A stretch of DNA of 64,000 bases. It comes from Limnomonas spitsbergensis. Taxonomy: Eukaryota > Chlorophyta > Chlorophyceae > Chlamydomonadales. The translations under genes were made by a program, and so were the position numbers. The notes beneath the pieces are model-generated. The model was not told the origin of the DNA and did no database searches. It saw nothing but the letters and a program-made list of their open reading frames with translations. Shown here piece after piece: positions 1 through 64,000 of this stretch (positions are counted from its first letter, which is position 1; each line of letters starts with the position of its first letter). The stretch spans positions 4,833,001 to 4,897,000 of the forward strand of contig JAYJMM010000009.1 in assembly GCA_037349105.1 (NCBI GenBank), in the 5' to 3' direction.

Positions 1-3000
1 CACCCTGCCCTTCCTCCTCCCCCCCGCTCACCCTGCCCTTCCTCCTACCCCCCGCTCACCCTGCCCTTCCTTCTCCCCCCCGCTCCCCCTTCCCTTCCTC
101 CTCCCCCCCGCTCACCCTGCCCTTCCACCTCCCCCCGCTCACCCTGCCCTTCCTCCTCCCCCCCGCTCACCCTGCCCTTCCTCCTCCCCCCCGCTCACCC
201 TGCCCTTCCTCCTCCCCCCCGCTCACCCTGCTCTTCCTCCTCCCCCCCGCTCACCCTGCCCTTCCTCCTCCCCCCCGCTCACCCTGCCCTTCCTCCTCCC
301 CCCCGCTCACCCTGCCCTTCCTCCTCCCCCCCGCTCCCCCTTCCCTTCCTCCTCCCCCCCGCTCACCCTGCCCTTCCTCCTACCCCCCGCTCACCCTGCC
401 CTTCCTCCTCCCCCCCGCTCACCCTGCCCTTCCTCCTCCCCCCCGCTCACCCTGCCCTTCCTCCTCCCCCCCGCTCACCCTGCCCTTCCTCCTCCCCCCC
501 GCTCACCCTGCCCTTCCACCTCCCCCCCGCTCACCCTGCCCTTCCTCCTCCCCCCCGCTCACCCTGCCCTTCCTCCTCCCCCCCGCTCACCCTGCCCTTC
601 CTTCTCCCCCCCGCTCACCCTGCCCTTCCTCCTACCCCCCGCTCACCCTGCCCTTCCTCCTCCCCCCCGCTCACCCTGCCCTTCCTCCTCCCCCCCGCTC
701 ACCCTGCCCTTCCTCCTACCCCCCGCTCACCCTGCCCTTCCTCCTCCCCCCCGCTCACCCTGCCCTTCCACCTCCCCCCTGCTCACCCTGCCCTTCCTCC
801 TCCCCCCCGCTCACCCTGCCCTTCCTCCTACCCCCCGGTCACCCTGCCCTTCCTCCTCCCCCCCGCTCACCCTGCCCTTCCTCCTACCCCCCGCTCACCC
901 TGCCCTTCCTCCTCCCCCCCGCTCACCCTGCCCTTCCACCTCCCCCCCGCTCACCCTGCCCTTCCACCTCCCCCCCGCTCACCCTGCCCTTCCTCCTCCC
1001 CCCCGCTCACCCTGCCCTTCCTCCTCCCCCCCGCTCACCCTGCCCTTCCTCCTCCCCCCCGCTCACCCTGCCCTTCCTCCTCCCCCCCACTCACCCTGCC
1101 CTTCCTCCTCCCCCCCGCTCACCCTGCCCTTCCTCCTCCCCCCCGCTCACCCTGCCCTTCCTCCTCCCCCCCGCTCACCCTGCCCTTCCTCCTCCCCCCC
1201 GCTCACCCTGCCCTTCCTCCTCCCCTCCGCTCACCCTGCCCTTCCTCCTCCCCCCCGCTCACCCTGCCCTTCCTCCTCCCCCCCGCTCACCCTGCCCTTC
1301 CTCCTCCCCCCCGCTCACCCTGCCCTTCCTCCTCCCCCCCGCTCACCCTGCCCTTCCTCCTCCCCCCCGCTCACCCTGCCCTTCCTTCTCCCCCCCGCTC
1401 CCCCTTCCCTTCCTCCTCCCCCCCGCTCACCCTGCCCTTCCTCCTCCCCCCCGCTCACCCTGCCCTTCCTCCTCCCCCCCGCTCACCCTGCCCTTCCTCC
1501 TCCCCCCCGCTCACCCTGCCCTTCCTCCTCCCCCCCGCTCACCCTGCCCTTCCTCCTCCCCCCCGCTCACCCTGCCCTTCCTCCTCCCCCCCGCTCACCC
1601 TGCCCTTCCTCCTCCCCCCCGCTCACCCTGCCCTTCCTCCTCCCCCCCGCTCACCCTGCCCTTCCTCCTCCCCCCCGCTCACCCTGCCCTTCCTCCTCCC
1701 CCCCGCTCACCCTGCCCTTCCTCCTCCCCCCGCTCACCCAGCCCTTCCTCCTACCCCCCGCTCACCCTGCCCTTCCTTCTCCCCCCCGCTCACCCTGCCC
1801 TTCCTCCTACCCCCCGCTCACCCTGCCCTTCCTCCTCCCCCCCGCTCACCCTGCCCTTCCTTCTCCCCCCCGCTCACCCTGCCCTTCCTTCTCCCCCCCG
1901 CTCACCCTGCCCTTCCTCCTCCCCCCCGCTCACCCTGCCCTTCCTCCTCCCCCCCGCTCACCCTGCCCTTCCTCCTCCCCCCCGCTCACCCTGCCCTTCC
2001 TCCTCCCCCCCGCTCACCCTGCCCTTCCTCCTCCCCCCCGCTCACCCTGCCCTTCCTCCTACCCCCCGCTCACCCTGCCCTTCCTTCTCCCCCCCGCTCC
2101 CCCTTCCCTTCCTCCTCCCCCCCGCTCACCCTGCCCTTCCACCTCCCCCCCGCTCACCCTGCCCTTCCTCCTCCCCCCCGCTCACCCTGCCCTTCCTCCT
2201 CCCCCCCGCTCACCCTGCCCTTCCTCCTCCCCCCCGCTCACCCTGCTCTTCCTCCTCCCCCCCGCTCACCCTGCCCTTCCTCCTCCCCCCCGCTCACCCT
2301 GCCCTTCCTCCTCCCCCCCGCTCACCCTGCCCTTCCTCCTCCCCCCCGCTCCCCCTTCCCTTCCTCCTCCCCCCCGCTCACCCTGCCCTTCCTCCTACCC
2401 CCCGCTCACCCTGCCCTTCCTCCTCCCCCCCGCTCACCCTGCCCTTCCTCCTCCCCCCCGCTCACCCTGCCCTTCCTCCTCCCCCCCGCTCACCCTGCCC
2501 TTCCTCCTCCCCCCCGCTCACCCTGCCCTTCCACCTCCCCCCCGCTCACCCTGCCCTTCCTCCTCCCCCCCGCTCACCCTGCCCTTCCTCCTCCCCCCCG
2601 CTCACCCTGCCCTTCCTTCTCCCCCCCGCTCACCCTGCCCTTCCTCCTCCCCCCCGCTCACCCTGCCCTTCCTCCTCCCCCCCGCTCACCCTGCCCTTCC
2701 TCCTCCCCCCCGCTCACCCTGCCCTTCCTCCTACCCCCCGCTCACCCTGCCCTTCCTCCTCCCCCCCGCTCACCCTGCCCTTCCTCCTCCCCCCCGCTCA
2801 CCCTGCCCTTCCTCCTCCCCCCGCTCACCCTACCCTTCCACCTCCCCCCCGCTCACCCTGCCCTTCCTCCTCCCCCCCGCTCACCCTGCCCTTCCTTCTC
2901 CCCCCCGCTCACCCTGCCCTTCCTCCTCCCCCCCGCTCACCCTGCCCTTCCTCCTCCCCCCCGCTCACCCTGCCCTTCCTCCTCCCCCCCGCTCACCCTG

Positions 3001-6000
3001 CCCTTCCTTCTCCCCCCCGCTCACCCTGCCCTTCCTCCTCCCCCCCGCTCACCCTGCCCTTCCTCCTCCCCCCCGCTCACCCTGCCCTTCCTCCTCCCCC
3101 CCGCTCACCCTGCCCTTCCTCCTACCCCCCGCTCACCCTGCCCTTCCTCCTCCCCCCCGCTCACCCTGCCCTTCCACCTCCCCCCCGCTCACCCTGCCCT
3201 TCCTCCTCCCCCCCGCTCACCCTGCCCTTCCTCCTACCCCCCGCTCACCCTGCCCTTCCTCCTCCCCTCGCTCACCCTGCCCTTCCTCCTCCCCCCCGCT
3301 CACCCTGCCCTTCCTCCTCCCCCCCGCTCACCCTGCCCTTCCACCTCCCCCCCGCTCACCCTGCCCTTCCACCTCCCCCCCGCTCACCCTGCCCTTCCTC
3401 CTCCCCCCAGCTCACCCTGCCCTTCCTCCTCCCCCCCGCTCACCCTGCCCTTCCTCCTACCCCCCGCTCACCCTGCCCTTCCTCCTCCCCCCCGCTCACC
3501 CTGCCCTTCCTCCTCCCCCCCGCTCACCCTGCCCTTCCTCCTCCCCCCCGCTCACCCTGCCCTTCCTCCTCCCCCCCGCTCACCCTGCCCTTCCTCCTCC
3601 CCCCCGCTCACCCTGCCCTTCCTCCTCCCCCCCGCTCACCCTGCCCTTCCTCCTCCCCCCCGCTCACCCTGCCCTTCCTCCTCCCCCCCGCTCACCCTGC
3701 CCTTCCTCCTCCCCCCCACTCACCCTGCCCTTCCTCCTCCCCCCCGCTCACCCTGCCCTTCCTCCTCCCCCCCGCTCACCCTGCCCTTCCTCCTCCCCCC
3801 CGCTCACCCTGCCCTTCCTCCTCCCCCCCGCTCACCCTGCCCTTCCTCCTCCCCCCCGCTCACCCTGCCCTTCCTCCTCCCCCCCGCTCACCCTGCCCTT
3901 CCTCCTCCCCCCCGCTCACCCTGCCCTTCCTCCTACCCCCCGCTCACCCTGCCCTTCCTTCTCCCCCCCGCTCCCCCTTCCCTTCCTCCTCCCCCCCGCT
4001 CACCCTGCCCTTCCACCTCCCCCCCGCTCACCCTGCCCTTCCTCCTCCCCCCCGCTCACCCTGCCCTTCCTCCTCCCCCCCGCTCACCCTGCCCTTCCTC
4101 CTCCCCCCCGCTCACCCTGCTCTTCCTCCTCCCCCCCGCTCACCCTGCCCTTCCTCCTCCCCCCCGCTCACCCTGCCCTTCCTCCTCCCCCCCGCTCACC
4201 CTGCCCTTCCTCCTCCCCCCCGCTCCCCCTTCCCTTCCTCCTCCCCCCCGCTCACCCTGCCCTTCCTCCTACCCCCCGCTCACCCTGCCCTTCCTCCTCC
4301 CCCCCGCTCACCCTGCCCTTCCTCCTCCCCCCCGCTCACCCTGCCCTTCCTCCTCCCCCCCGCTCACCCTGCCCTTCCTCCTCCCCCCCGCTCACCCTGC
4401 CCTTCCACCTCCCCCCCGCTCACCCTGCCCTTCCTCCTCCCCCCCGCTCACCCTGCCCTTCCTCCTCCCCCCCGCTCACCCTGCCCTTCCTTCTCCCCCC
4501 CGCTCACCCTGCCCTTCCTCCTACCCCCCGCTCACCCTGCCCTTCCTCCTCCCCCCCGCTCACCCTGCCCTTCCTCCTCCCCCCCGCTCACCCTGCCCTT
4601 CCTCCTACCCCCCGCTCACCCTGCCCTTCCTCCTCCCCCCCGCTCACCCTGCCCTTCCACCTCCCCCCCGCTCACCCTGCCCTTCCTCCTCCCCCCCGCT
4701 CACCCTGCCCTTCCTCCTCCCCCCCGCTCACCCTGCCCTTCCTCCTCCCCCCCGCTCACCCTGCCCTTCCTCCTACCCCCCGCTCACCCTGCCCTTCCTC
4801 CTCCCCCCCGCTCACCCTGCCCTTCCTTCTCCCCCCCGCTCACCCTGCCCTTCCACCTCCCCCCCGCTCACCCTGCCCTTCCTCCTCCCCCCCGCTCACC
4901 CTGCCCTTCCTCCTCCCCCCCGCTCACCCTGCCCTTCCTCCTCCCCCCCGCTCACCCTGCCCTTCCTCCTCCCCCCCACTCACCCTGCCCTTCCTCCTCC
5001 CCCCCGCTCACCCTGCCCTTCCTCCTCCCCCCCGCTCACCCTGCCCTTCCTCCTCCCCCCCGCTCACCCTGCCCTTCCTCCTCCCCCCCGCTCACCCTGC
5101 CCTTCCTCCTCCCCTCCGCTCACCCTGCCCTTCCTCCTCCCCCCCGCTCACCCTGCCCTTCCTCCTCCCCCCCGCTCACCCTGCCCTTCCTCCTCCCCCC
5201 CGCTCACCCTGCCCTTCCTCCTCCCCCCCGCTCACCCTGCCCTTCCTCCTCCCCCCCGCTCACCCTGCCCTTCCTTCTCCCCCCCGCTCCCCCTTCCCTT
5301 CCTCCTCCCCCCCGCTCACCCTGCCCTTCCTCCTCCCCCCCGCTCACCCTGCCCTTCCTCCTCCCCCCCGCTCACCCTGCCCTTCCTCCTACCCCCCGCT
5401 CACCCTGCCCTTCCTCCTCCCCCCCGCTCACCCTGCCCTTCCTCCTCCCCCCCGCTCACCCTGCCCTTCCTCCTCCCCCCCGCTCACCCTGCCCTTCCTC
5501 CTCCCCCCCGCTCACCCTGCCCTTCCTCCTCCCCCCCGCTCACCCTGCCCTTCCTCCTCCCCCCCGCTCACCCTGCCCTTCCTCCTCCCCCCCGCTCACC
5601 CTGCCCTTCCTCCTCCCCCCCGCTCACCCAGCCCTTCCTCCTCCCCCCGCTCACCCTGCCCTTCCTTCTCCCCCCCGCTCACCCTGCCCTTCCTCCTACC
5701 CCCCGCTCACCCTGCCCTTCCTCCTCCCCCCCGCTCACCCTGCCCTTCCTTCTCCCCCCCGCTCACCCTGCCCTTCCTTCTCCCCCCCGCTCACCCTGCC
5801 CTTCCTCCTCCCCCCCGCTCACCCTGCCCTTCCTCCTCCCCCCCGCTCACCCTGCCCTTCCTCCTCCCCCCCGCTCACCCTGCCCTTCCTCCTCCCCCCC
5901 GCTCACCCTGCCCTTCCTCCTCCCCCCCGCTCACCCTGCCCTTCCTCCTCCCCCCCGCTCACCCTGCCCTTCCTCCTACCCCCCGCTCACCCTGCCCTTC

Positions 6001-8733
6001 CTTCTCCCCCCCGCTCCCCCTTCCCTTCCTCCTCCCCCCCGCTCACCCTGCCCTTCCACCTCCCCCCCGCTCACCCTGCCCTTCCTCCTCCCCCCCGCTC
6101 ACCCTGCCCTTCCTCCTCCCCCCCGCTCACCCTGCCCTTCCTCCTCCCCCCCGCTCACCCTGCTCTTCCTCCTCCCCCCCGCTCACCCTGCCCTTCCTCC
6201 TCCCCCCCGCTCACCCTGCCCTTCCTCCTCCCCCCCGCTCACCCTGCCCTTCCTCCTCCCCCCCGCTCCCCCTTCCCTTCCTCCTCCCCCCCGCTCACCC
6301 TGCCCTTCCTCCTACCCCCCGCTCACCCTGCCCTTCCTCCTCCCCCCCGCTCACCCTGCCCTTCCTCCTCCCCCCCGCTCACCCTGCCCTTCCTCCTCCC
6401 CCCCGCTCACCCTGCCCTTCCTCCTCCCCCCCGCTCACCCTGCCCTTCCACCTCCCCCCCGCTCACCCTGCCCTTCCTCCTCCCCCCCGCTCACCCTGCC
6501 CTTCCTCCTCCCCCCCGCTCACCCTGCCCTTCCTTCTCCCCCCCGCTCACCCTGCCCTTCCTCCTACCCCCCCGCTCACCCTGCCCTTCCTCCTCCCCCC
6601 CGCTCACCCTGCCCTTCCTCCTCCCCCCCGCTCACCCTGCCCTTCCTCCTACCCCCCGCTCACCCTGCCCTTCCTCCTCCCCCCCGCTCACCCTGCCCTT
6701 CCACCTCCCCCCCGCTCACCCTGCCCTTCCTCCTCCCCCCCGCTCACCCTGCCCTTCCTCCTACCCCCCGCTCACCCTGCCCTTCCTCCTCCCCCCCGCT
6801 CACCCTGCCCTTCCTCCTACCCCCCGCTCACCCTGCCCTTCCTCCTCCCCCCCGCTCACCCTGCCCTTCCACCTCCCCCCCGCTCACCCTGCCCTTCCAC
6901 CTCCCCCCCGCTCACCCTGCCCTTCCTCCTCCCCCCCGCTCACCCTGCCCTTCCTCCTCCCCCCCGCTCACCCTGCCCTTCCTCCTCCCCCCCGCTCACC
7001 CTGCCCTTCCTCCTCCCCCCACTCACCCTGCCCTTCCTCCTCCCCCCCGCTCACCCTGCCCTTCCTCCTCCCCCCCGCTCACCCTGCCCTTCCTCCTCCC
7101 CCCCGCTCACCCTGCCCTTCCTCCTACCCCCCGCTCACCCTGCCCTTCCTCCTCCCCTCCGCTCACCCTGCCCTTCCTCCTCCCCCCCGCTCACCCTGCC
7201 CTTCCTCCTCCCCCCCGCTCACCCTGCCCTTCCTCCTCCCCCCCGCTCACCCTGCCCTTCCTCCTCCCCCCCGCTCACCCTGCCCTTCCTCCTCCCCCCA
7301 GCTCACCCTGCCCTTCCTTCTCCCCCCCGCTCCCCCTTCCCTTCCTCCTCCCCCCCGCTCACCCTGCCCTTCCTCCTCCCCCCCGCTCACCCTGCCCTTC
7401 CTCCTCCCCCCCGCTCACCCTGCCCTTCCTCCTACCCCCCGCTCACCCTGCCCTTCCTCCTCCCCCCCGCTCACCCTGCCCTTCCTCCTCCCCCCCGCTC
7501 ACCCTGCCCTTCCTCCTCCCCCCCGCTCACCCTGCCCTTCCTCCTCCCCCCCGCTCACCCTGCCCTTCCTCCTCCCCCCCGCTCACCCTGCCCTTCCTCC
7601 TCCCCCCCGCTCACCCTGCCCTTCCTCCTCCCCCCCGCTCACCCTGCCCTTCCTCCTCCCCCCCGCTCACCCAGCCCTTCCTCCTACCCCCCGCTCACCC
7701 TGCCCTTCCTTCTCCCCCCCGCTCACCCTGCCCTTCCTCCTACCCCCCGCTCACCCTGCCCTTCCTCCTCCCCCCCGCTCACCCTGCCCTTCCTTCTCCC
7801 CCCCGCTCACCCTGCCCTTCCTTCTCCCCCCCGCTCACCCTGCCCTTCCTCCTCCCCCCCGCTCACCCTGCCCTTCCTCCTCCCCCCCGCTCACCCTGCC
7901 CTTCCTCCTCCCCCCCGCTCACCCTGCCCTTCCTCCTCCCCCCCGCTCACCCTGCCCTTCCTCCTCCCCCCCGCTCACCCTGCCCTTCCTCCTCCCCCCC
8001 CGCTCACCCTGCCCTTCCTCCTTCCCCCCCGCTCACCCTGCCCTTCCTCCTCCCCCCCGCTCACCCTGCCCTTCCACCTCCCCCCCGCTCACCCTGCCCT
8101 TCCTCCTCCCCCCCGCTCACCCTGCCCTTCCTCCTCCCCCCCGCTCACCCTGCCCTTCCTCCTCCCCCCCGCTCACCCTGCCCTTCCTCCTCCCCCCCGC
8201 TCACCCTGCCCTTCCTCCTCCCCCCCGCTCACCCAGCCCTTCCTCCTCCCCCCCGCTCACCCTGCCCTTCCTCCTCCCCCCCGCTCACCCTGCCCTCCTC
8301 CTACCCCCCGCTCACCCTGCCCTTCCTCCTCCCCCCCGCTCACCCTGCCCTTCCTCCTCCCCCCCGCTCACCCTGCCCTTCCTCCTCCCCCCCGCTCACC
8401 CTGCACTCCTCCTACCCCCCGCTCACCCTGCCCTTCCTCCTCCCCCCCGCTCACCCTGCCCTCCTCCTACCCCCCGCTCACCCTGCCCTTCCTCCTCCCC
8501 CCCGCTCACCCTGCCCTTCCTCCTCCCCCCCGCTCACCCTGCCCTTCCTCCTCCCCCCCGCTCACCCTGCCCTTCCTCCTCCCCCCCGCTCACCCTGCCC
8601 TTCCTCCTCCCCCCCGCTCACCCTGCCCTTCCTCCTCCCCCCCGCTCACCCTGCCCTTCCTCCTCCCCCCCGCTCCCCCTTCCCTTCCTCCTCCCCCCCG
8701 CTCACCCTGCCCTTCCTCCTCCCACCCGCTCAC
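1..8733. repeat. 28-bp C-rich minisatellite with higher-order structure
   Basis: About 310 head-to-tail copies of a 28-base unit (core CCCTGCCCTTCCTCCTCCCC followed by CCCGCTCA) fill the left end of the window and run off its edge. Point variants mark individual units: TTCCACC, TTCCTTC, CTCCTAC, GCTCTTCC and a GCTCCCCCTTCCC form. The last form starts at 82, 333, 1397, 2096, 2348, 3970, 4222, 5286, 6013, 6265, 7329 and 8672, so the same spacings (252, 1064, ~700-727) recur, showing a higher-order unit near 1.9-2.05 kb. The other strand is G-rich with runs of seven G in nearly every unit, which could form quadruplexes. It lies 3' of the last visible kinase exon on the minus strand, so it may be inside an intron of that gene or 3' of it. 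No coding potential seen. Confidence 0.97.
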
Positions 8734-10110
8734 TTGGCCTGTCTCTGCGGCTCCCAAGGCCATCGTTCCTCCTCTCAGGAAATTGGACCTGCAGCATCAG
8801 ACACATACTCACAAAGTGATAAAGAAAGCTACGCCCCGTGGGAGGCGCGAGAGTTAAAGTAACAGTGCAGCCCGGGCCGAAGCCACATCCGCGCCATTAC
8901 CGTTACACTCGGATCAGTGCAGAGTGGCAGGTACTATTCCTCGTCATAGGAACACAACGGCATCGCAGCAAACGCGACCTCACATCATTGAAAGATTATG
9001 AAAGTATCTATGCATGATTCCTCGAGCTGTGCCATAACCCAAGGGGGGCCATAACCCAAGGGGGGCGTGGTCTTCTTGCTTTCTCTCTACGCATGAACAG
9101 GGCACACGGTACACGCACATCAGATGTGTGCGGAATGCATCAAAGCACATTCACATCCATTATGTGCAGCGGTGCGCACTCATTTACACTTAGATACTCA
9201 GCATCTTCACAGCATCAGAGCAAGACCTGTGTTCACACAAGAGTAACAGCGCTGTTGAATCAATACAGCACACTCAGCTCAGTGCAGAGTGGCGCTAACT
9301 TCCACACTGCACCCACCGAACTTACCGATCTTATTATGAAGAGCCAGGCAACAATGCCAGCAGGAAAAGCAGTGGGAAATGTTGTCAAGAAGCTGTTTAA
9401 CAGCAGAGCACGTACCTGTATTCAGTTCAGTGCAATGCTTTGAACGCACCTAAACCAATCTTTATTTTAAAACGTACCAGAGCACCATTGGCCTGAGCAG
9501 TAGGGCTTCTTGCATCCTGGCCCCCATGGCCGAAAGCCGCGAGGCAGCTGAATTGCAACTGAAGCATGCTTAATTAATCACTGACCTAAACAGCACCCAC
9601 CCAAGTTAAGGGCCTTCAATGACAGGGCCACAGACAGCAGCATGCGCAGAAATGGCAGAGCGGTGAAATGCCAGGGGGGCAGGTGCAGGGTTCCGGAGCT
9701 GGTAGGCCAGCTGGGTGCATGAATTGTTCAGGATATGGCGGCTACAGCTGTTTGGGGGCGCAGGGTTTAGGGCTCAACTAAAGCCTCTCCAGTCAAAATT
9801 AGTCTAGCTGTCCCCTTCACCCTAACCCAAAGCAGCGAAGCCCACACACCCTATTCCACACTCCCCTCCCTTCCATACCCATCCACACGTGGCATTGATC
9901 TTCTAATTTAGGGTTTAAGGTTCACCTAACCCTACCTGATGTTTTTGTACTTAGGCTGGTAGATTCAGGCTGACCCATACGCACATCTCAAATTGCCAAC
10001 GTTCTTCCGGTTTAGAGTTAAATGACCACAACCTCTTTGATCTTTGGGTCCAGGGGATATTTAATCTTAAGGTCCAGGGTTTAGGTTCAACCACTAAACC
10101 CCCACCCCAC
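8734..10110. other. Non-coding stretch beside minisatellite
   Basis: No exon could be supported here. It holds a ~75-base dispersed repeat (8829-8905), a short direct duplication (AACCCAAGGGGGGC around 9036-9066) and AT-richer unique DNA. Pieces of CCCTAAA-like sequence occur at 9760-10090. It may be intron of the minus-strand kinase gene, whose later exons are not visible. Confidence 0.5.
8829..8905 (+). repeat. Dispersed repeat family C, copy 1
   Basis: Starts near TACGCCCCGTGGGAGGCG and ends near CCACATCCGCGCCATTACCG. Clear relatives are at 61067-61145 and 63416-63476 in the same orientation. This copy lies within 100 bases of the 28-bp minisatellite, and the 61 kb copy directly abuts a 20-bp minisatellite. 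Nature unknown. Confidence 0.75.
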
Positions 10111-12990
10111 CTGTTTTTGCTCTTGTCCGCAATGGTCCGTTTGAGCACAACCCGCCTCTTTTTCTGCTCCGGAGTCAACTTTGTCCCGGAGCCAGCACTT
10201 TCCCCTGGCTGTACAGCATGAAAGTTGTTTCACGCTTAAGTGCATTCAGGGGGTGCATTGCAAGCAGCATTCACATTCATCTGCTCCGGAGTCAACTGGG
10301 TCCTGGAGCCAGCACTTTCCCCCGGCAGCACAACATGAAGGTGGTGGCGTGCTTTAGTGCTTTGCAAGCAGCATTCACATTCAGCTGTTTCGCAATCATT
10401 TCCGTCTTGGAGCCAGCATCCCCCCGGCTGTACAACAGACAGGTTCTTATTTCAGGTTTGATTGAATTACAAGCAGCCTTCACACTATTATGATCCGGAG
10501 TTAACTTGGTTCTGGAGCCAGAGCTCTCTCCAGGCTGCAGGAAGAGGTTAAGGGAGAGACAAGAAAGGTATACAAGGGGGGGGAGGGGGGGCAAGAGGCA
10601 TGAGTAGAGGGGATACCACACACACACACACACTCCAGCATTGACTTGGTCCCGAAGCGAGCTCTCTCTCTCTCCAGGTCAAGTAGTCAGTGGCATGCAG
10701 CTTGTTGCGGGTCCCAGGTAGTGGCAAGGACCATGCAGCTGGATTCCAGAAATTGCAATCTCTCAAAGCTATACAGCAAGAGGTATGCAAGCCGGTGTGG
10801 GCTCCTGAACCCTTCGTTATCGGGAACCAAATGTGCTCAGTACGGAGCCATTTGCTCAGTCCGGCTGCCTTTACTAACCATCGCTTCCCAGCGGTGAACT
10901 GCTATTTTGCATGGGAGGGTGCTCTAGCTAAAACTCAGCTGCATCACTGCCTATGGCCGGAGAGCCAGGTTAAGCAGGACGTAATGCTTGGACCACTGGC
11001 CACAGGCCGATCAGGGTTTGGTCCCCATCAGCCTGGTGGGGGGATAGGGGTTTAGGTTTAGCCCAGGGGCCTACCAAACACAGGGGTCTAAACAAACACT
11101 GAAACAAAGACAGGGACACGTCCTCCTCGCGCAGGCAAAGATCAAGAGCCGGTTCCCTTTTTTACCCCTCACTCACACACCTGCACCCTCACAGCTTCAT
11201 ACACCCCTCATAAGCTACCGCCCCAAAACTTGACCCTCACACCTACCATCACTCCACACTACTTGGTGACGCTCCCCCCCCCACACACACACACACGCTT
11301 GCACCCTCACAGCCTCATACGTCACTCACTCACTCCCAAGTTACTGCCACCGAGCTTGCCACTCTCACCCGCCAGCGCCCCACACGACTTAATAATGCCC
11401 CCTCCCCCCACACACACGCACTCACACACCTGCACCCTCACTGCCTCATATGCCACCCCAAAGTTGCCGCCCCCAAGCTTGTCCCTCAGGGCGAAGTCGG
11501 TGGCTCCGAAGTTGTTGGTCCTCTGGAACAGCTGCCCTGCAACGTAGTAATCCAGGAGCCCGGCCACGGGGCTTGGCCGTGTGAGAAACAGGTAGTAAAG
11601 CACCTGCGAATGCCAAAACAAAACAGTACCTTCAAGAATCAGTACTATGATGATCGATCATACGACACTGGGCTTGTCTGTGTGAGCAGGAGGTCACGCA
11701 GTGCTTTTAGGGGGCCCAAAATAAAAATGGAATTGGCCGCATGAGCTACGGGTAGGAGTAGCGCCTGCCAAGGCGAAATAAAAAGAAATAGATGACGGAC
11801 AAAGAAACAAAAAGTAGTAGGCCACTAGACTGGGCCGCCTGGGCATGAGACAATGCTATGGCTGCTTGGTCCAAAATTTATACCGGCACACCAGAACGAT
11901 TTATAAAAAATTGTGTGCATCATACGCCACTGAGCTTGGCCGCATACGGTTGGCAGGAGGTATTTCAGCACCTGCAAGGATACAGAAATAAGAAATCGCT
12001 ACGGGGCTTTGCCGTGAGAGCTGGCCACAAATTAGAACATGGCCACATGGACAATCATGGCTCCATGGACAATCATGGCCACATGGACAATCATGGCCGC
12101 ATGGACAATCATGGCCACATGGGGAATCATGGCCGCATGGACAAAAATGGCCACATGGGGAATCATGGCCGCATGGAGGTATAGATGCGCTGACGCTGCA
12201 CCAGCGTCGACATGATATCTGTGCTGTTGTCTGAACTCACGCTCAGGCGTGCCAGGCCAGGAAGTGTGGGTGTCAGGCTGATCAGCGACAAAAAATCTCC
12301 AGCCAGCACGCTGAACGCTACGACCAGCGGCTCGGGAGCAAAACCTGTCATTGCATGCACAATGCTCTGAATGCTGGCGCCAGAGCTTAGAGCGAAGTCA
12401 GACACATCAGGGCCGCCATATCCGGCAGCGGCAGCGACGGCGGCGGCAGCAGCGGCTGCTACTGTGGCTGCCCCCGCTCCAGCCCCCGTTACGAGCCCCA
12501 AAGCTGCCGCTCCAGCAGAGATTGAGGGGGTCATGGCGGCAGAGGCTGAGGACGCGATGGCATCTGAGGCCTGTGTGAGGATATCGGGCAGAGCGCCCCC
12601 AGCGCAGCAGGGGAGTGGGGCACGTGAACTGCTTTGTCTGCGCTGCGGCCTGTGGACGCTGAAGCCGCTGCCGCTGGTGCTGGTGCTGGTGCTGGCGGCT
12701 GAGGGGTACATGCGGGGGCGGGGAGGGCAGGCTAGAGGCTGGGTGTGCTCTCCCGCTCCTGCTGCTGCTCCCGCCCAACCTAAGGCCGCATGGGGCGGAC
12801 AGGGCGCAGGCCCTGTGCTGGTTCTGGAGCCAGGTGATGCAGCCGGGCCTGCAGGGACTGGGGAGCGGCCCCAGGGGCGGATCTGGCAGCCTGGGTTGAG
12901 GTTAGGCAAGGATTGCAAGCAGGCGCATCGGATGTCACTTCTGGGAGGGAGGCTGCGAGGGGGGCTGATCAGGGCTGATTTTTGCTGCAT
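10111..12990 (-). CDS. STN7/STN8-type thylakoid protein kinase, 5' exons (STN8/STL1-like)
   Basis: Three phase-compatible exons: 12990-12241 (250 codons), 11603-11442 (54 codons) and 10208-10111 (32 codons plus 2 bases). Exon 1 starts with a Ser/Arg/Pro-rich, acid-poor N-terminus that looks like a chloroplast transit peptide, then an Ala-rich stretch, then a hydrophobic segment (about residues 221-239). Exon 2 carries the juxtamembrane motif LLDYYV and the glycine loop KLGGGNFGVAYEA (residues 292-304). Exon 3 carries VVLKR with the likely ATP-binding lysine (about residue 327). The order hydrophobic segment, RPSPVAGLLDYY, glycine loop, VVLK matches the plant STN8/STN7 and algal STL1/STT7 family, which phosphorylate photosystem II or antenna proteins at the thylakoid. 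The lumenal CxxxxC of STN7/STT7 is not seen, which favours STN8/STL1. The HRD and DFG exons are missing: they must lie left of the window, perhaps beyond the minisatellite. The exon 2/3 donor could instead be 12 bases later (11430). Confidence 0.8.
10284..10680 (-). repeat. Decoy acceptor array upstream of kinase exon 3
   Basis: Read on the minus strand, the start of exon 3 (GGAAAGTGCTGGCTCCGGGA, ending in ACTCCGGAGCAG) recurs upstream in the intron as four diverging copies, at about 10284-10345, 10400-10440, 10493-10545 and 10630-10680. Each keeps a CTGGCTCC-like core, and several keep the preceding polypyrimidine/AG. See the findings on exon-border duplication. Confidence 0.85.
11165..11400 (-). 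repeat. Decoy donor array downstream of kinase exon 2
   Basis: Two decayed copies of the end of exon 2 (TATGAGGCAGTGAGGGTGCA on the minus strand) sit downstream at about 11165-11255 and 11280-11395. Both keep the GTGAGG donor. The flanking CA-rich and CACTCACACAC tracts are duplicated with them. Confidence 0.85.
11640..12022 (-). repeat. Decoy acceptor array upstream of kinase exon 2
   Basis: Four or five degraded copies of the exon 2 start region (plus-strand GGGGCTTGGCCGTGTGAG followed by an AG-rich stretch and CACCTGC) at about 11663, 11731, 11826, 11926 and 11999. The 11926 copy is the best preserved and still carries the acceptor mirror CACCTGCAA. Confidence 0.75.
12036..12178. repeat. 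18-bp tandem repeat in kinase intron 1
   Basis: About eight units of ATGGCCACATGGACAATC with changes. The open plus-strand frame through it (HMDNHG repeats) is a product of the 18-base period and not a gene. Confidence 0.9.
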
Positions 12991-13483
12991 GGCTTAATAT
13001 ACTTTCAGGGTGTGGAGGTCGGGATGGCGTTCTCCGGCAGTGCGCTGCGGTGTATCGCGCTGTGCCCTGCCTATGGGTGAGCCTCGATGGCGCAGTGCAT
13101 CGAAGCTCCGCTGAGAATGCGAATGAGGGTGCCCCTGAGGCTGATACGTCCGCGACAAGTTCGACCACCACAGCAGTGCAGCACGGGTATGATGAAGGTA
13201 GGGATATTAAGGCTGTTTTCAATAGTAGAGTGAGAATCTCTGGTGTGATCAAGATAAACAATCAATGACAAAGTTTCGGAGCATATTCCTGTTTGAAATT
13301 GAAATTGTCTATCACGGAGTGGAATAGCCAATCTTTACATCGCTCCTTAATGTCAATTTGTTGTATAAATGATTTAACATTTTAAAGCCCACACCACCAG
13401 CTTCTTGCTGCTTGATTGCCTCCCCAGCTGCCCTGCTCTCATCTACTACCTTGCACGGTACCTAGCTTCATTCCTTCGACATC
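12991..13483. promoter_or_regulatory. Divergent 5' region between kinase and 13484 gene
   Basis: 493 bases separate the two start codons, which point away from each other. The region should hold both 5' UTRs and promoters. No TATA box or other element is convincing by eye. Confidence 0.5.
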
Positions 13484-15327
13484 ATGGTATCCACATCTGT
13501 GAAGCGTCAGTGGCGTGATATCGAAGATGTGGACCAGCTGCACGATCTGCTCGAGGAGCAGGATCAGAAGATCATCAAGCTGCAAGGAGATCTCAAGAAG
13601 CTCAAGGCGACCGCAGCCAAGGACGATGATTGTAAATAAATATCTCCTGCAGCTGCTGCTGCCAAGACTCCAATCGCTGTCGCTGTCGACAACGAGAAGC
13701 TCGCCAAAACCTTCATCGCATCGATCAGCAAGCAGATAAAGGCTCAGATGGTGTACAAAGCCAGTGTTAAGGTAGGTCCCTTTTTCGCATGGCCGCTCAG
13801 AATGCCCGCACTTGCTGTATTTTCAAATTCAAAACAGAGCATGAATTGCTGTAGGCCATGGCGCCCCTACATGGACTATTCAGATACCATATCTGCATTC
13901 ATTGTGACATGCAATGCCTCCTGTGCTACTGAATATTAACATTGTAACCTGAAATGCTGAAATGACCTCGTTGTGTTTTCCTACCCTGCACCCTGCACCT
14001 CACAGAGGGGCAAGGGCGCAAGGCTAGGCTTTCTGCAGAAGTACCTAACGTTTCAATCAAGCAGGTGAGCTGTGTTACTTTGGTCGACGCCAGACCACCA
14101 TTTAGGGGCCACCAGGTAGTGAACGCTGGGCCGATGGGTACAAACACTACTGGCCTGCCGGTGTCCGCAGGGGTGCCCACTGTCCAACGTCTCAACTCAG
14201 TAGGCGAGCCACACGCCCTTGCCGATGAGAGAATAAAATAGGATTCCACACCGGCGGCCACTGACATGCCCCCCGATCGACTGGCCAAAGAGAGGACGTC
14301 GGCCATTTGGCCGGCTGCGACAGCCAAGGTGAGCAGTGCTGCCCATTTTTTATTTGAATACCAGTGTATGTTAAGTGCGGGCCAAGCTTTGGAATAAGTG
14401 AGTAGTTGTGTCTTAAAAACACAAGCAATCTCCTTCTATACTGGTAAATGAGCCTCTGCAGTTTTAGCAGTGGGTCCATTTCACGTCCTCGGGCTGTATG
14501 ACAGAAGAGTTTCTGGCATGCGGGTCTGCACAATATATTTCAACCGGCAGCAAGTCACTGGGAGGTTCGGCATTGTGCAGTCTACAACTAAAATCCTATC
14601 CACATGTTTACCCCATCTCGAAGAAACGCGTACAGCATCCAGGAAATGGGCATCCGATGTCTTGTGTGTTTGTACTCCCAGGTGCTTATAACCCCAGGCA
14701 GATGAAACTTATCTCCTACATTGACTGCAGGTTTCGGCATTACTTGGTCAGACTCTCGTCCAGAAGGCTTCCAACGGTCCCAAGCAGCTTGCCGTGGCGG
14801 TGAAGGACGACGAGCTGGAGGACCTGGTCGGCTGCATCACGCAGAGCCTGCGCTATGGGGCATACCTCCGAATTACACCTGAGGTCAGCATTACGCCACA
14901 TTCAAGGGGATAGTGCTCAGAAGTGTTTTTAAGTTTCAGCCATCAAGTAGCCCACCCACCACCCATGAGCCCCTTCCTTATTTCCATGCGATTGAGACCA
15001 ACTTTGACGGGCCATTGGGAGGCCACTACTGGGTCAATTGGGACCCAACCATTCCCGCGATGTAGCCAGGGTGAAGCTTAAATGCGCTAAAATAATCACT
15101 GATGAACTCGGCTGGGTCTCAGGTTCACACACAGCAAGCCATTGCCCCAGCCCTCAGCTGCTGCCAACCTGCTGGTCTTCTGGTTGCTTGGCATTAACGG
15201 TCATATATCCATTTATGTTTTTAGACCCTGATGTGAATGCCCTCCACTTCTGCTGCAGGGGCTCAAGTTCGTGTACGACAAGTCATTGCTCGTTCATAAG
15301 GTGTCGGGCTTCTACTCCATGTCATAA
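13484..15327 (+). CDS. Unknown small protein with N-terminal coiled coil
   Basis: Proposed exons: 13484-13631, 13653-13771, 14008-14064, 14242-14328, 14731-14883, 15259-15327 (stop TAA). The N-terminus (QLHDLLEEQDQKIIKLQGDL) has heptad spacing typical of a short coiled coil. The C-terminal part contains VKDDELEDLVGCI and YGAYLRITPEGLKFVYDK and looks like a folded domain, but I do not recognise the family. Exons from 14008 on are joined in phase 0. Exon 3 and 4 borders are the least certain: 14006-14064 with 14295-14328 is an alternative that also keeps frame. Between exons 1 and 2 the frame stays open except for one TAA (13637-13639); the only GT..AG unit that removes it is 21 bases long (13632-13652). 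A TGTAA at 15622 may be the polyadenylation signal. Introns here lack the decoy arrays seen in other genes. Confidence 0.6.
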
Positions 15328-18300
15328 GTACAATGAGGAAGTCTTACCTTGACATAATTTGGTTTTCAGACTAAGTGCCTAGGGTAGTTTACGTTTGTGT
15401 TATAATGGCAGCAGCCGTCTGCTAGCACAGGAACCTGCCCCTACTGGTATGCTAGTCAACAAGGATAATATTATATTGAGGCCGTCAATGCCTTAGCAGG
15501 CCTGCTGTTCAGCAAGGAAATATAACATTATAACAATTATGCACTTCAGGTTTGGCACAGGATAGGTGATGTTCTGCAGGATGGATTGTTTATTAGTTTA
15601 ACAAATGGTACATTAATACGTTGTAAACCGTAGATAGGGGTGGATATTTGTCTTGGGGTAATGAGAGACCACTTCAGCTGGGGTCCCAATAATAGATGTT
15701 GAAATCGGTGAATTTGGTGTAAATAACTTGGCAGCTTGCGCCGTCTTTGTATCCGTTCAAATTATGTTTACATTTATAATGTGCAGTCTATGGGGCACTA
15801 AGAGGCCGGGGACTGACAAATGCCTTTTGGGATGGTCAACCAGATTGGCACGATCAATTTCTGCGTGGCTTTATCAGGCTGCTACCGGTAGTTCTTGTTT
15901 GTGTAACTTTTGTGGAATATCGAGGCCAGCAGAGCATTAGTTTTCAGGTAGGAGCCTTCAAGCCGTTTGAATTAAAATGTGAACTCACTTAACGCAAAAG
16001 TCTGTTCAAATATGAGGGCTGCTATGTGAGACAAACAAAGCATCCCACTTGGCATGGCCCATTCTTCCGGACTAGGCACCTACTGGACTGTTCGGTTACA
16101 AACCCTGACTGGCCAACGGACGGTGGTCCAATCAGCAGGGCCGTGCAGCCGCATGTCATGACGTAGCTGAATAGTAGCTCTAGCACCTTGAAATAAGCAG
16201 TGCCGGTCTGCCAGATCTGGCACGTAATAGTATGGCTAGCGTTTCGTATACGCACATTGAAGGGTTCATAGGGATTAATCCCAATATTGAAGCCAAATCT
16301 GAAACGGTTATCTTCAAATTCTGCATACACTGTAACTGCCGTACCTCATGATTGTGGTTGATGTCTGAAACCCCGAGTTGGTCGCCGTTTAATAAAAGCC
16401 TCCACCAAAAAGGCTGACGCAAGTCGACGAGCATTGAGATGCGATGTACGTAACATAAAGGATGCGTGAGGGCCTCAGTCGAAGGAGCCGCCGGATGTGT
16501 CGCCACACCCTGCCTGGCAGCAAGCTGCCAACGGCTGGTCTACGCAGGCGCTTCTTGCAGTCTGCTAACCTCTCCTCGGCCTGAACTGAAATGATGACAA
16601 TCAAGAATATGCCGATGTACTCTTATCCGCCCCGGTATTTTAAAAGTGACAACAACGCGCTGCTGCACGAGATGTCTTTCATCGGAACATGATGTGCTGA
16701 AACAGCAAGGTCTCGCCCCTTCAAGCCACGGTCTTGCGGTGAGAGCAAGCAATCTATGAAAATGTCCCGAGCTCTACCGATTCCTTTTGAAGCCTGATTC
16801 CCCCCTGGGCACGCAAATATGATCTGATCGAAGGCGATGCTTGTGCCATGTAACAGGATGCAGCAGGCCCGTCAGAGATGTGAAGCGGTCGTCCACTCCT
16901 GAAACAACTGATGATCCAGCACACGATAACGACCAGGGGATAGAGACTACACCTGATCTTCAATGTGAACCTGGTCTTGCCCTTCTGGCTTCTCTTTGCT
17001 TCCCAGAACTTCGGCAGTACTCTTGGATGGAGAGAGGTGAGATTCCAGGCCTTGTCCCCTGGTAACCATCATCCAGCCTCACCACCGTTGCATCGATAAT
17101 TTTGCCTTATCTCCCTCTAGGCAGCATGTAAATACCGAAATGCTGAAAAGCATGCAGCATAAGATGTGAGCACACCGTGTCTATGTGGCCCTGATAAGCT
17201 GTCAAAATAAACAGCATACATACCGGCACACTGCCTTCGCAGCTGCTGTGGCCGAATATGACAATGCAGCATGATCTCCTGGCGCACTGTGCCTTTGTGG
17301 CCTGGATAAGCCTTCAAACTGCAGAGATCAAATCACAGCCGGATCTGGGCCCCTGACTGCGTGTTGATTGCATATGGGGCAGTTTTACATGGCTGACATC
17401 TATTCTTGATGGCATCTTGCATAAGGTCAAGTTGACCTGCCACCTGTCAATGACGATACACCTATGGGCCATGCTGAAAAGGCTTGGCCCAGAGTAGGTG
17501 ACCTACCACATGTGTCACTGAGTATGCCATTTCAACATGTTGCATGCATCTCTTCACTTGCACATGCTTCACCTCATCATGGTCTATGGCCTTGAGGGCC
17601 TGGTGCATAAAGCTCTGCTACTCAGGCCATATACCGAAGGGTCCAAGCTTGTCCCTTTGTTAATATGCTAGCCATCTTGCGGCCCCTGAAGTTGATATGT
17701 TTTTGTTCCAAGTCCTTGTCGAGCCTCTTGACTCAGAATAAAATCATATTGCTGTCAGTTTCTACCCTATGCTTCACTGCTATACCTTGGTTGCCAAGTC
17801 CTTCTGAGTAATCTGCCTCATGCTTCTACACGAGACAGGCTTCCCTACGATGAGGAGGGCACAGTGGGTGTGCACCATTCTGTACTAGCTCACAAGAGGT
17901 CTGCGCGCGGTTTCAAGCCTGGAGAGTAGCCAATCCAGTGCATGACAGAATGATGACAGTTTGCTTGCCTTCTCAGCAGAGGCTGCATAAGCTGATACTC
18001 ATGGAATCAAAACTCTTGTGGCAAGTGCTTCCTGATATACCATGACTACGGATGTACTTCCTGTGTACGTACTTTCTAGGCCCTTGGCTGAAACCAGTGT
18101 TGAACATGTTAAAAAGGAGGACTGAATGGATCTGGGCAGTAGAGCCAGAATGACATTCAAACCATAATGAAGCACCTAGCTATGAGATTCCTCACATGTA
18201 GTAGACATCATGAAGTCCAATGCGGTGGCCTTACGGGGTCTAGTAATTTATGGCTTCCCGAAAGGGCACGGACAGTTCGTCCACTTCGGCAAAGGGCTTA

Positions 18301-19195
18301 AACATGTTTCAGCCTGCCTTGTGGAGCCTGACGGACTAAGCTTTGGCCGCGTACCGTATGGTAGACATGCTGTGGCTCACCGGGCCCTAGATTCTTACAA
18401 TTGCCAATGACGTGATACCCATCTCAAAAGCCAGAGCCTCCCACATGCGCCTGCCCCCGTAACGGAGTCCCGTAATACTGACAAGAGTCCGTGGCACTAT
18501 TTGGGGGACCTGGCCAACCCTAAGCTGATCCTAGAAGCTAGGTCCTTGGCACCAAACTGATCCTCCTCATAATCAACACCTCCCCTCAACAAGCAGCGTG
18601 TCTCACGCTATCAAACGCTACGCTGTCCTCTGCCTAACTATACCAAGCTGCATCCGTGAGTTGGTACGCACCCAAGGGCACGCCCTATTAGTGGTGCGGC
18701 TCCCAAAAGTAGGCTGGAACCATGCTCAGTTGTCGGCCGCATTGTAGCAGACCTGTGCTCGATGGTAGGATCCATGGGGTATCCTCTGCCAGATGTTCAT
18801 GCTCATAGGCTGCGTCCACTATGTGTAGCACCTCTGGGAAGGGGAGCGGCTGTAGGTAAAGGACTGTAAGGAACACCTTGGGGACAGCTCCGCTCTAACT
18901 CCTCCAGTGCCCCCATCGGCTCACTGCACCATGTGCGATTGTGCGCCCTCGGGTGCTCTGTCGAACGGCAAGCTGCAGGTCGGTCGCCATGGTTGGGCTG
19001 TCTTACGGTTTTGCCGGCGCCATAACTTTGTTGCGGAAACATGTTCTGCAATCATGCTCGTTGTAACGGTTAGATCCTCAGCTCATGCATGCCCCCCCAG
19101 CCAGGCAACGGATGTAGGAAGCCCCGCCGCCTAGCTCAGTAGAAGTAGAATTAGAAGTAGACTGGAGTGCTAGACTGCATTCGGCTACTTATTAG
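15328..19195. other. Gene-poor repeat-derived DNA
   Basis: No gene is supported. 14955-15100 and 16037-16180 resemble the internal part of TIR family A (GTAGCTGA and GGCC-rich core). 17143-17335 is a two-copy tandem duplication around GCAGCATGAT and GGCCTGGATAAGC. 17450-17500 is an inverted relative of dispersed family D. 16186-16506 on the minus strand has open, protein-like sequence in two frames, but no border or homology could be settled. Confidence 0.4.
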
Positions 19196-19199
19196 GAAA

Positions 19200-19640
19200 T
19201 GCTGCGATCAAAGGTGAACAGTGGTCAACACCACATCGCCGAAGTTCGCCATAGTCGCGCAACATTTAGACAGATGCTAGCCAGATGCGTGTGCCGCAGT
19301 CGCAGGATGGCGGCCATGTGGCGTACACGCTACATCATGGCAGACAAAGGCTCCTCTCTAGCCGGCACGGCCTTCCTCATGCAATCGCGTTTGTGTTGAA
19401 TGATGCCTAAGAACTTGAATTCTTGGGCATGCTTCATCACTATCCTATTCAGGCATATAGGTTGCCTATCGGCGTTGCACTGCTAAGGGGCGGCCAAACT
19501 CCAGGATTTCTGTCTTGCTGATATTGCCCTGTAGATGTGAATCTGCCGTGTACTAATAAAGGGCATCTAGGGGGCCCTCAGTATGAGCACCCGAGGCATC
19601 CAACAAGGCTGCCGGCTAGCATAATAAGGTCATATGTATA
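19200..19640 (-). pseudogene. Decayed LINE fragment 1
   Basis: Homologous over most of its length to 22200-22600 and part of 49580-49990, all in the same orientation. Shared landmarks on the plus strand include GAATGATGCC, TTCTTGG, CTGCTAAG and ATCTTGCTGAT. The 22.2 kb copy reads on the minus strand as the post-reverse-transcriptase part of a non-LTR element. Many stops and indels; not functional. Confidence 0.65.
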
Positions 19641-19689
19641 TAGCTGCACCGTAGGCGGCTCTTGTCGAGGATGTGGTAGACTTTGTTGA

Positions 19690-20150
19690 CGGCTAGCATG
19701 CTGTCTTATTTTTGCCTCCCTGTGGATTGGCTGTCTGGCTCTTTCCCTTTTTGTCCTTCTCTTGCTCTCAGAGGCAAGGATCCTTCGGTATGCCTTTTGC
19801 GTTTTCTGGAGGGGTGTTCTTCTTTGCCCTTTGCGCTCCTCTCTGTCTTTCCTCTAACCTGAAGTTCCTGTCCTTTTTCCTCCCAACCAGAGAGGACGTC
19901 GGAGAGCCCACAAGCATGAGTGGGAGGCCCTCGTTTTGTGCAACTTGTAGTTGAACTTTTTGATGGCTTGTCTCTTTAAGGGCAAGGGATACGGTTTGCC
20001 AAACCTTTGTGTTCTTGTTGTTTGGTGGGTGAACTTGCTATTATTTCTTTCCACTTGTGCCTTCTCCCTTGACTTTCCTAAGTTACTTTTTGTTTGCCGA
20101 CGTGGCCGAGCTTCATTTCAGCACGGCCCAGAGGTGCAACGTCAGTAACC
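19690..20150. repeat. Pyrimidine-rich dispersed repeat family D
   Basis: A TTTCCTT/CTTTTT-rich stretch followed by GACGTGGCCGAGC and CCCAGAGGTGCAACGTCA. The same arrangement is at 23080-23345 and 36290-36400. The terminal motif alone occurs near 22627 and 37475, and inverted near 17455 and 47400. Possibly a short non-autonomous transposon; ends not defined. Confidence 0.6.
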
Positions 20151-21320
20151 TATGGGCCCTCCTCAAAAGGCTGGGGAAGCGAAGCCATGCGATACACATA
20201 TCGAAACCCTGTTTCCTCAAGAATGAAGAGCCTCAATGCCCAAAGAGGTTCAAACATGTATGCTTGCATACTGGTAATGCGCGGATCATGTTTATGAGCC
20301 AAACTCAAGGGGGCTAATTGCTGCCCTACCATGCGGGCATGCATTTCATGCATTGAGCACTTCATGACAGTTTGTGAGCCTTGTTGCCATCAATGGACTG
20401 GGACAAGTGGCCAAAGAAAGCATCAAACAATAATTATTTAGTTGATTTCGGCCAGCGGTTATTTTAGCCTGATAGTTGCAGCACTCGTGTTGCCGTCCAT
20501 TGCACCTTGATGCCTCGCCCTCGCTAGGTAACATCCACATGCTCATGTGGTAACTGCTTATCATCCGTGCAACCAAGCCTTGTTTTAGCATGGCCCGGGG
20601 TATCGTCATTGCCTTACCATTGTCATATGGTAATCGAAGCCATGTGCCCCATGATGCATCGCAGCATCGGTATGCCACAATGCCACATGCATGCACATGC
20701 GCGGCATCAATGCCTCATACACTTGCATGTGGCGCGCATGCGCACTGATACTCCACATGGTGGCATGGTGCAAGAGCTGGTCACTGCATAGGCGGTCCAC
20801 GCTTCTATCGTCTACCTTCTGGTCGAGCTGTACAAGTACGTGCAGTGGCGCGTGTCTGTTGCATCACGCATGGCAGCCGAGCCTAGCTAGCTGGCTCATA
20901 GTCTCGGCCGCCCGGGAGGAGTAGCGAGCCAATTACTGGCTATGCTCAATCGCTCGCTCGGGAAACGTCCCGCCCGGCCGTGCCAGCTGGAGGAGCCCCC
21001 GCCCGTGAGAATCAAGCTGTGCGCTTGACATGTATGAGTGGGATCCTGCCCCCACACGCTCTACCCTGTGCACCAAATATAGGGCCTCCTGCAGTGCTGC
21101 CGCCTGCTGCCGACGGGCCGGCAGGCGACGTCGAATAGGGCAACCAGTGACTACTGTCAGAGAGACCGGCAAGTCCAACATTGTGTTTGTATACTTGGTG
21201 GTAATTAAATTCGAAGAATATCGTGATTCCTTGTCTAACATGAGGCCAACTCACCGTACCCGTGCCCCCCCACCTCAACCACTCACCCCCACCATCAACC
21301 ACTTCACCCAACCGACCGGC
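20151..21320. other. No gene recognised
   Basis: Unique-looking DNA with several ATGC/CATG-rich palindromic stretches (20640-20770). Open frames on both strands are short and overlap each other. Nothing supports coding. Confidence 0.4.
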
Positions 21321-21326
21321 CCCATG

Positions 21327-21334
21327 TTTATAAA
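21327..21334 (+). promoter_or_regulatory. TATA-like element of the U2 snRNA gene
   Basis: TTTATAAA ends 21 bases before the U2 start, close to the spacing of plant snRNA TATA boxes. No convincing upstream sequence element was found. Confidence 0.45.
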
Positions 21335-21355
21335 CCTCGTTCTGGCATTACATAC

Positions 21356-21547
21356 ATACCTTTCTCGGCCTTTTGGCTAAGATCAAGTGTAGTATCTGTT
21401 CTGTAAAGTATAATAACTTTACTGGGTGTCCATTGGATGCCCACGTTATTAGCCTAATTTTTCGTGGGGGTGTTGGGAGTCCGGAGCTTGCTCTGGCCCC
21501 CTCCACCCTGTGACCTTGGCATTACACTTCAGCCATGGTCGCGGGCC
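21356..21547 (+). ncRNA. U2 spliceosomal snRNA
   Basis: The 5' end (ATACCTTTCTCGGCCTTTTG) and the following ~45 bases match the universally conserved U2 5' domain. The branch-point recognition sequence GTAGTA is at 21389-21394. Stem IIa (GTAAAG..CTTTAC, 21403-21422) and stem IIb (GGGTGTCC..GGATGCCC) pair fully. The Sm site AATTTTTCG is at 21456-21464. Two 3' hairpins follow; the last (GTGACCTTGGC..GCCATGGTCGC) has the loop ATTACACTTC, similar to the U2B'' target. All stems are intact, so the gene is probably active. The 3' end is estimated from the last stem. Confidence 0.95.
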
Positions 21548-22199
21548 CCGCACTTCCAAAAGAGATACGATTTTTATTTGCCATGCTTCGCACCTTCTGT
21601 GGTCAATCACACATTCTTGCATCCGAAACAAAACATAGTGACCTTGCGGCTGAAGTTAGAAACATCTCCTTCACGCTAGGGCACTAAAGCATATAGGCAG
21701 TGCTTACTCCACATGTTAGCCGCGTCCCTCAGCCTAGCACCGTTGGCAGTAGCTTGTGTCACCTGCTGGTCGTTCCCCGCTGTAGCTCCTCTTAGGCACA
21801 TGGCACTTCACTGCACCAATTGCGTCCTCCAGTCGTCTGACTGAGCGTGAGCTGCATATCAGCCGCCATGGATGCCGCCATGAGTTAAGTTTTATGAAGT
21901 CTTTACAGTCCATCAGAGCATCACACTTAATGCACGCAAACCGGTACAGGCACTTTATACACTAGGACAGAAAGCGAAAACCAGTGACCCCGCCCCCTGG
22001 GCTGTCTTCATATGCTGCCGGTGCTACTGCCACATTGTAGAAGCGGAGGACACTGCGCCACCAACCACATTGTAACAGTTGGATATGTAGCTCTCTCGGG
22101 ACTCCCCAACTGGCGGCTAACGCAGGGAGCCCCGCTGCCCCACGCAGGTAGAAAGCTGGACTGCAGCTTGCTCTGGAGAAAGTGTTGCGGTTCGAGGTG
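21548..22199. repeat. Dispersed repeat linked to LINE fragment
   Basis: 21886-21994 (TTTACAGTCCATCAGAGCATC, later CTAGGACAGAAAGCGAAAAC and CAGTGACCCC) is repeated at 23640-23748, with weaker matches near 48185 and 48735. As it sits just 3' of a minus-strand LINE piece, it could be that element's 3' end, but this is inference. Confidence 0.5.
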
Positions 22200-22600
22200 A
22201 CCAGTGGCCTAAACCACATCCCTGTAGTTGGCTACATGCGCTGCGTATGCGGCCGCTAGCCGGATGCGAGTAGGCAAAACATGCCTCAGGTGCACCTTGG
22301 CTGCCATACGGCTGTTACGCTGCAGCGCAGCAGCCAGAGGCGCCTCTCTTCCTTGCATGGCCTCCTGCATGCTGCCGCTCTCGTGCTGAATGATGCCCAA
22401 GAATTCTTGGACACGCTTCAGCACTGTTCTATCGGGGCCGAACACACATCTATGGCTGGTCACCAGCGCTGCGCTGCTAAGCAGCTGCCGAACTCTAAGA
22501 CCTCTATCTTGCTGATGTTGACCTAGAGTTGTTTAGCCGCCGCCGCATATCCATGCAGAGCATCTAGCGTGCCCTGCTGGGCTGCCAGCTAGTTGGGAGA
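22200..22600 (-). pseudogene. Decayed LINE fragment 2
   Basis: On the minus strand, short frames read like the end of a non-LTR reverse transcriptase: LDALHGYAAAAK followed by VNISKIEVLEFG (the usual VN..KTE.. motif), then a frame with PLAAALQRNSRMAAK. Frames are broken by stops. Homologous to the 19.2 kb and 49.6 kb copies. Confidence 0.7.
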
Positions 22601-24639
22601 GATCATTAGCATATAAAAGGGACCAAGGCCGAGAGGTGTAACGTCATTGGCATGGGTTCCCCAACCTTGAGGCCCCAAAGCTTAGGCTGCAGCCTGGCCG
22701 CTGACATAAAGCAGAAGAGGCAGCTTCACATGCTGCCGCCTATCGCACCTGGTTTCAGTCTATGGCGGGCACTGTGCTGTGCTGGCGCAGGCCAGGAGCC
22801 ACACTAGCTGAAGGGAGTGTACTTGTGTGCGCACAAACTTAAGGCTGCGGTACGGCACCATCAGTACGCCTGACACCAGAGGTCAGCGCAGCGGTCACTG
22901 GTCAGCAGCTTGTCGGACGGTGCTGCCAACGGTGTTGGGCAAGGGGAGATGGCGTGCATGTGGAGGATGCGCTGCATGTCTGCTTCCAGTGCCCTGGCGT
23001 GAAGGAGAGGCTTAGGGAGACAGGATGGGATGCAGGCGGGAGGCTCTAACGTTTGTTAAGGACGTTATACGCGTTGTTGAGGCCTAGATTTGTTGCTTTT
23101 CTTTCCTTCTTGGGGAATTGGCTTGTGAGCGGCAAAGATACTTCGGCTGCCTTTTCCTTTTTGGGGGCAAAGATACTTCGGCGGCCTTTTCCTTTTTGGG
23201 GAGTATTTCTTTCTCCTTTGTGGTCTTCTATTTCTTTCTCTCTTACCTTCAGTCTCTTTTCTTCCAACGGGACAGTTGGGCGCCCACTCGGCCGAGCCTT
23301 TATGAGCAGGGACCAGAGGTGTTATGTCATTGACATGCGGTGCTAAGGTCAAGTCAGGTCTGTCATGAAAAGCTTGGCCAGGCCCCATACCCAGAAGACC
23401 CGGCCGTTCCCATACATCATATGGATACCAATCGGTTAGGTTACACCCCTGAAGACATAGACCAAGTCCGTACAACACCTGCAAATCAGTAACAGGTCAG
23501 TTGCAATACCTGACGACCAGTAATAAGTCCTCAACAACACATGACGGTCAGTTACGAGGCCGTTGAAGCCCCTGAAGAACAGTCACAACCTGAAGACCTT
23601 CGTGAACCGGCAAGCAAGTTCAGTTGAATAAGCGTGAAGTTGTGAAGTTTTTTCAGTCCAGCAGAGCATCCTATTTAATGCATGGGACAGGTGCCTGTAA
23701 TGCAGTGCAAACTAAATACGCTAGGACAGTGAGCGAAAAAACAGTGACCCCCTAGAGCAAGCAACCAACATAACCACCAAGCAGTAGCGTGGGAATAAAT
23801 AAACACTGATCTCCTTTCATAGCGCCAGATATGTTCATGGTACCATCATACAAAAGCGGTCGATTAAGGAGCCCCTCCCCTCTCCTGTGCCTCATAGTGC
23901 GCCCATTCCCTTCAACTCCCGTCACGGCGTCACCCTCACCGCTTGTCCAATGCGTTGCAACTCGGTCACACGGGCAGGCCCGGTTTGACCCTGATTTGTC
24001 AAACCTGGGTAGTCCAGTCTGACAGGCCTCCCGTTCAACGTCTGTCAGACAGGGGCTCTATACCCGGCCTTTAGGTATACCTATGGCTGATTGGCATGCC
24101 CGAATATGCCGCCCAGTATAAAAGTTTTGTTTTTACTTTTCTGGCTTTGCCATCCCCCTACCCTACCCCCCCTGCAAAAAGAAACTGGATAGAGAACAGA
24201 TAGGCCTAGACCCTGCCACCCACCCACCCACTGCTGCGTTCCTCCTCAACTTGAGCCTCATGGGAAGCACCAATCATGTTACCCAGACTGGACTTGCTCT
24301 GCGAAGCGTCGCCGCTGCCGCCCCGGCTCCCGACGAAGCTATGTCTAGACCCCATGAACCGCGCCAAAACTGGGCCTGGATCCCGCCACTTCCAAAGAGC
24401 AGGGTCGCACTTCCGACCCTGGCCTAGGCCCTGAAACCCTTCCACGCGGCAAGGCCTTACCTCCCTCGACCTTGCACCCTGCCTCTTCCGAATGTCAGCC
24501 GTCACACCATCCCTCTTTGAAGTTGTCCAACAGGTGAGGCATCCAAAAGGCCCCCACAACGCTCCTTCGGCACGCCGACGCTGATATTTTCTGGTTGGGC
24601 ATCACACTGCTACCGCCACTCTAGTCTGTTAGCTGTCTC

Positions 24640-25065
24640 AATGCTTCCGCGGCTCGTCCATGGTAAGGTGTGCCGCTGCTTCCGCCGCTCGTCCATGGTA
24701 AGGTGTGCCGCTGCTCCCGCCGCTCGTCCATGGTCAAGCATGAAGACAAATGAAAACTTAACGCTGCTGCCGCCGTTTGGCTTGGCCACGCTGCAGCCGC
24801 CGTTACGCTCCACGCTGCTGCCGCCGTTACGCTCCACGCTGCTGCCGCCTTTACCCTCCACGCTGCTGCCGCCAATCTTTTCTGTCTCGGCGCTTCCGCC
24901 GCTCGTCCATGGTAAGGCAGGCCACTGCTTCGTGAAGGATAGGCTTGGCCAAGCTGCCGCCGTTTGGCTTCTTGATGCCGCCGCCAGTTGACTTGACGAC
25001 ACTGCCGCCAAGTGATTTAAGGTGCTGCTGCCGCTCTCTTCTGGTTGGGCACCACGACGTATGTT
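24640..25065. repeat. GCTGCCGCC-type interspersed tandem repeat
   Basis: Repeats of CGCTCGTCCATGGTAAGG (three to four copies) and ACGCTGCTGCCGCC (several copies). Open frames on both strands come from the 3n period. Confidence 0.75.
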
Positions 25066-25080
25066 GTCATCATCCCCATC

Positions 25081-25460
25081 ATGCACATCCTATCGAGTTC
25101 CAGGGTTTCAAGGTTCAGGGTTGAGGTTTCAGGGCTAGTTCAGGTTTCAGGCTTCCAGGGTTCAGAGTTATTTCAAGTTTCGGGGTTTAGGGCCCAGGGT
25201 TACTTCAGGTTTCAGGGCTAGTTCAGGTTTCAGGGTTCCAGGGTTCAGAGTCATTTCAAGTTTCGGGGTTTAGGGCTCAGGGTTACTTCAAATTTCAGGG
25301 CTAGTTCAGGTTTCAGGTTTCAGGGTTTAGGGCCCAGGGTTAGTTCAGGTTTCAGGGCTAGTTCAGGTTTCAGGGTTTCAGGGTTCAGGGCTAGTTCAGG
25401 CTTCATGTTTCAGGGTCTAGGGTTAGTTCAGGTTTCAGGTTTCAGGGATAAATAAAGGTT
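25081..25460. repeat. TTCAGGG/TTTCAGGG telomere-like degenerate array
   Basis: Dozens of GGTTTCAGGG, GGTTCAGGG and GGTTTAGGG units with GCTAGTTCAGG spacers. It resembles scrambled plant-type telomere repeat but has no uniform TTTAGGG run. Confidence 0.75.
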
Positions 25461-25984
25461 CAGGTTATGTTCAAGGTTTTAGGCTTCTGAAATACGTCGC
25501 GGTCACGTCCAAAATGCACATCCCGCAGATATGGACCATTGAGATGGCAGTATACTGGGTTTGCATTGGGTTCACATCGATTTATATGAATGGTTTGGGC
25601 TGCAGTATTGGGGTCCAAGGTTTTAGGCGCACATCCTGCACAGGGCTGAAGCAATGGCTGCAGCATGAGATCAGCCCCACTCCCACACACACACCACCCA
25701 CCCTGCGCGACGAAGCCTGCCCAGTACGCAGATCTAATTCCCGAGCCGTCAGACATTAGGTCACATACTGCAATCCACATCTGTTGCTATGACGAAGGAT
25801 CAGGTAGAGATGCCTGCTCCAACTGCTGCATTTCCATTCTAATACATGCGTAAATCATGCCCCCCCCCTCTTCAGGCCTTGTCTACCCTAAATGCTTAAC
25901 CCTACACAGACAGTATCTGATCCTATCCGGCGTGCACTAGGGTCTACGCTCCCTTCCACACCACACCCACACGACCTCTTGCAA

Positions 25985-26402
25985 CTCAAGAGTCATGATC
26001 CTGCCATGAGCAGGTGCGGTTTGTTGACAGAATGGTGTTGTACTGCCCTGTTCTGTGCGTTCCCCTCCTAGGGTTCAGTTCAGGGTCTTAGGTTTGGTCT
26101 GAGCTTTCTGGTTGCTAAATTCCTTGGTATGATTGCAGCCTGCCTTTTTGGTGTGAATACCCGTGTCTGCTAACACTATTATGACAACAAATCCTACCTT
26201 GCCCCCTGGGCCCCCCCCATTCCAACATTAAGTCAAGTGTGTAGCACAAGGACCGCCCCCTTGTCCTCACGATCCTGTCATAAGAAGCTGCTTGCAGTCC
26301 ACTTTATGCATAAATTATCATATCTAGCTACATCCTCCCCAGCCAACTCCCTTTAAGGCACACTCAGCCTCCTTTCACTCACGATCCTGTCATGAGCAGC
26401 TG
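25985..26402 (-). repeat. Decoy donor copies downstream of Asterix exon 2
   Basis: The plus-strand mirror of the exon 2 donor (CTCACGATCCTGTCATGAGC) recurs at about 26378-26401 (perfect, with GTGAGTG donor), 26267-26292 (one base changed) and 25990-26012 (degraded). The flanking CCCCAGCCAACTCCC and the CCATTCCAACATTAAGTC segments are duplicated too, so the unit is larger than the exon end. Confidence 0.85.
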
Positions 26403-26507
26403 CTATCATGACAACAAATCCTACTTTGCCCCCTGAGACCCCCCATTCCAACATTAAGTCTCCCCAGCCAACTCCCTTCAACACACACTCAGCCTCCTTT
26501 CACTCAC

Positions 26508-27485
26508 GATCCTGTCATGAGCAGCTGCTTGTAGTCCATGGTGTCATTCCGCATCGTGATGTAGGAGGAGAAGCACAAGAAGAGGCAGGTCCACACGCAT
26601 GCCTTGATCTGCGTACCACATGTAGAATTGATATCAATGTGCATGCCTTCATTTGGTTTCAGGGTTTAGGGTCAAGGGCCTAGATCCAGAGGCACAGGAT
26701 GAGGCATGTCCAGAAACATGACTTGATCAAAATATTCAATTTAGGTCAAGATGCATGCTTTCATCTGATTTTAGGGTTAAGGGTCAAGGGCTTTGATCCA
26801 GAGGCACAGGAGGAGGCATGTCCTTGCGCATGCAGACAGACAGTGTACAGCAAGGACAGACCACAATGGGCACAGACTATAACAGAGTGCAGCAGACACA
26901 TACAAGAGTAGGCTGCCACACCCTGCCATGTTGCACGGCCTGTAGCATGCACATACCCTAACAGACTGCAACAGAAACAGCCTGCACAACATTCAGCAAC
27001 AGGTTGCTTCAGGCTGCAACTGCAACAGGATGCAACAGGAACAGGGCGTGGAGCTAATTACAGTGGGTGAAGTGCAGAGGGGATGTCGGAATAGGCATGG
27101 TCTTGACCTGATTGGTCGGAGGAAATCCTGGGGCAATGCCATGCACGGTTTCAGTTCTTAATCAGTGTCAGGTGCACGGCCTACAGGGCAAAAGGCAGCC
27201 TCTAGAGCTTGGTGACAGACATGATGCATGGCCAACACGGCAAGATGCACGGCGGTTGGTGCATGGTGCCTGATGCATGACCTCCAGGGCAAGATGCATG
27301 GCGGTTGGTGCATGATGCCTAATGCATGGCCTCACTTTGAGGTACAATCCCGCGATGCCGACAATTGCGGCGAGCAGCAGCATCACATCCGGCTGCTGAT
27401 TGTCCGGGTCATTGCGAGGCGGGCAGTACTCAATTTCATCCTGCGGTCGCCGAGGGTCGCCCGCAGTCGCGATGGCTACCTGCAT
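26508..27485 (-). CDS. Asterix / WDR83OS family protein (PAT complex subunit), partial
   Basis: Exon 1 is 27485-27336 (50 codons); exon 2 is 26608-26508 (33 codons plus 2 bases). The start ATG gives nine residues before the family signature GDPRRP, as expected for Asterix, followed by YCPPRNDPDNQQPDVM and a first membrane helix (LLLAAIVGIAGLYL). Exon 2 begins IKACVWTCLFLCFSSY (second hydrophobic segment) and continues with NDTMDYKQLLMT, matching the DTKQ..M stretch of the family. Asterix is a small ER membrane protein that with CCDC47 forms the PAT chaperone complex for multipass membrane proteins. The last exon (third helix and C-terminus) was not located. The ATG directly follows CTTGCAG, so a 5' UTR intron is possible. 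Confidence 0.88.
27185..27332. repeat. ~52-bp tandem repeat in Asterix intron 1
   Basis: Two to three units around GGTGCATGATGCCTAATGCA and CAAGATGCATGGCGGTTG begin just after the exon 1 donor. Confidence 0.7.
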
Positions 27486-28789
27486 CTGCAAGCGAGGTAA
27501 GTTGGGTTCACCATGTAAAAGCAACATTTACTCATAGCCTCTCCGATCGTTTTTTCCAGAGTTTGTTGAACTTGGTTTGTCTTGGACAGAGTCTCCGGCT
27601 AGCATAGCCTGAAAGAAAACACTGGCAACCAGGGAGCTTTGTCTATGAGTAAATTTAGTATACCAGGATTGGCGCCCTCAATCCACACCTCAGGTACCTT
27701 GCCTATTCATGTGTTCCTCGCGGGTGGCAACCTGGATCCACGCCACGGCCATTATTAATTTACATTTCTGTCATCATTGCACTGGGAGCCATGTACGGGT
27801 CGTGATGTGGTGCATGCGGCGGAGTGGTGACATAGACTGAACGACCAGCTTCAGCAAAAGAGTGATGTCAAGTTCTCGCATGCCACGGCCAGTGCACAGT
27901 CCTCATGCATGTTGCGTGCATGAGGGGAAAGCACTGACCGTGGCATGCATATTTCTAATTGTTTTTTCCAACTGTCTATGAGGTGGAGCTCCCAGCCTGC
28001 TAAATAAAGAAATATACCACCTAGAAGATGGACTGCGGCAGGGAAGAGAGAGCCCATGGATAGGGTGATGACAGAAAAGTGCAACTAATCGACCTGATGC
28101 CACCACATTTGTCCCATGCAGAGGCTGCTACACGGGGTATTAGTGAGTGCATTGCAAGGAGTGAATTCATTCGACTTCTTGGGATGGATGCAAATCCGAA
28201 TCTCAACAGCCTTTCCAGGCTGAGGAATCACTCTGGGTACCAGAGTGACCTTGGTGGTGGAGATGAGGTTCGGCTATGCCATGGAATAATCTTACGCCAT
28301 TCAATTCTGTGTAGGAATAACAGGATGACGAGCTTGTCCTCACGGGGTCGACATACATCTTAGGATCTCCAGAGCAGAATACTCTCAGTGGAATGCATGT
28401 CCCATACCTTTTGTGACATTTTACCACGCGATGCAGATGTTACACCGCAGCCAAATGCTGGTCAGAGGTGCTGTCAGCCAGCGCCAGAAAAAAATCTCTC
28501 AACCTTCTAAACGTTTGTTATCTCAAAATGCTGCCTCTTGTCGATTGCAATATTGAAAGTGGCGTCCTGCGAGACCCGTCGCGATGGCACGGTTGCCAGT
28601 ATTCGTCACTTTGGACAGATGAGAAGGTATGGATGGGTACCACCAGAAGAGTCGATGCATGTCCCACACTTTATGATGACTGGTACTGGGCCACTTACCA
28701 ACAGAGCAGACCACAACCATCGTTGTCATTGTCGAGGGATCCCTCGCACTCTTATCTTACTCAAACCTCGAATATCTTGTGCTCGCCAG
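27486..28789. other. Divergent region between Asterix and SelU
   Basis: No gene is supported over these 1.3 kb. A short inverted repeat (TTACTCATAG at 27529, CTATGAGTAA at 27642) brackets ~100 bases. It should include both promoters and 5' UTRs; no motif is convincing. Confidence 0.4.
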
Positions 28790-31700
28790 ATGTTACTGGC
28801 CAGAACTCATGCAGTGTCCCTCGCGGGGACAAATCGCCGCTCGTGCGCTCGGACCAACCTTCGGTCCGGCTCTGTCATCAGCAAACCGTCCAGGCGATGT
28901 GATTCCATCGTACCTCGTGCGGTCTCGCAGCTGCCCAACCCCCTTCTCCAGTGAGTGGTCGTGAAGCCTCAGCCAAGACTACTGGGTGCTGGGTGGGTGG
29001 CTGTGTGGATGGGCACAGGTATCCGTCGTACCAACATCGAACGCATCCTGCCCAGCACTCATCAGGGTTTGCAGGCTGATATGCCATGCACCTGAATCCT
29101 GGAAGAAGCATATCGGGTGGCTGAAGTGGCCACACATACTGACAAACCACAGCCAAATAAGTCGAGGTCCGATGGTTAAAGCCACTCCAGGTCCACACCC
29201 CTAGTTCCACTGCACCTCCTCTCTGATGCTGACTCCTAATGTACAGGGTTACTAGGGTTGGGCGGCCAGCCTCACATTGTTAAGTCCCAGGAAAAGCAGG
29301 CGCACCCGGCTGTTTTCCTGAGTCTCAGGTTTTGAAGGGTTGGGTGACCAGCCTCACATCGTGTAAATTCCCAGCACAAGGTTCACCCCCCTCCGGTCTA
29401 ACCAGACTTAAGGCTGAAGGCTGACTCACAGTACTGTCACAACTCACAGTACTGTTGCTCCCCTGAACCGAAGCTGATGGTTGACTGCACCTTTCTCTTC
29501 TCTCGGTCCCGCTGGACCTCCAACTTCCGCACAGAGATGGCCACTTATCATGCAAGCGAAGGAAAGGCCCACACCTCTAGGGTTCCTCCTTTAAGTTCCC
29601 CTTTTTTACTCTCCTCGCTTGTCTTTGTCTCGTCGGACCTCCTAGTACGCTGTGGCGGCCACTTGTCCAGTCCTCGTCAAAGGAAGGTTCATACCGCCCA
29701 CTCTTGTTGCTGCCCAGGGACCCACCTGGCCTTCAGCTGACACGCAGTCATAGCCACTAGTATATAGATTCCCACCAAAAGAAAGGGCCGCCGCCCTCAT
29801 TCACATCTTCTGCCTCCATCCCTAACTTTTTTGCCTGGACCTGACAAAGTGTGACGCTGGTTGCTGTGCCCTTGGAAACCTGAGGCGCAAACACACAAAA
29901 ACACGGCGCAGGTGCGGCTGTGGCCCTCGTCGACAGGCGAGATTATCTGTACCGCAGTCCATAATTCTTCCCAGGGTACTACCAAGCCTTTAGCTGATGT
30001 GTGGGGAAGGAGGATTTTTTTTAGTAAACGGATCATACTGCCCCTGCCCCTTGCTTCCCCTCAGGGTCCTGCCCCGCCTCAAGCTGATGTGTGGGGTCGG
30101 CTGAGTAAGGACGATTGAATGGAAGAATCATACTGCTTCTCTCCCTTGCTGCCCCTTAGGGTCCTACCCACCCCTAAGCTGATGTGTGGGGTCGGATAAC
30201 AAACAATGGACGAATGAAAGGATCACACTGCCCCTCTCCCTTGATGTTTTTCGCAGAGTCCCGCTCGACCTGACGCTGATGCGTGGAGATGGCCAGCAAA
30301 CGCTGGTCAAAGACATGGTGGAGGGAAAAGTCGTCTTGGCCCTCCTGCGCCACCTTGGATGACCCGTGAGTGGGGTTGGATGAGTTGCAGCCCAGGACGT
30401 GTTGGGGGGCTAGGTGGTACTGGCCCTCCTGCACCACCTTGGCAGACCCGTGAGTGGAGTTGGATGAGTTGCAGCCCAGGACCTGTAGGAGGGCTAGGTT
30501 GTACTGGCCCTCCTGCGCCACCTTGGATGACCCGTGAGTGGTGCTAGCCTCAAGTTTGCAAGCTCAAACAGGTGAAACGAGGAAGTTGTATGCTGCCTTC
30601 TTCCTTTTGCCTTCTTTTAAGCCATCTGGAATGACCTGTGCGCAATGCGTCTAGCTGTCTCTAGCAACTCCTGTGTACTCCAGCAGTTATAGTAAACAAG
30701 GGAGCTGTGAAGTTGTATGTGTCTCCTTGTGCTTCCTCTTACCCACCTGCTTAATCAGTTGGATTGAACTAGGCGTTGCAAGGCTGCATGCAGCTGTGTA
30801 ACTCCTAGTCAATCTCCTACTGCCCCCCTATCCCTCCTGAACCACCTGGGATGACCCACGTGCAAATCAACGACTCCTTCTCGCCCACCTGCTTATGTAG
30901 TTGGATTGAAGGCGGTGGTTCACACTTCCAGGGATGCCTGGTGATGACTGATGACTGATCCAGTGCTTGCGATGAATCATGTATAATCAAGAACCTGCAG
31001 CCCGTATTTGCAGCATGCGTAACAGTGTTTATTAGAGTGGGTACAGGACATGTCTTGTTGGGCGCCCTGCGGCTCACCCGGGCCGATTCTCGCCAAACGA
31101 GGACCGGTGGCCCAAGCAGCATGGCTTGGGCCAACCAGGGGCTTGTGGCTGGGGGCCACAGTGTAGCTGAACTGTAGCTGAACTGTACCTGATAGTGGTC
31201 TACCACTCCCTTAGAAACAACACTGATGAGCGCTCATGCAGGTGCTACACATGTTCTCCTTATCCCTCATGATAAGTGTGTGGTATATGGGTGCGGTAGA
31301 TGGTCTGAAAGTTTAAAAACCCCTGAGGCGTTCAGTTAACAGACTTTAGGACGTACTTCAGCCCTGGTATATCAGCGTATTGCTTTTATCCTGACCACAC
31401 GACGTGAGTGCGCGGAGTAGGCGGCTGCTGCCGACTCCTTCCAATGTTTTTTATTTCCTTCCTCGACGCCTCGCCCTTTTCCTCCTCTGTGCTAGGACCG
31501 GCCTCCAACCCGGCTTCCTAGTCCCTACCCCTGCCACCCCTTATAATTGCTTGCTGCAGCTGTACTGAGATTAAGCTGTGAGCCTCTTATTCCTGATCCC
31601 TCTCCCCCTCTACTTTCTCCCTGTTGCAGCTGTTTTGGGAGCAAGCTGCCAGCCCAGTTGAAGCCTTGTGTTCCTGACCCCTCATGATCTATCCCCCTCT

Positions 31701-34700
31701 TGATGCCGCAGCTGTACTGGGAGCAGACAGTGGGCCCATTTAAAGGCTTGTCCCCAACCCCTCAACCCTCTCCCCCTCTTGCTGCTGCAGCTGCACTGGG
31801 AGCCAGTCCATTTGAAACCTGTTGATCCTAATCCCTTCCCCCCTGTGCCCGTCCCCCTGTTGCCGTTGTTCTGGGAGCAAGCTGCCAGCCTATTAAAAGC
31901 CTCCAGTCCCTGACCTTTGAAGCCTCTCCCCCTCTCCCCCTGTTGCTGCTGCAGCTGTGCTGGATGCAGGCCTCCTCCCTGAACCCTCTCCCCCCCCCCC
32001 CCTGTTGCTGCTACAGCTGTGCTGGGAGCAGGCCTCGAACCTGCTCTCTTTGTCTCCCCAGTTTGAAGCAGCGGGCTTCCGCCTAGCTGTCGTGTCCATT
32101 GGAAAGCTGGAGGGCGCTGAGATATTCTGCAAGGAGGTGCCTTTCCCCAAGGAAATGCTGTTCCTAGACGACCCTCAGCGCAGGTAAGGACGTGCCTTTC
32201 CCCAAGGAAATGCTGTTCCTAGACGACCGTCAGCGCAGGTGAAGAAGTTATTCCCTTAAATAAGTGCTGTTCATGGATGATCATAAAGGCTTGTAGGGGC
32301 TGAGGGGGGCGAAATGCCGGCAACATGCATGAAACATGAAGGAAATGCTGTTCCTGGACGCCCCTCAGGGCAGGTAAGGAGGTCCCTTTGGCAAAGGAAT
32401 TCCTGTTTGTGGACGACCCTGAAGGCATTTAGGCATGAGTGGGTTATGAGGAGGGTAAAGGCATAAAAAGGTAAAGGAAATGCCGTTCCTGGACGGCCAT
32501 AAAGGCATGTAGGGGGCAAGGAGGGCGAAATGCATGAACCGTCAAGGGGATGCTGTTCCTGAGCGACCCTTGGGGCATGTAGTGTTTAAGGTGGGTGAAG
32601 TGCATGAACAGGTAGGGAAATGCTCTTCCTGGAAGACCCTCAGCGCAGGTGAGAGTCAGGAATCAGGATGGGTGGTTGCATTGAAGCCTTCCGTGTCCAT
32701 GTACAACAATGTACACCAGGGATTCACGAGGGTCCTTGTTGTTTCGAAATGGCGAGGCTATGTTGAGCCGGCTGGGCTGGGCTGTTGTACCGTGCCACAA
32801 AACAGGCATGTGCTGGTATGGGGGAGATGTGCTGCTCATAAAGCACATGCGCATCAAAAAAGGTGACAGCAGAGTGAAAGAGCAGCAACAATGATTTGTT
32901 TGAGGTTTGAGTGTGGCGTATGTGAGCTCATCAGTAAGGCACACTACTGTCTTGCACCTTCTACCTCAGCTAGCCTACTCTGGCTGCATCTGTACTGCCC
33001 GACTGGTGTACTGCCTTACCCATATGCTGCCTGGCACAGGTATTGTCTGGATCATGCGCTGCCTGATGTTTGACCTCAATTAGCATCATCGCTTGGTTAC
33101 GAGCCTGATGTGTGACATGTGTAATCCCAGCCAACAGCTGCATGCGGGCTGTGAGGCGCGCAGGACAAAGGAAATCACTAAATCAGATGTGCGGCCTACT
33201 GATGTACTGCCTCCTGCTTTCATTGTATTGCCGTGCAGGCTGTACAAGGCGCTCAAGCTCAAGGATGGTCTCTTCTCCTTCTTTCAGGGGGGGGCCACGA
33301 TCGACGTGAGTTTGTATACTGGTTGATGCAAGTTCACACACATAAACTAGTGTGAACTAGTATGGGAGGTGCCACTATCGACTTGAGTTTGTATGCTGGT
33401 TTGATGGATTATAAACTAGTGTGAACTAGTATGGGAGGTGCCACTATGGACGTGAGTGCACAGTTCAATGGTCGAATACAAACTAGTGTGAACTATCATG
33501 AGCTCCCTTGCGGGAAGTATGGCATCTCCCCTTTCCTCCAGGGAGGTGCCACTATCGACATGAGTGCGCAGTTTCTATACTAGTGCAATCGAATATAAAC
33601 TAGCTAGTGTGATCTGACACGAGCTCTCTTGCAGTTTGCTCTCCTGGTTAAGGGGAAACACATCCTCATACTCTTTCTTGGCGATGCTGCCACACGATTG
33701 GAGTGCTGGGATGCTAGCCTGCGCGGGACGAGATGTTTCTATACTTTGAAACACTGGATGGACCCCCTTGACCCCACACCCTCCCCTAACACTGGATGGA
33801 CCCCCTTGACCCCACACCCTCCCCTAACACTGGATGGACCCCCTTGACCCCACACCCTCCCCTAACACTGGGTGGACCCCCTTGACCCCACACCCTCCCC
33901 TAACACTGGATGGACCCCCTTGACCCCACACCCTCCCCTAACACTGGATGGACCCCCTTGACCCCACACCCTCCCCTAACACTGGATGGACCCCCTTGAC
34001 CCCACACCCTCCCCTAACACTGGATGGACCCCCTTGACCCCACACCCTCCCCTAACACTGGATGGACCCCCTTGACCCCACACCCTCCCCTAACACTGGA
34101 TGGACCCCCTTGACCCCACACCCTCCCCTAACACTGGATGGACCCCCTTGACCCCACACCCTCCCCTAACACTGGATGGACCCCCTTGACCCCACACCCT
34201 CCCCTAACACTGGATGGACCCCCTTGACCCCACACCCTCCCCTAACACTGGATGGACCCCCTTGACCCCACACCCTCCCCTAACACTGGATGGACCCCCT
34301 TGACCCCACACCCTCCCCTAACACTGGATGGACCCCCTTGACCCCACACCCTCCCCTAACACTGGATGGACCCCCTTGACCCCACACCCTCCCCTAACAC
34401 TACAAACCCCTCAGCCACTATCTACCACCTAAAACTCACCAAGCCTTGTAATCTGCAGCTTGGACCTAAATCCTGACCATCTACCTTCATGGACCACTTC
34501 TGTTTCCACTCACTGTTTCCCCTCCCTCAACCTCCCTCCCACCACGGCTGCAGGCTTGGAAGGCCAAGGTGAGACTCCAGCGAATTATGTCAGCATCCCT
34601 CCTGATGATGTCAGCATCTCCACTGATGTCAGCATCTCCCCTGATCTCAGCGTCGTGCTGACATCAGCATCTCCGCTGATGTCAGCATTCCTGCAGATGT

Positions 34701-37007
34701 CAGCTTCTCTGTAGATATCGGCATTTCTGCTGATTTTAGCTTCTCTGCTGATGTCAGTAGGGAACTGCTGCTTCTCCTGAAAAATACATGGACCTGCCAA
34801 GGCTTACAAATGGACCTTCACATGGATATCCTGACCTGATTGAAGGGTTTAGGTGCCTGTCGTTAATTGCTGTTGAGAGTTGAATTGCTGCCCAGTCTCA
34901 GATGCTGCTTGTTACATATATGCTGACCTGTGCCCATGGTCCATTATGGTACGTGGTTGCCTGCCTTTGTGTCTGCCAAGATATAACAGCCCTACGTTCT
35001 TGACCCTGACATCTCCCATCCCTGAAATCTCCTCATTGCATGCATTTTCTTTAATTTTGAAGGACATGACCAAGATGGAGGGTGCCCTGAAGAAGTACAA
35101 GATGATTGCACCGTCCGATGGCGCGCTGGCCACACAGCAAGGCGCGCTGTTTGTTCTGGATGGCCCCAATGTCTTGTACGCTTGGGAGGTGAGACTCTTG
35201 CCCGGGGTTGGTTGGTCTCATTTGGAGATGAAGCATCACGATCTGGAGTGCCGATGAGGCTGATGCTCCACAGTTATTCATTTGTGTGTGACTCAGCTAC
35301 ATGTCAGCTACATTTCGGCCTCCAGGCGGAGGCCCGTTAGTGGCCAGACATGCTGCTCTGGCCACCGGCTGTAGACCGGTAGAGGTTTGCTCCCAGTGGG
35401 GCTTCTAGCAGCCGCAGGGCAGCCTGCCGAAGGGTGGACTCAAAGCCGAAAAAAGAAAAACCGGTGCTCTGCTCCAAAACCCTCTGTGTTGTACGTGTGG
35501 AAGGGTGAGGTACGATGATCTGGCAGCCGGTGAGAAGGTAAGAGTTGGGGACTCTTGATAATCGACGGCCCATCTGTGTGAAGCACATGAGATACAGCGT
35601 CATGCCTAGGGGCGCTGATGAGACAGAAATTAATGTTCATTCTGGAAGCCAAAGAAGCAGAAAGAGTTTTGGACTGTTTATGCTCGGCAGCCCATTTGCA
35701 TTACACGCGCGTGCGATGAAGCAATACAGTATCATGCCCTGGTTTGCTTATGAGACACGGACTTAAGTTGGTTCAATGTGGACATGAGGCACCATGCTTT
35801 GGGGTGCTGATGAGGAGGACAGGGTGTGACTGTTTGGGCTTCACAAGTTTTCTGTCTTGTGCGTGAGGGAGACGAGGCATCACGACCTTGCCATCTGGAT
35901 GTGGATGAGGAAGGAAGGGACACGGTTAGCGCTTGACAGTGTTTATTTTAGTTGGTACCGGACCATCTTTGCTGGGCCGCCCCAGGGCCACCCCACCAAA
36001 CCTGGACCGGCCTCCGGCCGGTGGCCTAAGCAGCAGGACGGGCCACACCAGGGGCTTGTGGCCGGGGGGCTCAATGTAGCTGAAATGTAGCTGATAGTGG
36101 TATACCACTCACTAAAATAAACACTGGTGCTCCTTTGTCTTGTACACGTGGGAGTTGTGGAACCCTTCACCTAACCCTGAAATCCTGAGCCGTAAACCCT
36201 GCAGAGTAATCATTCTCGAGGTCAGGATGATCCCTGAACCCTCTGCACTGAATACTTTATGGGGTGCCTTACCTTTTTCGGGGGGGGGGTATCCTTTGTG
36301 ATCCTCTTGTTCTTTCGTTTCCCCCTTTTAAGTTAACTCCTTCGCCCGACTTCACTGTTGGGCGCCCACGCGGCCGAGCCTTTTTAAGCAGTGACTAGGG
36401 GGTTGACTGGGAGAGGCTTCACTCTCTGCCCTGAACCCTAAAATGTGTGCGAATTGCGAGGCTAGAACCTGGATCCCTTACCATGAAACATTTGGTTGGT
36501 ATTTGCTAACATGCTGAAGATTCCAGGCGTTTGCCTGCCTCCTAGATGGTACTCAACAGATTTTCCCCGCAGAGCCCCGCTGGGCGTCTGTAGGCTGCTG
36601 GGGCCTTGCCTCTGGAGTCACCCCGTATCCGTCTGTAGGCTGCTGGGGCCTTGCCTCTGGAGTCACCCCTTATCCGTCTGTAGGCTGCTGGGGCCTTGCC
36701 TCTGGAGTCACCCCTTATACGTCTGTAGGCTGCTGGGGCCTTGCCTCTGGAGTCACCCCTTATCCGTCTGTAGGCTGCTGGGGCCTTGCCTCTGGAGTCA
36801 CCCCTTATCCGTCTGTCATCGTTGACTGGGCCTAGTGCTGATCTTCCCATAAAAAGATTGTGCGTTACAACATGGCGCCTTCAGCATACACGGGGATGAA
36901 ACCACGATTTCTAAATATGTTCATCCGCTGCCTCACTACAGGACCCGGGCGTTGGTGCCCATGCTGACAACAAGGACGTCCTGAGGGCATGCTGCACTGT
37001 AGCCTAG
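28790..37007 (+). CDS. SELU: Selenoprotein U (PRXL2/AhpC-TSA_2 family), Sec89 encoded by TGA
   Basis: Six exons join in phase: 28790-28950, 30257-30365, 32017-32183, 33239-33305, 35063-35188, 36942-37007 (stop TAG), giving 231 residues. Residues 1-53 are Arg/Ser-rich without acidic character early on, like an organelle transit peptide. Exon 2 reads VPLDLTLMRGDG then VVLALLRHLG, then TGA (30360-30362) and Pro; exon 3 starts LCWEQASNLL. The product is RHLG-U-P-L-C, the UxxC redox site of SelU, where homologues have Cys or Sec. Exon 3 continues GFRLAVVSIG and VPFPKEMLFLDD; exon 4 LYKALKLKDGLFSFF; exon 5 ALATQQGALFVLDG and VLYAWE; exon 6 DPGVGAHADN, all in the order of this thioredoxin-fold family. 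A SECIS-like hairpin lies 146 bases after the stop. Without Sec decoding the protein would stop at residue 88. Exon borders carry decoy arrays. Confidence 0.9.
29500..30200 (+). repeat. Decoy acceptor array upstream of SelU exon 2
   Basis: Exon 2 begins after TCGCAG with AGTCCCGCTCGACCTGACGC and TGATGCGTGGAGATGG. Decayed copies lie at about 29500, 29625, 29715 (CCCAGGGACCC), 29972 (CCCAGGGTACTACC), 30060 (CTCAGGGTCCTGCC) and 30155 (TTAGGGTCCTACC). The last three also keep AGCTGATGTGTGGGG. Confidence 0.8.
30257..30365 (+). other. SELU: SelU exon 2 with in-frame Sec TGA
   Basis: The exon enters with one base (completing CAA with exon 1) and ends on a complete CCC codon before GTGAGT. TGA at 30360-30362 is codon 35 of the exon and is the only in-frame stop in the gene before the TAG at 37005. 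Confidence 0.88.
30400..30870 (+). repeat. Decoy donor array downstream of SelU exon 2
   Basis: The exon 2 end (GCCCTCCTGCGCCACCTTGG then a TGA and CCCGTGAG) recurs at about 30426-30461, 30509-30540, 30612-30645 and 30830-30862. The first two keep the GTGAGT donor. Three of the four keep the TGA; the 30426 copy has CAGA in its place. Confidence 0.88.
31023..31225. mobile_element. TIR element family A, copy 2
   Basis: Ends CAGTGTTTATTAGAGTGG and, inverted, CAGTGTTG..GGGAGTGG. The inside has CCGGTGGCCCAAGCAGCATG and repeated GTAGCTGAA. About 200 bases, no coding capacity: a MITE-like element in SelU intron 2. Target duplication unclear. Confidence 0.75.
31552..32000 (+). repeat. Decoy acceptor array upstream of SelU exon 3
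   Basis: The real acceptor TGCTACAG plus exon start CTGTGCTGGGAGCAGGCCTC is preceded by about six tandem copies of roughly 60-100 bases, at about 31555, 31625, 31710, 31785, 31863 and 31945. Most keep a CTCTCCCCCT tract, a GCAG acceptor and CTGT.CTGGGAGCA. Confidence 0.9.
32184..32652 (+). repeat. Decoy donor array downstream of SelU exon 3
   Basis: About seven copies of the exon 3 end (AAGGAAATGCTGTTCCTAGA then CGACCCTCAGCGCAGGTAAG) follow the real donor, at about 32203, 32262, 32338, 32395, 32477, 32547 and 32618. The copies at 32203, 32338 and 32618 keep a good donor; the rest have lost it. Confidence 0.92.
33355..33605 (+). repeat. Decoy donor array downstream of SelU exon 4
   Basis: Three copies of GGAGGTGCCACTATCGAC with a following donor-like GTGAGT, TTGAGT or ATGAGT at about 33365, 33436 and 33541, each with an ATACAAACTAGTGTGAACTA-type tail. 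The real border is GCCACGATCGACGTGAGT at 33294-33311. Confidence 0.88.
33752..34401. repeat. 38-bp minisatellite in SelU intron 4
   Basis: About 17 nearly identical units of AACACTGGATGGACCCCCTT plus GACCCCACACCCTCCCCT. Only one unit carries a visible change (GGGTGG). Confidence 0.95.
34583..34760. repeat. GATGTCAGCATCTCC repeat with an internal inversion
   Basis: About ten degenerate 15-18-base units. One unit (CTGACATCAGC near 34657) faces its neighbours, so local hairpins are possible. Confidence 0.75.
35189..35936 (+). repeat. Decoy donor copies downstream of SelU exon 5
   Basis: The exon 5 end (GTCTTGTACGCTTGGGAGGT then GAGAC) recurs in decayed form at about 35487 and 35853, and again at 36139 beyond a MITE. 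The following intron part (ATGAAGCATCACGATCTGGA and a GCTGATGAGG-like end) recurs at about 35577, 35718, 35785 and 35873. Confidence 0.8.
35937..36126. mobile_element. TIR element family A, copy 1 (best preserved)
   Basis: 190 bases with near-perfect 16-base terminal inverted repeats CAGTGTTTATTTTAGT. The inside has CCGGCCGGTGGCCTAAGCAG and two GTAGCTGA repeats near the right end. No ORF. Degraded relatives lie at 10925-11060, 14955-15100, 16037-16180, 35282-35475, 40345-40548 and 42470-42560. Confidence 0.85.
36578..36818. repeat. 45-bp tandem repeat in SelU intron 5
   Basis: Five units of GTCTGTAGGCTGCTGGGGCC plus TTGCCTCTGGAGTCACCCCTTATCC, almost identical. Open frames on both strands result from the 3n period. 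Confidence 0.95.
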
Positions 37008-38003
37008 GCCGTTCAGGCGAGCTGACCATGCGCCTTAAGCCACAGCCCTTGCTGTGAAATTCCGGCCCAAACTCCTAGCTGTTTGAGGCTTCTGCTTACC
37101 TGGGGTAAACCTATCTTTGACAAGGTTTCCTGCCTTCCGCCCCTCGCCTATTATGACGTGTTTCTGGGGAAGCACCTCTTGGTGTCCAGAGCACCGAAAC
37201 AACCCCCTACTCGATAGGGTAGGCAGGCGGCGGGTTGGTGACCTTGACCTTGGTGGATGCCCTTGAAGGCAGTTGCCTGTATGTAATAATGTATGATGTA
37301 GGACTCACAATTTACCAATGCCAAACATATGTAGTCTGGAATTCGATGCAAGAGTTCTGCCGCCAATGGTTCCAGGCTGGATGCACGAATTGAAAAGCAC
37401 TGCACAGCAGGTCCAGTCAATGATTGAAGCGCTTGGGAAAGGCACAGTTGCCTACAAACCGAGCCTTGTTTGAGCAGGGCCCAGGGGGGTAACGTCATTG
37501 ACAGTTGCATTCAGGCCCAGAGACTAGAAGGTTTTATGTCTCCATGCCTCACAACTTGAGATTAGGACAGCAATCTTCTGATACGATTACATGCTTAATT
37601 ATTGACTCCCTGCTTCTCCTCCAATAATGAGTTGTGGCACCAGCTCAACACGAACAGGAGGTTATGGCATCAAATGACCTTTAGCTGGAACAATCTTCGA
37701 TTATTCTGATGCCCAGTCGGAAAATCGGGCGCGTCTCGGGCAGAGGACAACTAGCCCAATCCTAGCTCCCAAAGTCTGCCCAATGAACTGGAAAATTTCC
37801 AGGCATAACTACAACAAAAATGTGCCCTACCCTTGAATGTTGCGGACAATAACAAGGCTGGACTCGGTTATCATGATATTCTCGATGTACAAGACTACAA
37901 GTACCGTGTAGATACCTGATACGCATATGCTCCAACCAAGGCATGAACTTGCAGCCTTAAAATGGCTGCAAGCGGAGAACTGTCCTGAAGTCTCTGCTTG
38001 ATC
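37008..38003. other. Convergent 3' region between SelU and TFIIA gamma
   Basis: Holds the SelU 3' UTR with the SECIS-like hairpin and TGTAA (37282), then a family D motif (GGGTAACGTCATTGACA near 37488) and the 3' UTR of the minus-strand TFIIA gene. No further gene seen. Confidence 0.5.
37153..37198 (+). promoter_or_regulatory. SECIS-like element in SelU 3' UTR
   Basis: 5' core ATGA at 37153-37156; helix GTGTTTCTGG (one bulged T) pairing with CCAGAGCAC (37186-37194); unpaired AA at 37170-37171; 3' core CGAA at 37195-37198. The 13 bases from ATGA to AA fit the eukaryotic SECIS spacing. A small extra helix (GCACC with GGTGT) above the AA suggests a type II form. It lies 146 bases after the TAG and ~85 bases before a TGTAA at 37282, so it would be inside the 3' UTR. 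Found by eye; not folded by program. Confidence 0.72.
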
Positions 38004-38612
38004 TCATGCCCCGGGTTCAAGTAGCTTGCTGTCAACACAGACAACCTTTGCCTTATCACAGCAGATGTCAGGAGTCATGTAGCCGGGTCCCACGTTTGTC
38101 ATTCGTAAGCACACCTTCTCCAGTGTGAACTGCCACACCTGCGATGGGCAGAAATCTGAACATTAAAAGTCGACCTTTCCAGATGCAAAATATCATAAGG
38201 GCCCAACAGAAGCCAAAGAATGCATCCGGCCATGTTCCATGTTTGCATGGCATGGTGCATGGGAATACATGCTACTCCTTTGTGCTCCACTTCTCCTTAC
38301 ATTGTCGAAGTAACGATAAGTCTTGAGGTCAGACCGAATAGTAGCCTTGGCCCCCACATGAGACAAAGCCTCGAGGAACGACTGCCACTCATGTTCGTCA
38401 TGACAAATTTAGTCAGGAATAATTTTCTTCTTCCATCTCGATGTGAACTGCAGCAAAATGCAGCTCACCATGTCGAATTGCTTTAGGATGGAGAATGCCA
38501 TTCCTTCTGTCAGCTTCCCAGCTTCCACCATCGTTTCCAAAGCATCGCACAGATGGTCCCCGATCAAGCACTGTCGGTATAGCTCGAACGTGCCACCTTG
38601 AGTTTCTGTCAT
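38004..38612 (-). CDS. TFIIAgamma: Transcription initiation factor IIA gamma subunit (TOA2/GTF2A2)
   Basis: Complete in three exons: 38612-38469 (48 codons), 38387-38301 (29 codons), 38138-38004 (44 codons plus TGA), all phase 0, 121 residues. Exon 1 reads TFELYRQCLIGDHLCDALE and ILKQFD, the N-terminal helical part that is nearly universal in TFIIA gamma. Exon 2 reads AKATIRSDLKTYRYFDN, and exon 3 starts VWQFTLEKV and ends AKVVCVDSK, matching the beta-barrel part (TYRFCDNVWTF..) and the KI/VV-C-D end that contacts TBP. TFIIA stabilises TBP on promoters. Length is close to the 106-122 typical of the family. Introns are only 81 and 162 bases and carry no decoy arrays, in contrast to both neighbours. 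Confidence 0.95.
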
Positions 38613-38920
38613 CAGTTCTAAAAGGAGCGAGGAAAACGACGAGGTGGCAGCAGTGGCCTCACCTGTACCTCGATGACCCCGAGGTTCGGACGGGGTTCGG
38701 GTTCAACTCGAACAAACTTGCACAAAGCTACATACTGCGTCAACAGCCTCTAGTTGTTACGGAAACAGTGAAAGAAACGTCGGAAAATGTTTAAAATAAT
38801 CCCCTTGAGGTGCTACGGTGCACCGTATTTGCCGTATTCGCTTGCCAGCATCCATGAGCAGTAGCTCCATTTCGAGATCCCCTTTCGTGGCAGCGAAATC
38901 TCCACTCTTCCAGCCGTCAC
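38613..38920. promoter_or_regulatory. Divergent promoter region, TFIIA gamma / NYN gene
   Basis: 308 bases between two opposite start codons. It must serve both genes. No TATA box is evident by eye. Confidence 0.6.
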
Positions 38921-41900
38921 ATGGGTTCTTCACTTAGCCGCGGCGTGCCTTCAATGCCCAGGGCTAGCCCCTCCTGGAACTCCGCTTCCGTCCTCACGCA
39001 TGGCGATACCCATGCAGCCTGGCGCTTTAGCGCCCGCACCGGGCCATCTTCCTCGCTCCTACCTGCTGCCATCAGGTTACACCATGATTCTGGTGGAAAA
39101 AATACAAGACCGGGACTTCCCTGCATGTCCCCCCATGCCTCCATGCCGGAAGCCCATGCAGGCCGCGGCGCCGCCATGCGAGGTCTGCCATGCACAACGC
39201 CGGATGTCTCCATGCGATCCAGCCATAGCCACAGCACGGGTTCTGAGTTTGCTGGTGACGAGGGTCCCGCGCGGATGTCACTCCGGACAGTCTCTTCATC
39301 TCCGTATGCTCCAAATGCGCCCGATGCCGACGTGTACATCTTCTGGGACCTGGACAACAAACTCCCGGGATGGGCCCACCCAATCCTTGTACTCAACAGG
39401 CTTAAGTGCGTACAGGGTTTGGTTCTTTGGGGCATAAGTGGTGTGGAATTTAGGGGACTGGACTACAAGCACCCGTGATAGGTATAGCCAATCACAATGC
39501 TTAAAAATTGCGATTAGGGTCCCGGGGATTCAAGATTTGGGGCTCTGGGGTTGGGGTTTTAGAGGACACTGACACTGACAACAAGCAACCACGCTGGTCT
39601 TAATCGTGTTGTTTAAAAGGCTCAAGTGAGTTGAGGGGTAAGGGGCTTGAGGGGTTTCGGCTTTTGGGGGAGTTTGGTGTTCGTTTGTTTTAAAACATCA
39701 GTAACAAGCAACCAGGATGGGTTCGTCTGATCGTAGCACTCAGCATGCTTCAGTGAGTCAGGGTTTCAGGGCATGCTCTAGAATGTTCAGTGCATAGGGC
39801 CATGCTTCAGTGGGTCAGGGTTTCAGGGCATGCTCTAGTATGTTTCAGTGCGTAGGGGCATGCTTCAGTGAGTCAGGGTTTGGGGGCATGCTATTTCACG
39901 TGTAGGGCTTTAGGGGGCATGCCCATGTGTGTCTGGGGCCTGCTGAAGTGCGTTGAAGGTGAAGGGGCATGTCCTAGTACGTTTAGGGTTTAGGGTCAGG
40001 CTCAAGGACGTTTAAGGTAAAGGGTTAAAGGTTTAGGGTCGGGCTCAAGGGCGTTTAGGCGTGTGTGGGTGCAGGACTGTGTTCAGGGTGTTTGGGTGTG
40101 AGCAACTTAGGCAGGCTTGTTCCAGGGTTTGTGGTTGTGGGGGGGTGTCTCGTTCTCTGGACTATGGGTTTTGGAGGTGCAAGGGTGCTGGATCTGATTG
40201 AAGGGGGCTGAGAAAGCTCGGCAGGCTCATGTGCCTTATGGGTTTTGGGGGCTTGTCAGGTTGGTGCTTTCAGCGCTGTAGTGTGTTTGGGGAGTGCTGG
40301 AGGGGCTGGGCTGGGTGGAGGGGCTGGGCTGGGTGGAGAGGGTATCCTGTGCCGGTGCTTCTTTTTTCGGCTACGAGTCCTCTACTTTGGGAGGCCGCCC
40401 AGGGGCCGCCACAGGCGGAATTGAGCCCAAACCTGGACTAGGCTATGACTGGTGGCCAAAGGAGCATGGCTGGCGACACATGAGGCCTTCGACCAGAGGC
40501 CGGAGTGTAGCTGACTTGTAGCTGAGTCTCGATAAAAGAAACACTTCGGTATCTTGTGTTTGAGTTGTGTTTCAGGTGTGATTGAGGATGCTCGGGTCAG
40601 CCCAAGTAGGGTTTTTGTTTTTTCGTGCAGACTTTGGCCACCTACAGCTGGTGGAATACCCTGGGTTTGGGTAGTGCGGGTGAGGTACTGGGCCTAGGGT
40701 CAAGGGTATGCTGGGTTCGGTTTTATGTGTGTGTTTGAGAATTCGGGCGTGCAGGTCCACCCTGGCGATATCAAATGCAGCTGGTGGGACATTCTCTGTT
40801 CATACTGTTCACCTGTCTTTCAAAACAGGCTTTGGGGGTTGCCTAGGTGGCTTTAAAAGAACCGGATGGAATTAAAATCGAGCCTTTGGGGACCCCCCCT
40901 GCCCTGCCCCCTTCGTGGGGGAGCAGGGGGGGAAGCCCCTCGCAGCCCGCCACAAGCGCCGCCTATTCTCCTCTTGTTTCCACTGGGAATCAATTGCTGG
41001 GGGGCAGGGATCAGACAGGGTGAAGGGTGAAGGGTGAAGGGTGAAGGGGCATCTGCCTGGCCGTGCCCAATGTTTCTGTTCAATGCTTTTCATGGTTGTT
41101 TTCTCAACACTGAAATCCCGCAGCACCCTGCGGCGGCCGTGGAAACTCCCCAACATTCAGATTTGTTTTGTGTCTCACACCACTTTTCGCCATAGCTCTG
41201 TTCCAATCTGTTGGATTGGAAGGCTTTTGTTTTTGGCGTATGTACATCGTTAATCCTGAACCCCAAATATTGACCCTAACCCATGATCTTTGCACCCTGA
41301 ACCCCTAAACCCTGCAGGGAAGCCGTTTCCGAGTTTGTACATCTGAAGGATGTTTACAGTTACGGCAACCGCAACTCTTGACCCTACACCATGAGCCCTG
41401 TACCCTGCACCCTTGAACCCTGCAGGGAAGCCGATTCCGAGTTTGGATGCCCGACGACTGTATATGGGTACGGCAGCCGCAAAACACTGGACAAGGTGCC
41501 TGTACCCTGAACCCCTAACTCTGCAGGAATGCCGTTTTCGATTTTAGGCGTCTGAAGGCTGTGTAAGGGTACGGCAACCGCAACACTTCGGACCAAGTGC
41601 CTGAATCTGTAAATCGTAAATCCTAAGCCCCAACTCTTGACCCTGCACCTTAATCCCTGTACCCTGTACCCTGTACCCTGCACCTTAATCCCTGTACCCT
41701 GTACCCTGCAGGGAAGCTGTGTCTGTGTTTGGACGTCTGAAGGATGTGTATGGTTATGGCAATCACAACACGCTGGACCATATTCCTGAAAGCGTAGTGG
41801 AGGAGCACAGGATGCTGATTGAAGGTGTGTATCAGCCTGCCAGAATGGTGTCATGGTATTACTTGGAGGGGGGGAGGGAGGGGAAGCAGTTTATGTTCAT

Positions 41901-44900
41901 GTTGTATCGGAGGAGCAGAGGCAGCAGCTAGAGGGTGCGTTGCAGACTGCAAGGCTGGCATCATGGTGTCACATGGGGGGGGGGGGGGGGGCTGTTTTCT
42001 GTTATTTGCTGGACAAACATGGGCTGCAGCTAGGTCGTGCTTGCCAGGATGACGTCATGGTATTACTAAGGGGGGGAGGGGGGGCTGTTTTGTTTAATTG
42101 TTGATACAAAGTTGACGCAACCACCCACAGCCTTTTGCAAAAGGGCCGGCAGAGCGAACCAGGAGGAAACCACAAACGGAAACCGAAACAGGCAGTTCTG
42201 TTAAGTATTGGAGGGACTTTGGCTGCAGCTGCAGCGTGCTTGCCAGGATGATATTTTGGCGCCACTTTGGGCCTGGGGGATGGGGGATGGGGGATGGGGG
42301 ATGGGGGATGGGGGATGCACTTTCTTCACTGTTTCTTTCTACTCCTTTTCTGCTGATTTCCCACTGTTTTTTAATGACACTCTTTCCTAGGGGGGGGGCG
42401 GGCAAAAAAAAACACAATGCAATTGGTTAATGACCCTCTTCTGATAACCAGCTCATCCATGCGACCCTCTGGACGGCTGGACCAGGCCCCCATGGCCGTG
42501 GGCAATGACGTAGATGAAATGTAGCTGAAAAGTGCTTAAATCAGTAGTAGACATCAGTAGAGATCTCTTGGGTCGCTTCACTTGCTGATGCACTCCCTGC
42601 CCTCTATCTAGGGATTGTGATTTGCGGCAGAGGTAGCCTCAGCAAGAGCTTCAGTTATAGCCTGGACTCTTGCCAGCAGTAGCAGCCTTGGTAGCAACAG
42701 AGGGCGTCAGCATGGGTGACTTGTGTTGCTGCATCCGGATGTGTGATTGGCGGCAGAAAGAGCCTCAGCAGGAGTAGCCTCAGCAGGAGTAGCCTCAGCA
42801 GGAGGAGCCTCAGCAGGAGTAGCCTCAGCAGGAATAGCCTCAGCAGGAGTAGCCTGAGCAGGAGTAGCCTCAGCAGGAATAGCCTCGGCAGGAATAGCCT
42901 CGGCAGGAATAGCCTCAGCAGGAGTAGCCTCAGCAGGAGTAGCCTCAGCAGGAGTAGCCTCAGCAGGACTAGCCTCCGCAGGAATAGCCTCAGCAGGAGT
43001 AGCCTGAGCAGGAGTAGCCTCAGCAGGAATAGCCTCGGCAGGAATAGCCTCAGCAGGAGTAGCCTCAGCAGGAGTAGCCTCAGCAGGAGTAGCCTCAGCA
43101 GGAGTAGCCTCAGCAGGAGTAGCCTCAGCAGGAGTAGCCTCAGCAGGAATAGCCTCAGCAGGAATAGCCTCAGCAGGAGTAGCCTCAGCTGGAGTAGCCT
43201 CAGCAGGAGTAGCCTCAGCAGGAGTAGCCTCAGCAGGAGTAGCCTCAGCAGGAGTAGCCTCAGCAGGAGTAGCCTCAGCAGGAGCTTCAGTGCTTGTCTT
43301 GATTCTTGACAGCAACAGCAGCCTAGGTAGAAACACCAAGTGTGAGGGCCACAAGTGTGAGAGCCACAAGTGTGGCAGCCACAAGTGTAGCCGGAGAAGA
43401 TACTGCGAATAAGTACATATATATATGAACCCTAAACCATATAATTGTGTGCTGCCACTCTTATGAGCTTTTCCATGTCTGGCCGTTCAGCCCCTCTCTT
43501 GCGCACTTTCCCCTGCTGAATTCCCCTTTGAGCTGACACTGAGATGCCTTATGAGTAAAAGGCTGTCATGCAAAGCTCTTGTGCTCAGGGTATATTGCAC
43601 CGTCTTGTACAAATGCCTCTGAATGATTGCTCAGTTATTCTGTCAGTTCCCTCCTGCCCTTCAAACCGAATTGCTGGCATTTATCTTTAAATCCCTCCTG
43701 CCCTTCAGATCCTCCCACCTTCCAGCAGTCCAACCTGATTGAACACAGGTGGACTCCTTCTTTTTCAGTTTTTTGTCCAATTTGTTTCCTCCCGGTTTGA
43801 TATGCCTGGCCCTTTCAAAAACGACATTTGTGTGGGTTTGTGTTATCGCTGTAACAACAAACCTGGATTTCCTTGTTCGCAGAAGCTGAGGGGCCATACA
43901 GGTGTGAAATGTGTGGACGCGGGTACCCCACTCTCAAGGAAATGCAGAAGCACTTCAAACAGCTACACGAGCGCCAATTCAAAAAGGAGGCCAGTCACAA
44001 GTGGGTTTGTATTGTTTAATTACTTCGATAGGAACAAAAAGTAGGACTGTGACATGTGGGTTTTATTGTAAATCTCAAAAAGAACAAAAAGGCAAACTGC
44101 TTATCCTGAGATCAAAGACAAGCTTCTGCATACCTTGCAGATGCATCAGGCAACCTTCTTTTAAGACAAATAACAGTGTAAGTGATAGCTTCAAGTCAGC
44201 TTCATGTCAGCTTCACTTCAGCTCTTCTTCAGCTTCACTTAAGCTATCCTTCAGCTCCACCTCAGCTCCTGGTCAGCTTTATATCAGCTTCATATCAGCT
44301 TCACTTCAGCTCTTCTTCAGCTTCACTTCAGCTCCACCTCAGCTCCGCATCCGCTTCACTTCAGCTTCTCTTCAGCTCCACCTCAGCTTCTCACCAGCTT
44401 TTTTATGTTTATGTCCAAATGTACCATCTTCATCAGCCTGCCAAAGGATCTTCGCGACCTTGTCCCAATTTATGCTGGTTCGTTACTTTTATCAACCTGA
44501 TCTTTCAAGTTTTAAAGATGCAAACTTGGTTCATGCTTTTTAAACCACTTTGTGGTCCATTCCCTCCTACTGGCAGGCCGAAGAAGTTCAAAAAGTCCAA
44601 CCCGGAGAGGAAGGATAAATACTACAATGCTCGAAGGGCGGCTGGGATGGGACGTCCATTGTTTTCTGAAGTGAATTTCAAGAAGATTTTGACCGACGCG
44701 GGCGTGAAGGTATGCCCTACAAGTGCATCCCTTTCTCTGGGCTTTGAATTCACGATTTCTGTGACTACTACCTTTTGAGTGACCCCAGGGTGTGGCATGA
44801 GCTGGTGTCAAGGTTTAGTGTTAATGCTGCAGCATCTGCAACCGTCCATTTTATGTTAGTTAAGCTAAAATTCAGCTACACCACAGCCTACGGCTGTGGG

Positions 44901-47097
44901 GGCCTGGTGCAGTCAGCCCTGCTGCCTGGCCCAACAGCCGTAGGCTGGTCAAGGCTTGGTCTCAGTTTAAGGTTGAGGGTTGAGGATGGTGGCTGCCCGC
45001 CCAGTGGTCAAGGTTTGGTCCCAGTTGGCCCAGTGGTGGCCGCCCGGCGGCCTGTCAAAGGTGCTCTGGTGTGCACTCGATGAATCACTGGCAACCACCG
45101 CACAGCATTCGAAAAAGCATTTATGGTGGTGCTGCAGAGAAGATTGGCTAAAGCTTGGATATGAACAGGGTGCAAACTCTACCGTCGCATGTTGTGCATC
45201 TCTTGCCCGCTACCTGCAATTGTGAGCCGAGAGGCGATGTGCGGCTTAATTCATGGCTGCTCGGACAATCAAGGGATGAGTTTTGACCTCTGTTTATGTG
45301 GAGGCGCTGAACCTACAAATCAGCTGCATTCGGCTGGGGGGCCCTCTCAAGAAATGAGTTTTGACCTATGTTAATGTTGGGGCGCTTTACATACAATTCA
45401 GATGCATCTTGGCCTTGAGTTAGGGTGTCCTGGCGAAGCAAGACCTTTCCTGCTGGCCGCAAATTTAGAATGGTGCATGCCGGATGTACCCTGCTGAATG
45501 CTCGGCCGCGCGGGGCTGGTAGAGATAGAGCAATCTCAAACCCAGCTACCATGCACAGCCAGGACCAAGGTGCAGCCAGGTCACCCTCCTATGTGAGAGG
45601 GGCAGGAACTTGGGACCCGGTGATCTAGGCAGGAGGAGGGAGAGGATCCCTCAAAATTTCGGTATGGATCGGTGCTGTGCAATTGCGCCACAATTCAGAA
45701 ATCGTGTTAGTAATTACGGTCCTTTACTGGTAATAGTCGCCTAATTTGCCTTCAAATTACGGTGACTGAAATCCAGCTACGTAATTCAACTACCGTAAGA
45801 ACCGTAATTGGCTACCGTAAGGACCGTAAGGACGATAATCAGCTACCGTAAGGCCCCTTATTGGCACAGCACTGGTGTGAATGCCACCAGGTCCTGCTGA
45901 TCAAAAGTGTGAATGGGTTCCCAGCGTGACCGTGAACCCCTTAAACAAAAACATACGTAATTTGTGCTTGTGCATTCCAACCCGACATGCGCAGGTGATG
46001 TTTGTGAGAAGCCAGCCGGAAGCTGCCGGCCTGACTTCTTGTGCACACTGACATGCTTGCGCTCCCTGACCTGTTCACGTGTGTTATGAGGGTCCAGGGA
46101 TTAAAATTAAGCCCTTCACCATATAAACAGGGTTCAGGGATTGAAATGATCCCCTGAATCATGCCAGAAATTACTTCATTTCTGCTTGTGCATCTCGACC
46201 TGCCCTGCGCAGGTCACCTGTGTAACCAACAAGCCGGATGCTGCAGACTCTCTTCTAAAACGTGATGCCCGTCGACTGATCAAGCAGCTGAGGCAAACAG
46301 AAGGACAGGATGGCACTGCTCCTGGTGCCGCTCCTGGGAATGCTCCTGGTACTGCTGATAGAGCCGCTAGTTCTGCCACAAGCTCTGCTGGTGCCGTTGC
46401 TGCTACCACTCCCAGTATCGCTTTTAGTGCTGCTGCTGGGTCTGTTGTGGGTACTTATTTCTTGACCTCTCCTGGGCCTGAGACTGGTACCGCTGCTGGT
46501 GCCGCTGCGGGTACCGTTGCTGGTACTGAGGCTGGTACCGCTGGTGGTGCCTCTGCTCGTACCGCTGCTGGTGCCCCTGCTAGTACCGCTGCTGGTACCG
46601 CTGCTGGTACCGCTGCTGGTACTGAGGCTAGTTCCGCTGCTGGTACCGCTGCTGGTACCGCTGCTGGTGCCCCCACCTCCAGCGCTGATGATGAGACACC
46701 TGGTATCTTCGGATCCGCCGGCCTTGAATGGAGTGCGGCTCAGGTGCTGCAACAGCCGCAACAGATGCAACAGCCGCAACAGCTGGTGCACAAAGTGTTT
46801 GTAATAGTCTCTGATGATCGCGGCTTCGATCAGTTGCTGAGGCTTTACCGGGCGGAGAGGCCTGAGCCGTGGACCACGGTCTCGGTGTGTAACAGGGGCA
46901 GGGTGCCTTTCCCTAACGCGGACTTTGAGCTGGACTGGGGCCAAGTTCAGGCCGGCAGGGCGCAGCGGCCGCGGTGCCTGTTGCCTGCGTCCGAAGCGCA
47001 GAAAGCGGCGTTGGCAGCAGCGGCACGCAAGGCCTGGTTCCGGCGACTGTGCATTCACCGTCCCGTCCCCACCATCCGCCGGCAGCGCTTGTTCTAG
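38921..47097 (+). CDS. Plant-type NYN domain nuclease with internal C2H2 zinc finger
   Basis: Five exons in phase: 38921-39405, 41712-41824, 43883-44000, 44577-44709, 46213-47097 (TAG), 577 residues. The start MGSSLSRG fits an N-myristoylation pattern but could begin a targeting peptide. VYIFWDLDNK (acidic D143, D145) opens the NYN fold; exon 2 gives VYGYGN and HIPESVVEE; exon 3 is one C2H2 finger (C207, C210, H223, H228) ending KHFKQLHERQ; exon 4 is Lys-rich with FKKILTDAGV; exon 5 has KPDAADSLLKRDA and, after a long insert, VFVIVSDDRGFDQLL (S483-D484-D485). This order is that of land-plant proteins annotated as endonucleases with a C2H2 finger (limkain-b1/PIN-like), expected to be metal-dependent RNases. 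The ~165-residue Gly/Thr/Ala/Pro insert between AAD and SDD is unusual. Confidence 0.85.
39406..40090 (+). repeat. Decoy donor array downstream of NYN exon 1
   Basis: The exon 1 end CAACAGGCTTAAGTGCGTACAG is followed by roughly ten decayed versions: AGGCTCAAGTGAGTTGAGGG (about 39621), ATGCTTCAGTGAGTCAGGGT (about 39747 and 39859), ATGCTTCAGTGGGTCAGGGT (about 39800), TTCAGTGCGTAGG (about 39844) and later GGCTCAAGGACGTTTAAGG forms (about 39998 and 40040). Confidence 0.85.
40345..40548. mobile_element. TIR element family A, divergent copy
   Basis: Imperfect inverted ends (GGTGCTTCTTTTTTCGG and GATAAAAGAAACACTTC). The inside has GGCCGCC-rich sequence, GACTGGTGGCC, and GTAGCTGACTTGTAGCTGAG near the right end as in copies 1 and 2. 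A relative lies inverted at 35282-35475. Confidence 0.6.
41290..41700 (+). repeat. Three decayed copies of NYN exon 2 upstream of the real exon
   Basis: Each begins with an ACCCTGCAG-like acceptor and then a broken copy of the exon start: about 41310-41400 (GGGAAGCCGTTTCCGAGTTT), 41421-41506 (GGGAAGCCGATTCCGAGTTT) and 41517-41610 (GAATGCCGTTTTCGATTTT). They continue with CTGAAGG and TACGGCAACCGCAA, which corresponds to VYGYGNHN. All contain frameshifts or stops; only the 41712 copy is open. Confidence 0.92.
41825..42265 (+). repeat. Decoy donor copies downstream of NYN exon 2
   Basis: Three degraded copies of the exon 2 end (GAGGAGCACAGGATGCTGAT and GAAGGTGTGT) at about 41908, 42012 and 42212, each followed by CTGC.AG.ATGG.GTCATGGT-like intron sequence and a poly-G run. 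Confidence 0.82.
42756..43285. repeat. 15-bp tandem repeat (CAGCAGGAGTAGCCT) in NYN intron 2
   Basis: About 35 units with single-base variants (AATAG, CGGCAG, GAGCAG). The period of 15 keeps all frames without stops over long distances, so the long frames here (AEATP on minus, SRSSL on plus) are not taken as genes. Confidence 0.95.
44180..44400. repeat. CAGCTTCACTTCAGCTCC pyrimidine-rich repeat
   Basis: About fifteen 12-15-base units in NYN intron 3. It supplies a long polypyrimidine stretch well upstream of the exon 4 acceptor. Confidence 0.85.
45660..45870. repeat. TACCGTAA-rich short repeat cluster
   Basis: Several copies of CTACCGTAA and ACCGTAATT within NYN intron 4. The motif resembles the 20-bp repeat at 61 kb and the ends of Stowaway-like family B. 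Confidence 0.55.
45960..46080 (+). repeat. Decoy acceptor upstream of NYN exon 5
   Basis: TGCTTGTGCATTCCAACCCG then CATGCGCAGGTGATGTTTGTG mimics the real TGCTTGTGCATCTCGACCTG, CCTGCGCAGGTCACCTGTG. The following GAAGCCAGCCGGAAGCTGCC matches the exon's AAGCCGGATGCTGC. Confidence 0.8.
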
Positions 47098-48779
47098 TGG
47101 GTGCCAGTCCATCTTCCGGGGGGTGCCAGGCAGCCTCTTCTGGACCCATTGGGATCAAAGCTCGACTGGCTCATGTCTAGTGGTCCAAGCAACAGGGCTT
47201 GATGAACCTCACTCCCGCAGCCATAGGCGATGGTTTATCGGTTTCATGTACTGAGTTGAGGAGAAATGGTGCACGGGGTTACAATGTGCGGAGGTAGCAC
47301 GTATGACACTCTCTACTTGAGCCCGAGGTGAAGGGAGACAGAGCGGTTGTGTTTGCATCGACTCTTGTCCTCTCCCTTCTTTACAGGACACCCTAATCGC
47401 AGTACACCTCTGGGCCCTGCTGAAAAAACTCGGCCCCGTGGGCACCCAAGTAATCAGTTGGGAGGGTGGGGGGAATTACACCAGTAGAAAATGGAAATGC
47501 CGTTATGCCGCCCTTGCCACACGGAGCATGTCGTGCTAATTGTATATGCTTCATGTTGCTTAGGCATATCGTTTTCAGCGTAACTCGCATGACTTATTGA
47601 CTTGCCTTAGTCCCATTTTTCATGCTAGGTAAGGGTATGCAGCCTGGGGCACGGGCTTCCTGTCAACCAGTACTGCCCGAATTTAACTCCGGATCGGCAT
47701 GTTATCTTTCCTCCTTTCTATCGATTCATGCAAATCATGCTGAAAAGCGTCGGGTCACGTTCACATCCTGGCATCCTGTGCTGCACCCATCGAGGGGTCA
47801 GATTGCAGAATGAGGGGGGACATGCCACCAGAGACCATGCCGAAGGGTAGCATAGGAGCATGTAAGGGTGTACTGTGTTTTCCTCGCTTTGCTCAGGATG
47901 TGGACAGATGTGTTCGAAGGCTAGGCGCTGACGGGGATTTTGTCGTCCATCTGATTTCAACCCTTTTTCTTCTGTCACTTTTGTACTGCTGATTTCCCCT
48001 TCGTTTATAGACGAAAAGTTGGACACACTCGCAGTGCAGCCCTGTTTTGCTGGGGCTAGCAGTGCCACTTCATTGTCGTGATAGACCTTCCCAAAGATAT
48101 CAAACGCAAGCATGATTCATGACCTCGGCCCCCGTCAACCCCTCCTGCTCACTGCCTAAGGTTTGTTAAATTTGGGGAACGGTTTTCAGTTCATCAGAGC
48201 ATCACTCCTCAAGTTTTACTCAGCACTACAAAGACTGCTGAGGAATCAGAAATATCCTGATCCCTACTAAGGCAGGTGTGCAGGAACTTCAAATACAGGT
48301 ATAATCATTATGTACCGTACATAAATGTCTTTTAAAGGCATTTATGGATTGCCCCGCTGATTATTTCAGATCAGGAAGAATGAGTGTGGCATGATGGAGT
48401 GACACATTCCATGTTGAATCTGTAACTGACTACTTACTAACCAGTATCATCTATATCGAAGAGCAAAAAAGTCCTGCTAGCTGGATAACGGCCTATTTAA
48501 GTAAACAAAATGTACATCTGCCAAAGTGCTGAAAAGCTGCTGTGTCCTGTGCAACGTCTATACTTCCCATCCTGCATGCACCCACATATCTCAGTCTGGT
48601 CCGTCAGAGAGCCTCTAGGTCACCACTCTCCCTCAAATCTGGGCAGGGTGCCGAAGGATTCCTCCTACCAAAGTATGAACGGAGAGGCGGAGAGCCCCTG
48701 TGTCACTCTTTCCCCAATCATGCCAGCAAGATACGCTAGGCCAGAAAGCGCTTGTCGTTTCTATCCAGTTATTCACAGT
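47098..48779. other. Intergenic, repeats only
   Basis: Includes an inverted family D piece (47400-47445) and a weak relative of the LINE-linked repeat (48185). No exon could be supported. Confidence 0.4.
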
Positions 48780-49006
48780 CTACTTCTTGGCGATCCCGTT
48801 GTATCCATAGCGGTCCTCCACCACCGCTTGGTAATAGGCGCCCCTGCCGGCCTCACCGATTGGCTTGCCATGGCCATTCGAGTAAGACTCGTTGTAGCCT
48901 TTGGTGTTGGACGCAACGGCCTCAAGTAAGCTGGGGGATTGTCAATGGGTTGGCCGTTCCCGTTCTGGAACTGCCCATTGCTGGCGGTCCAGTTCTTACC
49001 CAGAAA
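48780..49006 (-). pseudogene. C-terminal coding fragment, unknown family, one-base frameshift
   Basis: Minus strand reads GKNWTASNGQFQNGNGQPID then PPAYLR; shifting one base (near 48930) continues AVASNTKGYNESYSNGHGKP and ends DRYGYNGIAKK with TAG at 48780. The two halves share an internal repeat (N.S.SNG.G.PI, then AY..AV), so the break is probably a single-base deletion in a once continuous frame, or a sequencing error, or an undetected intron. I do not recognise the family. No upstream exons were found. Confidence 0.4.
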
Positions 49007-49579
49007 GACAAACAAAACAAATTTATGTCGCCGATGATTTGATCATCCACCGATCGTGAATCGACATCCCGATACGTGTGTATCGACTATCGAGGTGCAG
49101 GACACTGGCGAGACATACAGGTGTAACGTCATTAACAGGGTTGTATTCATACAGACAAGGTTTTCCGCCCTCGAAAGCATAAATAAAGGGATGTTATGAG
49201 CAGGACGTGCTGTATGCACGCATGCCAGTCAGCAGTGCTCGCATCTTGATCTCACTTGTTGGTAGTTATTGGACATGCTGACAGTACGTCTTCACGTGAA
49301 GTAAAATGTAGAAGACTGGCGGATTAATGGGCAAAGTTCACATGCAAGGATCGAGCACGAGATTTGGAAAGATCTGTCTCAAACCCTAACGAACCTTTAC
49401 GGTTGCCTAACCACCCTCCCATGGGCGCGCCCAGCCTTTGAGTGGTTGCTGACTGCAAACATGGGCCTTAAGATGCCAATGAGTCAGCAAACGGTCCAAG
49501 GGATTCAAAGCGGAGTTTCAAAGAGCCAACCGCATCCTGTTATTAAAGAAGTGCTGCAAATGGACATGGTAAACGGCCC
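49007..49579. other. Intergenic with family D motif
   Basis: GGTGTAACGTCATTAACA near 49120 matches family D. Nothing else supported. Confidence 0.35.
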
Positions 49580-50600
49580 ACACCACATCTTGATACTAGT
49601 TGGCTGCAGGCGCTGCATCAACTGCTGCCAACCCGACGCATGCAGGCAGATGGTGCCTTAGATGCACCTCATGGGTCATGCGGCGAACACAATACAGCGC
49701 CGCAGCCAGAGGCGCATCTCCAACTGGCATGGTCTTCCAAAGTGCTGACACACACATGCTGGCAACAATACCCAAGATTCCAAACATCTAATTTGATTCC
49801 AATCATTCCTGGACACGCTTCAGCACGGATCTCTCTGGGCTGTACATGCAGACATAGGAAGCTGTTGGTGCTGCCCTGCCTAGCGGCTGCCAAACTCCAA
49901 GTTCCTTGCCTAGCTGACGTTGACATGGAGCTGTTTATCCACCGCATCTTCATGCATGGCATTCGTCCAACATGCGCTTCAGCCATGCTGGGGTGTGGGC
50001 TTTAAGGGAAAGGTCAATTGCGTAAAGCAAGCAATGCATCTGTCGCCCCGACCCTAGCAATATGCCCCCTGCCAGGCACTTGGCTGCGAGCATGCCCGGC
50101 AAGTACCTGTTGTACCAGATGAAAAGAAGACTCAGTTGACAGCCCTGCTCGATGCCCATGGTGCAAGGCACAGCTTGTATCTTGGACGAGATGTCCCAGT
50201 GGCAGTGCAGCTTGTAGAAATATTCTAATACCAGCGCTTTGGGGGCCGTCTTTGGGCGTGTAGACTGCACCCTCACAGAGAGCGCTTGCACAACAAACAA
50301 CATGCCTGATGGCATGCGAAGGTGCTAGCACAACTTCCGCCACACCTGGCCCTACGGTTCGCCGTCGTAGGCCTTGCTGAAGTCCACAAGGCCACGTGCG
50401 GCTTGCCGCGGCCTCCATCTGCTCTTTGCACATGGACTGCATGCCTCAAGAGAAGGGCAGCCTGAAGCGTGCTAGGACGGCAATGCAATCCAAACAGCTG
50501 AGGAGAGACGTGATCCCATGCAAGCGACCCAATCATCAGCAAAGGCTGTGGGCATGCTGGAATGAAGCCGGTAAAGCATGCTAGCGATAGCGATGGGCTA
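49580..50600 (-). pseudogene. Decayed LINE reverse transcriptase (fragment 3)
   Basis: On the minus strand, palm-domain motifs appear in order across broken frames: VDFSKAYDGEP (50361-50392), then SKIQAVPCTMGIEQGCQLS (the G..QG..LSP motif), then LLYAIDLSLKA (50011-50035), where the catalytic YADD has become YAID. The lower part (49580-49990) continues into the region homologous to fragments at 19.2 and 22.2 kb. Internal stops and the lost aspartate show it is dead. Non-LTR retrotransposon; clade not assigned. Confidence 0.8.
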
Positions 50601-51104
50601 GAAATCACCGGGGTGAAGGGTGTCGCTGTACATAGGCTGAATCCTGACTGGCTGCCGGGTATTAGGCTCTTCCCGCCGCTCCGCCTGCGAAGTAATCCAT
50701 ACCTACGGCAGGTCCCTGAGGTTGCATGCTGATGAGTGCCACAGGAAAACTAGCGACGAGAACATCCAGGAACTGCAATGCAGTAAATTCTCAGGGCCGG
50801 AAGATCTGGGGCTTGATTAGGGGCCTGGTTCCCCTGGACCTGGACCCGGACTGGACCCCTTGACCCTTGGACCGGTGGTCGAATACGAAAACCGGGAAGG
50901 GTTTGGGTGCCGTGCTTTGTTCTTGGTGGCTCCCCTGGTTCTAGGTGGCACAAAGGCACTGAAATTAACCTCGAAATATGCTTGGCATTCACCAAAGTAT
51001 CACATTTTGGGATGTTGCGAAGCAGGCTTTCCTCGAACTGTCACTTCATTAGAGCTCGCACCGATCTGCGCTACTACACTGATTTCGATTCATAGTCCTT
51101 CGAG
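50601..51104. promoter_or_regulatory. 5' region of the 51105 gene
   Basis: Contains a GGACC/GGTCC-rich palindromic stretch at 50820-50880. An in-frame TAG at 51093 excludes a start upstream of 51105. No TATA box is convincing. Confidence 0.4.
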
Positions 51105-54100
51105 ATGAGTGACCTGCCTGACAAGACACTTGCCGTCCCTTCGTCTCTCGTGTCGAGGATCAACGACGAGGTTAATGTGGAGCGAAAGATTGCGTGGCAT
51201 CAGTGTGACATCCGTTCTTGCCAGGGATGGTATGATCTGAAGCGAGAGGTGAGCACATACCTTTCATCTCTAGCAGGCGAGGCGCATACCCAAATGCCAA
51301 TATCCCAACAAACAAGCCTGTACAGCATGGCTGTCCATTTACAATTGCATGGGCACACACCATTGCCCTCAATGACTGAACGTAAATGACACAGATATAG
51401 TGAGCAGTGACGTCTACTTGAGTAGAGCTGCAGAAGGCAGTGACTGCTGGCAAGAGGGCTGCTTGCATACCATAAACGACTGCCGTGCATGGGCATGCTG
51501 GTTGCCTCTGTTGATACATCTTTCAGCAGCTCTCGGGCCATACTAATGCTGGCTTGGGCCCGTGAGCTCTTGCAGTGTCTCCCCTTACCTAGGATGGAAT
51601 AATCCGTCACGAGTGGTGAAGGCGTACCTTAGTATCATCAGCAGCCTTAATTATCATCCGCAGCCTCATGCTGGTACCCTCATGCTGGTGCCCTCATGCT
51701 GGTACCCTCATGCTTGTAACCTCATGCTTGTGCCCTCATGCTGGTCCCCTCATGCTGGTATGAGGGTACCAGCATGAGGGTACCAGCATGAGGTTACAAG
51801 CATGAGGTTGCTCTACTCTTGCTGCTATCTCTGTCCCCTGCTCTTGCTGCTTCTACCCTACTGTGCTGCTGCCTCTGTCCCCTGCTCTTGCTGCTTCTAC
51901 CCTACTGTGCTGCTGCCTCTGTCCCCTGCTCTTGCTGCTTCTACCCTACTGTGCTGCTGCCTCTGTCCCCTGCTCTTGCTGCTTCTACCCTACTGTGCTG
52001 CTGCCTCTGTCCCCTGCTCTTGCCGCTTCTGACCTGTGCTGCTGCTTCTGTCCCCTGCTGCTGCTGCTGCCTCTGACCTGCCTGCCCTGCTGCCTCTGTC
52101 CCCTGCTGCTACCACCCAGGCCGACTGCAAAGCTACTGCCCGCCTGAGCCGCAACACTGGCTCATTAGCTTTCACGGTCTCCCTCTTTGAGCCGCGCTGG
52201 GCTTGCCCGGCCTGCTGCCGCCCCGACGACTGCCCCAGCGGCAGATCCATCCCGCTCACCAGCACCGACTTGGAGGCATCCAGGAGCGGGGCGGGCACCT
52301 ACGGGGCAGGCCCCAACACGGCAGGCCTCAGTGGCGGTGGCGGTGTCGAAGAGCAGCTTCCGCCCGCCGTGTGCGACTGGTGTGACATGCGGGGTCTGAC
52401 AGCCTGTGACTTTGAACAACATGCATGGTCGGAGGGGAGCGGCGTCGCCGCGCCCGAGGGCTGGGAGGAGGGGCAGCGCACGCGGTCCACCGATCTGACG
52501 ATGTATAAGGTGAGTCTATGGGTCATGCACATTGATTGTTAAGTAGGTACCGTAGATTTGATTTGCCTTCCCTCGGGTATGAACAAATTATTTCTTTTAA
52601 TGCTGCCTTCAGGAAAAATTTCCCTCCCAAACTCTTGATTTGGGTCTGAAAACTAGCGTCGACGATCAGTACATAGTGTATTCATGGATCCCTCACCCCC
52701 AAACAACGTTAATTTTGAGGGAAAGCAAAGCAAATATACAGTACCGGGCTCGGTACTGGGTGTGAGTCTTATAATTATTGGTCTAGGGATCTATAACGCA
52801 GTCGCTCGGTACCGAAAATATCCCGAAAAGTCGAGACGAGCGGGAAAAGCTTTGAATCGGGGTACTTTTCGCGCCTGTGGCGCCCTTTTCGAAGATTTCA
52901 GCACCCAACAATTAAAAGTGAAAAAATACACGGGTCATGAGCTTTTCTGCCTGTGGCCAGGTATACCTGGCTCAGAAAGCCCTTAAATCATAAAAACGAG
53001 TTTCGTTTATACTTATTTGCACCTGGGACAAGTGTTGTCTACATGGCCACCATATGTTCAATTGTTACAAGATGGCATCCGGTAACCTTTGCCGAACATT
53101 AAAATTCAGTTGCCTCACCAGTCTCCCTCGTGGCAGTGATTGAGATGATCAGACATGAGGCCTGCTCAGCATGACTCTGCACAACTCAGCACGACTCTGC
53201 ACAGGCACTTTTCGCCAATGATGATGCATGCCAGCTGAGAAAAGGGTTGCTGATCATATTGTGGCCTGTGCTTATAAACATATCAATACGGTAATACGCC
53301 CGGAGGCGAGGATTTAATAAAGCCACATCTTCACATGGTAGCCTACCTAGTGCCACGCCTGAATGACGTTCGGCCGAAGTACTGTAGATTTGCTTTGCCT
53401 TCCCTCATAATTAACGTTGTTTGGGGTTCAGGGATCCATGAATATGCCGGTACTAATGATTGATCGTCGATGCCAGTTTTCAGTCAGAAATTAAGAGTTT
53501 TGTCGACAGTTCGCCCTGAGGGCAGCATTCAAAGAATTCGTGTTTTGATGCCCAAGGGAAGGCAAATCAAATCTACGGTGCTCGGAAGGCCACCGTAGAT
53601 TTGATTTGCATTCCCTCAGGCATCAGCATGCCTGTGCCCCCCAGTAGTGTGTCTTTTAGAGCGCCCTAGACAACCCTAGACAGGCAGCGGGGCAGCCACC
53701 CCGGGCGGATGGGGACTAAATCTTGATCAGCCTATGGCCAGGGGTCCAAGAAGATGTGCTTAGCGCACCGGCCCTCCTCAGGCCCAGGCAATCATGAATC
53801 CAATTTGTCCCTAGCATACTTTTCTTTTTGGAACCGTTGCGCGTCCCGCCCCTCTTGATCCCTCCCGAGTCCCGTCTCATTCAGATCTTCCGCATGCGCT
53901 GCCCGTCGTGCAAAAACACAATAGTCTTCGACCGAGCCAAGAAGTTCCTTGAGCACATCAACAGCTGGGCCATGCGCCACGGTCGCCCTCGCCGCCGCCG
54001 TGGCGCTCTTGAGGCCGCAGGGGGGAGTGCAACCGGCCCTTGCCGATGGCCCGGGTGGGACGCGTTGTTGGCGCCCATTGACGAGCTGTCAGCCAGCGTC

Positions 54101-54241
54101 CGGCCTGAGGAGGAAGGTGGCCGGGGCATTCCGACCCCTGAGCAGCTACCCAGCAGGAGCGGTCAGCCCACTGGGAATGCAGATGCTGCTGCTACTGCTG
54201 GTGCTGCTGGTACTGGTGCTGCTGATGCTGCTCCTCCCACC

Positions 54242-54272
<31 letters not shown>

Positions 54273-57200
54273 ATGCTGCTTCTTCACAGGTTGGTTAATT
54301 CGTGAAGATAACACTTCTGAAGACCTTCATACCTGTTATACTGTATGCTGATTTCAGGGTGCACGGATGTAGAAGGGTGATATATACAAATACACAAATC
54401 TGAAGTGTGACGTTCACACACAACAGCCCTCAACCTAGGACATACTGGTTACAGGACTCCCAGAAGAGTACGTGTGGTGGTAATATGACAGGTATACTGT
54501 AAGCCTACAGACTGAAATATAGGGTTCATACTCTTTTAAAAGTAGGTGCAAGTCCTCGCAATGGTATGTCTGCAGGATATTGTAATGCTGCGGTACTTTG
54601 TACTGCCAAAAGCTTTGAGACCCCAGCACCGTAAACATGACCAAGTTCTAGGCCATGGATGAGAGGACTTGCCATTGAGGATTTAATACCATTGTTTAAA
54701 TGTGTGCTCAATTTGTGCTGTTTCAAGACAAGGCTTTACCCTGAACCCTAACTGACTTCCAAACCTGCTCCTTAACCTTAACCTGCTCCTTAACCTTATC
54801 CTGCTCCTAAACCCGCTTCTAAACCTGAACCTGCTCCTAAACCTGCTCATAAACCTAAACCTGCTCCTAAACCTGCTCCTAAACCTGAACCTGCTATTAA
54901 ACCCGCTTCTAAACCTGCTCCTACACCTGAACCTGCTCCTAAACCTGAACCTGCTCCTAAACCTGAACCTGCTCCTAAACCTTAACCTGCTCCTAAACCT
55001 GAACCTGCTCCTAAACCTGAACCTGCTCCTAAACCTGAACCTGCTCCCACACCTGAACCTGCTCCTAAACCTGAACCTGCTCCTAAACATGAACTTAAAC
55101 CTAAACCTGCTCCTAAACCTGAACCTGAACCTGCTCCTAAACCTGAACCTGCTCCCACACCTGAACCTGCTCCTAAACCTGAACCTGCTCCTAAACCTGA
55201 ACCTGCTCCTACACCTGAACCTGCTCCTAAACCTGAACCTGCTCCTACACCTGAACCTGCTCCTAAACCTGAACCTGCTCTGAAACCTGAACCTGCTCCT
55301 AAACCTGAACTTAAACCTAAACCTGCTCCTAAACCTGCTCCTAAACCTGAACCTGCTCCTACACCTGAACCTGCTCCTAAACCTGAACCTGCTCCTAAGC
55401 CCGCTCCTTAACCTGAACCTGCTCCTAAATCTGCCTTTAAACCTGAACCTGCTCCTAAACCTAAACCTGCTCCAGAGAGACTTCTGTACCTGCTCCTCCA
55501 CCTGTTATACCCTCATCCATCACCCTAAACCCTATCCGTTCAGTTTATGGCTGGGACAAGAGCGTTACAAGACCTGTGGAAGTCTGGGGGCAGCCAGGAG
55601 CTGCGGGAGGCTACCGTCCTGCTCCACAGGTGGGTTGCTGGGATGCAATCCGATGCTGTGCAATCTCCTATTGGAAACGAGAGGAGATTGGGTTTATGCT
55701 TTTGTTTTTTTTCGTGTCAGCCAAAGGAGTTTCGGTCAGCCACCGTCCTGCTACACTGGTATGATGCTGGGATGCAATCCCTTCTGGCATCCAGAGAGCA
55801 TTGTGCGTTTTTTTATTTTTTTGGTAGCCAGGAATTGCGGGAGGCTACCGTCCTGCTACACAGGTACCAGAGGGGCTTGCGCTTCTGATAGTTTTCGAGC
55901 TGCAGTCAGCCACTGTACTGCTACACAGGGACACAGAGGGGATTGCCCCTGATATTTTATTCTGTTGTTTCGTGTCAGCCAGGAGCTGCGGTTTGCCACC
56001 ATCCTGCCGCACAGCTGTGCTGCTGGGATGTCATCTCAAGCGCTCAATCCCTTATGGTTTCCAAAGGGGATTACGCGTTGTTTGTTTTGTTCTTTCGTGG
56101 TAGCCAGGAGCTGCGGTCAGCTGTAGTCCTGCTACACAGGTGGGTTGCTGGGATGCAATTTCGTCTCTGCTGTAACCCCGCACCAGCATTCCACACTAAT
56201 TCCACTCATTTTGCTCATTCTAGCTTAGCTTCAGCCATGCGACCCAGCCCTGCCTTGGCCCGCTCTAGCCCTGCCCTATGCCTGCTACACATGTGTGCTG
56301 CTGGCTCACCTGCCCCCCTCTTTCCCCAACTCTACACTGAAACTCTCTCCCTCGCCACACTCTAGACGCACTCTGGCTCTGCTCCTCCACCCCGCCCTAG
56401 CCCTGCCCTAGGTCTGCTACGCATGTGTGCTGCTGGCATACCTGCCCCCCAACCCTAAACTGAAAATCTCTCCCTTGTCCCACTCTAGATGCCCTCCAGG
56501 CCATAATACCCTTTACCCCAAACCCTTTTTCCCCTCCCATGTATAAGGAGGCTGGCTGGGCCATCACACCCTAAGCCCTAATCCTATTTAAGATGATGGC
56601 AAAAGCCCTAATACCCTTCACCCCAAGCCCCTTATACTTCTCCCACGTATTAGGAGGCTGGCTGAGGCCATACTCAGCGACTCCAGCGAGGGGGCTGACA
56701 TCTATTCGGCAGCGTTTCTGCACTTGGATCCAGAAAGCAAAGCGATCGCTGTTGAAGAGCTGCGGATGTATGCCAGGGCTGTGGTTTCAGGGGTGAGTAG
56801 GGGTCAGGGGTCGGAGGTGCAAAGGGGTGGAGGGCGGGGGAAGGGTGTCATTCGGTGCTGAGGGCAGGGGTCTTAGTTGGGAAGGGGGGAGGGCGGGGGT
56901 AAGGGTGTCATTCGGTGCTGAGGGCAGGGGTCTGAGGTGGGAAGGGGGGAGGGCGGGGGGAAGGGTGTCGTTCGGTGCTGAGGGCAGGGGTCTGAGGTGG
57001 TAAGGGGGGGAGGGCGGGGGGAAGGGTGTCGTTCGGTGCTGAGGGCAGGGGTCTGAGGTGGGAAGGGGGGAGGGCGGGGGGAAGGGTGTCATTCGGTGCT
57101 GAGGGCAGGGGTCTGAGGTGGTAAGGGGGGGAGGGCGGGGGGAAGGGTGTCGTTCGGTGCTGAGGGCAGGGGTCTGAGGTGGGAAGGGGGGAGGCCGGGG

Positions 57201-60200
57201 GGAAGGGTGTCATTCGGTGCTGAGGGCAGGGGTCTGAGGTGGTAAGGGGGGGAGGGCGGGGGGAAGGGTGTCGTTCGGTGCTGAGGCCACATGTGCTCCG
57301 TTACTAGATCCTGATTTCAGGAGTGAGTAGGGTTCTGGGTTTTGGGGTCCTAAGGTGGGTAGGGTGGAAGGTCTGGCATTTTTTGTTGCGGCTCTTTTTC
57401 CTCGTCGTGCTTGCTTGCTATGCGCCCCTCGGGGCTTGAGGTAGAGTTATAGGGTATAATTCGGTGCTGAGGCCACATGCAATCCATTACCAGAGCCCGG
57501 TATCAGGGGTCAATAGGGGGGCAGGGGTCAGTAGGGGGGCAGGGGGCAGGGGTGGAGAGGAGGGTAGGGCGGGGTGGAGGGTGTAATCCGGTGCTGAGGC
57601 CACATCTGCTCCGTTACCAGATCCTGGTTTCAGGGGTGAGTAGGGGCAGGGGTCTGGGGTGCAAAGGAAGGAGGGTGGAAGGGTAGGTGTTTTCCCCGTA
57701 GCCATCTGTCCTTGTTGCGCTTGCTTGCTAGTAGCAAGTTGCTACGTGCCCCTCGGGGCTTGAGGTAGAGTTAATTGGTAGAATTCAGGGCTGAGGCCAC
57801 ATGTGCTCCGTTACCAGAGCCCGGTATCAGGGGTGAGTAGGGGCAGGGGTGAGTAGGGGGACAGGGGTCTGGGGTGGGAAGGGGGATAGGGCGGAGTAGA
57901 GGTGTCATTCAATGCTGAGGCCACATGTGCTCCGTTACCAGAGCCCGGTTTCACCCAACATTGTGGCGCCAGACTCAGCCTAGACTTGATTGCCCCCCTC
58001 CCCCCCTTCCCTTCATGCCCCCCCTGGAGGGGAGGAAGGGGTCCCAAGAAAGATATATGTCTGACATTTGTTGGCCGTGTGCGCGCTTGTTGTTCGTCTG
58101 CCCTTCCCGTTTCCTGCTCACTTTTTTGCCAGAGGCCCCTCGGGCGGCCGAAGGTCGGGGGGGCGAAGCCTTCAGAGTCATCCCGTATCCGTCAGTCAGC
58201 CGTCTGTCTGGCATTTTGTTGGCCATGTGCGCGCTTGTTGTTCGTCTACCCTTCCCGTTTCCTGCTCCCTTTCTTCCAGCTGCCGACGAGGGTCGCAAAC
58301 GCACCCGGGCTGTTTTGTTTCGGTGTAAGCGCCGCCTCAGGTTTTCAATGGTTAGGCGGCCAGCCACACACTTTGTGACGTCCAAGCAGAAACATACGCT
58401 TGTCTCCCCTCCTTCAAAAAGAATGCCAGGATGCTGTAGCCAAAGCTGCCTCTCTCATCCTTTCCCTTTCTCCCTTGGTCTTCTGCCCTTCCTGTTCCCT
58501 GCTCGCTGTTTCTTAGCTAAGCTCATATGCCGTCATGCGCACCTGGGCTGCTTGTTTGTGTCAGCGCCTCAGGTTTTCAAGGGTTGGGCGGCCAGCTCCA
58601 CACTTTCTTAAGTCCAAGCAAAAGCAAATGCGCCCCCCCCCCCCCGAAGCAAGTATATTGTAATAATGTGTTTGCTCCTCATCTCTTCCCTCCAGGACTT
58701 ATCAGCCTACCATGGCGGCGCGGCGGCAGCAGGTGCAGACGGCGACGTGTCACCCGCTGAAGATGCTGACACCACCCTGCCCTGTTGGCCTGAGCTGACT
58801 GAGCTGCACATGGCACCAGTAATGAACCCAGTGTACATGGAGCAGGCCAGGACGCGTCAGCCGCCACCCGGGTGGGCCTTTTATCCAGACGCACCGACCT
58901 CTATGGAGGAGGGCCGCGCAGAGGCGGAAGCTGTGGCGGGAATGGGGCACGAGGAACATGGCCAGGGGAGCGGGGCGGCTGCTCCCGGTGCAGTTGATGC
59001 GGTATCGAGGGGCTGTGAAGCACCTGGTCGGTTGGGCCTGCCTGGAGCTGGGCCTGGGCGTGCGTTTGGAGCCGGCAATTTCAGTCTGGGGGCACGGAAG
59101 AGAAAGGTGGATGACGCCTCCCCCTCGGGTGTGCGAACCAAGGAAAAAGCCCGGAAGCGAGCAGCTGACCCTCTTGGTGCGGCGGGACAAATGGGGAGGC
59201 AGCTGGGCAGTGGTGGCAGTGGCGGCGCGGGAGGCAGTGGCAGTTGCGCTGAGGCAGGTGGCAGTGACAGCTTGCCCGGCAGTGGTGCAAGGCTGGGTGG
59301 TCCTCAGGTGGATGGCCCAAGCTGTGTGTTAGATCAGCAGGCTGTGGCGGCGACGTTGGACCTGTCAGCCCCTTGGCTGCCACCCTCAGCAGGTGCTCAG
59401 CAGCCTGCTCCAGTACCCGCTCAGGAGACAGATCCTGGAGCCAATCAGCAGCCACCCCCAGCAGGCCCTCAAAAGCCTGCTCCAGTAGCCGCTCAGCAGC
59501 CGCCCCCAGCGGCCGCTCAGCAGCAAGCACCAGCAGCCCCTCAGCCGGTCGCTCCAGCGGTTTCTCCGCAGGCCCTCGCTTGGTTACAACGCTCGGCGAA
59601 CACGCAACAATCCGCCCAAGGGGCCACTAGCCCTCCAGCCCCTCCAGAAGGCGCTCTTCGCTTCATGGCTTGGCTGGGGGCTCAGCACTTAAGCTACCCA
59701 GCCGGCCAGAAACAAGCCATGGCAACGCCAGGCAGCGCGGCCGCTCAGCACTTCAGTGCCTGTCAGGCTGCCCAGTTTGCGAGGATAGCCGCTCAGCAGT
59801 TGGCTCAGGCAGCCGCTGGCGCATCGGATCTTATGCCCCACTCTTTAGCAGGCACTGGCGTACCGGATCCAATGCCTTCCTCTCTAGGCCACGAGCAGAA
59901 GCAGCTGGAAGCCACTCGGCTAGATATTAAAAGTACGAGGGGGAAGTGGATGGCAGCTCAGCACTCGCTTCAGGCCGTGCATGAGGCGCGTCAGGATGCC
60001 GAACTGGCTCTCAAAACTGACCAGGAGGAGTTGGACACTGCCAAGCTAGCACTCGAGGAGCAGTGGGTGGCAGCTGAGCTAGCTACCAAGGCTGGGAAGG
60101 AGCTGCGGGAAGCTGCTCAGAAGCTGGCCTTGGAGGCTGAGGGGAAGAAGCGAGAGGCCATTCAGCTTGCAATTAGGACTGAGCAGGAGGAAGGGGCAGC

Positions 60201-63200
60201 ACATCAGCTTGCCCTGGAGGCTGAGCGGGAGCTGAATAAGGCAGCTCAGCTTGCGCTGGATACTGAGCAGAAGGAGCGGGCAGTTGTTACGCTGGCTCTC
60301 AAGGCCGAGGGGGAGAAGCGAGAGGCCATTCAGCTTGCCATTAAGACTGAGCGTGAGGAAGGGGCAGCAGATCAGCTTGCCCTGGAGGCTGACCGGGGGC
60401 AGAATAAGGCAGCTCAGCTTGCGCTGGATACTGAGCAGAAGGAGCGGGCAGTTGTTACGCTAGCTCTCAAGGCCGAGGGGGAGAAGCGAGAGGCCATTCA
60501 GCTTGCCAGGAAGACTGTGCAAGAAGAGCGGGCAGTCTACCAGCTTGCCCTGGAGGCTGACCGTGAGCAGAATAAGGCAGCTCAGGATTCTCTGGATAAT
60601 GAGCAGAAGGAGCGGGCAGTTGTTGCGCTGGCTTGTAAGGCCGAGGGGGAGAGGCGAGAGGCCGTGCAGCTTGCCCTCAAGACTGTGCAAGAGGAGCGGG
60701 CAGCCGCTGTGTTAGCTCTCAAGAATGACCAGGAGGAGCGGGAGGCTATTCAGCTTTCTCTCCGGGCTGTGCAGGAGCAGCACCAGCTGGACAGAGCTGG
60801 AGTTGAAGCTCAGGACGTGCGGACAGGTGCAATGACGGCAGGCAGCCGCGATGTGGCCACTGCAAGGGAGATGCAGGAACCTGCAGAACGTGCCCTCAAG
60901 GCGGAGCAAGAGGTGGAGAGGCTAAGCAGGAAGCTTGCCGAGCTGCATAAGCTCATGGGACGCTTGGAGAAAATCGCCTTAGCGATGGCAGTCGCTGACC
61001 TGCCCAAGGCCACCGTGCCACAACAGCAGGTGGGTTGTGTGCCCCGGTGTATAAGGATAGAAAAAAAACTACGCCCCGTGGGAAGCGTGAGGGTCAAGGG
61101 AAGAGCACAACATGGGCCGAAGGCACATCCGGCCCGTTACCGTATTAGGGTACTCCATACCGTATTAGGGTACTCCATACCGTATTAGAGTACTCAATAC
61201 CGTATTAGGGTACTCCATACCGTATTAGGGTACTCCATACCGTATTAGGGTACTCCATACCGTATTAGGGTACTCCATACCGTATTAGGGTACTCCATAC
61301 CGTATTAGAGTACTCCATACCGTATTAGGGTACTCCATATCGTATTAGGGTACTCCATACCGTATTAGGGTACTCCATACTGTATTAGGGTACTCCATAC
61401 CGTATTAGGGTACTCCATACCGTATTAGGGTACTCCATACCGTATTAGGGTACTCCATACCGTATTAGAGTACTCCATACCGTATTAGAGTACTCAATAC
61501 CGTATTAGGGTACTCCATATCGTATTAGAGTACTCCATACCGTATTAGGGTACTCCATACCGTATTAGGGTACTCCATACTGTATTAGAGTACTCCATAC
61601 CGTAGAAGGGTACTCCATACTGTATTAGGGTACTCCATACTGTATTAGGGTGCTCCATACCGTATTAGGGTACTCCATACCGTATTAGGGTACTCCATAC
61701 CGTATTAGGGTACTCCATACCGTAGATTTGCTTTGCTTTCCCACATAATTAACGTTGTTTGGGGGTGAGGGATCCATGAGTACACTAGATATTGATTGTG
61801 GATGCCAGTTTTTAGTCGGAAGTTCAGGGTTAAGGGTTTAGGGTTTAGGTGGATTATTCGCCCTGAGGGCAGCATCAAAAGAAATTTGTGTTCCATACCC
61901 GAGGAAAGGCAAATTAAATCTACAGTATCCGATGTTGTATTCCACACCCAATCTGGCTAGGTAGTTAGAGGCTTGTGCCAAGTGGAAGCCTAACCATGGC
62001 TGTGACCGGATGGATGGCTTCCCTAATCCACGCCTCATGGCGCAGAAATAAGCGAGCATAGTAGGGGCAAAGAAGAGCTGAAATGAGGGAGGGAGGAGCA
62101 GGGAGTAGGCTGAAGGAGCAGAAGGGAGCCTAGTAAGAGGGGCAGGGAGGTATAGGGAGGAGCACCCCTCTTATTTGCATCCAACGGTTTCCTTTATGGC
62201 CCGTAGGTGGTGGCCGTAGAAACGCAAGACAAGAGGCATGCCGTCGCGGGGCGGCCCCGCTTCAAGCTCTATCCATCCAACGACAACAACCACCGCGAAC
62301 CCGGAGCAACGGCGGCACCCAGGGTGGAAACGTGCCAAGAGAGTGCCTCCATTGAGTCTTCATCGTGTGCTGCGGTCGGGGCCGGAGCCGGCAACACCTC
62401 TGCCGCAGCTTTGGCTCACTCTCGTCATGGTGATGTGCGCGTGGGGCCCAGCCATGCAGCTGCGGCTGAGGTAGCCACCATCAATGCCAACGACGCAACT
62501 CTTGTCGCAGCCGCAAGTCGTGTTGTTGCAACCAAAGCGAGCACCGCAGCTTACGTTGCAGCGGCCGATGATGTGGGTGCTGCCAGGATTTCCGGGACAG
62601 CGGGCGCGCAGAGTGTACTCACGGCACCCCTGGGATCGGCAGGAACGCAGGTTTTGACGAGGGCGGTGTCAGGTGGCGATACGGTGGATTTGCCGTCCAG
62701 CGAATCTTGCGAGGAGGTGGTTAGGCTAAGGAGGAGGAACGTAACCCTGGAGCGTCAGAACGTCAACCTTAAGAGGTGAGGGCCATCTGAGCGTGCAGTA
62801 CTGCATCCGGTGTACATTGTACATGACCGTACGGGATGAACATGCATAAATAATTTTGATGTACACTGTACAGTACCCTCTCAAGTGTACCGCGTGGCTT
62901 GGCCGGGCTGGGCTGGGAGGTTATGCCCCTACCCACTAATGCCGCATTGATTCCGGGATCATGACGCTTCTATGAGGATGAGCTTCCAGGTTTTGCTTCC
63001 TAGTCTACCGCGGCTTAAGACATGTGCGCATCTTTGCTTCCTAGCCTGCCGCGGTTTTAGACATGTGCGCATCTTTGCTTCCTAGCCTGCCGCAGCATTA
63101 GACATGCGCGCATGTTATATAAGTAATATTACGGTATGGGAGGGATTGCCTGGCGGGGACTCACAGACTTAGTCACTTGCAATCCTACACCCTCTTTGCC

Positions 63201-63258
63201 CCCACAGGATATTCGAGGGCTGGGCTGTCAGCCAATATCCGGACATGGCGGAGGACTC
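51105..63258 (+). CDS. Large unknown protein: two Cys/His motifs, Pro/Gln/Ala region, repeat coiled coil; 3' end outside window
   Basis: Eight phase-compatible exons: 51105-51248, 52120-52509, 53885-54289, 55544-55629, 56654-56792, 58696-61029, 62207-62775, 63208-63258; 1372 codons plus 2 bases, ending at GTGAGT, so it continues to the right. Residues ~49-178 hold [14 protein letters not shown] and [19 protein letters not shown]; the second resembles the C..C....FE.HA core of plant TDBD/SAND-like zinc motifs, but that is only similarity by eye. Exon 3 starts [20 protein letters not shown] and LEHIN, another Cys pair, then an Arg patch and Ala-rich tail. Exon 5 ([19 protein letters not shown]) looks folded. 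Exon 6 has a basic KRKVDD segment, a Pro/Gln/Ala stretch, then a coiled coil with four 168-base repeats. Exon 7 ends with a short leucine-zipper-like stretch. A nuclear chromatin or transcription role is plausible, not shown. The family is not recognised. Confidence 0.7.
51663..51806. repeat. 15-bp repeat that turns into its own inverse (hairpin)
   Basis: CCTCATGCTGGTACC units run rightwards to about 51760 and then continue in reverse-complement form (GAGGGTACCAGCAT) to 51806. The two arms, each about 45 bases on the inner side, can fold back with almost no loop. In intron 1 of the 51105 gene. Confidence 0.9.
51815..52095. repeat. 45-bp pyrimidine-rich tandem repeat before exon 2
   Basis: About six units of CTGCTCTTGCTGCTTCTACC plus CTACTGTGCTGCTGCCTCTGTCCC. 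The last unit runs directly into the polypyrimidine tract and acceptor at 52119, so the acceptor's pyrimidine tract itself has been multiplied. Confidence 0.92.
52550..52741 (-). mobile_element. Stowaway-like MITE family B, copy 1
   Basis: 192 bases with ~25-base inverted ends (CCGTAGATTTGATTTGCCTT and AAGCAAAGCAAATATACAG), flanked by TA on both sides. The inner block with GGATCCCTCACCCCCAAACA is inverted relative to copies 2 and 3. No ORF. Just downstream of the exon 2 donor. Confidence 0.88.
53382..53578 (+). mobile_element. Stowaway-like MITE family B, copy 2
   Basis: 197 bases, ends CTGTAGATTTGCTTTGCCTT and GGCAAATCAAATCTACGG. Left flank TA, right flank TG (target site partly lost). Inside: TAATTAACGTTGTTTGGGG and TTCGCCCTGAGGGCAGCAT, shared with copy 3. 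A fragment of another end (ACCGTAGATTTGATTTGC) follows at 53592. Confidence 0.88.
54770..55485. repeat. 12/18-bp repeat CCTGCTCCTAAACCTGAA in intron 3
   Basis: About forty units mixing CCTGCTCCTAAA and CCTGAA. The minus-strand frame through it (RFRSRF) is long only because the period is a multiple of three. It contains CCTAAAC but is not a telomere repeat. Confidence 0.93.
55630..56460 (+). repeat. Copies of exon 4 border downstream of its donor
   Basis: The exon 4 end (AGCCAGGAGCTGCGGGAGGC then TACCGTCCTGCTCCACAGGT) recurs at about 55724, 55829, 55899, 55977 and 56103, with fainter traces at 56284 and 56411. The 56103 and 55829 copies keep usable donors (CAGGTGGGT, CAGGTACC), so exon choice here is not certain. 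Confidence 0.9.
56520..56580 (+). repeat. Decoy acceptor upstream of exon 5
   Basis: CCCATGTATAAGGAGGCTGG and CTGGGCCATCACACC copies the real CCCACGTATTAGGAGGCTGG, CTGAGGCCATACTC 120 bases later. Confidence 0.88.
56793..57290. repeat. ~60-bp G-rich tandem repeat after exon 5
   Basis: About eight units of GGTGTCATTCGGTGCTGAGG plus GCAGGGGTCTGAGGTGGGAAGGGGGGAGGGCGGGG. The first unit grows out of the intron sequence right after the donor. Confidence 0.95.
57291..57960 (+). repeat. Decoy donor copies of exon 5 further downstream
   Basis: The exon 5 end GCTGTGGTTTCAGGGGTGAG recurs as CCTGATTTCAGGAGTGAG (about 57308), CCCGGTATCAGGGGTCAA (57496), CCTGGTTTCAGGGGTGAG (57622), CCCGGTATCAGGGGTGAG (57820) and CCCGGTTTCACCC (57944). 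Each is preceded by GAGGCCACATGTGCTCCGTT. Confidence 0.9.
57961..58640. repeat. Two-copy ~145-bp duplication in intron 5
   Basis: TTGTTGGCCGTGTGCGCGCT plus TGTTCGTCTGCCCTTCCCG (58070-58140) recurs at 58217-58280. A second motif, GCCTCAGGTTTTCAATGG with GGCGGCCAGC, occurs at 58333 and 58564. Long frames on both strands here have no support as exons. Confidence 0.65.
60151..60822 (+). repeat. Four 168-bp coding repeats (56-residue coiled-coil units)
   Basis: Unit starts (CGAGAGGCC) at 60151, 60319, 60487 and 60655, spaced exactly 168 bases. Each encodes about REAIQLA, then [16 protein letters not shown] and KERAVV. Fifty-six residues equal eight heptads, so adding units keeps the coiled coil in register. 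Confidence 0.95.
61067..61145 (+). repeat. Dispersed repeat family C, copy 2
   Basis: ACTACGCCCCGTGGGAAGCG to CACATCCGGCCCGTTACCG. It directly abuts the 20-bp minisatellite, whose first unit begins inside the family C end (TTACCGTATTAGG). Confidence 0.75.
61139..61719. repeat. 20-bp minisatellite next to a MITE
   Basis: About 29 units of TACCGTATTAGGGTACTCCA with few variants. The last unit runs without a break into the MITE end CCGTAGATTTG at 61720, and one internal unit reads CCGTAGAAGGG. Confidence 0.96.
61720..61925 (+). mobile_element. Stowaway-like MITE family B, copy 3
   Basis: 206 bases, ends CCGTAGATTTGCTTTGCTTT and GGCAAATTAAATCTACAG, flanked by TA on both sides. It carries an extra GGGTTAAGGGTTTAGGGTTT segment not present in copies 1 and 2, i.e. 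a small telomere-like expansion inside the element. Confidence 0.88.
62985..63115. repeat. 42-bp tandem repeat, three units
   Basis: TTGCTTCCTAGTCTACCGCG plus GCTTAAGACATGTGCGCATC three times, in intron 7 of the 51105 gene. Confidence 0.85.
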
Positions 63259-64000
63259 GTGAGTCCAAAGGACGTCTCTTTACATGGCCAGAGCCAGTGA
63301 TCGCGGGACATAGTTGGACCAGATATTGCCTGGATGGTGTCAGGACCGCTTTATCCGAGATGGTCAGTACGGCTGAATGTTGTTGCCTCAGTTTTGTGGA
63401 AGCCACCGCATGGTAAAGAAGCAAGAGTTAAGGAAACAGCGCAGCCTGGGCCGAAGCCACATCCGCGCCGTCACCGTCTCCTAGACCAGAGCGTTTTAGC
63501 ATGTTTCAGTGATGTAGCAGATATAGTTGAAGACTCCTTATTCGGAGGCCTCCATTCGCCCCCGCTGAACCTCCCTCAGTGGCCCAGTTCAAAGCCTCAC
63601 ACGTTTTATTAGTACGTCATCGGCATGCATTGTAGCCTACGTCATGTCTACGGCATTTATACATGTAGATTAATAGTTGCCTGAATCTTGTGTTGCCTAA
63701 GATCCAATATTTTCTGAGGGCATAGTTGTCATTGATGTCCATGCTGGAACATGCGACGCTTGTTGCACCTTCCCCAAAATATATCTTACACATTGGCATA
63801 TCCACCGTTGTCAATGATTTGCATACCATTGCTTGGCAAGTTTTGCCTTTGGGGCATAATAAAGAATTGTCGGTTACGGCCTGCCAGGGTGGGCGTGGCC
63901 GGGGGGTGGGGGGGATTAACGACGTTGTAAGCAAGGGTTCGGACTGCAGAGGCAGGGGGCCGCAGCCGGTGGACAGCACCGCGGCCCAATTTCGTCCAAT
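63259..64000. other. Intron or unresolved right end
   Basis: Follows the exon 8 donor of the 51105 gene. Contains dispersed repeat family C, copy 3 (63416-63476). No further exon could be joined in phase with confidence. Confidence 0.45.

What the first reader, a model, noticed from the sequence alone, without database searches (positions are those of the whole stretch)
10284..57960. Exon-intron borders are tandemly duplicated into introns, making arrays of decoy splice sites
At no fewer than ten borders in five genes, the exon edge plus its splice site is copied 1-10 times into the adjacent intron: donors downstream, acceptors upstream, always same orientation, with graded decay. Examples: kinase exons 2 and 3, Asterix exon 2, SelU exons 2-5, NYN exons 1, 2 and 5, and exons 4 and 5 of the 51105 gene. 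Ordinary random tandem duplication should not centre so regularly on exon ends. It suggests a splice-border-linked duplication process that drives intron growth, or selection tolerating duplications only when they recreate a splice site. The compact TFIIA gamma gene has none.
Basis: partly seen in the sequence, partly recalled or inferred. Interest (0 to 1): 0.93.

Follow-up and report, generated by a model that had tools for sequence, protein, structure and literature searches.

The report
Tandem-copied exon edges in algal introns
In this snow-alga genome, short stretches of DNA inside introns are often repeated head to tail, and where such a repeat overlaps the end of an exon it leaves a row of apparently dead copies of the exon edge and its splice site; in the other genes examined these repeats are spread along introns about evenly, so no special splice-linked copying process is needed to explain most of them.

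Summary
Of 32 borders called by hand in six genes, 18 have at least one same-strand copy in the adjacent intron. TFIIA gamma has none (0 of 4). The genome is almost certainly Limnomonas spitsbergensis.

Local duplication is level along introns (0.143 at the border, 0.089-0.136 deeper) and falls inside exons to 0.034. Repeat arrays span borders in 12 of 46 cases; uniform placement predicts 10.1 (P=0.29). In the window it is 10 of 19 against 2.6.

The copies look neutral: mismatches between copies are nearly level over codon positions (0.22/0.24/0.29), while exon against copy shows 0.15/0.15/0.27. Exon-anchored copies thus stay recognisable about 1.5 times longer.

Best explanation: ordinary intronic tandem duplication; selection removes duplications inside exons and tolerates those overlapping a border, because the copy joined to the exon keeps working. 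A true border hot spot is not excluded: a SelU paralog carries different arrays at the same borders.

The parts
11170..11488 (-). Kinase exon 2 donor array: exon end (11430) and donor copied twice downstream
   Evidence: K2 D, offset 131, 59 nt exonic; copies
10162..10539 (-). Kinase intron 2 acceptor-side array, ending at the exon 3 acceptor (10163); two copies of the acceptor region, AG intact in one
   Evidence: (K2, classed interior because exonic reach is under 8 nt)
26569..26833 (-). Asterix exon 2 acceptor array
   Evidence: A1 A, offset 112, 40 nt exonic; Asterix identified
25993..26538 (-). Asterix exon 2 donor array; nearest copy 59/62 identical with intact GT
29965..30311 (+). SelU exon 2 acceptor array, offset 90
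30312..30541 (+). SelU exon 2 donor array (exon ends 30365, just after the in-frame TGA), period 84; the footprint runs on to 30857
31552..32059 (+). SelU exon 3 acceptor array (exon starts 32017), smallest offset 81, four copies over the cut-off
32131..32653 (+). SelU exon 3 donor array (exon ends 32183), units 55 and about 70, four copies over the cut-off
33287..33632 (+). SelU exon 4 donor array (exon ends 33305), offset 77; GT lost in both copies over the cut-off
39356..39937 (+). NYN exon 1 donor array (one weak copy that includes the donor, plus intronic repeats)
41241..41790 (+). NYN exon 2 acceptor array: three decoy acceptors with intact AG; the array reaches 79 nt into the exon
41794..42251 (+). 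NYN exon 2 donor array, offset 110
43980..44069 (+). NYN exon 3 donor, one short copy (not over the cut-off)
45954..46244 (+). NYN exon 5 acceptor, one copy 218 bp upstream
55582..56166 (+). 51105-gene exon 4 donor array, four copies
56498..56671 (+). 51105-gene exon 5 acceptor copy, offset 105
56782..57953 (+). 51105-gene exon 5 donor array merged with a 60-bp minisatellite
38139..38468 (-). TFIIA gamma: two short introns (87 and 162 bp) around exon 2, no copies

Best explanation
The arrays are the part of a widespread intronic tandem-duplication process that happens to overlap exon ends. Units of roughly 35-150 bp duplicate head to tail (replication slippage or unequal exchange, inferred). 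Inside an exon such an event spoils the coding sequence and is removed. Inside an intron, or across a border, it is tolerated, because the copy still joined to the exon supplies the working splice site and the others become intron. Repeated rounds lengthen the intron and leave rows of unused splice sites that drift neutrally. They stand out at borders partly because the exon copy is held still by selection, so the pair stays recognisable about 1.5 times longer than two intronic copies. Shown: presence, orientation, spread along introns, absence inside the exons examined, drift of copies without clear coding constraint. Inferred: the molecular step, the lengthening as its result, and the disuse of the decoys.
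For: 25 genes, 105 introns: the chance that a 24-nt probe has a same-strand copy in its intron is 0.143 (0-24 nt from the border), 0.136, 0.117, 0.125, 0.093, 0.127, 0.089 (600-1000 nt), and 0.098, 0.060, 0.034 going into the exon (54 introns of 250 bp or more); reverse-strand rate 0.0023. Border-spanning arrays 12 of 46 against 10.1 under uniform placement. Exonic reach of the 12 spread over 8-67 nt, not fixed at the border. 0 of 84 Rab exons with an internal duplication, 0 arrays in 37 introns under 150 bp. Copies drift: exon against copy mismatches 107/714, 111/723, 189/708 at codon positions 1, 2, 3; copy against copy 135/609, 150/619, 173/598 (31 borders: window, other genes and SelU paralogs together); 0.232/0.152 at positions 1 and 2 gives the factor 1.5. 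Splice dinucleotide intact in 43 of 54 copies (0.80) against about 0.72 expected if only the copy drifts at 0.15 per site. Introns with arrays: median 797 bp, without: 150 bp.
Against: In the window 10 of 19 arrays span a border against 2.6 expected; with units of 150 or less a persistence factor of 2 still leaves P=0.007 and 3 leaves P=0.045. In the other 25 genes, units of 150 or less give 11 of 40 against 7.1 (P=0.069), and with introns of 500 or more 9 of 34 against 4.8 (P=0.035). A SelU paralog (L003) has arrays at three homologous borders with different units. Splice dinucleotides are intact more often than other dinucleotides of the same alignments (0.796 against 0.644), though those include sites free to drift on both sides. 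Copy against copy mismatches are somewhat higher at third positions (0.289), so a little past constraint is not excluded. Two window stretches outside these genes are nearly free of duplication, so the process is not equally active everywhere.
Confidence: 0.66

Rival explanations
1. Border-linked duplication: something about splice borders (nascent-RNA/DNA hybrid, pausing at splice sites, repeat-prone polypyrimidine and GTGAGTG tracts) makes tandem duplication start there, driving intron growth from both ends.
For: Window excess 9 of 18 against 2.3; in window introns 0.44-0.57 of probes near donors have a copy against 0.19-0.27 in deep intron; a SelU paralog is arrayed at the same borders with different units.
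Against: Level profile and 12 of 46 against 10.1 in 25 other genes; exonic reach varies from 8 to 67 nt; the window was selected for this feature.
Confidence: 0.17
2. Selection keeps the decoys: arrays of splice sites have a function, for example regulated intron retention or protection of the true site.
For: GT or AG intact in 43 of 54 copies.
Against: That is near what drift of the copy alone predicts (about 0.72); exonic parts of copies show nearly level mismatches over codon positions.
Confidence: 0.06
3. The copies are alternative or newly gained exons, or the arrays are how these introns arose (tandem-duplication intron gain, introners).
For: Some arrays reach 70-80 nt into the exon next to an acceptor (NYN exon 2, 79 nt; L003 exon 3, 71 nt).
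Against: Copies drift much as non-coding DNA; in-register likeness of exon end and intron end 0.238, 0 of 105 introns at 60% or more; only 7 intron pairs share sequence, one of them an overlap of the same DNA.
Confidence: 0.06
4. Assembly artefact: arrays made by misassembly of noisy long reads.
For: The assembly is from PacBio continuous long reads with Canu.
Against: Most copies differ by 5-30% from the exon edge and lie at unlike spacings; polishing used long and short reads; paralogs show the same kind of array.
Confidence: 0.03

Closest known systems
Minisatellites and local tandem duplications in introns
   Same: Head-to-tail units of tens of bp, same strand, mosaic decay, copy number often above two; 43 full-unit head-to-tail pairs of 90% or more identity in the fetched loci (pairs, not arrays, and the HSP70 and threonine aldolase loci were partly counted twice)
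   Different: A share of the arrays includes a coding exon end, so the copies carry splice sites and open frame
[quoted passage not shown] passages read)
   Same: Tandem duplication beside splice sites, tolerated because splicing removes the extra DNA
   Different: Here existing introns appear lengthened; exon end does not resemble intron end
Novel intron positions by sliding or tandem duplication in Drosophila (PMC2891723, passages read)
   Same: Duplication of coding sequence at splice motifs
   Different: There the intron position changes; here the coding border is kept and copies pile up in the intron
Direct repeats near splice sites (PMC11782384, abstract read)
   Same: Repeats at intron borders
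   Different: Those are 4-30 bp repeats around the two borders of an intron, read as insertion scars; these are long one-sided arrays

Membership tests
Tandem repeat / minisatellite arrays | Same-strand, head-to-tail units with near-constant period | tested here: met
   one reverse-strand hit in 68 introns
Tandem repeat / minisatellite arrays | Not confined to exon borders | tested here: met
   34 of 46 arrays do not span a border in 25 genes; level profile
   not met in 25 other genes; met in the selected window
Intron gain by tandem duplication | Exon end repeated at the end of the intron in register | tested here: not met
   0 of 105 introns reach 60%
Introner elements | Introns of different genes share near-identical sequence | tested here: not met
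   7 pairs among 105 introns, partial matches of 58-219 bp, one a self-overlap
Tandem or mutually exclusive exons | Copies keep coding constraint | tested here: not met
   copy against copy mismatches nearly level over codon positions, slightly higher at the third
Tandem or mutually exclusive exons | Copies spliced into mRNA | not testable with these tools
   no RNA data

The most novel reading that the evidence does not exclude
Certain exon borders are hot spots where tandem duplication restarts again and again. In the SelU family a paralog on another contig (L003) carries arrays at exon 2 donor, exon 3 acceptor and exon 3 donor, and the window gene has arrays at the same three borders with different units (exon 2 donor 84 bp against about 60; exon 3 acceptor smallest offset 81 against 131), so they most likely formed separately after the genes split. 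If general to a class of genes, intron growth in this lineage is seeded at splice borders.
Probability: 0.2. Interest if true: 0.78.

Novelty: new variant of a known kind. Interest (0 to 1): 0.45.

Why it matters
It gives a countable record of how introns may lengthen: each array keeps the steps as copies, and the exon supplies a fixed reference. It shows a genome where local duplication covers about 30% of intron sequence in 19 genes at Rab loci and where some introns carry intact-looking splice sites that the cell must presumably ignore, a natural test of splice-site choice. It also shows how an eye-catching pattern at borders can come from even-handed duplication plus selection and slower decay beside exons.

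Tried and rejected
Rejected: intron gain by duplication and introners; decoys kept by selection; duplicate coding exons; graded decay. A simple count of border matches was replaced by the array-placement test, since interior duplication is also common. An earlier version of that test with fewer introns (57 of 150 bp or more) gave 9 of 34 arrays spanning a border (10 if one without contact to the edge is counted) against 7.8.

Choices and rows: the placement test takes the smallest offset as unit and the whole footprint as array length, a simplification of mine. Introns with weak flanking exons (score under 14 or under 18 nt) were dropped before counting. First-pass introns of the L038 and L036 antisense genes were replaced by the extended HSP70 and threonine aldolase models. 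Those two genes were extended because their proteins were known and they ran off the locus, but each had already shown one border array, so that step was not blind. One kept intron under 150 bp (L038+ 7023-7080) is probably false, as it overlaps the HSP70 gene. Gene L054 matches its reference weakly (59 of 192) and gives 3 of the 12 border arrays. The 84 Rab exons were not filtered by score. Window genes with one known border were counted apart (5 of 14 against 2.3). The reverse-strand count printed covers only its last intron.

Led nowhere: more families, because the genome search did not complete; protein homologs, because that database is switched off.

Full report
What the genome is. The window is G000:C9:4833001-4897000 of an assembly of 260,226,709 bases in 124 contigs, and contig C41 is 10,736,355 bases long. 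The Limnomonas spitsbergensis paper (PMC11228838) gives 260.248 Mb, 124 contigs, longest contig 10.736 Mb and mean intron length 788 bp (abstract and 12 of 16 passages). The passages shown do not mention copies of exon edges.

The observation. Genes were placed with typed reference proteins: Asterix (E 9e-7) and TFIIA gamma (E 1e-5) clearly, kinase (E 0.28) and SelU (E 0.57) weakly and with the help of motifs; the NYN and 51105 genes by eye from the sequence. SelU exon 2 ends just after an in-frame TGA near the position of a cysteine in human PRXL2A, as expected of a selenoprotein (recalled). For 32 borders a probe of 40 exonic and 40 intronic bases was compared with the adjacent 1.8 kb on the intron side, with the reverse strand as control. 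18 have at least one copy, and TFIIA gamma has none of 4. An earlier count with 32-nt probes pointed the same way.

Is it more than chance. Yes: the reverse-strand rate of the 24-nt statistic is 0.0023 and of the 32-nt one 0.0077 at 22 matches. But local same-strand duplication is common here: it covers 33% of the window from 9000 on, 30% of intron bases in 19 genes at the Rab loci, 8% of their exon bases and 17% of the rest of those loci. Two stretches of the window are nearly free of it (12.5-24 kb, 4.9%; 47-51.5 kb, 1.0%). So the question is whether borders exceed introns.

The independent test. I fetched 20 loci matched by the Ras family search, wrote a spliced protein-to-DNA aligner, and mapped 74 introns in 19 genes; four neighbouring genes (two eL42 genes, an ARF-like gene, an RS31-like gene) and two extended ones (HSP70, threonine aldolase) brought this to 105 introns in 25 genes. 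The Rab genes were taken without regard to repeats; the last two had each shown one border array before they were extended. Probes starting 0-24, 24-60, 60-120, 120-200, 200-350, 350-600 and 600-1000 nt from the border have a copy in the same intron at rates 0.143, 0.136, 0.117, 0.125, 0.093, 0.127 and 0.089, with wide overlapping bootstrap ranges; inside the exon 0.098, 0.060 and 0.034 (54 introns of 250 bp or more). This is the shape expected of even duplication with selection against exon damage. Arrays: 46, of which 12 span a border, 10.1 expected if each array is dropped at random where selection allows it (P=0.29). With units of 150 or less: 11 of 40 against 7.1 (P=0.069); with introns of 500 or more as well: 9 of 34 against 4.8 (P=0.035). 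Borders of introns of 500 or more with a spanning array: 10 of 62, against 10 of 18 in the window.

Why borders look favoured. In exon-copy pairs mismatches are 0.150, 0.154 and 0.267 at codon positions 1, 2, 3; in copy-copy pairs 0.222, 0.242 and 0.289 (31 borders from the window, the other genes and the SelU paralogs together; pairs are not independent). The copies drift at all positions; the exon's extra changes fall on third positions. So at positions 1 and 2 an exon-anchored pair diverges about 1.5 times more slowly, and should stay detectable longer. With that factor the expectation in the other 25 genes (units of 150 or less) becomes 9.4 against 11 seen (P=0.32), but in the window 3.2 against 9 of 18 (P=0.0013). 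The window excess is therefore real as a count, but the window was selected for it and the borders of two genes were set by eye.

Paralogs of SelU. The first search had returned two more SelU genes: L002, 75 kb upstream on the same contig, and L003/L004 on contig C100. L003 has five copies over the cut-off downstream of the exon 2 donor (more by eye, about 60 bp apart), three upstream of the exon 3 acceptor and one downstream of the exon 3 donor. L002 has one copy at the exon 3 donor and none at the exon 2 donor or exon 3 acceptor. In L002 the intron start directly after exon 3 matches the DNA after the last decoy of the window gene (window 32616-32697 to L002 2067-2148, 91%), so the order of array parts differs between the two genes: these arrays turn over. 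Unlike arrays at the same three borders of L003 and the window gene are the best evidence left for hot borders.

Other alternatives. No sign of intron gain by duplication or of introners among the 105 introns. Decoy splice dinucleotides are intact in 43 of 54 copies, close to the 0.72 expected from drift of the copy alone. I found no paper describing this pattern in the searches (no hits); there I read titles and the starts of abstracts, and only open-licence papers are held.

Verdict. Real, striking to the eye, mostly explained by ordinary intronic tandem duplication filtered by selection and by slower decay beside exons. Whether some borders are hot spots needs the full annotation.

Noticed in passing
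window 1-8733: 28-bp satellite, 312 copies, 97% matches, reaching the left edge of the window.
   Followed up: no
window 30257-30365: SelU exon 2 carries an in-frame TGA near its end, next to the exon 3 LCWEQ motif; probable selenocysteine codon. L002 and L003 keep a TGA there too.
   Followed up: partly
L002 1400-2510; L003 1440-3050: Two further SelU genes, one 75 kb upstream on the same contig, with their own border arrays (L002 at one border of the three scored, L003 at all three).
   Followed up: partly
window 58612-61188: 858-aa stop-to-stop open frame with tandem repeats of 84 and 168 bp (multiples of three) encoding a charged, probably coiled-coil stretch.
   Followed up: no
window 12500-24000 and 47000-51500: Stretches almost free of local duplication, unlike the genes around them.
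   Followed up: no
L036/L037, L039/L040, L042/L043, L044/L045, L046/L048, L049/L050: Rab genes come in pairs with like intron positions but different intron lengths; L044/L045 also share an eL42 neighbour, hinting at block duplication.
   Followed up: partly
L005 and L006: Two uninterrupted Ras-family matches with identical scores on different contigs, unlike most other Ras matches here, which come in pieces.
   Followed up: no
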